NCBI RefSeq assembly: GCF_019029495.1 | Contig: NZ_JAERQM010000003.1 | Span: forward strand, 491,098-555,097 | Origin: Falsiroseomonas oleicola | GTDB taxonomy: Bacteria; Pseudomonadota; Alphaproteobacteria; Acetobacterales; Acetobacteraceae | Direction: 5' to 3' | Length of the DNA: 64,000 nt | Part shown: piece after piece, positions 1-64,000 of the stretch | Layout: each line of letters starts with the position of its first letter | Numbering within the stretch: position 1 is the stretch's first letter | Notes under the pieces: model-generated | What the model was told of the DNA's origin: nothing | What the model saw: only the letters and a program-made list of their open reading frames with translations | Database searches by the model: none | Made by a program: the position numbers and the translations under genes

Positions 1-356
1 AGCGGCACGCCCGGGATCGCGCGGATGGGCCGCACGCCGGCATAGAGGCCCAGGCGAAAGCGAAGGTCGAGCTGTGGCGCGATCTCGGTCCCGTCCGGAT
101 AGCGGATGCCGGGCCAGCCCATCGCCCCGAGCAGGATGGCGTCGCAGGCCTCGGCCTTGCGAAACGTGTCCTCGGTCATCGCCGTGCCGGTTTCCTGGTA
201 CAGGAAGGCGCCGGCCTGCAGGGTTTCGGTGGTGATGCCGAGGCCGTGGCGGCGCGCCAGGCGGTCGAGGACGAAGGACGCGGCCTCCGTCACCTCCACG
301 CCGATGCCATCCCCCGGCATCACGGCGATGCGGACGGCGTTCGAGGTCACAGCCAT
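1..356 (-). CDS. Isocitrate/isopropylmalate/tartrate dehydrogenase family protein (3' part outside window)
   Basis: Only the N-terminal ~118 residues are present; the gene runs off the left edge. The protein begins MAVTSNAVRIAVMPGDGIG, with the MPGDGIG nucleotide-fold start of the beta-decarboxylating dehydrogenases, and continues with LLGAMGWP and a VRPIRAIPG segment typical of LeuB/tartrate dehydrogenase proteins. These enzymes oxidise a 2-hydroxyacid with NAD and decarboxylate it. The ATG overlaps the stop of the upstream GntR gene by 10 bp, so the two are probably co-transcribed. The substrate (isopropylmalate, tartrate or another malate) cannot be decided from this fragment. A tartrate dehydratase lies 9 kb away, which makes a tartrate-type substrate thinkable but unproven. 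Confidence 0.8.
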   Translation of the reverse strand, partial: MAVTSNAVRIAVMPGDGIGVEVTEAASFVLDRLARRHGLGITTETLQAGAFLYQETGTAMTEDTFRKAEACDAILLGAMGWPGIRYPDGTEIAPQLDLRFRLGLYAGVRPIRAIPGVP

Positions 357-1036
357 GCCAGGCCACTCCGTTCAATGAGGTCGATGAGTTCCGCGCCGCC
401 GCGCTGGCGGTGCTGGCGATACAACTCGCGCGCGCCATCGGCATCACCGGCGCGGATGGCGACCAGCGTGGCGCGATGTTCGGCGGTGGAGCGTTCCGGC
501 AGGGGACGCATGTTCAGCGTGAACATCCGCGCCCGGTGCGACTGGTCCCAGACCTGCATCACCATGGCGGAGAGCCGCCTATTGCCGCAAAGCTCGGCCA
601 GGCCGAGATGGAATTCTTCATCCGCCCGCGCCCAGGCCACGCGGTCCCCGGTGCCGAGGGCGGCTTCCATGGCGTCGCAGGACGCCGCCAGGGGCCGCAG
701 CGCCGCCTCCGGAAGGCGGCGGCGGGCGAGGAGTTCGGCGGCCTTGGGCTCCAGGCTTTCCAGCACGTCGTAGATGTCGCGCATGTCAGCGGCCGAGATC
801 GGCTGCACCCGCATGCCGTGGCGCGGCGTGACCGTCACCAGCCCATCCTGCTGCAGGCGCAGCATCGCCTCCCGCACCGGGGTGCGGGACAGGCCGAGCT
901 GCATGGCCAGCTCCGCCTCCAGCCGCTGGGTGCCGGGAGGCAGCAGGTTGTCCAGGATCAGGGCCTTGAGCCGCTGATAGGCGGTCTCCGCCGCGGTCGC
1001 GCCGCGTGGGGGCGGAAGGGGGCTTTGGGCATTCAC
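347..1036 (-). CDS. GntR-family (FadR/FCD type) transcriptional regulator
   Basis: About 229 residues. An N-terminal winged helix carries the GntR signature around LGLSRTPVREAMLRLQQDG, followed by an all-helical FCD ligand domain with the metal-site pattern DEEFHLGL and a later EHRATL. FCD regulators usually sense small carboxylates and repress an adjacent catabolic gene. I chose the GTG at 1036. The only in-frame ATG (1102) would leave 14 bp before the divergent hydrolase gene and would put a 28-bp palindrome inside the coding sequence. Neither start has a clear ribosome site, so the start is uncertain. The gene's 3' end overlaps the dehydrogenase start, suggesting that the regulator and dehydrogenase form one transcript and the hydrolase/VOC pair the divergent one. 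Confidence 0.88.
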   Translation of the reverse strand: MNAQSPLPPPRGATAAETAYQRLKALILDNLLPPGTQRLEAELAMQLGLSRTPVREAMLRLQQDGLVTVTPRHGMRVQPISAADMRDIYDVLESLEPKAAELLARRRLPEAALRPLAASCDAMEAALGTGDRVAWARADEEFHLGLAELCGNRRLSAMVMQVWDQSHRARMFTLNMRPLPERSTAEHRATLVAIRAGDADGARELYRQHRQRGGAELIDLIERSGLAWL

Positions 1037-1037
1037 C

Positions 1038-1065
1038 CATGCATTAACGCATGCGTTGTTGCATG
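1038..1065. promoter_or_regulatory. 28-bp palindromic operator between divergent GntR and hydrolase genes
   Basis: The central 12 bp, AACGCATGCGTT (1046-1057), is a perfect palindrome. Extending outward, 24 of 28 positions pair, giving arms CATGCA..AACGCA on each side. It lies between the GTG of the GntR gene and the ATG at 1117, which is where a dimeric GntR regulator would control both promoters. Its role as operator is inferred from position and symmetry. Confidence 0.6.
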
Positions 1066-1116
1066 CGGCAAGAGGGCGGGCTTTTCCGCGACGACGCGGC
1101 ATGCGATCCGGGTGGC

Positions 1117-1878
1117 ATGGACAAGGTCTGGCGGGATTACGATCAGGCGGGGCTGGATGCCGCCTATGACCAGCGGGTCTGGGCGCCGGACATGGCCGCC
1201 TGGCTGGCGCGCTACCGTGCCGATACCGCCGCCGCGCGCGCGGCGCTGAAGCCGCAGGCGCTGTCCTACGGCCCGCATGACTGCGACCTCTATCCCGCCC
1301 AGGGCGCGCCGCGCGGGGTGCATCTGCACATCCATGGCGGCGCCTGGCGGGCGCTGGGGCGGGATGATTCGGGCTTCCTGGCGCCGGCCTTCTGCGCCGC
1401 CGGCTTCCGGGTGGCGGTGCCGGATTTCAGCCTGCTGCCGGCCCGGCGCCTGCCGGATGTGGTGGCGGAGCTGCGCGCCTGCGTCGCCTGGCTGCGGCCG
1501 CGCGGGCCGATCCACCTGTCGGGCCATTCCTCCGGCGCGCATCTGGCCGCCGTGCTGGCCACGGAGATGGCGTTCGCGAGTGTCACCCTGGTGTCCGGCG
1601 TCTATGACATGGAACCGGTGCTGCTCTCCGCCCGCCGGCTGTATGTGGAGTTGACGGCGGAGGAGGCCCTGGCACTGAGTCCGATCCGCCATGCCGCCCG
1701 CATCCATGCGCCGCTGCGCCTCGCCTGGGGTACTGACGAAAGTCCGGAATTCATCCGGCAGTCGGAGGCGATGGCGGCGGCGACCGGCGCCGAGACCTTC
1801 GTGTTGCCTGGCCAGAACCATTTTGGCGCCGCCTATGCACCGGCGCAGGGCGCGCTCCATGCTGCGTTGACCGCTTGA
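1117..1878 (+). CDS. Alpha/beta hydrolase, kynurenine-formamidase-like
   Basis: About 253 residues. It has the oxyanion-hole motif HGGAW and the nucleophile elbow GHSSGAH, with a C-terminal acid (GTDESPEF) and histidine (GQNHFG) completing the triad. The arrangement matches the arylformamidase-like branch of alpha/beta hydrolases, cytoplasmic esterases or amidases without signal peptide. I start at the ATG at 1117 (MDKVWRDYDQ), where similarity to the family would begin; upstream in-frame ATGs at 1051 and 1063 lie in or next to the palindromic operator. It is followed after 11 bp by the VOC gene and is probably under GntR control. The substrate is unknown. Confidence 0.8.
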   Translation: MDKVWRDYDQAGLDAAYDQRVWAPDMAAWLARYRADTAAARAALKPQALSYGPHDCDLYPAQGAPRGVHLHIHGGAWRALGRDDSGFLAPAFCAAGFRVAVPDFSLLPARRLPDVVAELRACVAWLRPRGPIHLSGHSSGAHLAAVLATEMAFASVTLVSGVYDMEPVLLSARRLYVELTAEEALALSPIRHAARIHAPLRLAWGTDESPEFIRQSEAMAAATGAETFVLPGQNHFGAAYAPAQGALHAALTA

Positions 1879-1889
1879 GGACCCTCCCC

Positions 1890-2273
1890 ATGACACCCGG
1901 CTACGCCATCACCTTCTTCTACTACCCCGACCTGTCGGCGGTGATTCCCTTCTACGAGCAGACGCTCGGCTTCGAACTGGTGCTGGATCAGGGCATGGCC
2001 CGCATCTACCGCATCGCGCCGGGCAGCTATTTCGGCATTGTCGATGGCAACAAGGGCCATCTGAAACACCAGCCGACCAGCGCCGTGCTGCTGACCATCG
2101 TGGCGGAGGATGTGGCGGGCTGGCATGCGAAGCTGGTGGCGGCGGGCGTGCCGAAGCTCGGGGCCATCCAGCGTGGGACCTATTGCGAGCACTTCTTCTT
2201 CGAGGATCCGGCGGGCTACGCGATCGAGGTGCAGCGGTTTCACGATCCGGCGGTGGCGAAGCTTTTCGGGTGA
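1890..2273 (+). CDS. VOC superfamily (glyoxalase/dioxygenase fold) protein
   Basis: 127 residues from the ATG preceded by GAGGACC; an upstream in-frame TTG at 1875 is less likely. Two beta-alpha-beta-beta-beta modules are visible: an N-terminal FYEQTLGFEL and a C-terminal FFFEDPAGYAIEVQRF, the usual signature of vicinal-oxygen-chelate proteins with the metal-binding Glu near the end. Such proteins act as glyoxalases, extradiol dioxygenases, isomerases or resistance proteins, and the reaction cannot be inferred from sequence alone. It lies 11 bp after the hydrolase and likely belongs to the same GntR-controlled operon. The transcript probably ends at the double hairpin beginning at 2280. Confidence 0.8.
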   Translation: MTPGYAITFFYYPDLSAVIPFYEQTLGFELVLDQGMARIYRIAPGSYFGIVDGNKGHLKHQPTSAVLLTIVAEDVAGWHAKLVAAGVPKLGAIQRGTYCEHFFFEDPAGYAIEVQRFHDPAVAKLFG

Positions 2274-2279
2274 TGGGGT

Positions 2280-2336
2280 CCGAGAGGGGCGTTGCCCCTC
2301 TCGGGCTCTCCCCACCAAGGGCCAGTGGGCCCTTGG
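2280..2336. terminator. Double-hairpin element (family 2), bidirectional terminator between convergent genes
   Basis: Two adjacent hairpins. CCGAGAGGGGC (2280-2290) pairs with GCCCCTCTCGG (2294-2304) around the loop GTT. CCAAGGGCC (2315-2323) pairs with GGCCCTTGG (2328-2336) around AGTG. It lies between the convergent VOC and MFS genes. Read on the minus strand it matches the element at 53999-54060 almost base for base, including a compensating C-G to T-A change in one stem. Confidence 0.75.
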
Positions 2337-2352
2337 AACCCCGGACCTGGGC

Positions 2353-3558
2353 TCACGCCGGGCGGCGCAGCTCCTGCACCAGGGCCATCGTCGCGGTGGC
2401 CAGCATGAAGGCGCCGCCGAGCAGGAACACGGCCTCCGGCCGCCCACTGTCCACAAGCCAGCCGAAGACCGGTGGCGCGACCATGCCGCCGATGTTGAAG
2501 CCGGTGGAAACTACGCCGAAGACCGCGCCGGACTGGCCCGGCGGGGCCGCGGCGCGCACCATCATGTCCCGCGACGGCATGCAGAGGCCGGTCATCACCC
2601 CGGCCAACCCCAGCACCCCCACCACCAGCCAGGCCGGCATGGCCAGCAATCCGACGGCAATGGTCAGAACGCCCGCAATCCCGAAGCCGCCCATCGCCAC
2701 CAGCCCGTGCCGCTTCGCCCGGTCCGCCAGCACCCCGCCGAGCAGCACCCCGCCGGCCGAGCCGGAGAGCAGGGCCGTCAGCGCGATGGAGGCCATGCCG
2801 AGGCTCATGCCGCCCGCGGCCACCAGGGCCGAGATGGCGAAGGCGTTCATGCCGCCGACCGATAGCGCGATCAGCACGAAGAAGCCGGTGAGCGACAGCA
2901 CGGCCGGGTTCAGCACGCGCGTCTGCTGCCCGGCGACGGGCTTCGGCGCCACGCCCTTCACCGGGTCCGCCGGGCAGGTCGCCAGCACCCAGATCGCGAC
3001 CAGCCAGGCGATACCCCCCGCCACCATCAGCGCGCCGGAAAGCCCCAGCCAGGCCGCCAGCCCGAGCATCAGGAAGGGCGCCACCGCCCCGCCGGCGAAA
3101 CCGGCAAAAGTGTGCAGCGAAAAGGCGCGCCCCATGCGCGGCCCGGCCATGGCGGTGTTGAGGATGGCGTAGTCCGCCGGGTGGTAGACGGCATTGGCCA
3201 GCCCGGCGAGCGCCCCCGCCAGCAGCACCATCGGATAGCTCGGCGACAGGCCCACCAGCGTGAAGGCCGCGCCCCCGACGACCAGCCCCGCCGCCAATAC
3301 CCGCCGTGGCCCGATCCGATCGACGAGAAAACCCATCGGCGCCTGGGTGAAGGCGGAGACGATGCTGAACAGGGTGATGGCCAGCCCCAGCTCCACGAAG
3401 CCGACGCCAAGCTGGGCCTGCAGCAGCGGAAACAGCGGCGGCAGCACCAGGATGTGCAGATGGCTGACCGCATGGGCGGCGCCGATGGCGCCCAGGGTGC
3501 GGCGTTCCGTGGGGCTCCAGGCCGCGCCCGAAAGGCCGGTATCCGCCGTTATGCTCAC
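2353..3558 (-). CDS. Major facilitator superfamily transporter
   Basis: About 401 residues and 12 predicted membrane helices, with the loop 2-3 motif [16 protein letters not shown] (MFS motif A type) and a related [12 protein letters not shown] in the second half. The protein resembles bacterial drug/metabolite exporters (FSR/YnfM-like) or sugar-phosphate type carriers. An inner-membrane proton-coupled role is inferred from the family. The first ATG-like start is far inside, so the gene begins at a GTG (3558) or a TTG (3612). I give the GTG, which has a weak GGTGGA site upstream. It is transcribed alone, convergent with the VOC gene and upstream of the tandem hairpin cassettes at 3674-3867. 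The substrate is unknown. Confidence 0.82.
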
Positions 3559-3673
3559 TGCGCATCCACCCGCTTTTGCAGCCCGGATAGACCCGGGGAC
3601 AGCCACCGACAAGGTGGGGCCGCCCCGGCGGATGTCACGGCTCCGCGCAGGTCACGGCAAGGCAGCACAACAT

Positions 3674-3763
3674 GCGGCCCGCACAGCGGGCCGAGCGGCC
3701 GAATGGCCGCCGCCGCAAGTGCGGCGAGCCAAGCGCGCGGAGCGCGCGCCCGGCGCCTGAGGG
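3674..3763 (+). repeat. Four-hairpin cassette, copy A (family 1)
   Basis: Ninety nucleotides that fold into four successive hairpins: GGCCCGC-aca-GCGGGCC, GCGGCC-gaat-GGCCGC, CGCCGC-aagt-GCGGCG and GCGCGC-gga-GCGCGC. Conserved linkers GAG and AGCCAA and the tail CGCCCGGCGCCTGAGGG follow the stems. The same order, loops and tail occur at 3778, 12332, 20195 and (minus strand) 38635. It lies beyond the 3' end of polA, in tandem with copy B. I do not recognise it as a described RNA family. A role as terminator, RNA-stabilising element or non-autonomous mobile repeat is inference. Confidence 0.85.
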
Positions 3764-3777
3764 TTTGATGTCAAAAT

Positions 3778-3867
3778 GCGGCCCGCATCGCGGGCCGAGC
3801 GGCCGAATGGCCGCCGCCGCTTATGCGGCGAGCCAAGCCGCCGGAGGCGGCGCCCGGCGCCTGAGGG
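3778..3867 (+). repeat. Four-hairpin cassette, copy B (family 1), tandem with copy A
   Basis: Starts 104 bp after copy A. Stem 1 is GGCCCGC-atc-GCGGGCC, stem 2 GCGGCC-gaat-GGCCGC, stem 3 CGCCGC-ttat-GCGGCG and stem 4 GCCGCC-gga-GGCGGC. Relative to copy A, stem 4 has changed on both sides and kept pairing, and loop 3 changed freely from AAGT to TTAT. The cassette ends 7 bp from the polA stop codon, so its reverse complement would be the first structure in the polA 3' untranslated region. Confidence 0.85.
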
Positions 3868-3874
3868 CATATAC

Positions 3875-6709
3875 TCAATGCGCCTCGGACCAGGAGGCGC
3901 CGTGGCCGATCTCGACGGCCAGTGGCACGGAGAGGCTGGCGACGCCCTCCATGATGGATTTCACCAGCGCCGAGGTCGCCTCCACCTCCGCCGTCGGCAC
4001 CTCGAACACCAATTCGTCATGCACCTGAAGCAGCATCCGCGCGCCAAGCCCGGCCTCCCGCAAGGCCAGCGGCAGGCGCACCATGGCGCGCTTGATCACC
4101 TCCGCCGCGCCGCCCTGGAAGGGGGCGTTGATGGCGGCGCGCTCCGCCCCGCCGCGACGCACGGGGTCCTTGCTGGCGATGTCGGCGATCCACAGCTTGC
4201 GGCCGAAGGGGGTCTGGACGTAGCCGGTGCTGCGCGCGTCCTCCTTCAGCTTTTCCATGCAGGCGCGGATGCCGGGATACTGGCCGAAATAGGCGTCGAT
4301 GATCGCCCGCGCCTCGCCCGGCCCGATCCCGAGCCGCGCGCCCAGGCCGAAGGCGGACATGCCATAGATGATGCCGAAATTGATCGTCTTGGCGCGCCGC
4401 CGCGCTTCCTTGTCCACCGCCTCCGGCGCCAGGTGGAAGATGTCCGCCGCCGTCCGCGAATGGATGTCCTGGCCCTTGGCAAAGGCGTCCTTCAGCGCCG
4501 GCACATCGGCGACATGGGCCAGGATGCGCAGCTCGATCTGGCTGTAATCCGCCGCCAGCAGCACATGGCCGGGCTCCGCCACGAAGGCGCGACGGATGCG
4601 GGCGCCTTCCTCGGTGCGGACCGGGATGTTCTGCAGGTTCGGATCGCTGGAGGACAGGCGCCCGGTGGAGGTCAGCGCCATGGCGAAATCGGTATGCACC
4701 CGCCCCTGGGCATCCGCCGCCTGGGCCAGGGCATCGACATAGGTGGATTTCAGCTTGGCGATCTGCCGCCAGTCCAGCACCCGACGCGGCAAAGCGTGGC
4801 CCTGCACGGCCAGTTCTTCCAACACGCTGGCATCGGTGCCCCAGGCGCCGGTCAGCTTGCTGCGCTTGCCGCCAGGCAGCTTCTGTTCATCGAACAGGAT
4901 TTCGCCAAGCTGCTTCGGCGAGCCGACATTGAAGGGCTTGCCCGCCAGCTCATGGATCTCGCGCTCGTACCGCGCCAGCTTCTCCGTGAAATCGACGCCG
5001 ATCCGCGACAATTCGGCGGCGTCGATCTTGATGCCGGCGATTTCCATGTCACGCAGCACCGCCACCATGCGGCGTTCCACCTGCTCATACAGCGTCAGCG
5101 CCCGCGCGCCGCGCAACTCCGGCCGCAGCGCGTGCCACAGGCGCAGCGTCACATCCGCATCCTCGGCGGCGTAGGCGGTGGCCTTGTCCAGCGGCACCTT
5201 GCTGAAGGTGATGCGGTTCCGGCCGGTGCCGGTGACGCTGTCGAAGGTGATGCAGCTGTGGCCCAGATGCAGCAGCGCCAGTTCGTCCATGCCGTGCCCG
5301 TGCTTGCCGGCGCGCAGCGCGTAGGACATCAGCATGGTGTCATCCACGGGCGCCACGGCGATGCCGCCATTCTCCGCCCGCCACAGCACTTCCAGGTCGT
5401 ATTTGGCGTTGTGCAGCACCTTGAGGACGGAGGGGTCCTCCAGCAGCGGCTTGATCTCGGCCAGCGCCGCTTCGGCGTCGATCTGTTCGGGATGCGCCGC
5501 GCCCATCAGGTCGCCGCTGCCCTCATGCCGCAGCGGCACGTAGCAGGCGCGGCCCGGGGCGGTGGCGAGCGAAAAGCCGACCAGTCGCGCCTTCATGGCG
5601 TTGAGGTTGTCGGTCTCCGTGTCGAAGCCCACCACGCCGGCCGCCTGGGCCGCGGTGATCCATTCGCGCAGGGCCTCGATGGTGGTGACGGTGGCGTAGT
5701 CGCCGAAGGGCGTCGCCTCGGCGGTCGCGACCGGCGCCTCGCTCGCCGGCGCGGGCGGGCGAAAACCGTTGCCGCGCGTGACCGCGCTGGCATCGCCCAG
5801 GCCGAGGCGGGCCAGCAGGCTGCGAAAACCATTTTCGCGCAGGAATTTCTCGAGCGTCGCCGGATGCGGCGCGCGGGTCAGCATCTTCTCGATCGGGCAG
5901 GGCAGCGGCGCATGGGCGTCGAGCTGCACCAGCCGCTTGCTGATCCGCGCCTTCTCCGCATTCAGCTCCAGCGCTTCCCGCCGCTTCGGCTGTTTGATCT
6001 TGGCGGTATTGGCCAGCAGCGTTTCGAGGTCGCCGTATTCGTTGATGAGCTGCGCTGCGGTCTTGATGCCGATGCCAGGGACGCCTGGCACATTGTCGGT
6101 GCTGTCACCGGCCAGGGCCTGCACCTCCACCACCTTGTCGGGTGTCACGCCGAACTTCTCAAAGACTTCCGGCTCGCGGATCGGCTTCTGCTTGATCGGG
6201 TCCAGCATCTGCACGCCGGGGCCGATGAGCTGCATCAGGTCCTTGTCGGAGGAGACGATCGAGACCTCGCCACCCTCCTCCACGAAGACGCGGGCATAGG
6301 CGGCGATCAGGTCATCCGCCTCGAAGCCCGGCTGTTCGGCCTGGCAGACGCCGAGCGCTTCCGTCGCCTCCCGGATCAGGGCGAATTGCGGGATCAGCTC
6401 GGGCGGCGGCTCGGGCCGGTGCGCCTTGTAGTCAGGGTAGAAATCATTCCGGAACGTCAGCCGCGCGCTGTCGAAGACCACCGCGATATGGGTGGCGGCG
6501 TGGCGCGACAGGAATTGCGACAACATCTGGGTGAAGCCGAAGACGGCATTCACATGCGTGCCATCCGGCCGCGTCATCGGCGGCAGGGCGTGGAAGGCGC
6601 GAAAAATGTAGCCGGAGCCGTCGACCAGGATCAGCCGCTTCTGCCCCGCCGCGACCGGCGGGACGGCTTCCTCGACGGCGGTGGCCGGGGGCAGGGCGGC
6701 TTCGGTCAT
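3875..6709 (-). CDS. polA: DNA polymerase I
   Basis: 944 residues, full length, with all three domains. The 5'-3' nuclease spans about 1-300: LILVDGSGYIFRAFHALPP near residue 26, and GDSTDNVPGVPGIGIKTA near 201 with the metal-binding acidic residues. The 3'-5' proofreading domain is intact: DTE at 363-365, HNAKYDLEV around 434-438, and YAAEDADVTLRLW later. Polymerase motif A is DYSQIELRILAHVA, motif B carries RRRAKTINFGIIYG, and motif C LLQVHDELVFE has its His near 897. It fills gaps and removes RNA primers during replication and repair. The ATG is 2 nt after the stop of the small zinc protein gene, so the two are coupled. The tandem hairpin cassettes follow the stop. Confidence 0.98.
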   Translation of the reverse strand: MTEAALPPATAVEEAVPPVAAGQKRLILVDGSGYIFRAFHALPPMTRPDGTHVNAVFGFTQMLSQFLSRHAATHIAVVFDSARLTFRNDFYPDYKAHRPEPPPELIPQFALIREATEALGVCQAEQPGFEADDLIAAYARVFVEEGGEVSIVSSDKDLMQLIGPGVQMLDPIKQKPIREPEVFEKFGVTPDKVVEVQALAGDSTDNVPGVPGIGIKTAAQLINEYGDLETLLANTAKIKQPKRREALELNAEKARISKRLVQLDAHAPLPCPIEKMLTRAPHPATLEKFLRENGFRSLLARLGLGDASAVTRGNGFRPPAPASEAPVATAEATPFGDYATVTTIEALREWITAAQAAGVVGFDTETDNLNAMKARLVGFSLATAPGRACYVPLRHEGSGDLMGAAHPEQIDAEAALAEIKPLLEDPSVLKVLHNAKYDLEVLWRAENGGIAVAPVDDTMLMSYALRAGKHGHGMDELALLHLGHSCITFDSVTGTGRNRITFSKVPLDKATAYAAEDADVTLRLWHALRPELRGARALTLYEQVERRMVAVLRDMEIAGIKIDAAELSRIGVDFTEKLARYEREIHELAGKPFNVGSPKQLGEILFDEQKLPGGKRSKLTGAWGTDASVLEELAVQGHALPRRVLDWRQIAKLKSTYVDALAQAADAQGRVHTDFAMALTSTGRLSSSDPNLQNIPVRTEEGARIRRAFVAEPGHVLLAADYSQIELRILAHVADVPALKDAFAKGQDIHSRTAADIFHLAPEAVDKEARRRAKTINFGIIYGMSAFGLGARLGIGPGEARAIIDAYFGQYPGIRACMEKLKEDARSTGYVQTPFGRKLWIADIASKDPVRRGGAERAAINAPFQGGAAEVIKRAMVRLPLALREAGLGARMLLQVHDELVFEVPTAEVEATSALVKSIMEGVASLSVPLAVEIGHGASWSEAH

Positions 6710-6711
6710 GC

Positions 6712-6936
6712 TCAGTGTCCGCTATCCTCGCCTGCACCCTCGGCGAGGCGGTAGGTGCGGGAGCAATAGGGGCAGGTCACCTGCCGGTCCTCGATGCGCA
6801 GATAGACCAGCGGATGGCCCAGCGCGCCGCCGCCGCCATCACAGCCCGGGACGCGTGTGGTGACTTCCAGAACGTCCTCCGGCGTCACACCGGGCAGGGC
6901 GACCGGGGTGTAGCCGGTCTGTCGCGCATCGCGCAT
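6712..6936 (-). CDS. zf-CHCC domain small zinc-binding protein
   Basis: About 74 residues. The C-terminal half has the CHCC zinc-finger pattern: C (in VPGCDGGGG), then GHPLVYL with the His, then CPYC near the end. This is the domain found in the mitochondrial complex I accessory subunit NDUFS6 and in many small alphaproteobacterial proteins, presumed to bind one zinc. I prefer the second ATG (6936) because GAGGACC lies 4 nt before it; the first ATG at 6948 would add four residues. The stop is 2 nt before polA, implying co-transcription. That arrangement does not by itself imply a replication role. Confidence 0.82.
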   Translation of the reverse strand: MRDARQTGYTPVALPGVTPEDVLEVTTRVPGCDGGGGALGHPLVYLRIEDRQVTCPYCSRTYRLAEGAGEDSGH

Positions 6937-7090
6937 GGCGGTCCTCATGGGCTGGGGCCGGGCTGGGGCAGGCCGGCCATGGCGGGAACATAGGGGGGGC
7001 GGAGGGGCACGGCCAGCCCCGACCTTGCGGGGCGAGGCCGGTCTGCGTTAGCCGTGGGACGCTTCAGGCGGCAGAAGGGTTTGGCGCGGA

Positions 7091-8098
7091 ATGGCTTGGC
7101 GGCGTGGTGTCCTGGCCCTGCTCGCTTTGCTGCTGGCTGCCGCCTGCACCCCCGTGGTGCTGCCCGCCGGCCCCGCCATCGTCATGCCCTTCCTGCGCGG
7201 GGAGGCGGTGGTGACCGCCGATGGCGCGGTGCTGCCGATGCGCAGCTTCGCGCCCGAAACCCCTCCGCGGGCCGTTCTGCTGGCGCTGCACGGCTTCAAC
7301 GACCATTCCGGCAATTTCCTGGCCGACAGCATCGACCAGCTCACGACCGGCGGGCTGCTGGTCTATGCCTATGACCAGCGCGGCTTCGGCCGGTCCCCCA
7401 ACCGGGGCTACTGGCCGGGGGCGGAGACCATGGCCGAGGATGCCATCATCGCCGCCCGCCTGCTGCGCGCCCGCCACCCCGACCTGCCGTTGTTCCTGAT
7501 GGGGGAGAGCATGGGCGGCGCCGTTTCCATCCTGGCCGGCACGGCGGCGGAGGCGGCGCCGGTGGATGGCTATGTGCTGCTGGCCCCGGCGCTTTGGGGG
7601 CGGGAGAGCATGAACGCCGTGATGCGCGGCGGGCTGTGGCTGGCCGCGCGCACCATGCCGATCCTCGGCTTCCAGGGCGGGGTGGGCGGCGTGGTCGCCA
7701 GCGACAATGCGGCAGCGCTGCGCCGGCTGGGCCGCGACCCGCTGGTGATCCGCCGCACGCGGGTGGATGCGGCGGTGGGGCTGGTCGATCTGATGGACGC
7801 GGCCAGTGCGGCCCTGCCCACCTGCTGCCGCGGGGTGGGCAACCGCCCCATGCCGGTACTTTTGCTTTACGGCGACAAGGATTCGCTGATCCCGGCCCGG
7901 CCGGTGCGCGCCGCGCTGCGCCGCCTGCCGCCGGACAGCCCGGTGAGGATCGCCATCCATGAGGAAGGTTTTCATCTGCTGCTGACCGACAGCAACCGCG
8001 AGGCGGTGGTGGGCGACATTCTGGCGTTTACCGCTGATCCCCGCGCGCCCTTGCCCTCGGGCGCCGAGGATTTCGCCCGGGGCTGGCTGGCGCGGTAG
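7091..8098 (+). CDS. Lipoprotein alpha/beta hydrolase (monoacylglycerol-lipase / S33-like)
   Basis: 335 residues. The N-terminus has a hydrophobic signal segment ending in LLLAAACTP, a lipobox with the lipidated Cys at about 19, so the protein is expected to be anchored on the periplasmic side. The hydrolase core shows LALHGFNDHSGNF (oxyanion region), YDQRGFGRSP, the nucleophile elbow GESMGG, an acid in YGDKDSLIP and a His in EEGFHLL, all in monoglyceride-lipase order. It probably cleaves lysophospholipids or monoacylglycerols. It is a single gene, divergent from the zinc protein/polA pair and convergent with the prpF-like gene only 3 bp from its stop. Confidence 0.85.
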   Translation: MAWRRGVLALLALLLAAACTPVVLPAGPAIVMPFLRGEAVVTADGAVLPMRSFAPETPPRAVLLALHGFNDHSGNFLADSIDQLTTGGLLVYAYDQRGFGRSPNRGYWPGAETMAEDAIIAARLLRARHPDLPLFLMGESMGGAVSILAGTAAEAAPVDGYVLLAPALWGRESMNAVMRGGLWLAARTMPILGFQGGVGGVVASDNAAALRRLGRDPLVIRRTRVDAAVGLVDLMDAASAALPTCCRGVGNRPMPVLLLYGDKDSLIPARPVRAALRRLPPDSPVRIAIHEEGFHLLLTDSNREAVVGDILAFTADPRAPLPSGAEDFARGWLAR

Positions 8099-8101
8099 GG
8101 C

Positions 8102-9241
8102 TCAGCCGGGAATCCAGACCCGCCCGTCGAACAGCCGCCGCGCCGTCCGGTAGAAGGACCCGGCACGGGCGACCCATTCGCCCGCCTCCTGCGCCACATC
8201 CGCGCCCACGGTCAGCACGCCGGAAGGCATGCCGATGCGGATCGGCCCCGGCGCCACGGCCCCGAGGCATTCCGCCACCACCGTCCCCGCGATACGCGCC
8301 GCCACGGCGGTACAGAGCGAGCCGGTCAGCGGCAGCGCCCGGTGCGGCTGGCCGTTGGAGATGATGCGCGCCGCCAGGTCGATCTCCCCGGCCGCGATGG
8401 TCTCCCCTGACAGGGTCGGCGCCTCGGCCGGCGGGCTGACGAAGCCGATATAGGGGACGGAGCTGATCGCCTTCGCCGCCGCCAGATCCGCGCCGATGCC
8501 CATGCGGATGGAGGCCTGGAGCCGGATGGCGTCCAGCAGCGCCAGGATATCCGGCCGCGCTTCCAGCTCCTCCGGCAATTCGCGCCCCGTCAACCCGATA
8601 TCCCGCGCCCGGATGAAGGCGGAGGCATTGGCGGCATCGACCAGGGAGGCCTCGATGGGCCCGAATCCCGGCACCTCCAGCATATCCTTGACCTGCCCGC
8701 TGGGCAGCAGCCGGCCGGTGGTGGCGCCGCCGGGCTGCACGAAATCCAGCCGCACCGGCGCACCCGTGCCGCCGACGCCGGGGATGGACAGGTCGCCCAG
8801 GACCTTGGCGCGCCCATCCTCCAGCTCGAAGGTGTTGTGGATGATCTTCTTCGTATTGGTGTTGTAGATGCGGACGGTCGCGGTCTCGCCATTCGGCCGC
8901 ACCAGCCCCTCATCCACCGCGAAGGGGCCGACGGCGGAGCTCATATTGCCGCAATTGCCCTTCCAATCCACGCGCGCCTCGCGGATCAGCACCTGGGCAA
9001 ACGTGTAGTCGATATCGGCGTCATCCCGCTCCGACGGCGCCAGCACGCAGATTTTCGACAGGGACGATACACCGCCGCCCATGCCGTTGAGCTGCCTTCC
9101 ATAGGGGTCGGGCGTGCCGAGCGCCGCCATGAAGATCGCGTCCCACTCAGCCCGATCCGCCGGCAGGTCGCGGGCGTGGAACATGATGGCCTTGCTGGTC
9201 CCGCCGCGCATGAAGACGGCGGGAATGGCGCGCTGGGCCAT
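8102..9241 (-). CDS. PrpF-family isomerase (4-oxalomesaconate tautomerase-like)
   Basis: 379 residues with the PrpF signature: an N-terminal VFMRGGTSKAIMF, a GGVSSLSKI segment and GNCGNMSSAVGPFA, which carry the active-site residues of this diaminopimelate-epimerase fold. Family members isomerise or tautomerise small unsaturated dicarboxylates or tricarboxylates (methylaconitate, oxalomesaconate). The ATG overlaps the stop of tarD as TGATG, so translation is coupled and the two enzymes probably work in the same pathway. The product of tarD is oxaloacetate, which needs no isomerase, so the PrpF protein may widen the substrate range or act on a related hydroxyacid. That link is inference. Confidence 0.85.
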   Translation of the reverse strand: MAQRAIPAVFMRGGTSKAIMFHARDLPADRAEWDAIFMAALGTPDPYGRQLNGMGGGVSSLSKICVLAPSERDDADIDYTFAQVLIREARVDWKGNCGNMSSAVGPFAVDEGLVRPNGETATVRIYNTNTKKIIHNTFELEDGRAKVLGDLSIPGVGGTGAPVRLDFVQPGGATTGRLLPSGQVKDMLEVPGFGPIEASLVDAANASAFIRARDIGLTGRELPEELEARPDILALLDAIRLQASIRMGIGADLAAAKAISSVPYIGFVSPPAEAPTLSGETIAAGEIDLAARIISNGQPHRALPLTGSLCTAVAARIAGTVVAECLGAVAPGPIRIGMPSGVLTVGADVAQEAGEWVARAGSFYRTARRLFDGRVWIPG

Positions 9242-10422
9242 CAGCCGAGGCCCTTGAAGACTTCGAAAAGCTTGTTCTTCGCCTCGAAGCCCACGCCCGG
9301 GATGTCCGGCATCGCCACGCGCCCCTCCACCACCGGCACGTCATCCGCGAAGCCGCCAAACGGGGCGAAGACCTCCGGATAGCTTTCATTGCCACCCAGG
9401 CCGAGGCCGACGGCGATACTGAGGGCGAACTGGTGCCCACCATGCGGCACGCAGCGGCGGCGCGACCAGCCATGGGCGGCCAGCATGTCCAGCGTCCGCA
9501 GGTATTCGCACAGCCCATAGGACAAGGCCGGGTCCATCTGCAGGATGTCCCGATCCGGCCGCAGCCCGCCATGGCGGATCAGGTTGCGCGCATCCAGCAT
9601 CGAGAACAGATTCTCCCCAGTTGCGATCGGCGGGCCGTAGTGTTCCGCCAGGGTCGCGTGCGTGGAATAATCCAGTGGGTCGAGCGGTTCCTCGTACCAG
9701 CGCAGCCCCATCGGCTCCAGCGCCGCGGCATAGGCGAGTGCCGCCGGCAGGTCGAAGCGGCCATTCACATCGACCGCCAGCTTGCTGCCATCGCCGCCCA
9801 GCAGCTTCACCACGGCCTCGATCCGCTCGATATCCTCGGCCAGCGCATCGGCGAGCGCGGTGCCGGGGGCGCCGCCGATCTTCATCTTCACCGTGGCATA
9901 GCCCATGCCGAGGTAGCGCTTCATCTCCTCGACCAGCGCATCCACCCCCTTGCCGGGGTAGTAGTAGCCGCCGGCGGCATAGACCCAGGCGGCCTCATCC
10001 GCCTGGCCGCCATTGTAGCGATCGGCCAGCAGCCGCCACAGCGGCAGGCCCTCCAGCTTCGCCGCCGCGTCCCACAGCGCCATGTCCAGCACGCCCACGG
10101 CGACGCTGCGCTCGCCATGGCCGCCAGGCTTTTCGTTCTTCATCATCGCCGCCCAGGCGCCCTGCGGGTTCAGCCGGCCGTCCGGGCCGGTGATCTGGGC
10201 CTCCGTCGCCTCCGTCAGCCGCGGCACGAAACGCTCCGCCAGCAGGCCGGGCTGGGCGTAGCGACCGTTGGAGTTGAAGCCGTAGCCGGTGGCACGCCTG
10301 CCGCCTTCCCCTTCCACCGTGACCGCGACGATGGAGGCGGTCATCTTGGAGAAGTCGATATAGGCGTTGGCGATGTCGCTCGCGATCGGGGCGATGCCCT
10401 GCTTGACGCTGACGATACGCAT
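9241..10422 (-). CDS. tarD: D(-)-tartrate dehydratase, enolase superfamily
   Basis: 393 residues. The whole protein resembles the Bradyrhizobium-type D-tartrate dehydratase that I know from the mandelate-racemase group: NAYIDFSKMTASIVAV near the start, GYGFNSNGRY, EKPGGHGER, and the catalytic pair KMK at 179-181. Metal ligands are Asp218 (AVDVN), Glu244 (WYEEPLDPLDY) and Glu270 (ATGENLFS), and the general acid/base is His in CVPHGGHQ near 327. The reaction is dehydration of D-tartrate to oxaloacetate with Mg2+. The ATG at 10422 starts the domain; an upstream in-frame extension is antisense to the crotonase gene and unlikely. It is divergent from the crotonase and Bug genes. Confidence 0.88.
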   Translation of the reverse strand: MRIVSVKQGIAPIASDIANAYIDFSKMTASIVAVTVEGEGGRRATGYGFNSNGRYAQPGLLAERFVPRLTEATEAQITGPDGRLNPQGAWAAMMKNEKPGGHGERSVAVGVLDMALWDAAAKLEGLPLWRLLADRYNGGQADEAAWVYAAGGYYYPGKGVDALVEEMKRYLGMGYATVKMKIGGAPGTALADALAEDIERIEAVVKLLGGDGSKLAVDVNGRFDLPAALAYAAALEPMGLRWYEEPLDPLDYSTHATLAEHYGPPIATGENLFSMLDARNLIRHGGLRPDRDILQMDPALSYGLCEYLRTLDMLAAHGWSRRRCVPHGGHQFALSIAVGLGLGGNESYPEVFAPFGGFADDVPVVEGRVAMPDIPGVGFEAKNKLFEVFKGLG

Positions 10423-10500
10423 TCTTGTCAGTCTCCATCCGGTTGCCGGACTTGTCGCCCCGGGTGACCTGGCCGCACAAGAGGGGGAGGAGGAACCAAT

Positions 10501-11277
10501 ATGCCCGACATCCTGCACGAGACCCGCGGCCCGGTGGCCTGGACCACGCTGAACCGCCCGGAACAGCGCAATGCCATGACCTTCCCGATGTATGAGGGCC
10601 TGTTCGAACAGGCCGCCGCCGTGGCCAAGGACCCGGCGATCCGCTGCTGGGTCATCACCGGCGCCGGCGGCAAGGCCTTCGCGGCCGGCACCGACATCAG
10701 CCAGTTCCAGAATTTCTCGACCGGCCAGGACGCGCTGGACTACGAAACCCGCATCGACCGCGTGCTGTCCGCCATCGAGGATTGCCCGAAGCCGGTGATC
10801 GCCGCGGTGGCCGGGGCCTGCGTCGGCGGGGGGCTGGGGATCGCGGGCGTCTGCGACATGCGCATCGCCAGCGCCAATGCGCGCTTCGGCGTGCCGGTGG
10901 CGCGCACCTTGGGCAACACGCTGTCCACCATGAATATTTCTCGATTCGCCGCACTGATCGGCCCGGCGAAGCTGAAGGACCTGATCTTCACCGCGCGGCT
11001 GATGGACGCGCCGGAGGCGCTGGCCGCCGGCTTCATCTCCGAGATGCTGGAGACGCCGGAAGCTTTGGCGGAACGCGCCGAGAAGCTGGCCGTGGAGATC
11101 GCCGGCATGGCGCCGCTGACGCTGACCGCGACCAAGGTCGCCCTGAAGCGCCTGCGACTGGCCGCCGGCACCATCGAGGGTGACGACCTGGTGACCATGT
11201 GCTTCGGCAGCAATGACTTCCGGGAGGGTGTTCAGGCCTTCCTGGCCAAGCGGAAGCCCGTCTGGACGGGAAGCTGA
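10501..11277 (+). CDS. Enoyl-CoA hydratase/isomerase (crotonase) family protein
   Basis: 258 residues, preceded by the strong ribosome site GGGGGAGGAGGAA. Crotonase core: LNRPEQRNAMT, the first oxyanion loop AFAAGTDISQF, the second loop around GACVGGGLGIAGVCDMRIAS, and a C-terminal helical tail. The second catalytic acidic position of hydratases is not obvious (the segment reads RTLGNTLST), so isomerase, hydratase, thioesterase-like or decarboxylase chemistry are all possible. It shares the divergent intergenic region with tarD and is followed 44 bp later by a Bug binding protein, suggesting a CoA-linked catabolic transcript. Confidence 0.85.
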   Translation: MPDILHETRGPVAWTTLNRPEQRNAMTFPMYEGLFEQAAAVAKDPAIRCWVITGAGGKAFAAGTDISQFQNFSTGQDALDYETRIDRVLSAIEDCPKPVIAAVAGACVGGGLGIAGVCDMRIASANARFGVPVARTLGNTLSTMNISRFAALIGPAKLKDLIFTARLMDAPEALAAGFISEMLETPEALAERAEKLAVEIAGMAPLTLTATKVALKRLRLAAGTIEGDDLVTMCFGSNDFREGVQAFLAKRKPVWTGS

Positions 11278-11321
11278 CCACAAGGCATCCTTCGGACCAT
11301 AAGCAAAAAACCGGAGGAAAC

Positions 11322-12302
11322 ATGTTCACACGACGCAGCCTTCTGGCCGCGGCGGGCGCTGCTGCCCTGCCGCTGCCGGCCTGGGCGCAGGGCGCGGCCG
11401 GCGCCTATCCCAACCGCACCGTCGCCCTGCTGGTCGGCTTCGCCCCGGGCGGCGGCACGGACATCATCGCCCGCCTGCTGCAGCCCGCCTTGCAGGAGGA
11501 TTTCGGCCAGGCCATCGCCATCGAGAATCGCGCCGGCGGGTCCGGCACCATCGCGGCGGCGACCAATGCGCGCGGCCGGCCGGATGGCTACCAGATGCTG
11601 ATGACCACGGTCAGCGCCTCCGCCGTCGTGCCGCCCACCATGCGGCCGCCGCCCTTCGACATCATCGCCGACCAGACGGCGGTGGTGCTGGCCGGCACCG
11701 TGCCGCTGGTGGCGGTGGTGCCGCTGAATTCCCCGGCGCAGACATTCGAACAGTTCATCGCCCATGCGAAGGCGAATCCGGGGAAGCTGAACTACTCCTC
11801 CTCCGGCGTCGCGACGCAGCAGCATCTCGCGGCCGCCGCGCTGAGCTTCGCGGCGGGGCTGGAGATGACCCATATTCCCTTCCGCGGCACCGGCCAGGCG
11901 GTGAATGAGGTGCTGGCCGGGCGCATCGACATCGCCATCGATACCCTGCCCACCTACCTGCCGCATATCCGCGCCGGCCGGGTGCGGGCGCTGGCGACCA
12001 CGCTGAAGCAGCGCGTGCCGACGCTGCCGGATGTGCCGACCATCGCCGAAAGCGGCTTCCCGGATTTCGATGCCGCCGTCTGGTACATGGTGATGGGCCC
12101 GCCCGGCCTGCCTTCCGCCATCAGCGAGCGTTGGGTTCAGGCAGTGAACAAGGCGCTGTCCGATCCGGGCCTGCGCCAGCGCGTCGCCGATGCCGGATTC
12201 ATCCCCGGCGGCGGCACCAGCGCCGAAGCCTCCGCCTTGTTGCGGCGGGACGCGGCGAAATATGCCGAGGTGATCCGGCGCGCCAATATCACCTTCGACT
12301 GA
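11322..12302 (+). CDS. Bug/TctC-family tripartite tricarboxylate transporter substrate-binding protein
   Basis: 326 residues with a Tat-like/Sec signal (MFTRRSLLAAAGAAALPLPAWAQG) and mature start around AYPNRTVALLVGFAPGGGTDI, the beta-alpha-beta ligand loop typical of Bug proteins. The second signature, NYSSSGVATQQHLAAAALS, is also present. These periplasmic proteins capture carboxylates and hand them to TctAB. No TctAB genes are adjacent, as is common for the expanded Bug families; the nearest pair lies at 62-64 kb. The neighbouring tarD/PrpF/crotonase cluster suggests a hydroxy-carboxylate ligand, which is inference. Confidence 0.9.
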   Translation: MFTRRSLLAAAGAAALPLPAWAQGAAGAYPNRTVALLVGFAPGGGTDIIARLLQPALQEDFGQAIAIENRAGGSGTIAAATNARGRPDGYQMLMTTVSASAVVPPTMRPPPFDIIADQTAVVLAGTVPLVAVVPLNSPAQTFEQFIAHAKANPGKLNYSSSGVATQQHLAAAALSFAAGLEMTHIPFRGTGQAVNEVLAGRIDIAIDTLPTYLPHIRAGRVRALATTLKQRVPTLPDVPTIAESGFPDFDAAVWYMVMGPPGLPSAISERWVQAVNKALSDPGLRQRVADAGFIPGGGTSAEASALLRRDAAKYAEVIRRANITFD

Positions 12303-12331
12303 CGCGCGCGGGCGGCGGGGGGCTTATACCA

Positions 12332-12429
12332 GCGGACCGGTCTCTTGACCGGTCCGAGCGCCCGAATGGGCGCCGCCGCAAGTGCGGCGAAGCCAAGGAA
12401 ACCGGAGGTTTCCGCCCGGCGTCTGAGGG
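12332..12429 (+). repeat. Four-hairpin cassette, copy C (family 1), flanked by short inverted repeats
   Basis: This is the most diverged copy yet fully paired. Stem 1 is GGACCGGTC-tctt-GACCGGTCC, stem 2 GCGCCC-gaat-GGGCGC, stem 3 CGCCGC-aagt-GCGGCG and stem 4 GGAAACC-gga-GGTTTCC. It ends in CGTCTGAGGG. Both sides of stems 2 and 4 differ from copies A and B while pairing is kept. The cassette is bracketed by ATACCAGCGG (12326-12335) and CCGTTGGTAT (12455-12464), inverted repeats with one mismatch. It lies between convergent Bug and ggt genes. Confidence 0.85.
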
Positions 12430-12463
12430 GGCCCGGAGCGGTCACGCGATAGGGCCGTTGGTA

Positions 12464-14137
12464 TTAATCCCCCGCCGCCACCCCATCCCGTCGCGGATCG
12501 GCGGCGCCTTCCAGGCGTCCGTCGGGCCGCCGGCGGATCACCTGGAGCCCGGTATTCATCACCACGACGCGCGGCGCATGGCCCAGCGCGGTCAGCGCCG
12601 GGGCCTGGGCTTCCAGCGGCGTGCCCCGTTCCAGTTCCACCGTCCCGGTCTGGGCGCCGATGCGCGGGCGGGCGGTGGCGCGTTCGGCATCGGCGCCGAA
12701 GGCCAGAACCTCGATCACCGCGGCGGCCACGGCATCCGGAATCCGCGCCCCGCCGCCGGCACCCAGCACCAGTTCCGGCCGCCCATCCGCGCCGAAGACC
12801 ATGGTGGGCGCCATGGTGGTCACCGGCCGCTTGCCGGGGGCCAGGCGGTTCTGCGCCGGGCGCTCCGCGGTGCCGGGATTGGTGGCGAAGTTGGTCATGC
12901 CGTTGTTCAGCGTGATGCCCATCGCCAGCAGCTCGGCGCCGAAATTCAGGTTGTTGGTGGTGGTGAAGGACACGGCATTGCCCGCCGCATCGAGGATGAC
13001 GACCTGCGTCGTCGCCGTCTCCGCCATCGGGTCGCTGGCGGGGGGCAGGGCGCCGTGGCGCTGCGGCGGGTCGCCGGCCGCGACCTCCGCCATCGCGCGA
13101 CCCGGCGCGGCCAGGGCGGCACGCTGGTCGAGATAGGCGCGGTCCAGCAGGCCGGGCAGCGGGTTCGCCACCTGGTCCGGATCACCGATCCAGCGCCGGC
13201 GATCGGCGGCGGCCAGCCGGCTCGCCTCCACGAAGATATGCGCGGCTTCCGCACTGTCCCGCCCGGCGCGGGCGATGCCGAGGCGTTCAGCGATGGCGAG
13301 CGTCTGCAAGACCGCGATGCCACCGGAAGATGGCGGGGCAGCGGTGCAGATGCGGCGCGCCAGCACCTCGGCGCAGAGCGGATCGCGCTCCACCGCGCGG
13401 TAGCCGCGCAGATCTTGCAGCGTCAGCCAGCCTGGTGCCGGCTCCACCGCCACGGCTTCGACCACTGCCTGGCCGAGCGCGCCGCCATAGAGCGCGGCCG
13501 GCCCTTCGCTGGCCAGCAGGCGCAGCGCCCGGGCCTGATCCGCATTGCGGAAGGGCGCGCCGGCCGCCAGCGGCTCGCCGGCCGCGTCGAAATACAGCGC
13601 GCGGATGGCCGGCACGCGCCGCAGCTCCACCGCGCGGTTGCGGATCACCTGATGCAGATAGGGCGGCAGGGGGAAACCATCCTCAGCCAGCCGGATCGCG
13701 GGGGCGAAGAGCTCCGCCCAGGGCAGCCGCCCATGCGCCGCATGCGCCAGGGCCAGCGCGGCGATGGCGCCCGGCACGGCCACGGCGCGGCCGGACCGCG
13801 CGATGGTGGCCGGGCCGATGCCGCCGGCGGTCAGCCGGTCCGCGCTCGCCGCCGGGGCGCCGGCGATGCCCTCGTAATAGCGCAGCCGCCCCGCCGCCTG
13901 GTCCCAGGCCAGCAGGAAGCCGCCGCCGAGCAAGCCGCTGGCATGCGGCTCCGCGACGGAAAGCGCCGCCTGCGCCGCCACCGCCGCATCCACCGCGCTG
14001 CCGCCGGCACGCAGCATGGCCAGCGCCGCTTCCGTCGCATGGGGGCTGGCGGTTGCCGCCATCTGCCGCGTGGCCCGAACCGGCTCCGCGGCAAGGGGCG
14101 TGGCGAGGAGCAGGAAGGCGAGCACCAGGCGGCGCAT
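12464..14137 (-). CDS. ggt: Gamma-glutamyltransferase (periplasmic)
   Basis: 557 residues with a signal peptide (MRRLVLAFLLLATPLAAEP). The Ntn-hydrolase fold is split by autoprocessing. The nucleophile is the first Thr of the ETATTQVVILD segment, near residue 376 (canonical TTH/TTQ), preceded by a large subunit starting around ATEAALAMLRAGGSAVDAA. The small subunit has NNLNFGAELLAMGI and the glutamate-binding loop LVLGAGGGARIPDA. It hydrolyses or transfers gamma-glutamyl groups such as that of glutathione in the periplasm. It is 5 bp downstream of the 2-hydroxyacid dehydrogenase gene, so it is probably the last gene of that minus-strand operon. Its role together with the decarboxylase genes is unclear. 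Confidence 0.92.
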   Translation of the reverse strand: MRRLVLAFLLLATPLAAEPVRATRQMAATASPHATEAALAMLRAGGSAVDAAVAAQAALSVAEPHASGLLGGGFLLAWDQAAGRLRYYEGIAGAPAASADRLTAGGIGPATIARSGRAVAVPGAIAALALAHAAHGRLPWAELFAPAIRLAEDGFPLPPYLHQVIRNRAVELRRVPAIRALYFDAAGEPLAAGAPFRNADQARALRLLASEGPAALYGGALGQAVVEAVAVEPAPGWLTLQDLRGYRAVERDPLCAEVLARRICTAAPPSSGGIAVLQTLAIAERLGIARAGRDSAEAAHIFVEASRLAAADRRRWIGDPDQVANPLPGLLDRAYLDQRAALAAPGRAMAEVAAGDPPQRHGALPPASDPMAETATTQVVILDAAGNAVSFTTTNNLNFGAELLAMGITLNNGMTNFATNPGTAERPAQNRLAPGKRPVTTMAPTMVFGADGRPELVLGAGGGARIPDAVAAAVIEVLAFGADAERATARPRIGAQTGTVELERGTPLEAQAPALTALGHAPRVVVMNTGLQVIRRRPDGRLEGAADPRRDGVAAGD

Positions 14138-14142
14138 GGTGT

Positions 14143-15123
14143 TTAATTCCTTCTGGGAAGGACTTCCTTGTTGACGATCACATCCGGGTCCAGCGTGCCG
14201 GTGAAGCAGGCCAAAGCGGCGGCGGCGGAATCCAGCGCCATGCGGCGCAGCCCCTCCGCCGTGCTGGCGGCGACATGCGGGGTCATGATGAGGTTCGGCG
14301 CGGAGAGCAGGCTGATCGGCGTTTCCACCGGCTCCTCCTCGAACACGTCGATGCCGGCGGCGGAAAGATGGCCGGCGCGGAGTGCGGCTTCCAGCGCATT
14401 CTGGTCCAGCACCGTGCCGCGCGCCGTGTTCACCAGCACCGCGCCCTTCTTCATCCGCGCGATGAAGGCGGCATCCGCCAGGTTGCGCGTCTCGGCGGAG
14501 GACGGCACATGCAGCGTCACGATATCCGCCCGCCCGGCCGCTTCCGCCGCATCATCCACCGGCTCGAAGCCCAGGCCGCGGATGCTGCCCTTGGCGACAT
14601 TCGGGTCGCGCACCAGCACATGCATGCCGAAGGCGGCGCAGAGCTTTGCCACCCGCGTGCCGATGCGGCCAAAGCCCATCACCAGCACGGTCTTGCCGGC
14701 CAGGTCGAAGGTTGGGAGGCTCGGTTGCGAGCCCCAGACCGGGGTCGGCTGGTGCATATTGGCGTTGAAGGCCGGCAGCTTGCGGGCGCAGGCGAGCATC
14801 ATCATCAGCGCATGTTCGGCGACGGAGACGGCATTCGCCTCCGGCGTGATCGCCAGCGGGATGCCGCGCTCGGTCAGGGCGGGGACATCGACGATGTCGT
14901 AGCCGACGCCGTGCCGCACCAGGATCTTCAGGTTGGGGCAGTTCGCCAGGAAGGCGCGGTCGATGCGGATGGTGCGCACGATCAGCGCATCCGCCTTGGG
15001 CAGGTTGGCGGCCATCGATTCCGGGGAGAGGTCCATCAGCACCTCCACCGTGACGCCCGGCGTCGCCCGCATCCTGGCGATGGCTTCCTCGTGGATCGGG
15101 CGGACGCAGATCACATGCGGCAT
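14143..15123 (-). CDS. D-isomer-specific 2-hydroxyacid dehydrogenase
   Basis: 326 residues from the ATG at 15123; a longer in-frame reading would overlap the upstream gene. The NAD domain carries LVMGFGRIGTRVAKL (GxGxxG), with the catalytic residues in order: Arg in VNTARGTVLD, Glu in GIDVFEEEPVE, and His in MTPHVAAST. It is similar to phosphoglycerate dehydrogenase and glyoxylate/hydroxypyruvate reductases but lacks a C-terminal ACT domain, so an anabolic SerA role is unlikely. It likely reduces a 2-oxoacid or oxidises a D-2-hydroxyacid linked to the neighbouring thiamine-diphosphate decarboxylase, whose last codons end 10 bp upstream. Confidence 0.88.
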   Translation of the reverse strand: MPHVICVRPIHEEAIARMRATPGVTVEVLMDLSPESMAANLPKADALIVRTIRIDRAFLANCPNLKILVRHGVGYDIVDVPALTERGIPLAITPEANAVSVAEHALMMMLACARKLPAFNANMHQPTPVWGSQPSLPTFDLAGKTVLVMGFGRIGTRVAKLCAAFGMHVLVRDPNVAKGSIRGLGFEPVDDAAEAAGRADIVTLHVPSSAETRNLADAAFIARMKKGAVLVNTARGTVLDQNALEAALRAGHLSAAGIDVFEEEPVETPISLLSAPNLIMTPHVAASTAEGLRRMALDSAAAALACFTGTLDPDVIVNKEVLPRRN

Positions 15124-15133
15124 GTTCGGGCCT

Positions 15134-15727
15134 TCAAAGCTGGTGGTGGGCGGCGGGGCCGAGCAGGGCCTCGCGGAAACGCGCCTGGAGGATGGCGCCA
15201 TCGCGCGGCGGCAGCACCAGCGGCAGATTGCCCGGCGCGATCTTTGTGACCGCGAAGACGGTGCCTGTGCCGGCGTGGATTTCGGCGCGCAGGGCCGGGA
15301 CCTGTTCGAGGGTCGTCAGGGTACGCGCGCTGGCGAGGCCGGCGCCGCGTGCCATGGCGGCGAGGTCCACGCCATGCCGCGTCGCCGTCTCCTGGTTGCC
15401 CGTCTCGCTGTAATGCTCATTGTCCAGCACCACGACGGACAGGTTCGCGGGTTTCTTGACCGCGATGGTGGCCATGGCGCCGAGCGCCATCAGCATCTCG
15501 CCATCCCCGGTGATGACCAGCACCTTGGCTGATGGCTGCGCCAGCGCCAGTCCTAGGCCCATCATCGCCGCGCCCCCCATGCCGCCCCACAGGGGAAGGT
15601 TGCGCGGGTGGTCGCCGATGGCGGTGATGTCCCAGGCGGAGGCGCCGAGGCCGGCGATCACCAGCAGGTCGCCACGATCTTCCAGCAAAGCGCGCACCAC
15701 GTCGCGCCGGTTCGGGTATTCGGCCAT
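15134..15727 (-). CDS. Thiamine-diphosphate-dependent decarboxylase, beta (TPP-binding) subunit, sulfo/phosphonopyruvate decarboxylase type
   Basis: 197 residues corresponding to the C-terminal half of a pyruvate-decarboxylase-like enzyme. It has the TPP motif beginning ITGDGEMLMALGAM and ending with VVLDNEHYSETGNQ (GDG...N), plus an upstream GGMGGAAMMGLGLALA. Splitting into a separate alpha and beta chain is known for ComD/ComE sulfopyruvate decarboxylase. The sequence is also close to phosphonopyruvate decarboxylases. The substrate is therefore a 2-oxoacid, not more precisely known. It lies 3 bp after the alpha subunit gene and 10 bp before the dehydrogenase, in one operon. Confidence 0.85.
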   Translation of the reverse strand: MAEYPNRRDVVRALLEDRGDLLVIAGLGASAWDITAIGDHPRNLPLWGGMGGAAMMGLGLALAQPSAKVLVITGDGEMLMALGAMATIAVKKPANLSVVVLDNEHYSETGNQETATRHGVDLAAMARGAGLASARTLTTLEQVPALRAEIHAGTGTVFAVTKIAPGNLPLVLPPRDGAILQARFREALLGPAAHHQL

Positions 15728-15730
15728 GGA

Positions 15731-16282
15731 TCAGTCCTTCCCGAAGGTCTTGGCGCCGATCAGACGCTGGCCAAGCAGGGTGGCCGCCGGCCGAAAGGTG
15801 TTGAAGGCGAGGCGCAGCGTGGCGTCCACCGTCTCCGCCACATCCTCCGGCCGATCGGCGCGGTGCACGATGGTGCCCATGGCCTCCAGCACCGTCTGCG
15901 TCGCTTGCCCCATCGGGATCTGCGCCGGATTGAACTCGGCGAAGTCGCCGCGCATGGTCACGATCATCGGCAGCGGCGTGCGGTGGATATGCGACAGCGA
16001 CAGCATGTTGATGCAGTTGCCGACGCCGGAGCTCTGCATCAGCAGCACCCCCTTCACCCCGCCCAGCCAGGCGCCGCAGAGCAGGGCCACGCCCTCCTCC
16101 TCCGTCGTCAGGGTGACGACCGTCATTTCATTGTCGGCAAGGCATCGCTTGATCAACCGGCTGTGGCCGGCATCCGGGACCAGGGCGACCTGGGTGATAC
16201 CATTGGCCTTCAGCGCGTCGTAGATCCGATCCGGCCAATCGGCGCCCGCATCCGGGCGCATCTCCAGCTTGTCGCGGTCCAT
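15731..16282 (-). CDS. Thiamine-diphosphate-dependent decarboxylase, alpha (pyrimidine-binding) subunit
   Basis: 183 residues from the ATG at 16282 (MDRDKLEMRPD). It matches the N-terminal pyrimidine-binding domain of TPP decarboxylases: GITQVALVPDAGHS, and the catalytic Glu in LTTEEEGVALLCGAWLGG, which activates the cofactor. QSSGVGNCINML follows. It pairs with the beta subunit 3 bp downstream to form the active site at the interface, as in ComDE. The divergent gene is eutB, and the 83-bp region between holds both 5' leaders. No sulfonate or phosphonate transporter is next to it, so the natural substrate remains open. Confidence 0.85.
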   Translation of the reverse strand: MDRDKLEMRPDAGADWPDRIYDALKANGITQVALVPDAGHSRLIKRCLADNEMTVVTLTTEEEGVALLCGAWLGGVKGVLLMQSSGVGNCINMLSLSHIHRTPLPMIVTMRGDFAEFNPAQIPMGQATQTVLEAMGTIVHRADRPEDVAETVDATLRLAFNTFRPAATLLGQRLIGAKTFGKD

Positions 16283-16306
16283 TCCGTCCCTCCTGATTTG
16301 TGGCAT

Positions 16307-16358
16307 CCTCCCCCTGCGCGGGCGGGCTGGCAACCCGGCGGGCGGGCGCAGGGGGAGG
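16307..16358 (+). promoter_or_regulatory. Leader hairpin enclosing the eutB ribosome-binding site
   Basis: CCTCCCCCTGCGC (16307-16319) is perfectly complementary to GCGCAGGGGGAGG (16346-16358), a 13-bp stem with a smaller CGGG/CCCG stem in the loop. The right arm contains the purine-rich GGGGGAGG that serves as the Shine-Dalgarno sequence 7 nt before the eutB ATG. If the leader is transcribed, the stem would block translation until opened. Regulation is inferred from the sequence only. Confidence 0.5.
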
Positions 16359-16365
16359 GGGCGGC

Positions 16366-17724
16366 ATGGGTTTTTCCGCGACGGTCGGCGGCACGCGGCA
16401 CGTCTTCGCCGACCTGCGGCAATTGCTGGCCTGCGCCACGCCCTTCCGGTCCGGCGATGCCCTGGCCGGGGTGGCCGCCGAAAGCGCGGCGCAGCGCGTG
16501 GCGGCGCAGAGGGCGCTGGCCGACCTGCCCCTGGCGCATTTCCTGACCGAGGCGGTCGTGCCCTATGAGGCGGATGAGGTCACGCGGCTGATCCTGGACA
16601 GCCACGACGCCGCCGCCTTCGCGCCGCTCGCGCACCTCACGGTCGGCGGCTTCCGGGACTGGCTGCTGGGAGAGGCGGATTCAGCCGCGCTCACCACGCT
16701 GGCCCCAGGCCTGACGCCCGAAATGGTGGCGGCACTCTCAAAAATCTGCCGGTTGCAGGATCTGGTGGCGATCGCCGCCAAATGCCGCGTCGTGACGAGG
16801 TTCCGCAACACGCTGGGCCTGCCCGGCACGCTCTCCATCCGCCTGCAGCCGAATGACCCGGTGGATGATCCGAAGGGCATCGCCGCGCAGGTGCTGGATG
16901 GGCTGCTGCTCGGCGCCGGGGATGCGGTGATCGGCGTCAATCCGGCGACGGACAATGTGGAGAACCTGTGCCGCGTGCTCGGCCTTTTGGATGCGGTGCG
17001 CGACCGCTACGCCATCCCGACGCAAAGCTGCGTGCTGGCGCATGTCACCACCACCCTGCTGGCCATGCAGCGCGGCGCGCCGGTGGACCTGGTGTTCCAA
17101 TCCATCGGCGGCACGCAGGCGGTGAATGAGAGCTTCGGCGTGTCGCTCTCCCTGCTGGCGGAGGCGCATGCGGCCGCGCTGGCGCTGAAGCGCGGCACGC
17201 TCGGCGACAACTGCATGTACTTCGAAACCGGCCAGGGCAGCGCGCTCTCGGCCGATGCGCATCACGGCGTCGATCAGCAGACGCTGGAATGCCGCGCCTA
17301 TGCCGTGGCGCGCCGTTTTCGCCCGCTGCTGGTCAACAGCGTCGTCGGCTTCATCGGCCCCGAATACCTGTTCGACGGCAAGCAGATCACCCGCGCCGGC
17401 CTGGAAGACCACATGTGTGGAAAACTGCTCGGCCTGCCGATGGGGGTGGATGTTTGCTACACCAACCATGCGGAAGCCGACCAGGACGACATGGATGCGC
17501 TGCTGACGCTGCTCGGCGTGGCGGGCGTCACCTATGTGATGGGGGTGCCGGGGGCGGACGACACCATGCTCGCCTATCAGTCCACCTCCTTCCATGACGG
17601 GCTCTATGTCCGCGCCGCGCTGGGCAAGACTCCGGCGCCCGAGTTTCTGGCGTGGCTGGAGCGGATGGGCCTGGCCGACCGCACGCCGGATCGCCTGCCC
17701 ATGGCGGTGGCGGGGCTGCTGTGA
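16366..17724 (+). CDS. eutB: Ethanolamine ammonia-lyase large subunit
   Basis: 452 residues, full length for EutB. Characteristic segments are LSIRLQPNDPVDDP, DAVIGVNPATDNVENL, FQSIGGTQAVNESFGVSL, DNCMYFETGQGSALSADAHH (substrate and cobalamin side of the TIM barrel) and EDHMCGKLLGLPMGVDVCYTNH. With EutC it converts ethanolamine to acetaldehyde and ammonia using adenosylcobalamin. The start follows GGGGGAGGGG by 5 nt. Its stop overlaps the eutC GTG (GTGA), the usual coupling. No eutH transporter, reactivase eutA or microcompartment genes are present, so this is the short, shell-less form of the pathway. Confidence 0.97.
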   Translation: MGFSATVGGTRHVFADLRQLLACATPFRSGDALAGVAAESAAQRVAAQRALADLPLAHFLTEAVVPYEADEVTRLILDSHDAAAFAPLAHLTVGGFRDWLLGEADSAALTTLAPGLTPEMVAALSKICRLQDLVAIAAKCRVVTRFRNTLGLPGTLSIRLQPNDPVDDPKGIAAQVLDGLLLGAGDAVIGVNPATDNVENLCRVLGLLDAVRDRYAIPTQSCVLAHVTTTLLAMQRGAPVDLVFQSIGGTQAVNESFGVSLSLLAEAHAAALALKRGTLGDNCMYFETGQGSALSADAHHGVDQQTLECRAYAVARRFRPLLVNSVVGFIGPEYLFDGKQITRAGLEDHMCGKLLGLPMGVDVCYTNHAEADQDDMDALLTLLGVAGVTYVMGVPGADDTMLAYQSTSFHDGLYVRAALGKTPAPEFLAWLERMGLADRTPDRLPMAVAGLL

Positions 17725-18458
17725 GCGCGCCCGTCCTCTGGCGCGACCTGCGGCGCCACACGGCGGCGCGCGTCGGCCTTGGCCGCGTCGGCAACGGGCT
17801 GCCCACCGCGGCGCATCTCGATTTCCAGGAGGCGCATGCCCAGGCGCGCGATGCCGTCTGGTCCGTGCTCGACGTGCCGGCTTTGCAGGCGGCGCTGGGG
17901 GCCGAGGTGGTGGCGAGTGCCGCGCCGGATCGCCGGACCTACCTGCTGCGGCCCGATCTCGGCCGGCGCATGGCGGAAGGTCTTTCCCTCGCGCCGCGCC
18001 CGGGCTGCTTCGCCATCGTGGTGGCGGATGGCCTCTGCGCCACCGGCGTGCAGGCCCAGGCGCCGGCGCTGGCGCAGGCGCTGACCAGCGGGTTGCGGGC
18101 GGCGGGCTGGGACGTGGCACCGCCGGTCATCGCCACCCAGGCGCGCGTCGCCATCGGGGACGCCATCGGCGCGGCGCTCGGTGCCGCCATGGTCGCAGTT
18201 CTGATCGGCGAAAGGCCGGGCCTGTCCGCGCTGGACAGCATGGGCATCTACCTGACCCACGCGCCACGCCCCGGCCGCAGCGACGCCGAGCGCAACTGCA
18301 TCAGCAATATCCGCCCCGGCGGGCTGAGCGTGGCGGAGGCATCCGCGAAACTGCTGTGGCTGGTTCAGGCCGCGCGCGACCTTGGCGCCACGGGTGTCGC
18401 GCTGAAGGACGAACAGCCCGTACTGCCGTTGCTGGAGGATCAGCCGGAGGGCAGGTGA
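17721..18458 (+). CDS. eutC: Ethanolamine ammonia-lyase small subunit
   Basis: 245 residues from a GTG that overlaps the eutB stop. Typical EutC features: HTAARVGLGRVGNGLPTAAHLDFQEAHAQARDAV split over the N-terminal region (substrate-site arginine and base-on cobalamin contacts), VVADGLCATGVQ, and a C-terminal ERPGLSALDSMGIYLTHAPRPG followed by RNCISNIRPGGL. It forms the B12-binding small subunit of the (alpha-beta) enzyme. The last 19 bp overlap the convergent cupin gene, so no intergenic terminator exists here. Confidence 0.96.
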   Translation: MSAPVLWRDLRRHTAARVGLGRVGNGLPTAAHLDFQEAHAQARDAVWSVLDVPALQAALGAEVVASAAPDRRTYLLRPDLGRRMAEGLSLAPRPGCFAIVVADGLCATGVQAQAPALAQALTSGLRAAGWDVAPPVIATQARVAIGDAIGAALGAAMVAVLIGERPGLSALDSMGIYLTHAPRPGRSDAERNCISNIRPGGLSVAEASAKLLWLVQAARDLGATGVALKDEQPVLPLLEDQPEGR

Positions 18459-18766
18459 ACCGCCAGCCACAGCGCATCCGCGCTGGTCGCCTCCACGCGA
18501 TGCCGGCAGCCCGCCGGCAGCACCGCCCAATCCCCCGCCGCCATGGCGCGCACCGTGCCGTCGGCGAAGCCGAGCGTGGCACTTCCCCGCGCCAGCAGCA
18601 CGAATTCCGTGCCCGGCTGGTCGTACCAGAAACCCTCCGGGCTGGCGGCGTGGTGGGAGGCGATGCGCTCGATCACCACCCCGCCTTCCGCCAGCAGGGT
18701 GACAAGGCTTTCGGCGCCCTCGGCCGGCGCCTCGCCTTCGGACAGGGCGCCGAAGCGTGGGGTCAC
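18440..18766 (-). CDS. Cupin-domain protein
   Basis: 108 residues, a single beta-barrel cupin. The first motif region reads WYDQPGTEFVLLARGSATL and the second GDWAVLPAGCRHRVEAT, with the metal-binding His/Glu pattern partly kept (the first motif lacks the usual HxH). It starts with GTG, sharing GTGA with the stop of the amidase gene, so it is translated after the amidase from the same mRNA. It could act as a small isomerase, lyase or regulatory sensor; no substrate can be assigned. Its 3' end overlaps eutC on the opposite strand. Confidence 0.75.
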   Translation of the reverse strand: MTPRFGALSEGEAPAEGAESLVTLLAEGGVVIERIASHHAASPEGFWYDQPGTEFVLLARGSATLGFADGTVRAMAAGDWAVLPAGCRHRVEATSADALWLAVHLPSG

Positions 18767-20112
18767 GCCGCCAGCGCGGCCTCCACCGCCTGCGCCACGG
18801 CGAAGAGCTTCGCGTCGCCGCCATGCTCGCCCATCAGTTGGAAGCCGACCGGCGCCTCCCCCGGCCTTTGGCAGGGCAGGCTGATGGCGCAGCGGTCGAG
18901 GAAATTGCCGACGGCGGTGTTGCGCAGCAGCAGCAGGTTGATGCGGCCATATTCCGCCTCGTCCTCGATCGCGGAAATCGCCGGCGGCACCAGCGGGCAG
19001 GTGGGCGACACCACCGCGTCGAACCCCGCCGTGCGGGCGGCGAAGGCGGCGATGATCCGCGCCCGGTCCTGGCCGAGCTGGATGTAGTCCGCCGCCGACA
19101 TCTGCCCGCCGCGCAGGATTCGGGAAAGAATGCGCTGGTCATAGGCCTCGCGCTGCCGCTCGATCAGCCCGCGATGCCAGGCGAAGGCCTCGCTCGCCGC
19201 ATAGCCGCCGGTGGCATTGGCCTTGGGGATATCCGCCAGTTCCGGCACCGTCAGCAACTCCACCCGCGCCCCCGCCGCCGAGAGCTTTTTCAATGCCGCC
19301 TCGAAGGCCGTGGTGACCTGCGGGTCCCAGTTCTCCGTCACATAGCCTTGCAGCACGCCGAGCCGCATGCCGGCGATGCCTTGGGCAGGGGCGGGCACCC
19401 AGCCATCCTCCCCGGCCATCAGGCTGTCCAGCACCGCGCAGCAGGCCACCGACCTGGCCAGCGGCCCGAGGCTGTCGAGCGTGGAGGACAGCGGCAGCGT
19501 GCCGGCCAGCGGCACCCGCTTCGCCGTTGGCTTCCAGCCGACAATGCCGCAGAGCGCCGCAGGAATGCGGCAGGACCCGCCGGTGTCGGAGCCGAGGCCC
19601 GCGAACCCCATCCCATCCGCCACCGCCACCCCGGCGCCGGAGGAAGAACCGCCCGGCAGCCGCCCCGTCGCCCGGTCCCAGGGGCTGCGCGGCGTGCCGT
19701 AATGCGGATTATGGCCGAGGCCGGAGAAGGCAAATTCGACCATGTTGGTGCGGCCCAGCACCACGAACCCCGCGCGCAGCAGCCGCGCGACGGCGGGTGC
19801 GGTGGCCGTGGCCGGCGCCACATCGGCCAGCGCCTTCGATCCGCCGCGGCTCCGCTGCCCGGCCTCGTCATACAGATCCTTCACGCTGATCGGGATGCCG
19901 GCCCAGGGGCTCGGTGCGCGGCCGGCGGCGCGCAGCGCGTCCATGGCATTGGCCGAGGCGCGGGCGGATTCGGCATGCACGGCGAGGAAGGCGCGCGCGC
20001 CCTCGCCACCCGGCTCGGCGATGCGGGTCAGCGCGGCCTCGGTCAGGGCGCGGGCGGTGGTGGTGCCGTCGGCCAGGGCGGCGGCGGCTTCGGCGAGGGT
20101 GGCAGGCGACAT
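18763..20112 (-). CDS. Amidase signature family protein
   Basis: 449 residues. The Ser-cisSer-Lys machinery is visible: Lys78 in PISVKDLYD, the glycine/serine loop RLPGGSSSGAG (about 152-161) and the nucleophile Ser180 in GSDTGGSCRIP. The family hydrolyses amides, including allophanate, aryl-malonamide and glutamyl-tRNA type substrates. The local context (cupin, eutBC) does not settle which. I use the ATG at 20112; a longer in-frame reading to 20250 would translate through repeat copy D and is unlikely. It is the first gene of an amidase-cupin pair. Confidence 0.9.
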   Translation of the reverse strand: MSPATLAEAAAALADGTTTARALTEAALTRIAEPGGEGARAFLAVHAESARASANAMDALRAAGRAPSPWAGIPISVKDLYDEAGQRSRGGSKALADVAPATATAPAVARLLRAGFVVLGRTNMVEFAFSGLGHNPHYGTPRSPWDRATGRLPGGSSSGAGVAVADGMGFAGLGSDTGGSCRIPAALCGIVGWKPTAKRVPLAGTLPLSSTLDSLGPLARSVACCAVLDSLMAGEDGWVPAPAQGIAGMRLGVLQGYVTENWDPQVTTAFEAALKKLSAAGARVELLTVPELADIPKANATGGYAASEAFAWHRGLIERQREAYDQRILSRILRGGQMSAADYIQLGQDRARIIAAFAARTAGFDAVVSPTCPLVPPAISAIEDEAEYGRINLLLLRNTAVGNFLDRCAISLPCQRPGEAPVGFQLMGEHGGDAKLFAVAQAVEAALAA

Positions 20113-20194
20113 ATCGGGGCGCTTCCGGCAGGGATGCCGGATGCTGCGCAGGACGGCGCCGCTTCGCAAGCCGGCGTCATGATTGGCCCAACCT

Positions 20195-20285
20195 GCGCCC
20201 GCCAAAGGCGGACGAGCGGCCGGATGGCCGCCGCGCCAAGTGGCGCGCAACCAAGCGCGCGGAGCGCGCGCCCGGCGCCTGAGGG
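20195..20285 (+). repeat. Four-hairpin cassette, copy D (family 1)
   Basis: Stem 1 is CCGCC-aaa-GGCGG, stem 2 GCGGCC-ggat-GGCCGC, stem 3 CGCGCC-aagt-GGCGCG and stem 4 GCGCGC-gga-GCGCGC. It ends with the conserved CGCCCGGCGCCTGAGGG. Stem 3 differs from copies A, B, C and E on both arms with pairing retained. It fills the space between the amidase start and the stop of the 51-residue ORF, four bases from that stop. Confidence 0.85.
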
Positions 20286-20289
20286 CGGC

Positions 20290-20445
20290 TCAGTCCGTTT
20301 CCGGCATTGCCAGACGGTCATTGGCCGGCGGTGTTGCCACCACCAGCTCCAGCGCGCCAGGATAGGCGAGGAAGCCCAGCAGGGCCGCGGGCAGCATCAG
20401 CACCCCGCCAACCTCCACCTGCCCCATCGGATCGTCCGGGTCCAT
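20290..20445 (-). CDS. Small hypothetical protein with one hydrophobic segment
   Basis: 51 residues, MDPDDPMGQVEVGGVLMLPA at the start, with a hydrophobic stretch from about 14 to 36 that could be a single membrane helix, and a polar tail. The ATG is preceded by AGGAGG with a 5-nt spacer, one of the best ribosome sites in the window, which is my main reason for calling it. No family is recognised. It is divergent from the TRAP operon, and its stop lies directly beside repeat copy D, which would sit at the end of its mRNA. Confidence 0.5.
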   Translation of the reverse strand: MDPDDPMGQVEVGGVLMLPAALLGFLAYPGALELVVATPPANDRLAMPETD

Positions 20446-20517
20446 GCGTACCTCCTGCCAAGCCATGACAGCGCGGCGGCAGCCACCCGGTTCCTTCACA
20501 GCCCCTCCCAGGGTGAA

Positions 20518-20548
20518 TTGACAAGGCGGCGGCTGCCAGTCGTATGAT
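20518..20548 (+). promoter_or_regulatory. Candidate sigma-70-type promoter of the TRAP/uronate operon
   Basis: TTGACA (20518-20523) and TATGAT (20543-20548) are separated by 19 bp, slightly long but close to consensus in a GC-rich background. The ATG of the dctP gene follows 48 bp later with AAGGAGAGG before it. The repeated TCGTAT (20540-20545 and 20550-20555) across the -10 region could be a regulator site. Predicted by eye only. Confidence 0.4.
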
Positions 20549-20596
20549 GTCGTATAACCCGCTGCCAGAAGGTGGCGGGGCCAAGGAGAGGACCCA

Positions 20597-21580
20597 ATGA
20601 AAGCGATGCGCGCAATCCGCGCCGTGGCCCTGGCGGCCGCGGCCCTGCTGCCCTGGGCAGCCAGCCCCGCGGCCGCCCAGGAATGGCGCGGCTGGAACAT
20701 CCATGCCGCCGACTACCCCAATGGCCAGGGCCTGGACCGCTTCGGCCAGTTGGTGATGCAACGCACCAACAACCGCATCCGCATGCGCACCTACCATTCC
20801 GCGCAGCTCGGCCAGCAGGATGAGGCGATCCAGCAGATGCGGCTGGGCTCCATCGACTTCGCCAATTTCAACCTCTCGCCCTTCAACAACCTGGCGCCGT
20901 CGACCAATGTGGTGACGCTGCCCTTCCTGTTCCGCAACGTGGCGCATCTGCACGCCGCGATCGACGGCGCGACCGGGGATGAGATCGCCAAGGACCTGGA
21001 GGCGATCGGCATCATCGCACTCGCCTGGTATGATGGCGGCGCGCGCAGCATGTACACCACGCGCCCCGTCCGCACGCCGGCCGACCTGCGCGGCATGAAG
21101 ATCCGCGTGCAGACCAGCGACCTGTGGATCGACCTGGTGCGCGCCCTCGGCGCCAATCCGACTCCGCTGCCCTTCGGCGAGGTCTTCACCAGCCTGCAAT
21201 CCGGCGTGATCGACGGGGCGGAGAACAACTACCCGTCCTATGAAAGCACGCGGCATTTCGAGGTGGCGCGCTACTACTCCACCACCGAGCATTCCAACGT
21301 GCCGGAAGTGCTCGCCGTGTCGCAGCAGCGCTGGCGCCGCCTGAATGAGCAGGAGCGGACGATCCTGCGCGACGCGGCGCGCGAAAGCGCCGCCTATCAG
21401 CGCGAGCTCTGGGCGGCGCGGGAACGCGTGTCGCGCCAGCGGGTCGAGGCCGCGGGCGTCACGGTGATCGAGATCGCCGACCGCACCCCCTGGTCGTCGC
21501 TGATGGAAGGCGTCTACGCGAAATACGCGGCGACCCCGCGCCTGGCCGGCATGGTGCAGGCGATCCGCGCCCTGCCGTGA
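20597..21580 (+). CDS. TRAP transporter substrate-binding protein (DctP family)
   Basis: 327 residues with a cleavable signal ending AASPAAAQEW. DctP features: HSAQLGQQDEAIQQMRLGSIDF, RSMYTTRPVRTPADLRGMKIRVQ with the conserved Arg that binds the ligand carboxylate, and FTSLQSGVIDGAENNYPSYES. It delivers an organic acid from the periplasm to the DctQM permease encoded directly downstream. Because the operon continues with uronate dehydrogenase and a mutarotase, a hexuronate such as galacturonate or glucuronate is the probable ligand. The start has a strong AAGGAGAGG site. Confidence 0.92.
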   Translation: MKAMRAIRAVALAAAALLPWAASPAAAQEWRGWNIHAADYPNGQGLDRFGQLVMQRTNNRIRMRTYHSAQLGQQDEAIQQMRLGSIDFANFNLSPFNNLAPSTNVVTLPFLFRNVAHLHAAIDGATGDEIAKDLEAIGIIALAWYDGGARSMYTTRPVRTPADLRGMKIRVQTSDLWIDLVRALGANPTPLPFGEVFTSLQSGVIDGAENNYPSYESTRHFEVARYYSTTEHSNVPEVLAVSQQRWRRLNEQERTILRDAARESAAYQRELWAARERVSRQRVEAAGVTVIEIADRTPWSSLMEGVYAKYAATPRLAGMVQAIRALP

Positions 21581-21651
21581 CCTGACAAGGGGTGGCCTTC
21601 GCGCCACCCCCTTTTGTCCAGCCTCCACCGCTCCCAGGAACGCACCCCGCC

Positions 21652-22167
21652 ATGGCGCTGTTTTCCCGCCTGCTCGACGCCTTCTGCCATGTCGTCGTCA
21701 TCGTTGCCGGCTTCGCGCTGGTCGGTCTCGTGGTGATGATGGGCTGGATGGTCTTCGGCCGCTATGTGCTGAACGACACGCCGACCTGGATCGAGCGCGC
21801 CGCGACCCTTTCCATCCTGGCCATCGCCCTGCCGGTCGCCGCCGTCGGCGTGCGGGAACGTTTTCACCTGTCGGTGCTGGGGTTCCGGGAGGCGCTGCCG
21901 ATCGGCCCGCAGCGCTGGATCGCGGTGGGCTGCGACGCGGCGGTCGGCCTGTTCGGCCTGGCCATGGTGGTCTGGGGCTGGGAGATGGTGGGCATGGTCG
22001 CGCCCTTCCGGATCCCGCTGCTGGCGATCAGCCAGGGCTGGACCTATGCGCCGATGGTGCTCAGCGGCGCGCTGATCTGCCTGTTCTCCATCGAGCAGGT
22101 GCTGAAGGACATATTGAGCCCGGAGGGTCCCGAACAGCGCGGCGCCGCCGCGGCCTTCGTGGAGTAG
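21652..22167 (+). CDS. TRAP transporter small permease (DctQ family)
   Basis: 171 residues and four membrane helices: about 10-35, 45-65, 87-108 and 130-150. The DctQ-typical GRYVLNDTPTWIERAATLSI follows helix 1. It is the small membrane subunit that couples with DctM. I start at the ATG at 21652; an in-frame upstream reading is poor in hydrophobic residues and lacks a ribosome site. It ends 6 bp before the DctM gene. Confidence 0.9.
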   Translation: MALFSRLLDAFCHVVVIVAGFALVGLVVMMGWMVFGRYVLNDTPTWIERAATLSILAIALPVAAVGVRERFHLSVLGFREALPIGPQRWIAVGCDAAVGLFGLAMVVWGWEMVGMVAPFRIPLLAISQGWTYAPMVLSGALICLFSIEQVLKDILSPEGPEQRGAAAAFVE

Positions 22168-22173
22168 CCTGAC

Positions 22174-23472
22174 TTGGAAACCGGACTGCTCATCATCTTC
22201 GCGATCTTCGCGCTCGGCATCGTCTCCGGCATCCCGGTCGCCTTCGTCCTCGGCATCGCCGCCGTTGTGGGCTTCCTGTATGAGGGGCTGAACCCCGCGG
22301 TCGCCTTCCAGCAGATGACCTCGGGGATGAGCATCTTCTCGCTGCTCGCCATCCCCTTCTTCGTCTTCGCCGGGGAGCTGATGCTGCATGGCGGCATCGC
22401 AAGACGGCTGATCTCGGTCGCCTCCTCGTTGTTCGGCTGGATGCGCGGCGGGCTGGGGGTGGTGAATGTCTCCACCTCCATGCTGTTCGGCGGCATCTCC
22501 GGCAGCGCGGTGGCGGATGCCTCGGCGCTGGGGACGATCCTGATCCCGGCGATGAAGCAGCGGGGCTACGGCACCGATTATTCGGTCAGCGTCACCGTCA
22601 CCAGCTCCATCGCCGGCATCATGATTCCGCCCAGCCACAACATGATCCTGTATTCGCTGGCGGCCGGCGGCGGCGTTTCGGTCAGCGCGCTGTTCATCGC
22701 GGGCTTCGTGCCCGGCCTCATCATGTGCCTCTGCCTCGGCATCGCGGCCTATGTGGTGGCCGTGAAGCGCGGCTATCCGGCGGAGCCGTTCCAGGGCATC
22801 CGGCACATCCTCTGGACCTTCATCGATGCGCTGCCGGGCATGCTGACCGCGGTCATCATCCTGGGCGGCGTGCTGTCCGGCATCTTCACCGTCACGGAAA
22901 GCGCGGCCTTCGGCACGATCTGGGCCATCCTGGTCACCGTGCTGGTCTATCGCAGTCTGAGCTGGGACAGCTTCAAGATCTGTGTCGCCGCCAGCGTGCG
23001 GACCTCCGCCGTGGTGTTCCTGCTGGTCGGCACCGCCACCGCCTTCGCCTATCTGCTGGCGCTGTACCGGCTGCCGGACCTGCTGACCGATGGGATGCTG
23101 GCGATCAGCTCCAACCCCATCGTCATTCTCATCATGATCAATGTCTGCCTGCTGCTGCTGGGCTGCGTGATGGACATGGCGGCGCTGATCCTGATCACCA
23201 CGCCGATCTTCCTGCCGGTGGTCATGGCCATCGGCATGGATCCGGTGCAGTTCGGCATGGTGATGATGATGAACCTCGGCCTGGGCCTGACCACGCCCCC
23301 TGTGGGGGCGGTGCTGTTCGTGGGTTGCGCCATCGGCAAGATACCCATGGAGCAGATCATGAAGTCGATCCTGCCCTTCTATGCGGCGATCCTCTTCGCG
23401 CTGATGCTGACCACCTATATCCCGGCCATCTCGCTGACCCTGCCGAAGCTGCTGCTCGGCTATACGGGGTGA
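22174..23472 (+). CDS. TRAP transporter large permease (DctM family)
   Basis: 432 residues with 12-13 hydrophobic helices. Family signatures are FVFAGELMLHGGIARRLI, SMLFGGISGSAVADASALGTILIPAMKQRGY and the second half NLGLGLTTPPVGAVLFVGC. It carries out sodium-driven uptake of the acid bound by DctP. It begins with TTG at 22174 (METGLLIIF), since the next ATG would remove helix 1. A GTGA overlap at its stop opens a 41-codon ORF of uncertain reality. Confidence 0.93.
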   Translation: METGLLIIFAIFALGIVSGIPVAFVLGIAAVVGFLYEGLNPAVAFQQMTSGMSIFSLLAIPFFVFAGELMLHGGIARRLISVASSLFGWMRGGLGVVNVSTSMLFGGISGSAVADASALGTILIPAMKQRGYGTDYSVSVTVTSSIAGIMIPPSHNMILYSLAAGGGVSVSALFIAGFVPGLIMCLCLGIAAYVVAVKRGYPAEPFQGIRHILWTFIDALPGMLTAVIILGGVLSGIFTVTESAAFGTIWAILVTVLVYRSLSWDSFKICVAASVRTSAVVFLLVGTATAFAYLLALYRLPDLLTDGMLAISSNPIVILIMINVCLLLLGCVMDMAALILITTPIFLPVVMAIGMDPVQFGMVMMMNLGLGLTTPPVGAVLFVGCAIGKIPMEQIMKSILPFYAAILFALMLTTYIPAISLTLPKLLLGYTG

Positions 23473-23605
23473 CCGGCTGCGCTTTGGCCTTGCGGCCGGA
23501 TGGGCGGAAGCTGGCGGCCCATCCGACGCTGGGTGGTCTGTTCCGCGCCGAGGGTCTGGGCCAGGCTGCGCCCATCACGCGTTTCGCTGACTGAGGAAAC
23601 CCACC

Positions 23606-24448
23606 ATGTCCGACACCAAGCCGATCCTGTTGACCGGCGCCTCCGGCAATCTGGGCCGCATGCTGACCAGGGAATTGTCGGCGGCCGGCTACACGCTGCG
23701 CCTGACCGACATCATGCCCTTCCCGGACGAACTGCCGAAGGGCACGACTTTCGTGAAGGCCGACCTGACCGAATCGCTCGCCGTCGTCCGCCAGGCGGAG
23801 GGTTGCGGCACCATCCTGCATTTCGGCGGTGTCTCGGTGGAAAAGCCCTTCGAGGAAGTGGCCGGCCCCAACCTGCACGGCCTCTACCACATCTATGAGG
23901 CCGCCCGGATGTTCGGCGCCCGCGTGGTCTTTGCCAGTTCCAACCACTCCATCGGCTTCCACGAAAGGCCGCAGGGCAACCAGGGCAAGCTGGATGCCGA
24001 CTGCGCCTTCCGGCCGGATGGCTATTACGGATTGTCAAAAGTGTATGGCGAGCTGATGGGCCGCATGTACTGGGACAAGCACGGGGTGGAGAACGTGAAT
24101 ATCCGCATCGGCTCCTGCTTCCCGAAGCCGATCAACAAGCGGATGCTGGCCACCTGGCTGTCCTATGCCGACCTGGCGCGCCTCATCACCCGCACCATCG
24201 AGGCCGAGAAGGTCGGGCATTGCGTGGTCTGGGGCGCCTCCAAGAACCCCGACAGCTTCTGGGCCGCCGACCACCGCGACCGGCTGGGCTGGGAACCGCA
24301 GGACACCGCGGAAGACTACCGGACCGAGGTCGGCCACATCGTCTCGGACGACCCGGTGGAGGAGCGCTACCAGGGCGGGGGCTACTGCTCGATCGAATAT
24401 TCCCGCAAGGACGGCTTTTCGCCGCGCGATCAGTTCGACCTGGAATGA
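23606..24448 (+). CDS. udh: Uronate dehydrogenase (NAD-dependent)
   Basis: 280 residues of the short-chain epimerase/dehydratase fold: LLTGASGNLGRML for NAD at the N-terminus, FASSNHSIGFH, the catalytic YYGLSK (Tyr-x3-Lys) and NIRIGSCFPKP. It aligns along its length with the Agrobacterium Udh as I remember it, including the GVSVEKPFEE segment and HCVVWGASKN. It oxidises D-galacturonate or D-glucuronate to the aldarolactone. It follows a TRAP transporter and overlaps a mutarotase, which fits cyclic uronic acid oxidation. Confidence 0.9.
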   Translation: MSDTKPILLTGASGNLGRMLTRELSAAGYTLRLTDIMPFPDELPKGTTFVKADLTESLAVVRQAEGCGTILHFGGVSVEKPFEEVAGPNLHGLYHIYEAARMFGARVVFASSNHSIGFHERPQGNQGKLDADCAFRPDGYYGLSKVYGELMGRMYWDKHGVENVNIRIGSCFPKPINKRMLATWLSYADLARLITRTIEAEKVGHCVVWGASKNPDSFWAADHRDRLGWEPQDTAEDYRTEVGHIVSDDPVEERYQGGGYCSIEYSRKDGFSPRDQFDLE

Positions 24449-25287
24449 TCAGGCTGGCTTCCGGCGACTGGGACGCCACCATCCTCATCAGCCAGGGCGC
24501 CGCGATCGGCGCCCTGTCCTGGCGCGGCCTGCATATCGTGGAGCCGGTGCCGGAGGGTGAAAGCCCCAATCGCGGGCTGCACAGCGCCTTCCTGATGGCG
24601 CCCTGGACCAACCGCCTGGCGGATGGGCGGATCAGCGTCGGTGGCCGGGACCATGTCATGCCGATCAATCGCCCGCTGGAAGGCAATGCCCTGCACGGCT
24701 TTGTCCGCGAGCGGGTCTGGACCGTCGAGGCCCAGGCGCCGGACAGCGCCGTGCTGAGCTGTACGGTCGACCATCCGCCCTTCCGCTGCGCCGCTACCCT
24801 CCACATTGCCCTGGCGGCGGAAGGCCTCAGCCTGTCCCTCGCCTTGACCAATACCGGCGATGCGCCGACCCCCATGGGCATCGGCTGGCACCCCTTCTTT
24901 ACCCGCCCGCCCGGCACAAGGTTGCGCTTCGCCGCCAGCACGATCTTCGGCCGCGATGCCCGCAACCTGGCCGTCGCACCCCGCCCCTGCGCCGGCCTGG
25001 AAGGCGATGAGGCGGTGCTGGAGGGGTTGGACACGCATTTCGCCGGCTGGGATGGCGTGGCGGAAATCACCCGCCCCGGCGGCCCCGACCTGCGGCTGGC
25101 AGCGACCGGCGACTGGGCGCGCAACCTTCAGGTCTATGCGCCGCGTGGCATCCCGGTGCTCTGCGTCGAGCCGGTGAGCCATGTGCCCGATGTGGTGAAC
25201 CGCCCCGAACTGGCGCCGCACGGCCCGATGCACATGCTGGCGCCGGGGCAGGTGCTGCAGGGCGCGGCAACCCTGCATCTGTTGTAG
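24445..25287 (+). CDS. Aldose 1-epimerase family protein
   Basis: 280 residues. The ATG overlaps the udh stop (ATGA). Galactose-mutarotase-like beta-sandwich: FLMAPWTNRLADGRI near the N-terminus (substrate Arg), LHGFVRERVW (His), MGIGWHPFF (His) and EPVSHVPD (catalytic Glu region). It interconverts alpha and beta anomers and probably supplies the beta-uronate preferred by Udh, or acts on the lactone product. This assignment follows from the operon. No lactonase or keto-deoxy acid genes follow, so the later steps are encoded elsewhere. Confidence 0.88.
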   Translation: MIRLASGDWDATILISQGAAIGALSWRGLHIVEPVPEGESPNRGLHSAFLMAPWTNRLADGRISVGGRDHVMPINRPLEGNALHGFVRERVWTVEAQAPDSAVLSCTVDHPPFRCAATLHIALAAEGLSLSLALTNTGDAPTPMGIGWHPFFTRPPGTRLRFAASTIFGRDARNLAVAPRPCAGLEGDEAVLEGLDTHFAGWDGVAEITRPGGPDLRLAATGDWARNLQVYAPRGIPVLCVEPVSHVPDVVNRPELAPHGPMHMLAPGQVLQGAATLHLL

Positions 25288-25329
25288 CCCCCCTCCCCAA
25301 GCGGCGCGTGGCCGGGCAAGACTTGCGGC

Positions 25330-26469
25330 ATGCAGAGCGCACTCATCCTCGGTGGCGGAATCATGGGCCTCTCGGCCGCCTGGGCGCTCGACCGCGCCGG
25401 CTGGGCGGTGCGGGTGGTGGATCAGGACGAGCTGCCCAATGCCCGCGGCAGCTCGGTCGATGACCACCGGCTGATCCGCCACGCCTATGGCGCCGCCGCC
25501 GGCTATATGCGGATGATCGACCCGGCCTATGCCGCCTGGGCGACGCTGTTCGCCGAGGTCGGGGAGGTGCTGCATGTGCCGACCGGCGTTCTGGCCCTAT
25601 CCAATGCTCCCGGCGGCTGGCTGGCGGAAAGCCGCGCGGCGCTGACGGGTGACGGCCATGCCATGTCGGACCTTTCGGCCGAGGCGGTGACGGCGCGCTA
25701 CCCCTTCCTCGCCCCGGACGGCATCGCCAGCGCCTTCCACATGCCGGCGGGCGGCGTGCTGCTGGCGCGCCGCATCATCGAGGCCCTGCTGCGGCGCCTC
25801 GCCACGCGCGGCATCACCCCCCATCGAGGCCGCGCCACCGCGGTGGACCCGGCGCGGGGCGCATTGACGCTGGAGGATGGCACCACCCTCCAGGCCGATC
25901 TTCTGATCGTCGCCGCCGGCCCCTGGGCGCCGCGGCTTCTGCCGGGGCTCGCGGCCCGGGTGCGGCCGACCCGACAAATCATCGTCCGCCTGGCCCCGCC
26001 ACCCGAGCGCATGGCCGGCTGGCAGGCGGCGCCGATGCTGCTGGACCTGGCGGAGGATGGCGGCTTCTACGCCGTGCCGCCCGTCGCCGGCACGCCGCTG
26101 AAGATCGGCGACCACCGCTTTGCCCCCACCGGCGACCCCGAGGCACCGCGGGAGGCGACGGCGGCGGAGGCTGAGACGATCCTCGCCTTCGCCCGGCATC
26201 GCATTCGCGGCCTCGATTCCTACCGGGTGCTCTCCGCCGCGGCCTGCTACTACGATGTGCAAGCGGAGGAGCGATTCGTGATGGAGCGGCTTGGCGATCG
26301 CGGCTTTGTCCTGTCCGGCTTTTCCGGCCATGGCTTCAAGTTCGGCCCGCTGCTCGGCCTGGCCTTGGCGCGGGCCGCGAGCGACCCCGCGCTGGCCGCG
26401 GCCCTGCCGGGCTGGGCTGCCGGCATCACGCCGCCACCGCCCGGCCTGCTGGCGGAGGTTTCGACATGA
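25330..26469 (+). CDS. FAD-dependent amine oxidase, sarcosine-oxidase / DAO family
   Basis: 379 residues. The FAD dinucleotide motif is ILGGGIMGLSAAWAL, then the ribose-binding Asp in VVDQDE. A DAO-type C-terminal domain has SAAACYYDVQAEERFV, whose Cys is placed like the covalent-flavin Cys of monomeric sarcosine oxidase, and GFVLSGFSGHGFKFGP. It probably oxidises an N-methyl amino acid or a secondary amine to imine plus H2O2 in the cytoplasm. It overlaps the acyl-CoA dehydrogenase gene by ATGA and follows the mutarotase by 42 bp, so it may be the start of a separate two-gene unit. Confidence 0.85.
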   Translation: MQSALILGGGIMGLSAAWALDRAGWAVRVVDQDELPNARGSSVDDHRLIRHAYGAAAGYMRMIDPAYAAWATLFAEVGEVLHVPTGVLALSNAPGGWLAESRAALTGDGHAMSDLSAEAVTARYPFLAPDGIASAFHMPAGGVLLARRIIEALLRRLATRGITPHRGRATAVDPARGALTLEDGTTLQADLLIVAAGPWAPRLLPGLAARVRPTRQIIVRLAPPPERMAGWQAAPMLLDLAEDGGFYAVPPVAGTPLKIGDHRFAPTGDPEAPREATAAEAETILAFARHRIRGLDSYRVLSAAACYYDVQAEERFVMERLGDRGFVLSGFSGHGFKFGPLLGLALARAASDPALAAALPGWAAGITPPPPGLLAEVST

Positions 26470-28088
26470 GCGCGGCAGATGACCTGATCCTGGGCCTGAC
26501 CAAGGTTGTCGGCCTCCCTGGCCTCACCGAGGCCGCCGGTGCGCCCCTCGGCGAGGCGGACATCGCCGCTTTGGTCGAGGAAGCCGCGCGCTTCTGCACC
26601 GAGAAGCTGGCGCCCGGCTGGCAGCAGGCCGACCGCCATGGCGCCCGCTACGCCAATGGCACCGTCACCTGCCCGCCCCACTACACCCAACTGATGCAGG
26701 ATTGGATCGCCAGCGGCTGGCAGGGCGTGGCAGCGCCGGAGGCGCATGGCGGGCAGGGCCTTCCCCATGCGCTCTGGGTCGCGGTGACGGAACTGGCCTC
26801 GGCCGCCGACATGGCCTTCTTCCTCGGCCCGGTGCTGACCGCCGGCGCCATCGACCTGCTGGTGGGCCATGCCACGCCCGACCAGGCGGCGCGCTGGCTG
26901 CCCAACCTCGTCTCCGGCGCATGGACCGGCACCATGTGCCTCACCGAGCCCCAGGCCGGCTCCGACCTTTCGGCGCTGCGCTGCCGCGCCGAGCCGGTGG
27001 GCGAGGGCCGCTACGCCCTGCACGGCCAGAAGATCTACATCACCTGGGGCGAGCACGACCTCACCGACAATATCCTGCACCTGGTCCTGGCCCGCCTGCC
27101 GGGCGCGCCGGAGGGCTCGCGCGGCATCTCGCTGTTCGCCGCGCCCAAGCTGCTGCCGGATGGCCAGCGCAATGCGCTCCGCTGCGGTGGCATCGAGCAC
27201 AAGCTGGGCATCCATGCCTCCCCCACCTGCATCATGCTGTTCGACGGGGCGGAGGCGGAGCTGATCGGCGAGCCCGGGCGGGGCCTCAACGCCATGTTCG
27301 CCATGATGAACGCGGCCCGCCTCGCCGTCGGCGTGCAGGGCGTGGGGCAGGGCGCCCGGGCGCTGGAGCTGGCCGAGACCTACGCCGCGCAGCGCAGCCA
27401 GAACGGCCGGGTCATCGCCGACCATCCGGACGTCGCCCGCATGCTGATGGAAATGCGCGCCACCACCCTCGCCGGCCGCCTGCTGGCCCTGGAAGCGGCC
27501 GCCGCGCTGGACCGCCACCACCTGCTGGGCGAGGAAGCGGGCGCCATCCGCCTCGCCTTGCTCACGCCCATCGTCAAGGCGTGGTGCACCGATCGCGGGG
27601 TCGAGAATGCCAGCCTCGGCATCCAGGTGCATGGCGGCATGGGCTTCGTCGAGGACAGCGGCGCCGCCCAGGTTTTCCGGGACGCCCGCATCGCGCCGAT
27701 CTACGAGGGCACCAACGGCATCCAGGCCATCGACCTTCTGGTCCGCAAACTGGCCCGGGACGAGGGCGCCGCCATGCGCGGCCTGCTGGCGGAGGTCGCC
27801 GCCAGCGACCCGCGCCTCGCACCCGCAACGGCCCGCCTGTCCGCCGCCACCGACCTCATGCTGGGCCTCCAGGCGAGGGACGCCGATGCGGCGCAGTCCC
27901 TGGCGGCGGCCTATCTGGATGCCTGCGGCTGGCTGCTGGGCGGCTGGATGCTGGCCCGCGCCGCTGCAGCATCCCCGGATCACGCCAGCCTGGCGCGGTT
28001 CTATCGCACACGGCTGCTGCCCCGGGCCGAGGCGCGCTGCCTCGAAATCGAAGGGGCGGCACAGCTTCTCGTGCCGGAAGTTCATTAA
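26466..28088 (+). CDS. Acyl-CoA dehydrogenase (DmdC-like)
   Basis: 540 residues, the long form of the ACAD family that includes 3-methylmercaptopropionyl-CoA dehydrogenase. FAD-binding segments are TMCLTEPQAGSDLSALRCRA and KIYITWGEHD. The catalytic Glu is in IYEGTNGIQAIDLLVRKLA, and VHGGMGFVEDSGAAQVFRDARI precedes it. It introduces a 2,3 double bond into an acyl-CoA and passes electrons to ETF. The first bases overlap the amine oxidase stop, so the two products are co-translated, though no shared pathway is evident. The carotenoid operon begins 57 bp after its stop. Confidence 0.9.
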   Translation: MSAADDLILGLTKVVGLPGLTEAAGAPLGEADIAALVEEAARFCTEKLAPGWQQADRHGARYANGTVTCPPHYTQLMQDWIASGWQGVAAPEAHGGQGLPHALWVAVTELASAADMAFFLGPVLTAGAIDLLVGHATPDQAARWLPNLVSGAWTGTMCLTEPQAGSDLSALRCRAEPVGEGRYALHGQKIYITWGEHDLTDNILHLVLARLPGAPEGSRGISLFAAPKLLPDGQRNALRCGGIEHKLGIHASPTCIMLFDGAEAELIGEPGRGLNAMFAMMNAARLAVGVQGVGQGARALELAETYAAQRSQNGRVIADHPDVARMLMEMRATTLAGRLLALEAAAALDRHHLLGEEAGAIRLALLTPIVKAWCTDRGVENASLGIQVHGGMGFVEDSGAAQVFRDARIAPIYEGTNGIQAIDLLVRKLARDEGAAMRGLLAEVAASDPRLAPATARLSAATDLMLGLQARDADAAQSLAAAYLDACGWLLGGWMLARAAAASPDHASLARFYRTRLLPRAEARCLEIEGAAQLLVPEVH

Positions 28089-28145
28089 CCCGCAATTTAT
28101 TCCCTTGCAGGTTTCCAAGGCAGTCGCATTTGCTGGCCCACTGAT

Positions 28146-29741
28146 ATGACCGCGCCCCTGTCCTCCCCCGCCCTTCACCGGGCCCGCCCGAAGGTTGCCA
28201 TCATCGGCGCCGGACCGGGCGGCCTTGCCGCAGCCATGCTGCTCGCCGCCTCCGGCGCTCGCGTCACCGTCCATGAGAAGGACGCGGTGGTGGGTGGACG
28301 AACGCGCACCCTGTCATCCCCCGAGGGCTATCGCTTCGACCTCGGCCCGACCTTCTTCCTCTATCCCCGCATCCTGAAGGAGATCTTCGCCCGCTGCGGC
28401 GCCGATCTGGACCAGGAAATCGACATGCGGCGGCTGGAGCCGCAATACCGGCTGCTGTTCGAACAGGGCGGCGACGTCACCAAACTCGACGCCAGCGCCA
28501 ACCTCGACCGCATGGAAGCGGAAATCGCCCGCATCTCCCCGGGCGATGCCAAGGGCCTGCGCCCCTTCATGGCGGAAAACCGCGCCAAGCTGGAAGCCTT
28601 CCGCCCGGTCCTGGAACGCGCCTTCTCCACCGCCGCCGACATGATGCGGCCGGACATGCTGAAGGCCCTGCCGCTCATGAAACCCTGGTCCACCGTGGAC
28701 CGGGATCTGGCGCGCCACTTCAAGGACCCGCGCGTTCGCCTGGCCTTCTCCTTCCAGACCAAATACCTCGGGATGAGCCCGTTCAAATGCCCGGCGCTGT
28801 TCACCATCCTGTCCTTCCTGGAATATGAACACGGCGTCTTCCACCCGATCGGCGGCTGCGGCACCGTCTCCGACGCCATGGCCCGCGTCGCCGAACGCCT
28901 CGGCGCCGAAATCCGCCTGAACTCCCCGGTGGAGCGCATCGTCTTCGAAGGCCGCCGCGCCAAGGGCATCGAAGTGGGCGGCCACCGCCACGACGCGGAC
29001 GCCGTGGTGGTCAATGCCGACTTCGCCCACGCCATCCCGAAGCTGATCCCGAACCACCTCCGCAAGAACTGGTCCGACAAGAAGATCGGCAAGGCGCGCT
29101 ATTCCTGCTCGACCTTCATGCTCTACCTCGGCCTCGACCGGACCCTGCCCGGCGTCGCCCACCACAACGTCATCCTCTCCGAGCAGTACCGCCAGAACAT
29201 CGGCCAGATCGAATCGGGCGAAATCCCGGAAATCCCCTCCCTCTACGTCCAGCACGCCGGCGCCACCGACCCGACCATGGCCCCCGAAGGCCACTCCGCC
29301 CTCTACGTGCTGGTCCCGGTCCCGAACCTGATCGTGCAACCCGGCTGGGAAGCCCAATGCGCGCGCTTCCGCGACGTGGCGCTGGACCGGCTGAAAGTGC
29401 TGGGCCTCGGCGACCTGCGCCCGCACATCAAATACGAACGCATCGTCGCCCCCCAGGACTGGGAAAACGACTTCGCCGTGGGCTACGGCGCCACCTTCAA
29501 CCTGTCCCACGAACTGCCGCAAATGCTGCTGTTCCGCCCCGGCAACCGATTCCGCGACGTCGACGGCGTCTACCTGGTCGGCGGTGGCACACACCCCGGC
29601 AGCGGGTTGCCGGTGATCTACGAAGGCGCCCGCATCACCACCAACCTGATGGCCAACGACCTCGGCCTCGCCGCCACCCCCAGCCGCCCGACCGCCACCA
29701 GCGGCTTCCAGGCGGCAACCCCCGTGGCGGCGGAGCCTTAG
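28146..29741 (+). CDS. CrtI-family carotenoid desaturase/oxidase (CrtN/CrtP type), first copy
   Basis: 531 residues. The N-terminal FAD motif is VAIIGAGPGGLAAAMLLAASG (residues 17-37, split here by its function as a Rossmann fold), followed by KDAVVGGRTRT. The C-terminal signature is DGVYLVGGGTHPGSGLPVIYE of the phytoene/diapophytoene desaturase family. It is the first gene of a plus-strand pigment operon that also holds squalene synthesis genes, so the likely substrate is a C30 chain (squalene or diapophytoene). CrtN (desaturation) or CrtP (terminal methyl oxidation) cannot be separated by eye; I favour a CrtN role for one of the two copies. Confidence 0.85.
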   Translation: MTAPLSSPALHRARPKVAIIGAGPGGLAAAMLLAASGARVTVHEKDAVVGGRTRTLSSPEGYRFDLGPTFFLYPRILKEIFARCGADLDQEIDMRRLEPQYRLLFEQGGDVTKLDASANLDRMEAEIARISPGDAKGLRPFMAENRAKLEAFRPVLERAFSTAADMMRPDMLKALPLMKPWSTVDRDLARHFKDPRVRLAFSFQTKYLGMSPFKCPALFTILSFLEYEHGVFHPIGGCGTVSDAMARVAERLGAEIRLNSPVERIVFEGRRAKGIEVGGHRHDADAVVVNADFAHAIPKLIPNHLRKNWSDKKIGKARYSCSTFMLYLGLDRTLPGVAHHNVILSEQYRQNIGQIESGEIPEIPSLYVQHAGATDPTMAPEGHSALYVLVPVPNLIVQPGWEAQCARFRDVALDRLKVLGLGDLRPHIKYERIVAPQDWENDFAVGYGATFNLSHELPQMLLFRPGNRFRDVDGVYLVGGGTHPGSGLPVIYEGARITTNLMANDLGLAATPSRPTATSGFQAATPVAAEP

Positions 29742-29761
29742 AAGGTTCTCGTGGGTTGTTC

Positions 29762-29817
29762 GCAGGGAGGGCTCTGCCCTCCCTGCACCCTCCCGCGAAG
29801 GGGCAGTGGCCCCTTCG
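29762..29817 (+). terminator. Double-hairpin element (family 2), forward copy after the first crt gene
   Basis: GCAGGGAGGGC-tct-GCCCTCCCTGC (29762-29786) is followed by CGAAGGGGC-agtg-GCCCCTTCG (29796-29817). Order, spacer (CCCTCCC) and second loop match the element at 2280. It starts 20 bp after the desaturase stop and could end or attenuate transcription before the rest of the operon. Confidence 0.65.
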
Positions 29818-29829
29818 AACCCTCGACTT

Positions 29830-29907
29830 AGGGGTAGGCGAGAGGAGGGGCACGGCGGGAGCGTTGGGCCAGGACGTCGTTTTGTGCCCCTCCTCTCGCC
29901 TACCCCT
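29830..29907. repeat. 24-bp perfect inverted repeat with 30-nt loop
   Basis: The arm at 29830-29853 (AGGGGTAGGCG...GGGGCAC) is the exact reverse complement of 29884-29907 (GTGCCCC...CTACCCCT). The 30-nt loop contains no further obvious stem. The repeat is placed between two oppositely oriented double-hairpin elements, so the whole intergenic region is close to mirror-symmetric. It would form a very stable stem in RNA or a cruciform in DNA. Confidence 0.85.
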
Positions 29908-29918
29908 TAAATGGGTTT

Positions 29919-29970
29919 CCAAAGGGACCACTGTCCCTTTGGCGGGGGTGCAGGGGGCAGCGCCCCCTGC
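29919..29970 (-). terminator. Double-hairpin element (family 2), inverted copy before the second crt gene
   Basis: CCAAAGGGAC-cact-GTCCCTTTGG (29919-29942) is followed by GCAGGGGGC-agc-GCCCCCTGC (29950-29970). On the minus strand the order and loops equal those of the copies at 2280 and 29762. It ends 52 bp before the next ATG. Confidence 0.65.
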
Positions 29971-30022
29971 GGAGCCACCCGCGAAAACTTGCTAGGCTAC
30001 GACGACACGGAGGAACGCACGC

Positions 30023-31609
30023 ATGGCAGACCGGGTGGTGGTGGTGGGGGGTGGCCTCGGCGGCCTGGCGGCGGCGTGTGTGGCGGCGGCGCGTGGGCAC
30101 AAGGTGACGTTGCTGGACAAGAATCCCTGGTTGGGGGGGAAGGCGGCGGTTCTCACGCTGGATGCGCCGGATGGGTCGGGGTCGTTCCGCTTTGACATGG
30201 GGCCGACGATCTTGACGGTGCCGCGGGTGTTGCGGCGGATTTTTGCGGAGGCCGGGCGGGATCAGGCGGTGGAGTTGCCGTTGATCCGGTTGGACCCGCA
30301 GTGGCGGTGTTTTTTCGAGGATGGCACGCGGATCGACCTGATGGCCGATGTCGCCACCATGCAGGCCGAGATCGAGAAGTTCGCGCCGGGGCGTGGCCTG
30401 GGTGAGGGCTACCGGAAGTTCCAGGAGGAGAGCCGGCACCTGCATGGGGTGTCGGAGAAGTTTTTCTTCTGGCGGCCGGTCGAGGGGGTGACGGACACCA
30501 TCGACATGAAGGCGAACATGAATCCGGGCACGATCCGGGACGTGTTGTCGCTGAAGATGGGCCAGACGGCGGCCAAGGTCATTCGCGGCCATGTGCCGGA
30601 TGAACGGCTCGCGCAGATGCTGGACCATTACTGCCAGTATATCGGCTCCTCGCCCTATCTGGCGCCGGCGGTGGTGTGTTCGATCGGCGACATGCAGGCG
30701 AGCGAGGGGGTCTGGTATCCGGTGGGTGGCACCCGCGCCGTGGCGGAGGGACTTGCAAAACTGGCGGGCGAGCTGGGTGTGGAGCTGCGCACCAGCGCCG
30801 AGGTCACCGGCTTCGACATCGAGGACGGCGCCATCAAGGGCGTGCGCGTCGGCAGCGAGACCATCGCCTGCGATGCCGTGATCTCCAACATGGATGCGGT
30901 GCGGACCTATACCGAACTGGTGGGCGGCGCTCCCGGCCGGAAGTATGCGAAGCGGAAGTTCGAGCCGGCCTGCTCGGGCGTGGTGCTCTATCTCGGCCTG
31001 AACAAGCGCTACGACCATCTGGCGCATCATGACTTCGTCTTCTCCCGCGATGCGGAGGAGGAGTTCGATGCGATCTACAAGAAGGGTGAGCCGGCGCCCG
31101 ACCCCACCGCCTATCTGGCCGCCACCTCCTGTTCCGACGACACCACGGCGCCGGAGGGCGGGGAGGCGCTGTATGTGCTGGTCCACACCCCCTATCTGCG
31201 GCCGCATCACGACTGGTCGAAGATTTTTCCGAAGTATCGCCAGACCATCCTGGACAAGCTGAAGCGCACCGCGGGGCTGGAGGATATCGAGGAGCGGATC
31301 GTGGTCGAAGGCAAGCTCACCCCGGTCGATATCCATGAGCGCTACAAGGTTCTGGATGGCGCCATCTACGGCCTGGCCAGCCACGGCAGCTTCACCGGTG
31401 CCTTCAAGCCGGGCAACCGGTCGAAGCTGGTGAAGGGCCTGTATCTCTGCGGCGGTGCGGCGCATCCGGGGCCGGGCATGCCGATGGTGATGATGTCCGG
31501 CTGGATCGCGGCGGATGCGCTGGACCGCGACCGTGGCGGGCGCGGCATGTCGGACTCGGCGCGGGAAGCGGGGCGGCGCGAGGCGGAACGCGCCGTCGCG
31601 GCCGAATAG
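30023..31609 (+). CDS. CrtI-family carotenoid desaturase/oxidase (CrtN/CrtP type), second copy
   Basis: 528 residues. FAD motif VVVGGGLGGLAAACVAAARG, then DKNPWLGGKAAV; substrate-domain segments FDMGPTILTVPRVL and SEGVWYPVGGTRAVAEGLAKL; C-terminal GLYLCGGAAHPGPGMPMVMM. It differs clearly from the first copy, so this is a paralogue with its own step rather than a recent duplicate. In staphyloxanthin-type pathways two such enzymes act in turn: CrtN desaturates the C30 chain and CrtP oxidises a terminal methyl to the aldehyde. The gene is separated from the first copy by structured repeats and runs into the acyltransferase 7 bp after its stop. Confidence 0.85.
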   Translation: MADRVVVVGGGLGGLAAACVAAARGHKVTLLDKNPWLGGKAAVLTLDAPDGSGSFRFDMGPTILTVPRVLRRIFAEAGRDQAVELPLIRLDPQWRCFFEDGTRIDLMADVATMQAEIEKFAPGRGLGEGYRKFQEESRHLHGVSEKFFFWRPVEGVTDTIDMKANMNPGTIRDVLSLKMGQTAAKVIRGHVPDERLAQMLDHYCQYIGSSPYLAPAVVCSIGDMQASEGVWYPVGGTRAVAEGLAKLAGELGVELRTSAEVTGFDIEDGAIKGVRVGSETIACDAVISNMDAVRTYTELVGGAPGRKYAKRKFEPACSGVVLYLGLNKRYDHLAHHDFVFSRDAEEEFDAIYKKGEPAPDPTAYLAATSCSDDTTAPEGGEALYVLVHTPYLRPHHDWSKIFPKYRQTILDKLKRTAGLEDIEERIVVEGKLTPVDIHERYKVLDGAIYGLASHGSFTGAFKPGNRSKLVKGLYLCGGAAHPGPGMPMVMMSGWIAADALDRDRGGRGMSDSAREAGRREAERAVAAE

Positions 31610-31616
31610 CCATGCC

Positions 31617-32441
31617 ATGACCGCCATGCCGCCGAGGCCCGGCGAGGCAGGGGAGGACCCCGTCGCGCTGTACGACCCGCGCCGCATGGCGTTCTTCCAC
31701 TACATGTTCACCCGCTTCTTCCGCACCCATATGCGGGCAGCGCGGGTGGCGCTCTGGGGCCAGCCGCTGGATTACGGCGCGCGGCCGCTGGTGGTCTTCG
31801 CCAATCATCCGGGGTGGTGGGACGGCGTCGCCTTCATGCTGCTGGCGAACCGGCTGTTTCCGGGGCGGCGCATGTTCATCCCGATGGATGCCGGGGCGCT
31901 GGAGCGCTACCGCTTCATGACCCGCATCGGCGTGTTCGGGGTGGAGAATGGCAGCCCGCGCGGCGCCGTGGCCTTCCTGCGCAGCGCGCGGCTGGTGCTG
32001 GGGGCGCCCGATCGCATGCTGTGGATGAACGCGCCGGGTCGCTTCAGCGATGTGCGGGAACGCCCGGTGCCGATCGCCACGGGCATGTCCCGCCTGCCGG
32101 ACATGGCGGCCGATGCGTTGTTCGTGCCGCTCGCGCTCGACTACCCCTTCTGGTCGGAGCGCAAGGCGGAGATGCTGTGTGCCTTCGGCCCGCCCATCGA
32201 GGCGGCGACCCTGGCCGCCCTGTCGCGGGAGGAACGTCTGGCGGCGCTTTCCACCGCGCTGGCCGCCACCATGGATCGTCTGGCGGAGGACGCCATCGCC
32301 CGTGATCCGGCCCGATTCACCACCCTGCTGCGGGGGCCGGAGGGGATGGGCGGCATCTATCAGCTCTGGCGACGCTTGCTTTCCGTGACGAAGGGCCAAT
32401 CATTCGATCCAAGACATGACCCAAGGGGAGGGGCGGGCTAG
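31617..32441 (+). CDS. PlsC-like acyltransferase, candidate carotenoid-ester acyltransferase
   Basis: 274 residues. The acyltransferase motif HPGWWD (HX4D, residues 64-69) follows a hydrophobic strand VVFANH, and a glycine/proline-containing acceptor motif follows around MFIPMDAGALERY. It resembles membrane-associated lysophospholipid acyltransferases. Its position between the second crt gene and a glycosyltransferase suggests it esterifies the sugar of a glycosylated C30 carotenoid acid, the step done by CrtO in Staphylococcus by an unrelated protein. That role is inferred from the operon. The start at 31617 is chosen because the longer reading would overlap the upstream gene. Confidence 0.75.
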   Translation: MTAMPPRPGEAGEDPVALYDPRRMAFFHYMFTRFFRTHMRAARVALWGQPLDYGARPLVVFANHPGWWDGVAFMLLANRLFPGRRMFIPMDAGALERYRFMTRIGVFGVENGSPRGAVAFLRSARLVLGAPDRMLWMNAPGRFSDVRERPVPIATGMSRLPDMAADALFVPLALDYPFWSERKAEMLCAFGPPIEAATLAALSREERLAALSTALAATMDRLAEDAIARDPARFTTLLRGPEGMGGIYQLWRRLLSVTKGQSFDPRHDPRGGAG

Positions 32442-32444
32442 GCG

Positions 32445-33548
32445 ATGGATATCGACTTCACCTGGGCGTGGATCGCCCTCGCGCTTGCCATGTTCCCCGC
32501 CAGCATGGGCGTGGTGAACCTGTTCCTGGTGCGCCCGGCGCGCGGCACGCCGCCGGAGGGCACGCTGGTTTCCATCCTGATCCCGGCGCGGAACGAGGCG
32601 GCGAATATCGCTGCCTGCCTCGATGCCGTGCTCGCCTCCCGCGGTGTGGCGGTGGAGGTGGTGGTGATGGATGACGGCTCTACCGACGCCACCCCGACCA
32701 TCGTCGCGGCTTATGCTGCGCGGGATGCGCGGGTGCGGCTGGAGGCGGCGCCGCCTTTGCCGGCGGGCTGGACGGGCAAGGTGCATGCCTGTGCCCGGCT
32801 GGCGGCCGCCGCGAGGGGCACGCATTTCCTGTTCATCGACGCCGATGTGCGGCTGGCGCCCGATGCGGCGGCGCAGATGGCGGGACACGCCGCACGCACC
32901 GGCACGGCGATGGTCACCGGCGTGCCGCGCCAGGTCATCGGCTCGCTGGGCGAGGCGGCGACCGTGCCGATGATCAATTTCCTCCTGTTCTGCTACCTGC
33001 CGGGCGGCGGCCGCGCCTTCACGCGGCGCTCCGGCATGGCGGCGGCCTGCGGCCAGCTTCTGCTGGTGGAGCGGGAGGGGTATTTCGCGGCCGGCGGGCA
33101 TGAGGCTGTGCGCGGCGTGCTGCATGATGGCCTCGCCTTGGCGCGGCGGATGCGGGAACACGGGCTGGCGACCGAGATCGTCGAGGGCCATGGCCTCGCC
33201 ACCTGCCGCATGTATGCGAATTTCCGCGATAGCTGGGCCGGCTTCATCAAGAACGCGCGGGAGGGTATGGCGACCCCGGTGGGGCTGCCGATCTGGACCG
33301 TGATGCTGGCCGGCGCCCATCTCTGGCCCTTCTTCTTCCTGCCGCGCCCGGCGGCGCTGTTGGCGCTGGCCCTGGGCTTTGCCCTGCGCGCGGCGGTGAC
33401 GCTGCGGGTGCGGGAGCCCTGGTGGACCATTCCGCTGCACCCGCTGACGGTCGCCGTGGCGCTGGCGATTCAATGGGCGGCGCTGGTGCGCGGGTTGCTG
33501 GGGCGGCCGGCGGGGTGGAAGGGCCGTGCTTATCCGGGTACGGCCTAA
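32445..33548 (+). CDS. Family 2 glycosyltransferase, CrtQ/HpnB-like
   Basis: 367 residues. There is an N-terminal membrane helix (about 7-28), a GT-A catalytic domain with VSILIPARNEAANIAACLDA, DDGS at 76-79 and the metal-binding DAD at 132-134 (FLFIDADVRL), and two to three C-terminal helices after WTVMLAGAHLWPFFFLP. The architecture matches CrtQ (diaponeurosporenoate glucosyltransferase) and the related hopanoid-associated HpnB. In this operon, with an aldehyde dehydrogenase and an acyltransferase, attachment of a sugar to a C30 carotenoid acid is the best inference. It lies 3 bp from the genes on both sides. Confidence 0.8.
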   Translation: MDIDFTWAWIALALAMFPASMGVVNLFLVRPARGTPPEGTLVSILIPARNEAANIAACLDAVLASRGVAVEVVVMDDGSTDATPTIVAAYAARDARVRLEAAPPLPAGWTGKVHACARLAAAARGTHFLFIDADVRLAPDAAAQMAGHAARTGTAMVTGVPRQVIGSLGEAATVPMINFLLFCYLPGGGRAFTRRSGMAAACGQLLLVEREGYFAAGGHEAVRGVLHDGLALARRMREHGLATEIVEGHGLATCRMYANFRDSWAGFIKNAREGMATPVGLPIWTVMLAGAHLWPFFFLPRPAALLALALGFALRAAVTLRVREPWWTIPLHPLTVAVALAIQWAALVRGLLGRPAGWKGRAYPGTA

Positions 33549-33551
33549 CTC

Positions 33552-35150
33552 ATGGATCATGCCGGCATCGCCGCGAACCCGCCGAGCCGGACCGACACGA
33601 CGGAGAACTTCCCCGTCGCCTCTCGCCTGTTGCCGGCCGCGCTGCGGCCGAAGGTGCTGGCCTTCTACCGCTTCGCCCGGATGGCCGATGACATCGCCGA
33701 CGCGCCGGGGCTGAGCCCGGCCGAGAAGCTGGCGCGGCTGGACCACATGGAGGGCCTGCTGGACGACCCGGCCGGTCCGCTCGCCCAGGTCGGCACGGCG
33801 GAAGCGCGGACCCTGCTCTCCGCCTTCCGGCAGGATGCCGTGCAGGACCGCTACCCGGACTGGTCGGCGCTGGAAGACTACTGCGCCCGCTCCGCCGCCC
33901 CGGTCGGCCGGCTGCTGCTGCGGCTGCATGGGGAGACGCAGGCGGAGGCGCCGCGCGCGGCGGATGCGCTCTGCGCCGGTTTGCAGGTCCTGAACCACCT
34001 TCAGGATCTGGCGCCGGACCGCGCGGCGATGAACCGCATCTATTTGCCCGAACCCTGGATGGACCAGGCGGGCGGCGAGGCCGCCTTCTTCGACCCGCCC
34101 AACCCGGCCCGCCGCGCCGTGCTGGATGCGGCGCTGGACCGGGTGGAGGCGCTGCTGGAACAGGCCGCACCCCTGCCGCGCCTACTGACCTCCCGTTTGA
34201 GGTTGCAGGCTGCGGTGACGTTGGATCTCGGCTGGCGCCTTCTGGCGAAGCTGCGCGGGGCGGACCCCATCGCCGGGCGGGTGGCGCTGGGGCGGGCGGA
34301 TTTCGCGGCGGCCTTCGCCGGGCTGGCGCGCGGGCCACGCAGCGATGCGGCCGTGGTGCGCGACCGGGTCGGGCGGGCCGGCAGCAGCTTTGGGCGCGGC
34401 ATGGCGGTGCTGAAGGGGCAGCGTCGGCGTGGCCTCTACGCCGTCTATGGATTTTGCCGCGCGGTGGACGACATCGCCGATGGCGCGATGCCGGAGGCCG
34501 AAAAGCGCCGGCTGCTGGGGCACTGGCGCGCAAAACTCACCGCGCCGGACTGCGCTCTCTCCTGTGAACTGGCCTGGACCCGGAAAGCTTTCGCGCTGCC
34601 GCTGGCGGAATGCGAGGCCATGATCGACGGCATGGAGACGGATGCCACCCCCGGCCTGCGCCTGGCCGATGAGGCGGCGCTCGATACCTATTGCCGCCGC
34701 GTCGCCGGCAGCGTCGGCGCCATGGCCGTGCGCATCTTCGGCGCGCCGGGGGCGCAGGATTTCGGGCTGGCGCTCGGCCGCACCCTGCAACTGGTGAACA
34801 TCCTGCGCGATGTGGATGAGGATGCGGCGATCGACCGCGTCTATGTCCCCGCCAGCCTGCTCGCGCGCCATGGGGTGAAACAGGACAGTGCGGAAGCGGT
34901 CGTCACGCATGCAGGCTTCGTGCCATGCTGCAACGAACTCGCGGCCCGCGCGGCGGAGGGTTTCGCGCAAGCGGAGCGGGAGCTGGAGGCGCATGACAGG
35001 CGGGCGATGAAACCGGCGCGCATCATGATGTGGGGCTACCGCCGGCTGCTCGACCGCATGCTCGCCCGCGGCTTTGCACTTCCACGCGCGCGTCCGCGCC
35101 TGACCAAAGCGGAGAAGCTGCGCATGGCCTGGCTGGCGCTGCGGCCATGA
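33552..35150 (+). CDS. hpnCD: Fused HpnC-HpnD squalene-pathway synthase (hydroxysqualene synthase + presqualene diphosphate synthase)
   Basis: 532 residues containing two complete head-to-head prenyl synthase domains. The first, about 18-255, is HpnC-like: ENFPVASRLLP, the metal motif DDIAD at 46-50 and a second motif NHLQDLAPD near 148-156. The second, about 272-530, is HpnD-like: GSSFGRGMAVLKGQRR, DDIAD at 306-310 and NILRDVDED near 416-424. HpnD makes presqualene diphosphate from two farnesyl diphosphates, and HpnC converts it to hydroxysqualene. In the genomes I know, these are two separate adjacent genes. Here one uninterrupted reading frame joins them, with a short linker at 256-272. 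The stop overlaps the hpnE ATG. Confidence 0.88.
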   Translation: MDHAGIAANPPSRTDTTENFPVASRLLPAALRPKVLAFYRFARMADDIADAPGLSPAEKLARLDHMEGLLDDPAGPLAQVGTAEARTLLSAFRQDAVQDRYPDWSALEDYCARSAAPVGRLLLRLHGETQAEAPRAADALCAGLQVLNHLQDLAPDRAAMNRIYLPEPWMDQAGGEAAFFDPPNPARRAVLDAALDRVEALLEQAAPLPRLLTSRLRLQAAVTLDLGWRLLAKLRGADPIAGRVALGRADFAAAFAGLARGPRSDAAVVRDRVGRAGSSFGRGMAVLKGQRRRGLYAVYGFCRAVDDIADGAMPEAEKRRLLGHWRAKLTAPDCALSCELAWTRKAFALPLAECEAMIDGMETDATPGLRLADEAALDTYCRRVAGSVGAMAVRIFGAPGAQDFGLALGRTLQLVNILRDVDEDAAIDRVYVPASLLARHGVKQDSAEAVVTHAGFVPCCNELAARAAEGFAQAERELEAHDRRAMKPARIMMWGYRRLLDRMLARGFALPRARPRLTKAEKLRMAWLALRP

Positions 35151-36397
35151 CCGATCCCGGCATGGTGCATGTGGTGGGCGCCGGCGTGTCCGGCCTCGCC
35201 GCCGCCCTGGCCCTGGTGCGGGAGGGGCGGCGCGTCACCCTGCATGAGGGTGCCCCAGTCGCCGGCGGCCGCGCCCGCGCTTTGCCGGATGGCACGGACA
35301 ACGGCACCCATGCGCTGCTCGGCGCCAATCGGGCGGCGCTGCGCTTCCTGGAACGGATCGGGGCGCGGGAGGGCTGGGTGGAGCCGGAGCCCGCCGGCCT
35401 GCCGGTGCTGGACCTGGAGAGCCATGTGGCGCGGCGTGTTGCGCTGTCTCCGCTCGGTTGGGGCGATGCCCGCAAGCGGCCGGAGGGGGTGACGCTGGGC
35501 AGCCTTCTGGCCCTGCTGCGACTGGCCTTGCCTGGTGCCGATCGCAGCGTCGCCCAGGCCTTCGCCGCCCATCCCGTGCTGCTGCGCGCGCTGGTGGAGC
35601 CGCTGACGGTGGCGGCGCTGAACACCCCGGTGCAGGAAGCCTCCGCACGGCTGCTGGGCGCCGTGCTGCGGCGGCTCGGCGGGCGCGGGGCGGCGCGGCT
35701 GCTGGTGGCGCGGAACGGGCTGGGGCCGGATCTGGTGGCGCCGGCGTTGGCCACCCTCGCCTGCCATGGCGCCTGGCTGCGCTGTGGCGAAAGGCTGCGC
35801 GGCCTGGTGCAGGGCGGGGGCCGCGTCCAGGCGCTGGAATTCGCCGAGATGACCCTGCCCATCGGCCCCGCCGATGCGGTGGTGCTGGCCCTGCCGCCCT
35901 GGGAAGTGGCGCGGCTGCTGCCCGGCATTCCCGTGCCGCGGCGTCATGCGCCGATCCTCAACGTGCATTTCACCCGGGTGGCGGAGGGACCGATCCGCTT
36001 CATCGGGCTGCTCGGCGGGCTGGCGCAATGGGTGCTGGTGCGGCCGGATGGCATCTCCGTCACCGTCAGCGCGGCGGATGCCGAGGTGGCGCTGACCGAT
36101 GCGGAAGCCGCCGCGCGAATCTGGCCGGAGGTGCGGGAGGCTGCGCTGCGCTTCGGCCTGCCGGGCGACTGGCCGGTGACCCCGCCCCCCGCCCGCGCCG
36201 TGCGGGAACGCCGCGCCACGCCGCGCCACGGGCTGAACCCGCCCGCCGCCCCGCCCCGCCAGCCCCTGCCCAACCTGGCGCTGGCCGGGGACTGGACCCT
36301 GGCCAGCCTGCCCGCGACTCTGGAAGCCGCCGTGCGCTCGGGCGAGGCCGCCGCCGCCGCCTTGGCCCGCGCGCCGCGCCAGCCGGTGGCGGCTTGA
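35147..36397 (+). CDS. hpnE: Hydroxysqualene dehydroxylase (HpnE)
   Basis: 416 residues of the FAD amine-oxidase/phytoene-desaturase-like fold: VVGAGVSGLAAALALVREG, HEGAPVAGGRAR and DNGTHALLGANRAALRFL, the HpnE-typical N-terminus. The C-terminal FAD segment is LALAGDWTLASLPATLEAAVRSG. It reduces hydroxysqualene to squalene. It starts at an ATG overlapping the HpnC-HpnD stop, and its own stop overlaps the aldehyde dehydrogenase TTG, so the three genes are translationally chained. The product squalene can feed hopanoids or, as this operon suggests, C30 carotenoids. No squalene-hopene cyclase gene is in the window. Confidence 0.9.
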   Translation: MTDPGMVHVVGAGVSGLAAALALVREGRRVTLHEGAPVAGGRARALPDGTDNGTHALLGANRAALRFLERIGAREGWVEPEPAGLPVLDLESHVARRVALSPLGWGDARKRPEGVTLGSLLALLRLALPGADRSVAQAFAAHPVLLRALVEPLTVAALNTPVQEASARLLGAVLRRLGGRGAARLLVARNGLGPDLVAPALATLACHGAWLRCGERLRGLVQGGGRVQALEFAEMTLPIGPADAVVLALPPWEVARLLPGIPVPRRHAPILNVHFTRVAEGPIRFIGLLGGLAQWVLVRPDGISVTVSAADAEVALTDAEAAARIWPEVREAALRFGLPGDWPVTPPPARAVRERRATPRHGLNPPAAPPRQPLPNLALAGDWTLASLPATLEAAVRSGEAAAAALARAPRQPVAA

Positions 36398-37740
36398 CCC
36401 CTGGGGAGGCCCTGGCGCGGCTGCGCGCGGCGCAGGACCGGGATGGCCGGCCCAGCCTCGACCTTCGGCGCGACCTGCTCGACCGCCTGGCGAAGACGCT
36501 GCTGGCGCGGGCGGAGGACATCGCCGCCGCACTGGATGCGGATTACGAGGGGCGCTCGCGGCTGGAGACGCTGCTGGCCGATGTGCTCTGCACCGTCGAT
36601 GCCGCGCGCTATTCGCGCCGCCACCTGAAACGCTGGGCGAAGGCGCGCCGCGTCGCCGTGCCCTATCCCTTCTGGCCGGCCAGCGCCTGGGAGGAGCCGG
36701 TGCCGAAGGGTGTCATCGGCATCATGGCGCCCTGGAACTACCCGGTGCAACTGGCCCTGATCCCGGTGGTGGACGCGATCGCCGCCGGCAACCGGGTGGC
36801 GGTGAAGCCCAGCGAGGCGGTGCCGCGCACGGCGGCGCTGATCGCGGAGGTGCTGGAGACGGCACTCGGCCCCGAGATGGCGGCGACGGTGCAGGGCGGG
36901 CCGCTGGTGGCGGCGGATTTCGCCGCCCAGCCCTGGGACCACCTGATGTTCACCGGCGGCACCGAGACCGGCCGCAAGGTGGCCATGGCCGCCGCCCGCA
37001 ACCTGGTGCCGCTGACGCTGGAACTGGGTGGCAAATGCCCGGCGGTGGTGCTGCCGGGCGCCGACCTGGCGGTGGCGGCGAAGGACATCCTGGCGGGCAA
37101 GGCGGTGAATGCCGGGCAGACCTGCATCGCGCCGGACACCGTGCTTCTGGTGGGCCACGCGCCGGAGGCCTTTGCCGAGGCCTGCCGCGCAAGTGGCATC
37201 GCCCTGCCGGAATCGGGCCTCGCCAGCCCGGCCCAGGCGGCGCGGCTGGACCGGCTGGGCGAAGGGGTGGCGTTGGAGCGGCTGGGGCCGGACGGGCCCG
37301 GGCGGCAGCGGGCCCTGGCCCTGGCGCTGCCCGAAGCCGGGTCCCCCCTGTTATGGGAGGAGATCTTCGGGCCGGTGCTGGCGGTGCAGCCGGTGCCGGA
37401 TCTCGCGGCGGCCATCGGCTGGATCAGGGCCCGACCTTCGCCCCTGGCCATCTACACCTTCGGCGCCACGCCTGCGGAGCGCGCGCAGCTTGCAGCCGCC
37501 ACGGCCTCCGGCGCGGTCGTCAGTGACCGGACGGTGGAATATGCGGCGTTTTCCGCGCTCGGATTCGGCGGCACCGGCGGCTCAGGATATGGGCGATACC
37601 ACGGAAAAGCGGGATTTTTCGAATTTTCCGTAGTCTGTTCACATGTTCGGCATGGTCGCTGGAGTCTTTCGCGTCTCTTTGATCTTCCAAGGAAAAGATT
37701 CGCCCAGCAGTTGATCTCCCGTCTGGTAGGCGGGCGTTAA
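36394..37740 (+). CDS. Aldehyde dehydrogenase, candidate C30-carotenoid aldehyde dehydrogenase
   Basis: 448 residues from a TTG that overlaps the hpnE stop (TTGA). Catalytic residues are present: Asn115 in MAPWNYPVQL, Glu210 in LTLELGGKCP, and Cys244 in NAGQTCIAPD. The NAD-dependent FTGGTETGRKVA motif is also there. The C-terminal tail ends in a basic, partly hydrophobic stretch (SLSRLFDLPRKR) that may associate with membrane, as in long-chain aldehyde dehydrogenases. At the end of the carotenoid operon it most likely oxidises the C30 terminal aldehyde to the carboxylic acid, as AldH does in staphyloxanthin synthesis. The substrate is an inference from context. Confidence 0.85.
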   Translation: MTPGEALARLRAAQDRDGRPSLDLRRDLLDRLAKTLLARAEDIAAALDADYEGRSRLETLLADVLCTVDAARYSRRHLKRWAKARRVAVPYPFWPASAWEEPVPKGVIGIMAPWNYPVQLALIPVVDAIAAGNRVAVKPSEAVPRTAALIAEVLETALGPEMAATVQGGPLVAADFAAQPWDHLMFTGGTETGRKVAMAAARNLVPLTLELGGKCPAVVLPGADLAVAAKDILAGKAVNAGQTCIAPDTVLLVGHAPEAFAEACRASGIALPESGLASPAQAARLDRLGEGVALERLGPDGPGRQRALALALPEAGSPLLWEEIFGPVLAVQPVPDLAAAIGWIRARPSPLAIYTFGATPAERAQLAAATASGAVVSDRTVEYAAFSALGFGGTGGSGYGRYHGKAGFFEFSVVCSHVRHGRWSLSRLFDLPRKRFAQQLISRLVGGR

Positions 37741-37758
37741 CGATGCCAAAGTCGAATT

Positions 37759-38400
37759 ATGAACGCATCAAGCGACATGGGTTGGGAGGTTTACACGCAC
37801 AGGCTGTGCCTGCGCCTGCCCAGCGTTGACGACGCCTCGGCCCTGGCCGGGCTGATGGGGCCGGAAATCAGCGCCCGCCTCGCCTCCTGGCCCGTGCACC
37901 TCTCCCTCGCCGCGGCCACGCAGCGGATATGCGACGCACGCGCCGCCGCCAAAGCCGGGCTGGCACTGCCGCTTCTGATCACGCGTCGCGAGAATGGTGA
38001 GATCCTGGGCTGGATCAGCGCAGCACGTTCGGAAGGCGACCACAACCGGGCCGCGCTGACCTATTGGCTCGGCAACCATGTGCAGGGCGAAGGTGTGATG
38101 CGGGAAGCCGCGCCCGCCGCGCTCGCCGCCGCCTTCAACCGGCTCGGCGTGACGGAGATCAGGGCCGCGGTGCAGACCGACAACCTCGCCTCCCGCGCCG
38201 TCCTGCGCGGCCTCGGCATGCGACCGCTCGGCCACGGCCATATCTGGTGCGCGGCCCGGGGGCGGGAGGAGCAGTGCGAATGGTGGGGCCTGCCGCGTCC
38301 CATGGAGACCGGCCTCGGCACCGACATGTCGGATTCGCCCAAAGCCGCCCTGTCCTCCGGACACCAGGACGCCGCTGAGCGCGGCAAGCTGCTGATCTGA
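37759..38400 (+). CDS. GNAT-family N-acetyltransferase (RimJ/RimL type)
   Basis: 213 residues. The start region THRLCLRLPSVDDASALAGL is typical of RimL-like acetyltransferases. The acetyl-CoA motif region is VMREAAPAALAAAFNRLGV, then VQTDNLASRAVLRGLGMRPLG. It transfers an acetyl group to an amine of a protein N-terminus or small molecule; the target is unknown. It follows the aldehyde dehydrogenase by 18 bp and may be transcribed with the pigment operon. About 40 residues after the GNAT core have no recognised function. Confidence 0.82.
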   Translation: MNASSDMGWEVYTHRLCLRLPSVDDASALAGLMGPEISARLASWPVHLSLAAATQRICDARAAAKAGLALPLLITRRENGEILGWISAARSEGDHNRAALTYWLGNHVQGEGVMREAAPAALAAAFNRLGVTEIRAAVQTDNLASRAVLRGLGMRPLGHGHIWCAARGREEQCEWWGLPRPMETGLGTDMSDSPKAALSSGHQDAAERGKLLI

Positions 38401-38423
38401 CAGCAACGCTCGATGCCATCGAC

Positions 38424-38490
38424 CGTTGGTATCCCTATCAGGCCCTCAGGTGCCGGGCCCGCAGGTCAGCCTTTCGGGCGTTGATATGAC
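38424..38490 (-). repeat. Degenerate fragment related to the four-hairpin cassette
   Basis: On the minus strand the tail reads GGCACCTGAGGG, one base from the GGCGCCTGAGGG of the family 1 cassettes, preceded by a hairpin CGCCCG...CGGGC. It is followed by GATAGGGATACCAACGG, which shares GATAGGG and the ATACCAACGG motif with the flank of copy C. The other three hairpins are missing. It lies between the GNAT gene and the tRNA. Confidence 0.4.
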
Positions 38491-38541
38491 TCCGGGCAGC
38501 CCTGGCGAGGCGCTTCGGCTATCGCCATACTGAGGACCCAG

Positions 38542-38623
38542 GCGGGCGTGCCGGAACGGTAGACGGAAGGGTCTTAAAAACCCTCGGCCCTGTGCCATGC
38601 GGGTTCGATCCCCGCCGCCCGCA
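38542..38623 (+). tRNA. tRNA-Leu, anticodon UAA
   Basis: The acceptor stem GCGGGCG (38542-38548) pairs with CGCCCGC (38616-38622), with discriminator A. The anticodon stem AGGGT/ACCCT encloses the seven-base loop CTTAAAA with anticodon TAA. A long variable arm follows, typical of a class II tRNA. The T arm GCGGG-TTCGATC-CCCGC is perfect. CCA is not encoded. Repeat copy E starts 11 bp downstream on the other strand. Confidence 0.95.
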
Positions 38624-38634
38624 TATATGCGGTG

Positions 38635-38724
38635 CCCTCAGGCGCCGGGCGCGGCCTTCGGCCGCTTGGCTCGCCGCATGGGCGGCGGCGGCCGTTCGGC
38701 CGCTCAGCCAGCAGTGCTGGCTGC
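38635..38724 (-). repeat. Four-hairpin cassette, copy E (family 1)
   Basis: Read on the minus strand: CAGCCAGC-act-GCTGGCTG, GCGGCC-gaac-GGCCGC, CGCCGC-ccat-GCGGCG and GCGGCC-gaa-GGCCGC, then the conserved tail CGCCCGGCGCCTGAGGG. Stems 1 and 4 differ from the other copies on both arms with pairing retained. It lies between the tRNA-Leu and the 3' end of the rRNA methyltransferase gene, which are convergent. Confidence 0.85.
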
Positions 38725-38765
38725 ATGTTATTGATCGCAGGCGCTGGGCGCCGCGCTGGTTCCCC

Positions 38766-39695
38766 TCAACCGCCGCTGCTGCGATCCGGCGCCAGCCGCG
38801 CGAAGGTCAGTTCGTGCTTGTTGTGGGCGCCGTGGAACAGCACGGCGCCGGGAATCGCCGCGAAGGCCTCGGCCGTGGCGTGGTCGGTTTCGCCCTGGAA
38901 TTTCAGGGTGCAGACGAAATTCCGCGCCGCATCGGCGGCGATCCAGCGCTGCACCAGGGACAGCAGGCGGGACGGGTAGCAGATCACGTCGCTGAACAGC
39001 CAATCCACCTTGGGTTCGTTGCGGGGATCAAGGCCGAAGGCGCTTTCGGCGCGCATGGTCACGCCGGGCATCGCCGCCACCGCCGCATCCAGCGGCGCCT
39101 TGTCCACCGCAGCCACCTGCGCGCCCAGCTTTGCGAGAACCCAGGTCCAGCCGCCCGGCGCGGCGCCGAGGTCGAGGCAGGTCTCGCCGGGGCCGGGATG
39201 ACGGCCGAGGCGGGCCAGCGCTTCCCACAGCTTGAGATAGGCGCGGGAGGGTGGGCCTTCCCGGTCCTCGACGAAGCTGACCGCGCCATTGACGAAGGGG
39301 CTGGTCTTGGTCGGGCTGGCCAGCAGCCGGTCCGGCGCCAGCAGCGTCCAGGCGCCGAGATGGCCAGTGGGCGCCGGCTCCGGAAACACCAGCGGCCGCG
39401 CTTTGACGGGTGGCAGTCTTTCGGCGATCAGCGCGCTGCGGCGATGGTGGGTGGCGGCATAGCCGGCCCAGTTGCGCTGGATGGCGCGCAGCGCGTCCGC
39501 CGCCTGCTTCACGGAGGCGACGGGGATTTCCTGCGGCGCGGTCCAGACCTCCAGCGCCCAGGCGGCCGGGCCGGGCGGATCAGGCGACAGCGCCAGAAGG
39601 CCATGCCAGGCGGAAACCCGCCGCCCCGCGCGCGACAATTCGTCAGCCAGGTCGTGCTCAAAACCCTCGGCGGCGAGATAGGCGCTGGCGATCAT
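38766..39695 (-). CDS. rlmM: RlmM-like 23S rRNA 2'-O-methyltransferase
   Basis: 309 residues from the ATG at 39695. An N-terminal substrate-binding region begins YLAAEGFEHDLADELS. The FtsJ-like methyltransferase domain has the SAM motif CLDLGAAPGGWTWVLAKLG, then VDKAPL, SDVICYPSRLLSLVQ and CTLKFQGE with the catalytic Lys. This combination resembles RlmM, which methylates C2498 of 23S rRNA. The family call is firm; the exact target is inferred. Its ATG overlaps the DUF423 stop, making it the last gene of a six-gene minus-strand chain. Confidence 0.8.
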   Translation of the reverse strand: MIASAYLAAEGFEHDLADELSRAGRRVSAWHGLLALSPDPPGPAAWALEVWTAPQEIPVASVKQAADALRAIQRNWAGYAATHHRRSALIAERLPPVKARPLVFPEPAPTGHLGAWTLLAPDRLLASPTKTSPFVNGAVSFVEDREGPPSRAYLKLWEALARLGRHPGPGETCLDLGAAPGGWTWVLAKLGAQVAAVDKAPLDAAVAAMPGVTMRAESAFGLDPRNEPKVDWLFSDVICYPSRLLSLVQRWIAADAARNFVCTLKFQGETDHATAEAFAAIPGAVLFHGAHNKHELTFARLAPDRSSGG

Positions 39696-40063
39696 TTCTC
39701 GGGCGCAAGCGCCGCGGCGGCGGCCAGAATGCCCCAGCCGACCAGCAGCAGCGTGCCGCCGAGCGGCGTCACCGGCCCGAGCGACGTTTCCGTCAGCACC
39801 CGCACATAGACGCCGCCGGCAAAGCCCAGCGAGCCGAGCACGAAGCAGCCCGCCGCCAGATGCACCAGCGGCCCGCGCCGCCGTTCCGCCAGCAGCCCGC
39901 AGCCCAGCAGCGCCAGCGCGTGCCAGGCCTGAAGCGAGGCGCCCGTATTCGCCAGGCTGGCGAGCTCCGGCGGCAGCCCATGGCTCGCATAGGCGGCCAT
40001 GCCCACCGCGACCAGCCCCGACAGGGCGCCCAACACCATCCACAAACGTGCCATGGCCCGCAT
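39692..40063 (-). CDS. DUF423 small membrane protein
   Basis: 123 residues and four hydrophobic helices. DUF423 (YgdD-like) features include the N-terminal GALSGLVAVGMAAYASHGL, AWHALALLGCGLLA in the second helix and TPLGGTLLLVGWGILA near the end. The function of the family is unknown; it is an inner-membrane protein. The ATG at 40063 follows the endonuclease V stop without a gap (TAGATG), and the stop overlaps the rlmM start. An alternative ATG lies nine bases further in. Confidence 0.88.
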   Translation of the reverse strand: MRAMARLWMVLGALSGLVAVGMAAYASHGLPPELASLANTGASLQAWHALALLGCGLLAERRRGPLVHLAAGCFVLGSLGFAGGVYVRVLTETSLGPVTPLGGTLLLVGWGILAAAAALAPEK

Positions 40064-40747
40064 CTACTCCGCGATGGCCGTCGCCGCCAGCCGGACGCGG
40101 CTGGCCGCCTCATGCGCCAACCGCGTCGGCTCCGGCAAGCGGCGCCCCCGGCCCAAGGCGAGCACCCAGCGCAGCGCGGTGGCCAGAGAGACGCGGTGGC
40201 CGATGGAGACGTAAAGCGGGTTGGCGCCGCGCCGCGTGCGCAGCGCCACGCCGATCTGCCGGTCCTGCCAGACCAGCGGCGCCTGGGCGCCGGCCTCGTC
40301 GGGCAGCGCGCCCTGAACCCGCCCGACCAGGATGGACTTCGCCACGCCGATGGTCGGCACATCCAGCACCACACCGAGATGGCAGGCGACGCCAAGGCCG
40401 CGCGGATGCGCCAGCCCGTGCCCGTCCACCAGGATCAGATCCGGCCGCACCGGCAGTTTCGCAAAGGCCTCTGCCAGGACAGGCACTTCCCGAAAGCCGA
40501 GCAGGCCCGGGATATAGGGCAGGCCGCCGCTGCGGCTGGCGCCGGCCTCGCCCAGCGGGGCCAGGCTTTGGGCGTCGAGCACGACCATGGCGGCATGGAC
40601 CGTCCGCGTCGGGTCGAATCGCAGCGTGCTGACATCGGCGCCGCCCAGCACCCGCATCGGGCCCAGATCGTCCCGCGCCACCACCCGGGCGGCGAGTTCG
40701 GGTTGCAGCAGGCGGGCCTCGGCGGCGGTGGCGGGGTGCGGGATCAC
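40064..40747 (-). CDS. nfi: Endonuclease V
   Basis: 227 residues from a GTG overlapping the CoA transferase stop (GTGA). The endonuclease V motifs are intact: GGADVS with the catalytic Asp, YIPGLLGFREVPVL, LVDGHGLAHPRGLGVACHLGV, and PTIGVAKS with the Lys. It nicks DNA one base 3' of deoxyinosine and other deaminated bases to start repair. It is an unexpected companion of an IclR/CoA-transferase catabolic unit and seems to be expressed with it. Confidence 0.94.
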   Translation of the reverse strand: MIPHPATAAEARLLQPELAARVVARDDLGPMRVLGGADVSTLRFDPTRTVHAAMVVLDAQSLAPLGEAGASRSGGLPYIPGLLGFREVPVLAEAFAKLPVRPDLILVDGHGLAHPRGLGVACHLGVVLDVPTIGVAKSILVGRVQGALPDEAGAQAPLVWQDRQIGVALRTRRGANPLYVSIGHRVSLATALRWVLALGRGRRLPEPTRLAHEAASRVRLAATAIAE

Positions 40748-41928
40748 CCCGTCAGCACACCACTTTCCCGCAGCGCCGCGATCTCAGCCTCGGAATAGCC
40801 CAGTTCCGCCGCAATCGCCGCGCCATCGGCGCCCGCCGGCCGCAGGTCGCCAGTGCCACCCGGCCGCGCGCCGTCGATGGAGACGGGCAAAGCGGGCAGG
40901 TCGATGGGCGTGCCGTCCGGCAGGTGCAGCGGCACCAGCCCGCCGGAGCCCAGCAGATGCGGGTCGTCGAACAGCTCCGCTGGCTTGCCGATGGGCGCGA
41001 AGGGCAGACCCAGCGCCTCGCACTTCGCCATCAATTCGGGCTTGGTATAGGCCAGCAGCGCCTGGGCGATGCGCGGGATGGTGCGGTCGCGGGCATCGGC
41101 GCGCTGCTTCTTGTTGCTGAGCGTCGGATCATTGGCGAGGTCCTCCAGCCCGAAGGCCGTGCAGAAGGCCGGCCACTGCGTATCCGTCACCACACCCACA
41201 AAGACCTGCCCGCCGTCGGAGGTGCCAAAGATGTCGTAGACCGGCCAGGCGGGGCGGCGGACGGACATGGGCGGCGGCTCCTGCCCCGTGATCTTCGTCT
41301 GCGCCATGTGCTGGGCCATCAGCAGGGCCACCGTCTCGAACAGCCCGGCCTGGATCTCGCCGCCGAGGCCGGTGCGCTGGCGCTCCGTGATCGCGGCCAG
41401 GATGCCGATGACGCCGGACAGCCCGCCCATGATGTCGATGACGGAGGACCCGGCGCGCAGCGGCCGCCCCTCCAGCCCGGTCATATAGGCCAGCCCGCCC
41501 ATCATCTGCACGACCTCGTCCAGCGCCGTGCGATGCTCATAGGGGCCGGGTAGAAAGCCCTTGCAGGAGCAATAGACCAGCCCCGGATTGATGGCGGACA
41601 ATTCAGGAAAACCGAGGCCGAGCTTGGTCATGGCGCCGGGCCGGAAATTCTCGATCAGCACATCCGCCTTGGCCGCCAGTTTCTGGACCAGCGCCAGGCC
41701 CTCCGGCTTCTTCAGGTCGAGGCACAGGCTGCGCCGGCCACGGCCGAAGGCGGCGTAGAAGCCGGCACCCGAACCACCCAGGCGGCGGGTGCTGTCGCCC
41801 TCCGGCGCGGGTTCCACCTTGATGACCTCCGCCCCCAGATCGGCCAGCGTCATGCCCACCGTCGGCCCCATGACCATATGGGTGAATTCGAGCACGCGGA
41901 TCCCGGCGAGGGGTGTCGGGCTGGTCAT
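40744..41928 (-). CDS. CaiB/BaiF family (class III) CoA-transferase
   Basis: 394 residues from the ATG at 41928. Class III features: MGPTVGMTLADLGAEVIKVEPAPEG at the N-terminus (spread over residues 19-43), RSLCLDLKKPEGLAL, DVLIENFRPGAMTKLGLGF with the conserved Asn-Phe-Arg-Pro-Gly, and FETVALLMAQHMA. The catalytic Asp is expected in the SVIDIMGGLSG segment. It moves CoA from one carboxylic acid to another in the cytoplasm. The ATG overlaps the stop of the IclR regulator, and a Bug binding protein heads the chain, so uptake and CoA activation of an organic acid is likely. The acid is unknown. Confidence 0.9.
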   Translation of the reverse strand: MTSPTPLAGIRVLEFTHMVMGPTVGMTLADLGAEVIKVEPAPEGDSTRRLGGSGAGFYAAFGRGRRSLCLDLKKPEGLALVQKLAAKADVLIENFRPGAMTKLGLGFPELSAINPGLVYCSCKGFLPGPYEHRTALDEVVQMMGGLAYMTGLEGRPLRAGSSVIDIMGGLSGVIGILAAITERQRTGLGGEIQAGLFETVALLMAQHMAQTKITGQEPPPMSVRRPAWPVYDIFGTSDGGQVFVGVVTDTQWPAFCTAFGLEDLANDPTLSNKKQRADARDRTIPRIAQALLAYTKPELMAKCEALGLPFAPIGKPAELFDDPHLLGSGGLVPLHLPDGTPIDLPALPVSIDGARPGGTGDLRPAGADGAAIAAELGYSEAEIAALRESGVLTG

Positions 41929-42620
41929 GCAAGGCCTCCGGTGGGGTGCGGCAGGTCGCCGCCGAGTCGTCGGGTGAGATCGGACGCGGCTTCCGCCATC
42001 GTCGCAAGATGCGCTTCGGATTGCGCCTGGATGCGGGATTTGGGGCCGGAGAGGCTGAGCGCCCCGGCCAGCACCCCGCTGGGGCCGAAGACCGGCGCGG
42101 CGATGGCCGCGGTATCCGGGTTGCGCTCCCCATAGGTGGCGACGACGCCGAGGCCGCGCGGATCGGCGGCGGTCAGCACCCGGCCGCCGGCGCCGGCTGG
42201 CAGCGGGATCAGGTCGCCCACTGCCAGGTCGTCGCCGATGCGGTTGGGGCTGCGGACGCGGGCGAGACACAGGCGCTGGGTGGCGTGGCGTACCCAGAAG
42301 CTGGCGGTTTCCCCGCTGCGCTGCGCCAAAGCGGTGAGGGTGGGCGGCAGATGCGCCTCCACCGGTTGCGCCCGGGCGTGCAGCGCGCCCCAGTGGAACA
42401 GCATCGGCCCCAGCGCCCAGCGCCCATCCGCCAGCCGCGCGGCGCAGCGGCCGCGTTCCAGGGAGGCGAGCAGCCGCAGGATGGTGGATTTGTAGAGGCC
42501 CGTGCGCGCCGCCAGCTCCGCCAGGGACAGGCTGGCATCGCCGGGGCGGAAGGCGCCGAGGATGGCGAGCGCGCGGTCCACCGCCGCCACGCCATCCTTC
42601 GGTTCGGCGACTTGGTTCAC
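41925..42620 (-). CDS. IclR-family transcriptional regulator
   Basis: 231 residues from a GTG that overlaps the Bug gene stop (GTGA). An N-terminal winged helix (AVDRALAILGAF, LAELAARTGLYKSTILRLLASLE) is followed by an IclR effector domain (LPAGAGGRVLTA, APVFGPSGVLAGALSLSGPKSR). The regulator probably senses the acid handled by the neighbouring CoA transferase. A symmetric GTTC/GAAC motif upstream of the Bug gene (43604-43628) is the obvious site for it. Being located inside the operon it would control, autoregulation is expected. Confidence 0.9.
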   Translation of the reverse strand: MNQVAEPKDGVAAVDRALAILGAFRPGDASLSLAELAARTGLYKSTILRLLASLERGRCAARLADGRWALGPMLFHWGALHARAQPVEAHLPPTLTALAQRSGETASFWVRHATQRLCLARVRSPNRIGDDLAVGDLIPLPAGAGGRVLTAADPRGLGVVATYGERNPDTAAIAAPVFGPSGVLAGALSLSGPKSRIQAQSEAHLATMAEAASDLTRRLGGDLPHPTGGLA

Positions 42621-43585
42621 CCGGCGCGGACCCCGGCCTCGCGCAGGATCACCGCCCATTTCGCCATCTCGGCGGTGACGAAGGCCTGGGCCTCGGCGGG
42701 GCCGTTGCCCACCAGCCGCTCGGCGCCGAGTTCCAGCAGCCGGGCGCGGGTGGTGGGCTCGGCCAGCACCGCCGCGACCTCCGTCTGGATGCGGGCGACC
42801 AGCGGGTCCGGCGTGGTGGCGGGGGCTAGGATGGCCTGCCAGACCATGAAGGTGGCGCCGGGGAAGCCGGATTCGGCCATGGTCGGCACATCCGGCATCA
42901 CCGGGCTGCGGCTGGGGCCGGAAATCGCCAGGGCCCGCGCCCGTTCCCCCCGCGCCAGGCCGAAGCCGGTCAGCCCCGCATCATACAGCATGTCCAGCGT
43001 GCCGGAGGCGAGGTCGAGCGCCGCCGGGGCGCCGCCGCGATAGGGGATCTCGGTCATCTTGATCCCCGCCTCCCGCAGGAACAGCAGGCTGACCAGCTGC
43101 AGCGCGCCGCCACCGCCGGTGCTGCCATAGCCCAGCTTGTCCGGATTGGCGCGGGCGAAGGCGACGAGATCGGCCAGCGTCCGGTGCGGGGAATTGGGGG
43201 GCACCAGCAGCACCATCGGGCTTTCCGCCACGATGCTGACGGGTTTCAGGTCGGCGGCCGGGTCGTAGTCCAGCTGCGGGTAGATGGCCTTGGTCACGGC
43301 ATGGCCGATATTGTGGAACAGCAGCGTGTGACCATCGCCCGGCGCCTTGGCGACGAAGGAGCTGCCGATCGCCCCGCCCGCGCCGGTGCGGTTTTCCATC
43401 ACCACCCGCTGCGGCAGGCGCTGCGACAGCCGGTCCGCCACCAGCCGGCCGATGACATCGGTGGCGCCGCCGGCGGCATAGGGCAGCACCATGCGGATGG
43501 GCCGGTCGGGCCAGGTGCCCTGCGCGCGGGCCGGCAGGGCCAGCAGAGCAGGGGCGGCGAGCAGGGCGCGGCGGGCGATGTTCAT
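42617..43585 (-). CDS. Bug/TctC-family substrate-binding protein
   Basis: 322 residues with a signal peptide (MNIARRALLAAPALLALPARAQG). Bug motifs: WPDRPIRMVLPYAAGGATDVIGR, split over residues 25-47, and LGYGSTGGGGALQLVSLL. It captures a carboxylate in the periplasm for a TctAB-type permease encoded elsewhere. It is the first gene of the minus-strand chain that continues with IclR, the CoA transferase, endonuclease V, DUF423 and the rRNA methyltransferase. It is not a close copy of the Bug protein at 11322. Confidence 0.9.
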   Translation of the reverse strand: MNIARRALLAAPALLALPARAQGTWPDRPIRMVLPYAAGGATDVIGRLVADRLSQRLPQRVVMENRTGAGGAIGSSFVAKAPGDGHTLLFHNIGHAVTKAIYPQLDYDPAADLKPVSIVAESPMVLLVPPNSPHRTLADLVAFARANPDKLGYGSTGGGGALQLVSLLFLREAGIKMTEIPYRGGAPAALDLASGTLDMLYDAGLTGFGLARGERARALAISGPSRSPVMPDVPTMAESGFPGATFMVWQAILAPATTPDPLVARIQTEVAAVLAEPTTRARLLELGAERLVGNGPAEAQAFVTAEMAKWAVILREAGVRAG

Positions 43586-43603
43586 CGGCGTTCCTCTCGT
43601 GTC

Positions 43604-43628
43604 GTTCCGTTGGATAGAACGACGTTCT
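43604..43628. promoter_or_regulatory. Candidate IclR operator upstream of the Bug gene
   Basis: AGAAC-gac-GTTCT (43616-43628) is a perfect palindrome with a 3-bp centre, and a further GTTC at 43604-43607 forms a second inverted pair with the GAAC. The site ends 19 bp before the Bug start codon. Assignment to the co-encoded IclR regulator is by position. Confidence 0.45.
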
Positions 43629-43680
43629 GTTTGTGGCGTATCATTGGCGCCGCTGCCCCGCCCAGGTCAAGCAGGCTTTG

Positions 43681-44205
43681 TCACCGGGCCGGTTCGTAGA
43701 TCAGATGCAGGGCGTCGCCGACCGCCGCGTGATGGCGCAGCGCCAGCCTTGTCTCCGGCGTGCCGGGCGGAAACAGCGGAATGCCGTCGCCGAGCACCAC
43801 CGGGATCACCGCCATCTCCAGCCGGTCCAGCGCGCCGATGGCGAGCATGCCGCGCAGCAACTGCCCGCCGCCCTCCACCCAGACCAGGCCGAGGCCGCGC
43901 TGGCGCAGCTCCGCGACCAGCGCCGGCAGGTCACCGGGGCGGGTCTCGACGCCGGGCGGGGCGTCGGCCAGGGGGCGGCTGGTCACCACCAGCACCGGCT
44001 TGCCGGCATAGGGCCATTCGCCCATGCGCCGCGCCGCCTCATAGGTGGTGCGGCCCATCAGGATGGTCTCGACCCGGTCGTAGAAGGCGGTGAAGCCGAA
44101 GGCCTCGGGCGGCGGCGCGCCCTGTTCCAGCCAGTCCACGCCGCCATCCGCGCGGGCGATCATGCCATCCAGCGACATGGCGATGTGGCAGTGGAACAGC
44201 GTCAC
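43681..44205 (-). CDS. Dihydrofolate-reductase-like / RibD C-terminal domain protein
   Basis: 174 residues from a GTG overlapping the SMP-30 gene stop (GTGA). Features: HIAMSLDGMIARADGGVDWL at the N-terminus, TILMGRTTYEAARRMGEWPY for NADPH, VWVEGGGQLLRGMLAIGALD, and VVLGDGIPLF. This is the reductase family of YwjB/YyaP and the RibD C-terminal domain, whose members rarely act on dihydrofolate. The substrate is unknown. It is the second gene of a pair with the SMP-30 protein, pointing to a sugar- or lactone-related context rather than folate. Confidence 0.82.
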   Translation of the reverse strand: MTLFHCHIAMSLDGMIARADGGVDWLEQGAPPPEAFGFTAFYDRVETILMGRTTYEAARRMGEWPYAGKPVLVVTSRPLADAPPGVETRPGDLPALVAELRQRGLGLVWVEGGGQLLRGMLAIGALDRLEMAVIPVVLGDGIPLFPPGTPETRLALRHHAAVGDALHLIYEPAR

Positions 44206-45092
44206 GGCGCGGGAATCTCCACCGCCAGCAGGCTGCCCGACTGGCTTTCGGTAATCACCAGCGTCCGTCCATCCGGCGCGAAGGCGCAGTTGGTCGGCAT
44301 GCGGCCGAAGGCGGAGCAGTCCACCCGGTGCGTCGCCAGGCCATGCGGGTCCACCACCCAGACCTGGCCATGGCCGGGATTGGCGACGAACAGCCGGTCA
44401 TGCGCATCCACCGCCATGCCATCGGGGCCGGAGGTGCCGGCGGGCACGCGGAAGAACAGGTTCGCCTTGGCCACCACCGCATCCGGCCGCAGGGCGAAGC
44501 GCCAGACCTCGCAGGACCGGGTCATGGCCACCAGCAGATGCGTGCCGGCGCGGTTCAGCACCAGGCCGTTGGGGCTCGGCCCGTTGGAGATCAGCCGGTC
44601 CATCCGCCCATCCGGATGCAGCCGCCAGACCCGGCCGCTGGGGTCCTGCAGCCCGGTCTGGCCCTGGTCGGTCAGCAGGATCGAACCATCCGGATGCAGG
44701 ATCAGGTCGTTGATGCCGCGAAAGCCCTCGCTGTTGATATTCTCCGCCACCGCCGTCATGGCGCCGCTGCGTGGGTCGAGGGTCAGCACGCCGTGGCGGT
44801 AGTCGGCGACCAGCAATTCGTCATCGCCGCGCGCGGCCAGGCCGTTCGGCCAGCCCTCATATTCCGCCACCGCCTCCCAATGGCTGCCGGAGACGCGGAA
44901 GACGCGGCCATGTGGGATGTCGGTGCAGAACAGGTTGCCCGCGCCGTCGAAGCAGGGGCCTTCCAGGAAGCTGTCCACCGGCGCACCGTCCCGATTCGCA
45001 TCGGCCCAGGCGCTGCGGCGCGGCCGGCGCTGGGCATCGGGCAGGCGGGAGAGAAGGGTCGGGGTGAGGGCGGCGGGGGGCGTGTTCCACAT
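44202..45092 (-). CDS. SMP-30/gluconolactonase/LRE family protein
   Basis: 296 residues forming a six-bladed beta-propeller. Metal-site segments include FLEGPCFDGAGNLFCTDIPHGRV (split over residues 43-65) with the first Glu, PNGLAARGDDELLVADY, INDLILHPDGSILLTDQG with Asn-Asp, PSPNGLVLNRAGTHLLVAM and PDGMAVDAHDRLFVAN with the last Asp. The family comprises calcium- or zinc-dependent lactonases. It is divergent from the leuC-like gene, with only 55 bp between the start codons, so the two promoters must overlap. A lactone substrate is likely but unspecified. Confidence 0.86.
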   Translation of the reverse strand: MWNTPPAALTPTLLSRLPDAQRRPRRSAWADANRDGAPVDSFLEGPCFDGAGNLFCTDIPHGRVFRVSGSHWEAVAEYEGWPNGLAARGDDELLVADYRHGVLTLDPRSGAMTAVAENINSEGFRGINDLILHPDGSILLTDQGQTGLQDPSGRVWRLHPDGRMDRLISNGPSPNGLVLNRAGTHLLVAMTRSCEVWRFALRPDAVVAKANLFFRVPAGTSGPDGMAVDAHDRLFVANPGHGQVWVVDPHGLATHRVDCSAFGRMPTNCAFAPDGRTLVITESQSGSLLAVEIPAP

Positions 45093-45147
45093 GGAAAGAA
45101 CCTGCCCGGGTCTTGCCGTTCCGCCAAGCCGGCGGCAGTGTCCGCCC

Positions 45148-46518
45148 ATGGGACAGACGCTCTTCCAAAAGATCTGGGATGCACATGTTGTGCAAGCCCG
45201 CGATGACGGCCTCGCCTTGCTCTATGTGGACCGCCACTATTTCCACGAGGGCAGCTTTCATGCCTTCAACATGCTGAAGGCGCGCGGCCTGGCGGTGCGC
45301 CGGCCCGACCTGACCTTCGGCTTCGGCGACCACTACGCGCCCACCGTGGGCCGCAGCACGCCGGAGGTGAAGGACCCGGAAATCCGGGGAATCATCGAGA
45401 CATTTGAAGAAAATGCCCGCGCCAACCGGATTCGCGCCTTCGAGCTGGCGGACCCCGACCAGGGCATCGTGCATGTCGCCGGGCCGGAGCAGGGGCTGAC
45501 CCTGCCGGGGATGACGGTGGTCTGCGGCGACAGCCATACCTCGACGCATGGCGCGCTCGGCGCGCTGGCCTTCGGCATCGGCGCCAGCGAGGTGGCACAT
45601 GTGCTGGCCACCCAGACCATCTGGCAGTCCCCGCCAAAGCAGATCCGCTGCAGCTTTGACGGCGAGCTTCCCGCTGGCAGCACCTCCAAGGACATGGCGC
45701 TGGCCCTGATCGCCCATATCGGCACCGGTGGCGGGTTGGGCGGCGCGATCGAATTTGCCGGAACCGCGGTGCGCGCGCTGTCCGTGGAAGCCCGGCTGAC
45801 GCTGTGCAACATGGCGATCGAGGCCGGCGCGCGGACCGGCATGGTGGCCCCCGATGCCGTGACCGCCGCCTGGCTCGCCGGCCGTCCCTATGCGCCCGCG
45901 CAGCGCGATCCCGCCTGGGACCGCCTGTTCAGCGACCCGGACGCCCGCTTCGACTCCGAGGTGACGCTGGACGCCGCAAACATCCGCCCCATGGCCACCT
46001 GGGGCACCAGCCCGGAGGAGGCGGTGCCCCTCTCCGGCCGCGTCCCCCGCGCCGAGGAGGCACCGGACGAGGCCCGGCAAAAAGCCTGGGCGCGCAGCCT
46101 GGACTATATGGGCCTGCGGGGTGGGGAGGCGATGGCCGATGTGGCGCTGGACCGCGTCTTCCTCGGCTCCTGCACCAATGCCCGGATCGAGGATCTGCGG
46201 GATGCCGCCGCCGTGCTGCGCGGCCGCCGCATCGCCGTGCCCATGCTGGTCTCCCCCGGCTCCTCCCGCGTCAAGCGGGCGGCGGAGGCGGAGGGGCTGG
46301 ACCGGATCTTCAAGGAGGCCGGTGCGCGGTGGGAGGAAAGCTCCTGCGCGCTCTGCGTCTCCATGCATGGGGAGACGGTGGGGGAGGGGGAGCGCTGCGC
46401 CTCCACCTCCAACCGCAATTTCGCGGGCCGCCAGGGGCGGGGCGCGCGGACGCATCTGGTCTCCCCGGCCTCGGCCGCCGCCTCGGCCGTGGCGGGACGT
46501 CTGGTGAGTGCCCTCTGA
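45148..46518 (+). CDS. leuC: 3-isopropylmalate dehydratase large subunit-like aconitase (LeuC family)
   Basis: 456 residues, the length of bacterial LeuC. It starts MGQTLFQKIWDAHVV as expected. The iron-sulfur cluster cysteines are in VFLGSCTNARIEDL and ESSCALCVSMHGE; the latter replaces the usual PGCSMCL, so the loop around the last two cysteines is unusual. Substrate motifs VVCGDSHTSTHGALGALAFGIG and MAIEAGARTGMVAPD are intact. Together with LeuD it isomerises a 2-alkylmalate through dehydration and rehydration. The neighbouring SMP-30/reductase pair and the odd cysteine loop leave open a degradative substrate instead of leucine synthesis. Confidence 0.85.
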   Translation: MGQTLFQKIWDAHVVQARDDGLALLYVDRHYFHEGSFHAFNMLKARGLAVRRPDLTFGFGDHYAPTVGRSTPEVKDPEIRGIIETFEENARANRIRAFELADPDQGIVHVAGPEQGLTLPGMTVVCGDSHTSTHGALGALAFGIGASEVAHVLATQTIWQSPPKQIRCSFDGELPAGSTSKDMALALIAHIGTGGGLGGAIEFAGTAVRALSVEARLTLCNMAIEAGARTGMVAPDAVTAAWLAGRPYAPAQRDPAWDRLFSDPDARFDSEVTLDAANIRPMATWGTSPEEAVPLSGRVPRAEEAPDEARQKAWARSLDYMGLRGGEAMADVALDRVFLGSCTNARIEDLRDAAAVLRGRRIAVPMLVSPGSSRVKRAAEAEGLDRIFKEAGARWEESSCALCVSMHGETVGEGERCASTSNRNFAGRQGRGARTHLVSPASAAASAVAGRLVSAL

Positions 46519-47114
46519 TGGAACCCTTCACCCAGCTTACCGCCGTCGCCGCGCCGCTCGACATGGCCAATGTCGACACCGACCAGATCATGCCGGCCCG
46601 CTTCATGCGGCGCCCGCGGGATGCGCGCTATGTGGACTACGGCTTCCACGACCAGCGATTCACGCCGGAGGGGGCGAAGCGGCCCGACTTCATCCTGAAC
46701 CGGCCGCCCTTCGACAAGGCCGGCATCCTGGTGGCCGGGCGCAATTTCGGCGTGGGGTCGTCGCGGGAGGCGGCGGTCTATGCGCTGCTCGCCATGGGCT
46801 TCCGCTGCGTGGTGGCGGAGAGTTTTGGCGACATCTTCTTCTCCAACAGCCTGAAGAACGGGCTGCTGCCAGTGCGGCTGCCGGAGTCGGTGGTGGCGGG
46901 GTTGCGCCAGGCCGTTGCTGCCGCGCCGGGCACAACACTTTCGGTTGACCTCCAGGCGCAGATACTGACCGCGCCGGATGGTTCCACGCATCCCTTCACC
47001 GTTCCGGGCTTCGCCCGCGACTGTCTGTTGCGCGGGCTGGACGAGATCGGCCTGACCCTGACGCTCGAATCGGAGATCACCGCCTTCGAGGCAAGGCGGG
47101 CCAACGCGGCGTAA
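46518..47114 (+). CDS. leuD: 3-isopropylmalate dehydratase small subunit-like protein (LeuD family)
   Basis: 198 residues. The ATG overlaps the leuC stop as TGATG. LeuD features: FTQLTAVAAPLDMANVDTDQIMPARFM with the Asp-Thr-Asp-Gln-Ile segment, VAGRNFGVGSSREAAVYALLAMGFR, and AESFGDIFFSNSLKNGLLPV. It is the swivelling small subunit of the dehydratase encoded by the preceding gene. The gene is complete, with 67 bp before the efflux operon starts. Confidence 0.88.
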   Translation: MEPFTQLTAVAAPLDMANVDTDQIMPARFMRRPRDARYVDYGFHDQRFTPEGAKRPDFILNRPPFDKAGILVAGRNFGVGSSREAAVYALLAMGFRCVVAESFGDIFFSNSLKNGLLPVRLPESVVAGLRQAVAAAPGTTLSVDLQAQILTAPDGSTHPFTVPGFARDCLLRGLDEIGLTLTLESEITAFEARRANAA

Positions 47115-47181
47115 CCTTCGGGAAACTTGACGCAAGACGTCGGAATAGGATTGGGTGCGGTCCAAATAGCGGATTGCACCC

Positions 47182-48408
47182 ATGACGTTCCTCGCCCCGG
47201 CCGCGCATCGCGCGGCCTTTTTGCCCTTGAGGCTGCCGCGCGCGGTGGCGCTGCTGGCTGTCGGCCTTGTCCTCTCCGCCCCGCCGGCCCTGGCGCAATT
47301 CGGCCCACAGGGGCCGCCCGCCGTCGGCGTGCTGGCGGTGGAACGCCGCCCCGTGACCGAAAGCACGGAATTCGTCGGGCGGGTGGAGGCGCAGGACCGT
47401 GTGGATCTCCGCGCCCGCGTCACCGGCTTCCTCCAGGAACGCCCGTTCCGCGAGGGGCAGGAGGTCACGGCCGGCCAGGTGCTGTTCCGCCTGGAACGCC
47501 CGCCCTTCGAGGCGGAGGTCGCGCGCGCCCGCGCCACCGTCGCCTCCGCCGAGGCGGAATTGCAGAACGCGAACAGCGCCCTGGCCCGCGCGCGCGACCT
47601 GGTGCGCAGCTCCGCCGGCACGCAGGTGAATGTCGAGAATGCGACCGCCGCGCAGCGCACCGCCCAGGCGACGCTGCTCGGCGCCCAGGCGCAGCTTCGC
47701 GTGGCGGAGATCAACCTCGGCTATACCGACATTGCCACCCCCTTCGCCGGCAAGGTCGGCCGCGCCACCTTCTCGGTCGGCGCCGTGGTCGGGCCGAGCA
47801 CGGACCCGCTGGCCACCGTGGTCAGCCAGGACCCGATGCGCGTCGCCTTCCGCGTCAATCTGCGCACCGGGACGGAGCTGCGCGACCGCTATGCCAGCCG
47901 TGGCGGCGCCGAGGCGACCCGGGTGCGCATCCGCCTGGTGACGGGCCAGATCTACAACCAGGTCGGCCGTATCGACTTCATCGACACCCAGGTGGACCGC
48001 AACACCGACACGGTGCTGGTCCGCGCCCTGATCCCCAACCCGCCGCGCGGCGCCAATAACAGCGACGGCAGCGTGGACCGGGAATTGATCGACGGCATGT
48101 TCGTGAACGTCACCGTCGAGGGGGCGGAGCCGGTGCAGGCGGTGGTCATCCCGCGCAGCGCCGTGCTGCAGGACCAGGCGGGCAACTACGTCTGGGTGCT
48201 GGATGCGGAGAACAAGCCGGCGCGCCGCCCGCTCGTGCTCGGCCGCAGCATTGCCGACCAGGTGGTGGTGGAATCGGGGCTGGAGACCGGGGAGAGGGTG
48301 GTGGTGGAAGGCGTGCAGCGCGTCCGCCCCGGTCAGGCGGTGCAGCCCGGCCCTGCGACGGCGCCGATCCGCGCGCCGGGTGCCGCACCCGCCGGCCGGC
48401 AGGGCTGA
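47182..48408 (+). CDS. RND efflux periplasmic adaptor (membrane fusion protein)
   Basis: 408 residues. A signal peptide ends around SAPPALAQF. The chain then has the lipoyl half-motifs STEFVGRVEAQDRVDLRARVTG and FREGQEVTAGQVLFRLE, a coiled-coil hairpin (about 110-165, rich in Ala, Glu and Arg), a beta-barrel with INLGYTDIATPFAGKVGR, and the membrane-proximal domain with VVIPRSAVLQDQAGNYVWV. This is the AcrA/MexA order. It links the RND pump encoded 6 bp downstream to an outer-membrane channel. No TolC-family gene is present, so the channel comes from elsewhere. Confidence 0.93.
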   Translation: MTFLAPAAHRAAFLPLRLPRAVALLAVGLVLSAPPALAQFGPQGPPAVGVLAVERRPVTESTEFVGRVEAQDRVDLRARVTGFLQERPFREGQEVTAGQVLFRLERPPFEAEVARARATVASAEAELQNANSALARARDLVRSSAGTQVNVENATAAQRTAQATLLGAQAQLRVAEINLGYTDIATPFAGKVGRATFSVGAVVGPSTDPLATVVSQDPMRVAFRVNLRTGTELRDRYASRGGAEATRVRIRLVTGQIYNQVGRIDFIDTQVDRNTDTVLVRALIPNPPRGANNSDGSVDRELIDGMFVNVTVEGAEPVQAVVIPRSAVLQDQAGNYVWVLDAENKPARRPLVLGRSIADQVVVESGLETGERVVVEGVQRVRPGQAVQPGPATAPIRAPGAAPAGRQG

Positions 48409-48414
48409 TCCGCC

Positions 48415-51400
48415 ATGATCTCCGCCGTCTTCGTCGATCGCCCCCGGCTGGCGATCGTGCTGTCCATTCTACTGACCCTTGCGGGTGCGCTGGCGATGCT
48501 GCGCATCCCCGTGGCGCAGTTCCCGGATATCGTGCCGCCGCAGGTCTCGGTCACCACCAATTACGGCGGCGCCTCCGCCGCCGTGGTGGAATCGACGGTG
48601 GCGCAGGTGATCGAAAGCGCGGTGAATGGCGTGGAGGGCATGATCTACATGTCCTCCAACAGCGCCGATGACGGCAGCTACTCGCTCTCCGTCTCCTTCG
48701 CCCTGGGCACCGACCCGGATATCGCCACGGTCAACGTCAACAACCGCGTGCAATCGGCTCTGGCCCGGCTGCCCTCGGAGGTGCAGCGCTCCGGCGTCAC
48801 GGTGCGCAAGCAGTCTTCGGCGGTGTTGCAGTTCATCACCATCACCTCGACCAATCCCGAGCACGATGCGCTGTTCATCTCCAACTACGTCACCATCAAC
48901 ATGCTGGACCGGCTGGCGCGCACGCCGGGCATCGGCTCGGCGCAGTTGTTCGGCGCGCGCGACTATTCCATGCGCATCTGGTTCGAGCAGGACCGGCTGA
49001 TCAGCCTGAACCTGACGCCGGCCGATGTGATCGCGGCGATCCAGGCGCAGAACGTGCAGGCGGCGGTGGGGCGCATCGGCGCGCAGCCGATCTCGGACGA
49101 CCAGCAATACCAGATCAACCTCCAGACCCAGGGCCGCCTGACCACGGCGGAGGAATTCGGCGATATCGTCATCCGCGCCAATGCCGAAGGGTCGCTGCTG
49201 CGGCTGCGCGATGTCGCGCGGGTGGAACTCGGCGCGGCGCGGATCGACATGGAAAGCCGGCTGAACGGCCGCCCGGCGATCACCCTGGCCACCTATCTCT
49301 CGCCCGGCGCCAATGCCGTCACCGCCGCCTCCAACCTCGGCGCGGTGCTGGAGGAAATGTCGCGGCGCTTCCCGGAGGGGATGCAGACCTCGGTCTTCTA
49401 CGACACCTCCACCTTCGTCGTGGACACGATCTACGAGGTCATCAAGACGCTGCTGGAGGCCTTCGTGCTGGTGGTGCTGGTGGTGCTGCTGTTCCTCGGC
49501 AGTTTCCGTGCCACCGTCATCCCGACCATTGCCGTGCCGGTCAGCCTGATCGGCACCTTCGCGGTGCTGCTGCTGCTGGGCTTCTCGGCCAATACCGTGT
49601 CGCTGCTGGCCATGGTGCTGGCCATCGGCATCGTCGTCGATGACGCCATCGTGGTGGTGGAGAATGTCGAGCGGGTGATGTCCGAGAACCCGGAGATGTC
49701 GCCCCAGGACGCGACCAAGCAGGCGATGCGGGAAATCACGGCGCCGATCATCGCCATCACCCTGGTGCTGCTGTCCGTCTTCGTGCCGGTGGGCTTCATT
49801 CCGGGCCTGTCCGGCGTGCTGTTCAGCCAGTTCGCGGTGACGATCTCCGTCGCCATGGTGATCTCCGCCTTCAACGCGCTGACCCTGTCGCCCGCGCTCT
49901 GCGCGATGTTCCTGCGGCCGCATCCGGTCGGCCATGGGCCTCGCAAGGGCTTCCTGGCGGCGGTGATGCGCGGCATCGACTGGGTGCGGGACAAGTACGG
50001 CAATATCGTCGCGCGCCTGGTGCGCTTTTCCATCCTGTCGCTGGTGCTGGTGGCGGTGGCGGCCGGCGGCATCCTGTTCCTGGGCAGCCGCACGCCGCAG
50101 GGCTTCCTGCCGGAGGAAGACCAGGGCGCCTTCTTCGTGCAGATGCAGCTTCCCGCCGGTGCCAGCCTGTCGCGCACCCGCGCGGCGGTGGAACAGGCGG
50201 AGGCGATCATCGCCCCGGTGCCGGGGGTGGAGCGCGTGCTGTCCATCGTCGGCTTCAGCCTGATCGATGGCGGGTCGCAATCCAACGCCGCCTTCATCGT
50301 GGTGCGGATGAAGCCCTTCGCGGATCGCGGCTCGGCCCAGGAAAGCGTCTTCGCCGCCATCGGCCAGGTCTTCGGCGCGACGCAGCAGATCCGCACGGCG
50401 AATACCTTCGCCTTCAACATCCCGCCGATCATCGGGCTGGGTACGGGCGGCGGCTTCGAATACCAGATGCAGAACCTGGAAGGCCGCCCGCCGGAGGAAA
50501 TGTTCTCCGCCATGCAGGGCCTGTCGGCGGCGGCGAACCAGGACCCGCGGCTGACGGCGGTGTTCTCCACCTTCACCGCCAATACCCCGTCGCTGTTCCT
50601 GGATGTGGACCGCGACAAGGCGCAGGCGCTGGGCATCCGCATCAGCGACATCTTCAACGCGCTTCAGACCACGCTGGGCGGCTTCTACGTCAACGACTTC
50701 AACCTGTATGGCCGGTCCTGGCAGGTGAACATCCAGGGCGAGGCGACGGATCGCGACGACATTCCCGACCTGTGGCGCATCCATGTGCGCAACAGCGCCG
50801 GGGAGATGGTGCCGCTGCGCTCCATCGCCGATATCCGCATCGTGCTCGGGCCGCAGACCATCAACCGCTACAACAATGTGCGGTCGGTGCGCATCGGCGG
50901 TTCGCCGCGGCCGGGGATTTCCTCCGGCGATGCGCTGGCGGCGATGGAGGCCTTGTCGGAGACCGCGCTGCCGGCCGGCTATGGCTATGAATGGACCGGC
51001 ACCGCCTTCCAGGAAAAGCAGGCGAGCGGCCAGACCGGCGTCATCATGGCGCTGGCCCTGTTGTTCGCCTACCTGTTCCTGGTCGCGCTGTATGAAAGCT
51101 GGGTGATCCCGATCCCGGTGCTGCTGTCGATCTCGGTCGGCGCGCTGGGGTCCTTCGGGGCCATCGTGCTCGCCGGCCTGTCGCTCGATGTCTATGCGCA
51201 GGTCGGGCTGGTGGTGCTGATCGCGCTTGCCGCCAAGAACGGCATCCTGATCGTCGAATTCGCCAAGGAAAGGCGGGAGGCGGGGATGCCGATCCGGGAG
51301 GCGGCGGTCATGGGCGCAAGGCTGCGTTTCCGGGCCGTCATCATGACCTCGGTGGCCTTCATCCTGGGGCTGGTGCCGCTGGTGATCGCCTCCGGCGCCG

Positions 51401-51570
51401 CCAGTGCCTCCCGCCGCGCGGTGGGTACGCCGGTGTTTGGCGGCATGATCGCGGCCTCGCTGATCGGCATCTTCATCATCCCGATGCTCTACGTGGTGTT
51501 CCAGTCGATGCGGGAAGGGGTGAAGCGGCGCTTCGGGGGCGAGACGGCCAGGCCGGCGCCGGCGGAGTAG
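48415..51570 (+). CDS. RND multidrug efflux permease (HAE1/AcrB family)
   Basis: 1051 residues with the full AcrB layout: helix 1 after [16 protein letters not shown], a porter domain, the central helix group with proton-relay acids in [20 protein letters not shown], a second porter/docking domain, and a second helix group with [21 protein letters not shown] containing the conserved Lys. The motif [18 protein letters not shown] opens the second half. It forms a trimer that exports drugs, detergents or solvents using the proton gradient. It is operonic with the adaptor. The substrate range cannot be read from sequence, and no regulator is adjacent. Confidence 0.95.
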
Positions 51571-51577
51571 AAGGGGC

Positions 51578-51601
51578 GGGGGTCGCAACTGCGCGACCCC
51601 C
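51578..51601 (+). terminator. Hairpin terminator after the RND operon
   Basis: GGGGGTCG (51578-51585) pairs with CGACCCCC (51594-51601) with an 8-nt loop; it starts 8 bp after the permease stop. No T-run follows, so it is an imperfect intrinsic terminator, as is common in this GC-rich window. Confidence 0.6.
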
Positions 51602-51660
51602 CTTCACGGACGCCCCCAGGACAGCAGATACTCATCGGAACCAAGCGGGGATGTGACGCC

Positions 51661-53988
51661 ATGGCGAAGTTCGGATTGAGCCAGTCGGTGCGACGGGTCG
51701 AGGACCCTCGGCTGCTGACCGGCCGGGGCCAGTACACGGATGACCTCGCCATGGCCGGGCAGGCGCATGGTATCGTGCTGCGCAGCCCGCAGGCGCATGC
51801 CACCATCACGAAGATCGACACTTCCGCCGCGCTCGCCGTGCCGGGCGTGCTGGCGGTGATCACGGCCGCCGACCTCAAGGCCGCCGGCATCGGCGAGTTG
51901 CCTTGCCTGATCCCGATGAAGAACCGCGACGGCAGCCCGCGCGGCAATACCCCGCGCCCGGCCCTGGCCGATGGCGTGGTGCGCCATGTCGGCGACCCGG
52001 TCGCCTTCATCGTCGCCGAAACCCCCCAGGCTGCACGCGACGGCGCCGAGGCGGTGGAGGTGGAGTACGACGCCCTGCCCGCCGCGACCGACCTCGCCAC
52101 GGCCTGGGAGCCGGGCCAGCCCCTGGTCTGGCCGGATGTCGCCAACAATGTGGTCTTCGACTGGGAAGCCGGGGACAAGGCCAAGGCGGATGCCGCCTTC
52201 GCCCGCGCCGCCCATGTCACCCGCCTGACCGTGGTCAACAACCGCGTCGTCGTCGCCAGCATGGAAGCCCGCGCGGCGGTGGCGGGGTGGGAGGGTGACA
52301 GGCTGACCCTGCACACCAATACCCAGGGCTCCTGGCTGCTGAAGAACATCCTCTCCGGCAGCATCTTCAACATCCCGGCGGAGAATGTCCGGGTGGTGAC
52401 GCCGGATGTCGGCGGCGGCTTCGGGATGAAGATTTTTCTCTACCCCGAGCATGTGCTGGTGGCCTTCGCGGCGCGCCAGGTGGGCCGGCCGGTGAAATGG
52501 GCCAGCGACCGCAGCGAGGCTTTTCTCTCGGACACGCATGGCCGCGACAACATCACGCTGGGTGAACTCGCGACGGATGCCGAGGGCAAATTCCTGGCCA
52601 TGCGCACGCGCAATTATGCGGGCATGGGCGCCTATCTCTCCACCTTCGCACCCTTCATCCCGACCGGCGCCGGCACCAAGGTGCTGGCCAGCGTCTACGG
52701 CTTCGAGGCGATCCACGCCCATGTCATCGGCGTGCTGACCAATACCGTGCCCGTGGACGCCTATCGCGGCGCCGGACGGCCGGAGAGCAACTACCTGGTG
52801 GAGCGCCTGATCGACGCCGCTGCGCGCGAGATCGGCATCGACCGCATCGAGCTGCGCCGCCGCAACATGGTGAAGCAGGACGCCATGCCCTGGCTCTCCG
52901 CCATGGGCCAGCGCTACGACAGCGGCGATTTTGGCCAGTTGATGGATGCGGCGCTGGCCAAGATCGACTGGGAGGGCTTCCCGGCCCGGCGCGCGGAAGC
53001 CGCCCGGCGCGGCAAGCAGCGCGGCATCGGCCTCGCCTATTACCTGGAGGCCACCGGCGGCGCGGCGACGGAGAATGCCAAGGTCGTCTTCGCCGATGAC
53101 GGCTTTGTCGACCTCTATGTCGGCACGCAATCCACCGGCCAGGGCCACGAAACCGCCTATGCCATGATGACCAGCCACGAGCTGGGCATTCCGATCGACA
53201 AGATCCGGGTACGGCAGGGCGATAGCGAGACGCTGCCCTCCGGCGGCGGCACCGGCGGCGCGCGCAGCCTGTATTCCGAGGGCCAGGCGATTCTCGTCAC
53301 CACCGCCAGCGTGGTGGAGAAGGGCAAGCAGGCGGCGGCCGAGCAGCTTGAGACCTCCGTCGCCGATATCGAATTCTCCGCCACCGGGGGGCGGTTCGAG
53401 GTGGCGGGCACCGATCGCGGCGTCGGCATCCTCGACCTCGCCGCGATTCAGCGGAAGCGCGTGGCCTCCGGCGAAAGCGCGATCCTGTTGGATGCGATGG
53501 AGACGGCGAATATCGACAGCCACACCTTCCCCAATGGCTGCCATGTGGCGGAGGTGGAGGTGGACCCGGAGACGGGCATCGTCACCGTGCCGCGCTACAT
53601 CGTGGTGGACGATGTGGGCCATGCGCTGAACCCGCTGATCGTGCGCGGCCAGGTGCATGGCGGCGTGGCCCAGGGCATTGGCCAGGCGCTGCATGAGCGG
53701 ACCAGCTACGACAACGGCTCCGGCCAGCTTCTGTCGGCCTCCTTCATGGACTACGCCCTGCCGCGGGCGGAGGACCTGCCGGATATCGATGTCGACCTGA
53801 TCGAGGTGACCTGCGAGACCAATCCGCTGGGCGTGAAGGGTGCGGGCGAGGCCGGCGCGGTGGGGTCGCCGCCGGCGGCGATGAATGCGCTGGTCGATGC
53901 CCTGTCCGGTGCCGGCGTCACGCATATCGACATGCCCGCCACACCCGAAATCGTCTGGAAGGCCTTGTCCGCCGCCAAGGCCGCCTGA
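51661..53988 (+). CDS. Molybdenum hydroxylase large subunit (xanthine dehydrogenase / aldehyde oxidase / CoxL-like, form II)
   Basis: 775 residues. Starts GLSQSVRRVEDPRLLTGRG, the usual CoxL-family N-terminus. The molybdopterin domain has GGGFGMKIFLYPEH, and the active-site loop AYRGAGRPE (367-375) is of form II type, not the AYRCSFR of true CO dehydrogenase. The base Glu730 is in VKGAGEAGAVG. It should bind molybdopterin cytosine dinucleotide and hydroxylate an aldehyde or N-heterocycle. Its usual partners, the 2Fe-2S small subunit and the FAD medium subunit, are not next to it, so this is an orphan large subunit that must borrow partners or use genes outside the window. Confidence 0.9.
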   Translation: MAKFGLSQSVRRVEDPRLLTGRGQYTDDLAMAGQAHGIVLRSPQAHATITKIDTSAALAVPGVLAVITAADLKAAGIGELPCLIPMKNRDGSPRGNTPRPALADGVVRHVGDPVAFIVAETPQAARDGAEAVEVEYDALPAATDLATAWEPGQPLVWPDVANNVVFDWEAGDKAKADAAFARAAHVTRLTVVNNRVVVASMEARAAVAGWEGDRLTLHTNTQGSWLLKNILSGSIFNIPAENVRVVTPDVGGGFGMKIFLYPEHVLVAFAARQVGRPVKWASDRSEAFLSDTHGRDNITLGELATDAEGKFLAMRTRNYAGMGAYLSTFAPFIPTGAGTKVLASVYGFEAIHAHVIGVLTNTVPVDAYRGAGRPESNYLVERLIDAAAREIGIDRIELRRRNMVKQDAMPWLSAMGQRYDSGDFGQLMDAALAKIDWEGFPARRAEAARRGKQRGIGLAYYLEATGGAATENAKVVFADDGFVDLYVGTQSTGQGHETAYAMMTSHELGIPIDKIRVRQGDSETLPSGGGTGGARSLYSEGQAILVTTASVVEKGKQAAAEQLETSVADIEFSATGGRFEVAGTDRGVGILDLAAIQRKRVASGESAILLDAMETANIDSHTFPNGCHVAEVEVDPETGIVTVPRYIVVDDVGHALNPLIVRGQVHGGVAQGIGQALHERTSYDNGSGQLLSASFMDYALPRAEDLPDIDVDLIEVTCETNPLGVKGAGEAGAVGSPPAAMNALVDALSGAGVTHIDMPATPEIVWKALSAAKAA

Positions 53989-53998
53989 TCCCGGGGTT

Positions 53999-54060
53999 CC
54001 AAGGGTCCACTGACCCTTGGTGGGGAGAGTCTGAGAGGGGCAACGCCCCTCTCGGTCTTT
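53999..54060 (+). terminator. Double-hairpin element (family 2) with T-run, between convergent genes
   Basis: CCAAGGGTC-cact-GACCCTTGG (53999-54020) is followed by GAGAGGGGC-aac-GCCCCTCTC (54033-54053), and then GGTCTTTT. Its sequence is nearly the reverse complement of the element at 2280-2336, more than 50 kb away. It lies between the convergent molybdenum hydroxylase and AlgJ-like genes. Confidence 0.75.
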
Positions 54061-54113
54061 TCACCGCATTCGCGGCCTCGGCCTGCCTTGCAGGTCGCAG
54101 GTCGGATGTTGGC

Positions 54114-55253
54114 CTACCGCCCCTGCGCCTCCAGCCACGCTGCCAGCGCCCGGTCATCCGCGTTCAGCGGCTGGTTCAGCACGCGTTCCGGAAATTCCCA
54201 GATCACCAGCCGGGGCGGCGTTTCCCGCCAGGCGGCGCTGCCGAAGAAGTCCTTCGCCGCCCCGGCGAAGCCGCCGCCTGCCTGGCTGAGATTGCCGACC
54301 GGGGCCGACAGCGCCTGTTGCAGCGCTCCGTCGAAATTGGCGTTGCGGGAGAAGGAACTGCCGATCAGCACCACCTCCGCCACCGGCAGGTCATCAAGGA
54401 TGGAGGCTTCCTCTGCCTCCAGCGCCTCCGTCGTTTCGACGAACTGCCGGTCGGCGCGCGGCCGCCAGGTGTCCGAGACACGGTCCAGGCTCATCAGCCG
54501 CAGCAGGTCACCGATCCAGGGGGTTTCCTCCGCCGCGCGGTCGGTGCGGAAGCGGGCTTCCCGGGTCAGATCCTCGGGCGCGGCGGCGGCGACGGCCTGG
54601 GCGGCGCGGCGGGCGCCTTCCTGGTTCCAATGGGTGTCGGTGCGGTAGAACAGCGCTGCGCCGTCCGGCACCAGCACAGGGTCCAGGTCGATGACGGCCA
54701 GCCCCGTGCCCTCCAGCATCCGGCGGAAGGCCTCGCCCCGCGCGGCGGATTCGGCGGCATAGGGGGCGCCGCAGAGCATCGGCGCCACGGCCCGCGCCTT
54801 GTCCGGCACCGGCACCACCCGCAGCGCGATATCCTGCGCGGCGAGCAGCGCCGCGACGCGGGTCAGCAGCCGCGCGCGTTCGGCCATGGCGGCCTGGCCC
54901 TCAGTGCCCCAGGGGCGCAGTTCCTCCGTCAGGAACAGCCAGTTGTCGCAGCCCGGCGCCACGGTGGGGCCGCCGGAGCCGAAGACCTTCCAGCGCAGCA
55001 CGCCGCCGGCGGCGCGTAGCAGCCCATCGGCCGGCAGGTCCTGCGCCATCACCTGGTTCACCGCCGCCGCCGTGCGGCCGCCGAGGAAGGCCTCCCCGTT
55101 CAGGGTAGGCGCCAGGCGCCGCGCCGCCTGCAGTGTCATCATCGCCGAGACCCCCTGCCAGAGGCCCAGCGCCAGGATGGCGGCCATGGCCGCGCCAAGG
55201 GTGGCGGAGGCGGGCCGCAGGCGGGGATCGGTGGAGGGGTCCGTCGGGTTCAT
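54114..55253 (-). CDS. AlgJ/AlgX-like SGNH-type acetyltransferase protein
   Basis: 379 residues with one N-terminal membrane or signal segment (about 18-40). The periplasmic domain has features of alginate O-acetylation proteins AlgJ/AlgX: CDNWLFLTEELRPWG, LRVVPVPDKARAVAP, the Asp-x-His pair in FYRTDTHWNQEGAR, and the nucleophile Ser in LIGSSFSRNANFDG. It transfers acetyl groups supplied by a membrane O-acyltransferase to a polysaccharide in the periplasm. The MBOAT gene ends 10 bp before its start. No polysaccharide synthase gene is nearby, so the acceptor polymer is unknown. Confidence 0.84.
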   Translation of the reverse strand: MNPTDPSTDPRLRPASATLGAAMAAILALGLWQGVSAMMTLQAARRLAPTLNGEAFLGGRTAAAVNQVMAQDLPADGLLRAAGGVLRWKVFGSGGPTVAPGCDNWLFLTEELRPWGTEGQAAMAERARLLTRVAALLAAQDIALRVVPVPDKARAVAPMLCGAPYAAESAARGEAFRRMLEGTGLAVIDLDPVLVPDGAALFYRTDTHWNQEGARRAAQAVAAAAPEDLTREARFRTDRAAEETPWIGDLLRLMSLDRVSDTWRPRADRQFVETTEALEAEEASILDDLPVAEVVLIGSSFSRNANFDGALQQALSAPVGNLSQAGGGFAGAAKDFFGSAAWRETPPRLVIWEFPERVLNQPLNADDRALAAWLEAQGR

Positions 55254-55263
55254 CGGCGCCGCC

Positions 55264-56820
55264 TCAGAACTGGAAATACAGGAAGGGCACGGCGGCGCGG
55301 CTGTAGAGCAGCACCATGGCGAGCAGGAAGGCGGCCAGCGGCCAGCCGGCCCAGCACAGCCGCGCCACGGCCCCGCCCAGTCCGCCCTGGTCGATGCGCG
55401 GCAGCGCCCCCCGGCGGCGCAGCGCGGCCAGACCCAGCGGCAGGTAGATGAAGCCGGTGGCGATGACGAAGGTGGCGACGCGGTCCGGCGTCAGGTGCCA
55501 GGCCAGGGCATCGGAAAGGGCAGCGCCCTGCAGGCCCAGCATGCCGGCATAGATGGTCATGGCGCCGGCGAGGTCGGCGGCCCGGAAGATCACCCAGCCG
55601 ATCATGACGCAGAGCAGCGTCAGGGCATGGCCCAGCAGCCAGGGCATCGGCCGACGCGCCGCGCGGCGGTCGCCGCCGCTGCGCCGATCCACCGTATCGG
55701 GCAAGGGCTGCGGGAAGACGTCGCGACGATCGTCGGCCCGGCGGTCCGACCGCTCGGCCCGCGCCGCCCCCTGGCCGCGCGTGCTCCAGGCCCGGTGCAG
55801 CGCCAGCAGTCCGCCATGCCAGATGCCCCAGATGAGGAAATTCCAGCTCGCCCCATGCCAGAAGCCGCCGATCGCCATGGTCAGCAGCAGGTTCACATAG
55901 GTTCGCGCCACGCCGCGCCGGTTGCCGCCGAGCGCGATGTAGAGGTAGTCGCGCAGGAAGCTCGACAGCGTCATGTGCCAGCGCTGCCAGAAGGACTGGA
56001 TGGAGCCGGCGAGATAGGGGTCGTCGAAGTTGCGCGGAAAGTGGAAGCCGATCATCCGGCCGAGGCCGATGGCCATCAGCGAATAGCCGGCGAAGTCGAA
56101 GAACAGCTGCAGAGTGTAGGTGGTGGCGGCGATCCAGGCATCGGCGGCGGTCGGCGCCGGCAGGGCGAAGGCCGCATCCACCACCGGGCTCAGCGTATCC
56201 GCCAGCACCACCTTCATGGCGAAGCCGACCATGAACTGCCGCGATCCCGCGCCGAATTGCGCGAGGCTCTGCCGGCGCGACCGCAGATCGGCCGAGACAT
56301 CCGAATAGCGCACGATCGGCCCGGCGATGAGCTGGCTGAACAGCGCCTTGTAGGCGGCATAGTCGACCAGGTTGTGCGTCGGCTGCACCGTGCCGCGGCG
56401 GACATCGATCAGGTAGCTGACCGCCTGCAGCACGTAGAAGGAAAGGCCGACCGGCAGCACGATCTCGGCCCAGCCCATCGGGGCATGGCCGATCATCCGC
56501 ATCAGGTCGTTGAAGGTGTCCACGCCGAAATTGGCGTATTTGAAATAGGCCAGCACGCCGATATCGCCAGCGACGCCGAGCGCGGTCAGCCATCCGGCCC
56601 GGCGCGAGCCATGGCCCGCACGCTCGATGGCCAGCGCGATGAAGAAGGTGAAGACCGTGACGCCGACCAGCAGCGCCAGGAAATCCACCCGCCACCAGGC
56701 GTAGAATCCCCAGGAGAAGACGAGGATCAGCGGATTCCGCCAGCTTCCCGGCGCCAGCATATAGGCGGCGAGGAAGACCGGCAGGAACAGAAAAAGAAAC
56801 TCGAAAGACGCGAAGATCAT
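55264..56820 (-). CDS. MBOAT-family O-acyltransferase (AlgI/DltB-like)
   Basis: 518 residues with about 10-12 membrane helices. AlgI-family signatures: FYVLQAVSYLIDV, FSQLIAGPIVRYSDV, QSFWQRWHMTLSSFLRDYLYI, LGGNRRG, and the catalytic His in GGFWHGASWNFLIWGIWHG. An internal loop of about 45 residues rich in Arg, Asp and Pro (residues 340-385) is longer than I expect for AlgI. It passes acetyl groups across the inner membrane to the AlgJ-like protein encoded directly downstream. The promoter must lie in the 93 bp between this gene and the argG fragment. Confidence 0.92.
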   Translation of the reverse strand: MIFASFEFLFLFLPVFLAAYMLAPGSWRNPLILVFSWGFYAWWRVDFLALLVGVTVFTFFIALAIERAGHGSRRAGWLTALGVAGDIGVLAYFKYANFGVDTFNDLMRMIGHAPMGWAEIVLPVGLSFYVLQAVSYLIDVRRGTVQPTHNLVDYAAYKALFSQLIAGPIVRYSDVSADLRSRRQSLAQFGAGSRQFMVGFAMKVVLADTLSPVVDAAFALPAPTAADAWIAATTYTLQLFFDFAGYSLMAIGLGRMIGFHFPRNFDDPYLAGSIQSFWQRWHMTLSSFLRDYLYIALGGNRRGVARTYVNLLLTMAIGGFWHGASWNFLIWGIWHGGLLALHRAWSTRGQGAARAERSDRRADDRRDVFPQPLPDTVDRRSGGDRRAARRPMPWLLGHALTLLCVMIGWVIFRAADLAGAMTIYAGMLGLQGAALSDALAWHLTPDRVATFVIATGFIYLPLGLAALRRRGALPRIDQGGLGGAVARLCWAGWPLAAFLLAMVLLYSRAAVPFLYFQF

Positions 56821-56913
56821 GCCAGCCCCTTCAGCATGGCCCGGATTAGTGTGGCACGGTCGTCACGCCTTCCCCAGTGGCGGATCCGTCCTTTTTTGAA
56901 CTCGGCTTATTTT

Positions 56914-57259
56914 CTAGAGGATGCAGCCGCGCTGGCCGGCCATGGCGCCCAGCCGCAGTCGCAGCGCGTTCAATCTGACAAAACTCTGGGCGTCGAACTG
57001 GTCGTAGGCGACTTGGTCGTCCTCGAAGGTCACTTGCTTCATCGAATACAGGCTGTTGTCCGAGCGCCGGCCGGTGACAATGGTGCTGCCCTTGTAGAGC
57101 TTGAGCCGGGCGGTGCCCGTCACGCTGGCTTGGCTCTCATCGATCAGCGCCTGCAGCATCCGCCGTTCCAGGCTGAACCAGAAGGCGTTGTAGATGATCT
57201 CCGCATAGCGTGGCATCAGGCTGTCCTTGAGGTGGCAGGCCTCGCGGTCCGGCGTGATG
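56914..57259 (-). pseudogene. 3'-terminal fragment of argG (argininosuccinate synthase remnant)
   Basis: These 346 bp align without gaps to the last 346 bp of the complete argG (59632-59977), including the stop codon. By hand count I find 42 differences, about 88% identity. The frame is intact and encodes the ArgG C-terminus ([38 protein letters not shown]) with 18 amino-acid changes in about 115. There is no ATG, and the sequence beyond 57259 is unrelated to argG, so it cannot make an active enzyme. It marks one end of the segment carrying the leucine-rich-repeat gene. Confidence 0.9.
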
Positions 57260-57295
57260 CGCGGTGCGGTCAAGGCTGCGGGGAGCCGCCCTCCG

Positions 57296-59383
57296 CTATG
57301 GCTGCGCTGCCTTCATTCGGACAGAAGCGGGGGAAAGGCCGCGCGCGCGCCGTGCCGCGATGAAGGCAGCACGCGCTGCGGGTCCGACCTGAGTGCCCTC
57401 CAGGTTCAGGCGCTGCAGGGCGGTGAGGCTGGCGAGCGGCGTCAGATCGGCGACCTGAGTGTGCTGCAGGTCCATGCTCCGCAGGGCGGTGAGGCTGGCG
57501 AGCGGCGCAAGATCGGCGACCTGGGTGAATGCCAAGTCCAGGTTTAGCAGAGCGGTGAGCCGGGCGAGGGGCGTCAGGTCGGCGACCTGGGTGAATGACA
57601 GGTCCATGCTCCGCAGGGCGGTAAGGCTGGCGAGCGGCGCCAGATCGGCGACCTGGGTACTCCACAGGTTCAGGCTCTGCAGGGCGGTGAGGCTGGCGAG
57701 CGGCGCCAGATCGGCGACCTGGGTGCTCCACAGGTTCAGGCTCTGCAGGGCGGTGAGGCTGGAGAGCGGCGCCAGATCGGCGACCTTGGTGGTAGACAGG
57801 TTCAGGCTCTGCAGGGCGGTGAGGCTGGAGAGCGGCGCCAGATCGGCGACCTGGGTGTGAGACAGTTCCAGGCTCTGCAGGGCGGTGAGGCTGGAGAGCG
57901 GCGCCAGATCGGCGACCTCAGTGCGAGACAGTTCCAGGCTTTGCAGGGCGGTGAGGCTGGCGAGCGGCGTCAGATCGGCGACCTTGGTACTCCACAGATT
58001 CAGGCTCTGCAGGGCGGTGAGGCTGGAGAGCGGCGCCAGATCGGCGACCTGGGTGCTAGACAGGTTTAGGCTCTGCAGGGCGGTGAGGCTGTAGAGCGGC
58101 GCCAGATCGGCGACCTGGGTGCTATACAGGTCCAGGCTCTGCAGGGCGGTGAGGCTGGAGAGCGGCACCAGATCGGCGACCCGGGTGCCCCTCAGGTCCA
58201 GGCTCTGCAGGGCGCTGAGGTTGGCGAGCGGCGCCAGATCAGCGACCCTGGTACCACTAAGGTCCAGGCTTTGCAGGGCGGTGAGGCGGGCAAGCGGGGC
58301 TAGGTCAACGACGTCCCGACGAGAGCCGAGGCGCGCCTCGGTGATCCGGGGGGCGACCCGGGTCCACGGGCCGTCTGCGCGCGTAAAGCTCTCGACTGAG
58401 AAGGCAGCGGTTGCCTCGATGACAAGGCCACCCTGCCGCAGCTTGTCGTCACTCACGGGCAAGCCAACCCGCGCCAGTTCGGCGAGGTCCCGGGCATCCA
58501 ACTCCGGTGGCGACGGGCTCGGTGCAGGCGGGGCAGGCGAGGCCTCCCGCAGGCGCCGCGCTGATTCCTGCAGGGCATCGCCCAGATCACGCGTCAGCCG
58601 CACCGTCGTTCCGACCCATTCGGTCAGGTAGTCCACCAGCCATCGGCCTAGGGGTTCCGCGGCGTTGGCACAGGCGCTCAACCCACGGCCGGCGGCCTCG
58701 ATCAGATCGGGGGTCCGGTGGAAGGCGGCGGAAACGCCTTCGAACCAGCGCGCGACCGTGCTCCGCTGCCGCAGTTGGGACCGAGCGGCCAGGGCAAGGT
58801 TCTCGCTGTCGCGCAGGCGCCGGCGCAGCAGATCGCCCGGCTCCATCGCGGATACGCCACGCGCGTCGAGTTGCCCCACTCCCTGGCGCAGGCGGCCCAC
58901 CACCTGTTCGGTCTGGGCCTCGACACCGGCAAGCCTGGCCGTGGCCGTGGGCACCGCCACATCGTCGGGCTGCAGCGCATCCTCAACGGCAATACCGGCT
59001 TGCGCCCGGTATTCGTCAAGTGCCGTCGTGACGGCAGCCAGCAGCACGTTCACCCGCTGATCGAGCAGCATGCCGCGGGTGAAGCGGGGCTGCTCGGCAT
59101 CGTCGGGCGTGGTGGCGGCGCCTTCTCCCTCGATGCCGAAATGCTCTCGCCGGAGCTTCGGCAGAGCGTTGCGGGCCAGTTCGAGCTGCGGGCGGCAATT
59201 CTCCGCCGTGCCTTCCGGCAAGGCGGCCAGCGCCGTGCAGAGATCGTGGAGTGCGGCCTTCGGGAAATCCGGCGGGATGACGTTCAGCGTGGCCAGCGTC
59301 GCGATCACCCCACGCGCTGCATCCGCGACCTGCAGCAATTCGCGGCCGAGTGGCTCGTCCGGCGGTCCGTAGGAGAGCGGCAT
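57296..59383 (-). CDS. Leucine-rich-repeat protein with uncharacterised N-terminal region
   Basis: 695 residues from the ATG at 59383 ([16 protein letters not shown]). Residues 1-290 are mostly helical, without a signal peptide and not matched to any family I know. The stretch 283-295 is a Pro/Ser/Ala linker, and 296-359 an LRR cap-like region (VVDLAPL). Residues 360-667 are 14 near-identical 22-residue repeats of the internalin type ([22 protein letters not shown]). A basic tail of 28 residues closes the protein. It is probably cytoplasmic. LRRs bind proteins or other ligands, so a recognition role is likely; target and effect are unknown. The gene lies between argG and a duplicated argG 3' end, and has no partner gene. 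Confidence 0.85.
57383..58306 (-). repeat. Fourteen tandem 66-bp repeats encoding the LRR array
   Basis: 924 bp, 14 units of 66 bp in frame. The first six codons of the unit and the middle (CTCACCGCCCTGCAGAGCC) are almost invariant; variation concentrates in unit positions 16-20 (for example LSGT, LYST, LWST, LSHT, LQHT), which would lie on the concave ligand face. The similarity between units points to recent unit duplication and conversion. Confidence 0.9.
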
Positions 59384-59575
59384 CGAAGGTTCCGGACGAT
59401 CCGGCCACGCCGCATGGTGAACCCAGCGGCGCGACCTACGGCTTGCTTGAGGCAGATGCATACACGACGCCACTGGCGCCTACCAAGGCGAATGGTCCCG
59501 CGCGCAGGCCCCGCGGGGCGATTGAAGCCCCCCACATCCATTCCCAAAGGCGAAGACGTCAGACAAAGGCAGGCT

Positions 59576-59594
59576 CAGGAGCCTCAGGCTCCTG
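59576..59594 (-). terminator. Candidate hairpin terminator of argG
   Basis: CAGGAGCC (59576-59583) pairs with GGCTCCTG (59587-59594) around a 3-nt loop, 37 bp beyond the argG stop. A run of ten or more G (59606-59615 region) lies between stop and hairpin. The 248 bp between argG and the LRR gene hold nothing else I recognise. Confidence 0.45.
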
Positions 59595-59631
59595 GTAGGG
59601 AGTGCGGGGGGGGGGAAGCCTCCTGCGGGCG

Positions 59632-60867
59632 CTACAGCGCCCCGCCGCGCCGGCCGGCCATGGCGCCGAGCCGCAGCCGCAGCGCGTTCAATTTGATGAA
59701 ACCCTGGGCGTCGAACTGGTCGTAGGCGCCCTGGTCGTCCTCGAAGGTCACATGCTTCATCGAATACAGGCTGTTGGGCGACTGGCGGCCGGTGACGATG
59801 GTGTTGCCCTTGTAGAGCTTCAGCCGGACGGTGCCGGTGACGCTGTGCTGGCTTTCGTCGATCAGCGCCTGAAGCATCCGCCGCTCCGGGCTGAACCAGA
59901 AGCCGTTGTAGATGATCTCCGCATAGCGCGGCATCAGGCTTTCCTTGAGGTGCGCGGCCTCGCGGTCCAGCGTGATGGATTCCATCGCGCGATGCGCCGT
60001 GTGCAGGATGGTGCCGCCCGGCGTCTCGTAGCAGCCGCGGGACTTCATGCCGACGAAGCGGTTCTCGACCAGGTCGAGCCGGCCGATGCCGTTTTCCTTG
60101 CCGAGGGCGTTCAGCCGGGTCAGCAGCGTGGCGGGGGACATGCGTTCCCCGTTGATGCCGACGGCATCGCCACGCTCGAACTCGACGGTGATTTCGGTCA
60201 CCTTGTCGGGCGCGTCCATCGGGCTGACGGTGCGCTGCCAGACCATCTCATCCGGCGCGTCCCAGGGCTCCTCGAGGATTTTGCCCTCGGAGCTGCTGTG
60301 CAGAAGGTTCGCATCCACGCTGAACGGCGATTCGCCGCGCTTGTCCTTGGCGATCGGAATCTGGTGCTGCTCGGCGAAGGCGATCAGCGCGGTGCGGCTG
60401 GTCAGCTCCCATTCCCGCCAGGGGGCGATGATCTTGATATCGGGCTTCAGCGCGTAATAGCCGATCTCGAAGCGGACCTGGTCGTTGCCCTTGCCGGTCG
60501 CGCCATGCGCCACGGCATCGGCGCCGACCTGCTCCGCGATCTGGATCTGGCGCTGGGAGATCAGCGGCCGGGCGATCGAGGTGCCGAGCAGGTAGCAGCC
60601 CTCATACAGCGCATTGGCGCGGAACATCGGGAAGACGAAGTCCTTCACGAATTCCTCGCGCAGGTCGTCGATGAAGATGTTCTCGGGCTTGATGCCGAGC
60701 AGCAGGGCCTTGTCGCGCGCCGGGCCCAGCTCCTCCCCCTGGCCGAGGTCGGCGGTGAAGGTCACCACCTCGCACTGATAGGTGGTCTGCAACCATTTCA
60801 GGATCACGCTGGTGTCGAGACCGCCGGAATAGGCGAGCACGACCTTCTTCACGTCCTTGACGCGCAT
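59632..60867 (-). CDS. argG: Argininosuccinate synthase
   Basis: 411 residues, complete. The ATP-binding PP-motif is [15 protein letters not shown]. Also present are [52 protein letters not shown] (citrulline/aspartate site) and the C-terminal [20 protein letters not shown]. It joins citrulline and aspartate in arginine synthesis. I start at the ATG at 60867 ([10 protein letters not shown]). Its last 346 bp are duplicated at 56914-57259, beyond the LRR gene. The gene itself is undamaged. Confidence 0.97.
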
Positions 60868-61019
60868 CGGAGAACCCCTGGAATTCGGTCGGACGGAATC
60901 GTGAGCAGATCGTCCGGAAAGGGGGCGGAAGATGCCGGTACTGCCGCCCCACGGCAAGGGAGCGCGGCATGATTCTCGCTGGACAGGGGCATCGACCTTT
61001 GGTTCCATGACTTCACGGC

Positions 61020-62057
61020 ATGTTGAAGATGGCCCACCGCTTCGTGCTCAGCCTCCTCGCCTCGGCGTCGATCGCCGGGGCGGACGGCCATGCGCAGACC
61101 CCGCCTTTGCTGGATTCGGCGCGGGTGCCGCATGTGGGGGAGGGTGGCAGGGCGGATTACCGCCGGTTCCTGTTGCAGGCGACGCCGCGCGCCTTCGCCC
61201 TGTCGGAGAACGGCGCCTGGGGCTGGGCCTCCGCCATCGAGCCGGACCTGGCTGCGACGGAGGCGCGGGCGCTGGGCAATTGTGCCGCCTATGGCGGCAG
61301 CAACTGCCGCATCTATGCGCGGGACCTGGATGTGCTGGGGCCGGAGCCTGCCCCGGCCCCCACTCCGCCCGCCGATCCCCTGGCCGGTGGGCCGGGCTGG
61401 GCGCTGGTGCCGGATGGGCGCTTCCTGTGGCAAGGGCCGCAGGCGGCGCGGGGCGCCTATCTCTGGGCGCATGGGCGGGCGGCGGGCGGCGCCGACAGTC
61501 GCGGCAGCCAGCCGCAGCCGCATGCCCGGGCCTTCAACAATGCCGGCTACGACGTGCTGCGCCTGGATCGGGACCCGGATAGGGATGAGACAGCAGCGGG
61601 CGCCGAACGCATGCGGGCAGCGCTCGCGGAGCTTCGGGCGCGTGGCTATGCGCGGGTGGTCGCGGCCGGGCAGTCGCGCGGTGCCTGGGATGCGCTGGCG
61701 GCACTGGATGCGCCGGGCCGCGCCGATGCGGTGATCGCCATCGCCCCGGCGGCGCATGGGCCGACCGGCAGCATCGCCCATGCCTGGGCCCTCGACGACC
61801 TGTCCCGAGTTATCACCGCGGCCCGAGCACCCACCACGCGCGTCGCGATCGCCACTTTCGCAGGGGATGAATACGCGCCCGATCCACCGGGCCGCGCCGC
61901 CGCCTTCGCCCGGCTGGCGCCGCGCACCGGCGCGCTGCTGCTGCTGGACCGGCCGGCGGGGCTGGAAGGCCATGGCGCGGGGGCCGACTGGCGCTTCACC
62001 CTGCGCTACGCCGCCTGCCTGCTGGATTTTGCCGAAGGGCGGCGGGCCACCTGCTGA
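61020..62057 (+). CDS. Secreted protein: DUF4189-like region followed by an alpha/beta hydrolase domain
   Basis: 345 residues with a signal peptide to about residue 25 ([10 protein letters not shown]). Residues 55-105 resemble DUF4189 modules ([20 protein letters not shown], then two Cys in [17 protein letters not shown]). After a Pro-rich linker (108-120), a hydrolase domain follows with the elbow GQSRGAW (Ser219), an acid in [10 protein letters not shown] and a His in [10 protein letters not shown]. Substrate unknown; it acts in the periplasm or outside the cell. An ATG nine bases downstream (61029) is an alternative start. It ends directly against the convergent tctA stop, with no intergenic base. 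Confidence 0.72.
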
Positions 62058-63563
62058 TCAGGCCGGCCGCCGCCGGAACACCCCCATCAGCCGGGGCATC
62101 AGCCCGGGAATGGCCCAGAGGACCGCGAGCAAAGTCAGCGCGCACAGTGCCATGCTGATCGGCCGGGTGAAGAAGGGCGAAATGTCGCCGCCCGTCAGCA
62201 CCAGGCCGCGCAGCAGGTTCTTGTCCAGCAGGTCGCCCAGCACGATGCCCAGCACCAGCGGCGCCACCGGAAAGCGCAGCTCCCGCAGGACGAAGCCGAC
62301 CAGCCCCGCCCCCAGCATCACCCAGATGTCGAAAAGGCGGGAGGTGATGGCGAAGGCGCCCACGGTACACAGCACGAAGACGATGGGCATCAGCCGCGCG
62401 CGGGGGATCAGCAGCACCCAGAGCAGCGGCTTCACCAGCACCAGCCCGTAGAACAGCTTCACCATGTCGGCGACCACCAGCATGGCGACGATCTGGTAGA
62501 TGAATTCCGGGTTGGTGATGGCCAGCATCGGCCCCGGATTCAGCCCGTGGATCATCATCGCCGCCATCAGCACGGCAGCCGGCGCGGAGCCTGGCACCGC
62601 GAGGGTCAGCACCGGGATGATGGCGCCCGGCACGCAGGCGCTCTCGCCCGTCTCCGCCGCCATCAGCCCCTCGACGCTGCCCTTGCCGAACAGCTCCTTT
62701 TCCTTCGAGGCGCGCTTGGCGGCGGCGTAGCTGGTCCAGGCGGCGATATCCTCGCCGAGCCCCGGCATGGCGCCGATGAAGGTGCCGAGCGCGCCGGAGC
62801 GGAAGATGGTGCGCCAATACTGCGTCACGTCGCGGATGCGCGGGATGACGCTGTCGATCTTTGCGGAGACGGCGCGCGCGGCCGGGCCGCGCATGGCGTT
62901 CAGCACCTCCGCCACGCCGAAGACGCCGACCAGCACCGGCAGCAGGCCCAGCCCGCCGGCCAGGTCCGGATTGCCGAAGGCGAAGCGGGGATAGGCGTGG
63001 TTGGTCTCCTGCCCCACGGTCGCCACCAGCAGGCCGAGGAAGCCCGCCAGATAGCCCTTCAGCGGATCGCCGCCCGAGAGGCTGCCGGCGATGACGATGC
63101 CGAACAGCGCCACCCAGAACATCTCATAGCTGCCGAACTGCAGCGCGAATTCGCCGAAGCTGGGCGCGAACATCGCCAGGATCAGCGTGCCGAACAGCGT
63201 GCCGAACCAGGACCCCAGCGTGGAGATGCCCATCGCCCGCCCCGCCAGCCCCTGCTTGGCCAGGGGAAAGCCATCGAGCGTGGAGGCGGCGGAGGCCGGC
63301 GTGCCCGGGATGTTCAGCAGGATGGCGGAACGGCTGCCGCCATAGATCGCGCCGACATAGACGCAGACCAGCACCAGCATGGCCACCTGCGGCCCCATGG
63401 TGAAGGTCAGCGTGGTCAGCAGCGCCACGCCCATGGTGGCGGTCAGGCCCGGCAACGCGCCGACGATGATGCCGATCAGCACGGCCCAGAAGGCGTGGAA
63501 GGCGGCACCGCCGGCGAAGACATGGGCGAAGCCGTCGCCCAGCATCGTGATCGGGTTGTTCAA
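62058..63563 (-). CDS. tctA: Tripartite tricarboxylate transporter large permease (TctA)
   Basis: 501 residues and about 12 helices. TctA signatures: VGALPGLTATMGVALL, YVGAIYGGSRSAILLNIPGTPASAASTLDGFPLAKQG (split over residues 70-106), GTFIGAMPGLGEDIAAWTSY, and the second half GAIIPVLTLAVPGSAPAAVLMAAMMIHGL. It takes up a carboxylate presented by a Bug protein. The tctB gene ends 25 bp upstream. A tctC gene probably lies beyond the right edge, or the Bug proteins encoded at 11 kb and 42 kb use this permease. Confidence 0.95.
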   Translation of the reverse strand: MNNPITMLGDGFAHVFAGGAAFHAFWAVLIGIIVGALPGLTATMGVALLTTLTFTMGPQVAMLVLVCVYVGAIYGGSRSAILLNIPGTPASAASTLDGFPLAKQGLAGRAMGISTLGSWFGTLFGTLILAMFAPSFGEFALQFGSYEMFWVALFGIVIAGSLSGGDPLKGYLAGFLGLLVATVGQETNHAYPRFAFGNPDLAGGLGLLPVLVGVFGVAEVLNAMRGPAARAVSAKIDSVIPRIRDVTQYWRTIFRSGALGTFIGAMPGLGEDIAAWTSYAAAKRASKEKELFGKGSVEGLMAAETGESACVPGAIIPVLTLAVPGSAPAAVLMAAMMIHGLNPGPMLAITNPEFIYQIVAMLVVADMVKLFYGLVLVKPLLWVLLIPRARLMPIVFVLCTVGAFAITSRLFDIWVMLGAGLVGFVLRELRFPVAPLVLGIVLGDLLDKNLLRGLVLTGGDISPFFTRPISMALCALTLLAVLWAIPGLMPRLMGVFRRRPA

Positions 63564-63588
63564 ACGCCGATCCTCATGGAAGTCGTCC

Positions 63589-64000
63589 TCATGGCAGTCG
63601 CACCAGGAAAATCCGCTCGAAGACCAGCGTCACCACGCCGCCGGTGGCCAGGCCGAGCAGCGCCGCCTCGATCAGCCGGCGCAGCCTGCCGGTGGGGCCG
63701 AGCTGCCATTCGAAGGCGGCGGTGAAGCCGAAGACGAACAGCGCGGTGGCCAGCCAGAAGGGCAGCGTGCCCACCAGCACCCCGGCATAGAGAATGCCCA
63801 GCGCCGCGGCCGTGCCGAGCTGGCGCGCGTCGTCCTTGCCCCAGGCCGGGCGCTCCGCCCCGCCCGGCTTCAACGCGCCGCGCCTTATGGCGCGCAGGCC
63901 GAGCAGCACGGAGAGCACCGCCACCACCATGGCATGGAAGCCGGGCACGATGCCCGGCGCGGTCAGGCCGGTGCCGGATTGCTCGACGAAGGTCGGCATC
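63589..64000 (-). CDS. tctB: Tripartite tricarboxylate transporter small permease (TctB), cut by window edge
   Basis: About 136 residues are visible up to the right edge. The segment GIVPGFHAMVVAVLSVLLGL corresponds to the middle of TctB, and two further helices follow after a polar loop. TctB proteins normally have one more helix before this point, so the ATG at 63999 is probably internal and the gene continues outside. It is the small membrane partner of TctA, 25 bp downstream. Confidence 0.85.
   Translation of the reverse strand, partial: MPTFVEQSGTGLTAPGIVPGFHAMVVAVLSVLLGLRAIRRGALKPGGAERPAWGKDDARQLGTAAALGILYAGVLVGTLPFWLATALFVFGFTAAFEWQLGPTGRLRRLIEAALLGLATGGVVTLVFERIFLVRLP

Follow-up and report, generated by a model that had tools for sequence, protein, structure and literature searches.

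In a 64,000-nucleotide stretch of the Falsiroseomonas oleicola genome, hereafter the window, one multi-hairpin cassette is found five times, and the question it raises is what kind of sequence spreads in this form while its stems keep pairing. We consider the cassettes probably to be copies, most without recognisable ends, of non-autonomous DNA elements (MITEs). The observations that bear on this reading are full-length ends with a target duplication, sites unoccupied in relatives, the gene context and the covariation of the stems.

Five cassette copies and their fold

All five copies listed in an earlier note on this DNA were found by sequence check at its positions and on its strands, and the four hairpins with paired stem changes that it described were confirmed in each (Table 1). 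Searching the window with the H2 pattern returned these five with 0 mismatches and one unrelated match at 2 mismatches, with 0.51 expected from shuffles. The common parts are less uniform than had been claimed: the "fixed tail" CGCCCGGCGCCTGAGGG is exact in four of the five copies and has 1 mismatch in the copy at 12332 (copy 3), and the linker AGCCAA is shared by the other copies but reads AACCAA in the copy at 20195 (copy 4). Nor is the tail an independent block, since there is pairing between its GGC and the GCC of the linker, and the lengths of its C-run and G-run are associated. Copy 3 turned out to be longer than described, its inverted ends and target duplication delimiting a 137-bp element.

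Table 1. Cassette copies and related features in the window.
Feature	Position	Strand	Basis or detail
Cassette copy 1, short form without recognised inverted ends	3670..3764	+	sequence; R1 match 105.4 bits
Copy 1 H1	3676-3682/3686-3692	+	
Copy 1 GA	3693-3694	+	
Copy 1 H2	3695-3700/3705-3710	+	
Copy 1 H3	3711-3716/3721-3726	+	
Copy 1 P5	3728-3730 with 3752-3754	+	GCC with GGC
Copy 1 H4	3733-3738/3742-3747	+	
Copy 1 possible P6	3749-3751 with 3761-3763	+	CCC with GGG
Cassette copy 2, tandem with copy 1	3774..3868	+	period 104 bp; R1 match 106.2 bits
Full-length 137-bp element containing cassette copy 3	12327..12463	+	inverted ends; R1 89.6 bits
Copy 3 R1 match span	12328-12430	+	
Copy 3 element ends	12327..12463		left TACCAGCGG, right CCGTTGGTA
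Left target duplication of copy 3 element	12324..12326	.	TTA
Right target duplication of copy 3 element	12464..12466	.	TTA
Cassette copy 4, short form; both neighbouring genes run antisense to it	20191..20286	+	R1 90.8 bits
Cassette copy 5, short form, between FtsJ-domain gene and tRNA-Leu	38634..38728	-	R1 103.1 bits
Decayed relative that has lost H2-H4 but retains recognisable outer ends and tail	38398..38490 (approximate)	-	sequence, by eye; no model match

Single-sequence RNA folding gave z values of -2.76 to -5.04 for four of the window copies and -1.07 for the copy at 20195, where 26 of 200 shuffles fold equally well. For copy 1 the fold predicts H1-H4 together with P5, an extra 3-bp helix that encloses H4 and flips from GCC:GGC to GGC:GCC; the lowest-energy fold of the copy at 38635 (copy 5) pairs the H2 arms with the H4 arms rather than forming four separate hairpins. 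The tail may in addition form a CC(C)/GG(G) pseudoknot (P6). Its (C,G) run lengths, in 111 of 169 parsed copies, were (3,3) in 88, (2,2) in 11, (2,3) in 9, (2,4) in 2 and (3,1) in 1. A second set of 214 copies, parsed with H4 pairing imposed and no constraint on P5 or the tail runs (3 of 217 left out for an unusual linker end), gave (3,3) in 136, (3,4) in 34, (2,2) in 23, (2,3) in 14, (3,2) in 5 and (2,4) in 2. This association of run lengths may be subfamily linkage, and in set A6 the runs never vary. The decayed relative retains a tail with 2 mismatches at 38443-38459 and, by eye, a possible TCA duplication. We also considered the cassette as coding sequence and rejected this, because stem 4 varies in length and the frame of the tail TGA is not constant.

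Copy number and host range

The earlier note had staked its proposal on further copies in relatives, and copies are present in other genomes. F. oleicola itself holds at least about 118 (117 in one search, 118 in others), per-genome numbers being lower bounds both here and class-wide. With strict filters, 26 of 289 alphaproteobacterial genomes taken from a larger group match the core layout, and a motif search, recognising the core in 27 of 30 loci, confirms it in 23 genomes. The loci missed (L380, L384, L385) belong to the three genomes of family label f33; as all f33 loci were missed, the secure counts are 23 genomes (not 26) and 15 family labels (not 16). In these 15 labels, our own included, the linkers, the H3 and H4 loops and the tail recur.

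The supposition that no named family has this layout agrees with Rfam, which has no fitting family: a search of the window gave only tRNA above the gathering score, and the best weak match to copies 1 and 2 reached 17.4 bits against a cut-off of 37. Phage records gave no match to a 203-nt query, and no description of the family was found in the open-licence literature.

Full-length copies have inverted ends and a duplicated TNA

Full-length copies measure 137-164 bp and carry the inverted ends TAC(C/T)A(A/G).../...TGGTA. Using a loose end pattern, we found equal flanking triplets at 16 of 25 candidates from other genomes, where 2000 shuffles gave a mean of 3.85 and at most 11, and at 4 of 11 from F. 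oleicola, where the shuffled mean was 1.33 and the maximum 5 (alone not significant). Overall this makes 20 of 36 pattern matches, some of them spurious. The duplicated triplets are TTA, TAA, TGA and TCA, that is, a 3-bp TNA. Ten of the 16 outside duplications come from one genome, G045, in which ten of eleven copies have a perfect duplication. In copy 3 of the window, the right-hand TTA also serves as the stop codon of the minus-strand gamma-glutamyltranspeptidase (GGT) gene at 12464-14137, where it reads TAA.

Most copies are short. By pattern, 9 of the 118 own copies have both inverted ends, 19 have one and 90 have neither. No target duplication appeared around 93 short copies over 1,440 offset/length combinations (k = 2, 3, 4, 5, 6 and 8, 240 offsets each; best 3 against 0.4 expected), so the short forms may spread by another route. 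On the MITE reading they would descend from full-length forms. One consideration runs against that reading, namely that linkers, loops and pairing should not persist in a dead MITE that has lost its ends.

Paired changes in the stems

Across 75 copies from F. oleicola, 97.3% of cells are paired, compared with 73.9% when shuffled and 35-51% in slid controls, and double changes occur in 20 of 25 pairs. At orthologous sites, compared in place, 53 pairs changed on both sides and 18 on one side only, the latter among 636 comparable pairs, whereas the flanks of these sites diverge by 5-16%. The alignments behind both results were fitted to the covariance model (CM) and lean towards the structure, and the 27 orthologous-site comparisons share sequences (L288 twice; several three-way sets). 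In A6, a small set, three of five covariation measures exceed every shuffle and the other two were matched by 65 and 49 of 500. Single mismatches are more often G.T than A.C, 38 to 13, and 54 to 25 in a looser parse that used no CM, required H2 and H3 pairing and took the best-fitting H1 and H4. This excess hints at a strand-specific fold, which simple cut-and-paste does not need. The idea that stems change faster than flanks was dropped, because about 9.7% of stem letters differ per position, a rate similar to that of the flanks; what differs is the pairing of the changes and not their rate.

The earlier note took kept pairing as direct evidence of selected structure. The paired substitutions stand, but that wording is too strong, as 43 of the 53 double changes at orthologous sites are C-G/G-C flips. 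Because such flips bypass a G-U step, replacement of both hairpin arms at once, whether through template switching or exchange between copies, is just as probable as compensation one step at a time. Within single stems, several pairs also change at once (4 of 6 in H4 of L092/L282, 3 in H4 of L071/L321), and we infer that joint replacement accounts for most changes of stem letters. The flips and the joint changes would also suit a neutral repeat with unselected paired changes, its palindromes being kept perfect by recombination between copies or by template switching during replication. We find this doubtful, because such repair does not maintain the linkers, loops and tail that recur across the family labels, and because the P5 flip couples segments that lie on either side of H4, about 21 nt from each other. 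The core may instead be kept because a single strand, either a DNA intermediate or a transcript, must fold.

Taken further, this would make the cassette a class-wide selfish element selected as a folded single strand: H1-H3, the nested P5/H4 helix and a pseudoknot in the tail would together build a conserved RNA (or single-stranded DNA) that a host or mobilising protein recognises. Such an element, which would still use TNA sites, would resemble a bacterial SINE-like structured RNA more than a passive MITE; this reading seems to us unlikely. Why a tiny transposon should keep so elaborate a paired core over such distances, and whether both arms are replaced jointly or singly compensated, are the questions that the MITE reading raises.

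Position at gene ends and in relatives

With tandem copies counted singly, 116 of the 118 copies are intergenic, 50 in convergent, 31 in sense-tandem, 31 in antisense-tandem and 4 in divergent contexts; in the window, 6 of 20 gaps of at least 60 nt are divergent. The TNA coincides exactly with the stop codon of a flanking gene at 16 of 82 recognised ends, and 6 of 82 lie inside a called gene, genes being called, here and in the other genomes, with a home-made finder that scores codons and took the window as its training sequence. The window is GC-rich, and of its 1314 TNA sites 44 are stop codons and 80 lie between genes, which puts 124 of about 1,300 outside sense coding. Stop codons peak at 7, 20-21 and 24-27 nt before H1. 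We rejected this spacing as an RNA-level rule, because it can be explained by insertion at TNA targets that happen to be stop codons, an account that would extend to the short forms without recognisable ends.

No copy follows polA, whose locus carries copy 2 here, in 12 of 12 other orthologue loci, or the GGT gene in 6 of 6 orthologous loci, a site being called unoccupied when no match lies at the place. In L262 a weak 37.7-bit match lies upstream of the GGT gene and not after it. The FtsJ/tRNA-Leu site of copy 5 is occupied in 6 of 14 loci, our own included, and has no match in 8; in the 5 other genus genomes where it is occupied, the paired stems differ.

Copies at gene ends could also be cis-acting RNA elements of mRNA 3' ends or intercistronic regions, their fold kept by selection because the transcribed hairpins shield the preceding message or govern how the following gene is translated. 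Tails of 19 parsed copies stop 1-10 nt short of a predicted downstream start codon, much as a ribosome-binding site would, certain copies occupy the same position across two or three species, and the scarcity of uncompensated stem changes and the G.T excess would fit as well. We nevertheless judge this quite improbable, given the equal numbers of sense and antisense copies in tandem contexts, the absence of copies after polA and GGT in the relatives examined and the target duplications at element ends. That orientation balance disfavours the strand-specific 3'-end RNA suggested in the earlier note, whereas its non-autonomous mobile repeat is supported by the inverted ends, the 3-bp TNA duplication and the unoccupied sites.

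Under the MITE reading, a complete element would consist of inverted ends, H1, H2, H3 and a GCC:GGC helix enclosing H4, followed by a tail ending in TGAGGG that may pair back and often by a last hairpin before the right end. A putative transposase acting in trans would insert it at a TNA trinucleotide and duplicate the TNA; insertion at a stop-codon TNA would rebuild the stop, and selection against insertions in genes and promoters would confine the surviving copies to the 3' ends of genes, whichever way they point. Targeting of TNA, with stop codons among the targets and restored on insertion, would offer a simple reason for some bacterial repeats to cluster at gene ends, and annotators should take care with the ribosome-binding-site-like GAGGG and the stop codons adjoining such copies. 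What began as a list of hairpins becomes a defined element family, with ends, a target rule, a copy number and a host range across scattered alphaproteobacterial families.

Candidate mobilisers and related repeats

No mobilising transposase was found among the Y1, DUF4096 and DDE_Tnp_1 families examined. None of the 26 DUF4096 loci examined in 8 genomes had matching ends, a few of these loci being truncated at contig ends, and G045, with the freshest copies, has no transposase of the DUF4096 family. DDE_Tnp_1 is absent from G045 (genome 77% complete), and none of the 5 DDE_Tnp_1 loci in 3 genomes has element ends around the gene. Neither family was retained as parent, in view of these ends. 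At the DDE_Tnp_1 locus L443 a TACCA/TGGTA pair is present, but not around the gene.

As described in the part of PMC10969869 consulted, prokaryotic MITEs are short, non-coding, typically AT-rich and intergenic, with inverted ends, a target duplication and stable stem-loops, and are presumably moved in trans by an insertion sequence. The cassette family shares the shortness, lack of coding, intergenic position, ends, duplication and stem-loops of that description. It differs in its GC-rich core, where several hairpins are accompanied by linkers and a nested helix, in its occurrence in many alphaproteobacterial families, in pairing kept while stem letters change, and in that no parent insertion sequence was found at the DUF4096 and DDE_Tnp_1 loci. 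ERIC, RIME, NEMIS and similar mosaic repeats are likewise intergenic, about 100-150 bp long and fold when transcribed, but differ in hosts and sequences. The transposase may be of the kind that acts on the IS1031 subgroup of the IS5 family, which has the same 3-bp TNA target. According to the section of PMC12016507 used, that subgroup prefers TNA and makes a 3-bp repeat; the TACCA-type ends of the cassette family, in contrast, were at none of the DUF4096 loci, and with no ends in common we do not file it there.

The cassettes also resemble GTAG- and CGTC-tagged REP/BIME repeats, which in the available part of PMC3733652 are high-copy, modular intergenic palindromes at gene ends in both orientations. 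A family of this type, moved by a REP-associated tyrosine (Y1) transposase, would share the short GC-rich intergenic hairpins, high copy number, tandem pairs and placement in convergent and tandem gaps reported there. This origin is already largely contradicted and we hold it to be very improbable: PF01797 was found in 0 of 15 genus genomes by a search that matches 5 of 14 control genomes, which led us to reject RAYT mobilisation; no GTAG tag was seen by eye at the cassette ends or hairpin foot of the printed copies; and inverted ends plus a 3-bp duplication mark the full-length forms. In layout, too, the cassette is unlike REP/BIME, having about 95 nt with four hairpins and P5. Acetobacteraceae are named in the same part of PMC3733652 among the families missing CGTC repeats. 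In F. oleicola, CGTC-tagged palindromes, which by eye resemble CGTC REPs, are inserted inside 29 of the 118 cassettes.

Copy number and hosts of the cassette family

The five four-hairpin cassettes claimed by the earlier note are present as described, both in the sequence and as matches to our covariance model of the cassette, R1. In the window, Rfam at gathering thresholds matched only tRNA, and a permissive Rfam scan of copies 1 and 2 gave nothing but sub-threshold scraps. A strict pattern found 75 copies in the 5.6-Mb genome itself (reversed control, 0), while R1 found at least 117 at E <= 0.001 (150 candidates scored) and, on stretches, at least 118 (75 + 43). The further copies that the note proposed to seek in relatives by covariance model do exist: R1 matches 14/14 other same-genus genomes, 2/20 genomes in the family's other genera and 3/24 in other families. 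Among the matches listed in a named-genome pattern scan are Falsiroseomonas, Roseicella, Neoroseomonas, Paracraurococcus, Roseococcus and relatives.

R2, a 55-nt core model covering H3, P5 (a 3-bp helix around H4), H4 and the tail, matches at least 26 of the 289 class genomes searched, the own genome among them (19/224 genera, 16 family labels). With a simple motif search the core was confirmed at 27 of the 30 R2 loci retrieved, the misses being loci of label f33. The core occurs on plasmids of Niveispirillum, Azospirillum lipoferum and Nitratireductor thuwali; in Tistrella mobilis there was a 30-nt match alone, with the core not recognised. Contig 26 of G305, from another family, carries a tandem element array (14098-14555; five core matches, 100-bp period).

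Cassettes in the window and example loci elsewhere
Feature	Position	Strand	Basis
Copy 1	3670-3764	+	sequence, R1
Copy 2	3774-3868	+	sequence, R1
Copy 3	12328-12430	+	sequence, R1
Copy 3, left TTA	12324-12326		
Copy 3, complete element	12327-12463		
Copy 3, right TTA	12464-12466		
Copy 4	20191-20286	+	sequence, R1
Copy 5	38634-38728	-	sequence, R1
Decayed relative	near 38398-38490	-	by eye
Own-genome copies with CGTC palindrome (examples)	L029 1423-1548; L070 2007-2136; L025 1420-1549; L118 2005-2134		
Sense copies with tail near start codon	L071, L077, L078, L087, L026, L024, L080 + 12 others		

Full-length element and target sites

The cassettes belong to a genuine MITE-like family of large size, whose folded core is unusually conserved, and no description of it was found in the literature reached by search. 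In G045, a genome with eleven fresh copies, the element is sharply bordered as [TNA]TAC(C/T)AA...CCTGGTA[TNA]. Equal flanking triplets were found in 16 of 25 candidates outside the own genome (10 of the 16 from G045; shuffled 3.85) and in 4 of 11 own-genome candidates (shuffled 1.33). The right TTA of copy 3 doubles as the gamma-glutamyltranspeptidase stop codon. Of 82 recognised ends, 16 coincide exactly with the stop codon of a flanking gene and 6 fall within a called gene, and 44 of the 124 window TNA sites outside sense coding sequence are stop codons; in an informal comparison the two fractions agree in size, because insertion into a stop codon shows the stop at one end only. A TNA target, combined with the purging of insertions into coding sequence, could account both for the preferred distances from stop codons and for the absence of a preferred orientation.

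Relatives have no copy after polA (copies 1 and 2; 12/12 loci, the same MFS neighbour in about 10 by eye) or after the gamma-glutamyltranspeptidase gene (6/6 loci). The FtsJ/tRNA-Leu place of copy 5 holds one or two copies with differing stems in 6/14 genomes, own included; L253 and L255 have two tandem cassettes there, where other genomes have one or none. Three G045 contigs (C7, C31 and C50; position 54-109) share a starting point next to the element and further contigs stop inside it, the copies being near-identical; thus, the assembly breaks there.

According to PMC12016507, the IS1031 subgroup of IS5 prefers TNA targets and duplicates 3 bp. The family shares this rule, but its ends were absent from all 26 DUF4096 loci examined. 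DUF4096 and DDE_Tnp_1 were both not found in G045 (77% complete), and Y1 transposases occurred in 0/15 genus genomes searched.

A recognisable inverted end is lacking in 90 of the 118 own copies, yet their cores are intact, and no target duplication was seen in these short forms. One reading is that the core has a use, or is protected, once it has been inserted; the other is that the short form can spread on its own. This aspect of the family could be new.

Gene context

Among own copies, 116/118 are intergenic (50 convergent, 31 sense-tandem, 31 antisense-tandem, 4 divergent); of window gaps of at least 60 nt, 6/20 are divergent. A 3'-end RNA role had been suggested, and its simple sense-RNA version is disfavored since orientation is balanced, 31 sense versus 31 antisense. 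Measured from the upstream stop codon, the spacing to H1 has peaks at 7, 20-21 and 24-27 nt (own genome and others). For 19 sense copies, 1-10 nt separate the end of the tail from a predicted start codon; 18 of these tails have TGAGGG and one has TGAGGAAG. The next gene may thus draw its ribosome-binding site from the element.

Pairing and evolution of the folded core

The four hairpins are as the earlier note described, but it overlooked P5 and a possible pairing of tail runs. Pairing cells reach 97.3% in the 75 own-genome copies (shuffled 73.9%; slid 35-51%), with double changes at 20/25 pairs. P5 pairs linker GCC with tail GGC, enclosing H4, and lies within the lowest-energy fold of 3/5 window copies; 214 parsed cores comprise 187 GCC/GGC, 15 GGC/GCC, 0 GGC/GGC or GCC/GCC and 12 other deviations. 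In the tail, the CC(C) run and the GG(G) run vary together in length, which makes them a candidate pseudoknot with P5, although subfamily linkage could produce the association.

Counted over unique hairpins that have no more than one mismatch, mismatches were G.T 38, A.C 13 and other 26 (G.T:A.C 16:1 in H1, 16:5 in H4, 6:7 in H2 and H3 together; 54 versus 25 in a looser parse). Because G.T exceeds A.C, these counts, from related copies that are not independent, hint that the written strand is the folding one.

At orthologous sites identified by flank similarity (27 comparisons among G000, the own genome, and same-genus G001 and G002; flank identity 84-95%), 564 stem pairs were unchanged, 53 had changed on both sides and still paired, 18 had changed in one arm alone, 3 of them still pairing as G-U, 1 had changed on both sides with pairing broken, and 39 were gapped. 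If the approximately 9.7% changed stem letters were independent, arithmetic predicts that, of 636 pairs, about 6 would carry a double change and about 111 a single one. C-G/G-C flips make up 43/53 double changes, and P5 itself flipped in place in L110/L317, L080/L333 and L288/L297. Pairing is thus maintained at fixed places, mostly without a G-U step; therefore, both arms were likely replaced jointly and kept complementary by selection or repair.

Many full-length copies carry an extra hairpin of unrelated sequence ahead of the right end. In one subfamily (L110, L115, L117 and orthologues) H3 has grown to about 45 nt, with P5 flipped in L115 and L317 and not in L110 or L117. According to PMC3733652, Acetobacteraceae is one of the families in which CGTC repeats are missing. 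A palindrome of about 28 nt tagged CGTC lies inside 29/118 own cassettes (at H3 in 11, the tail in 10, both in 8), and its presence varies between orthologous sites, e.g., L072/L330 and L162/L204.
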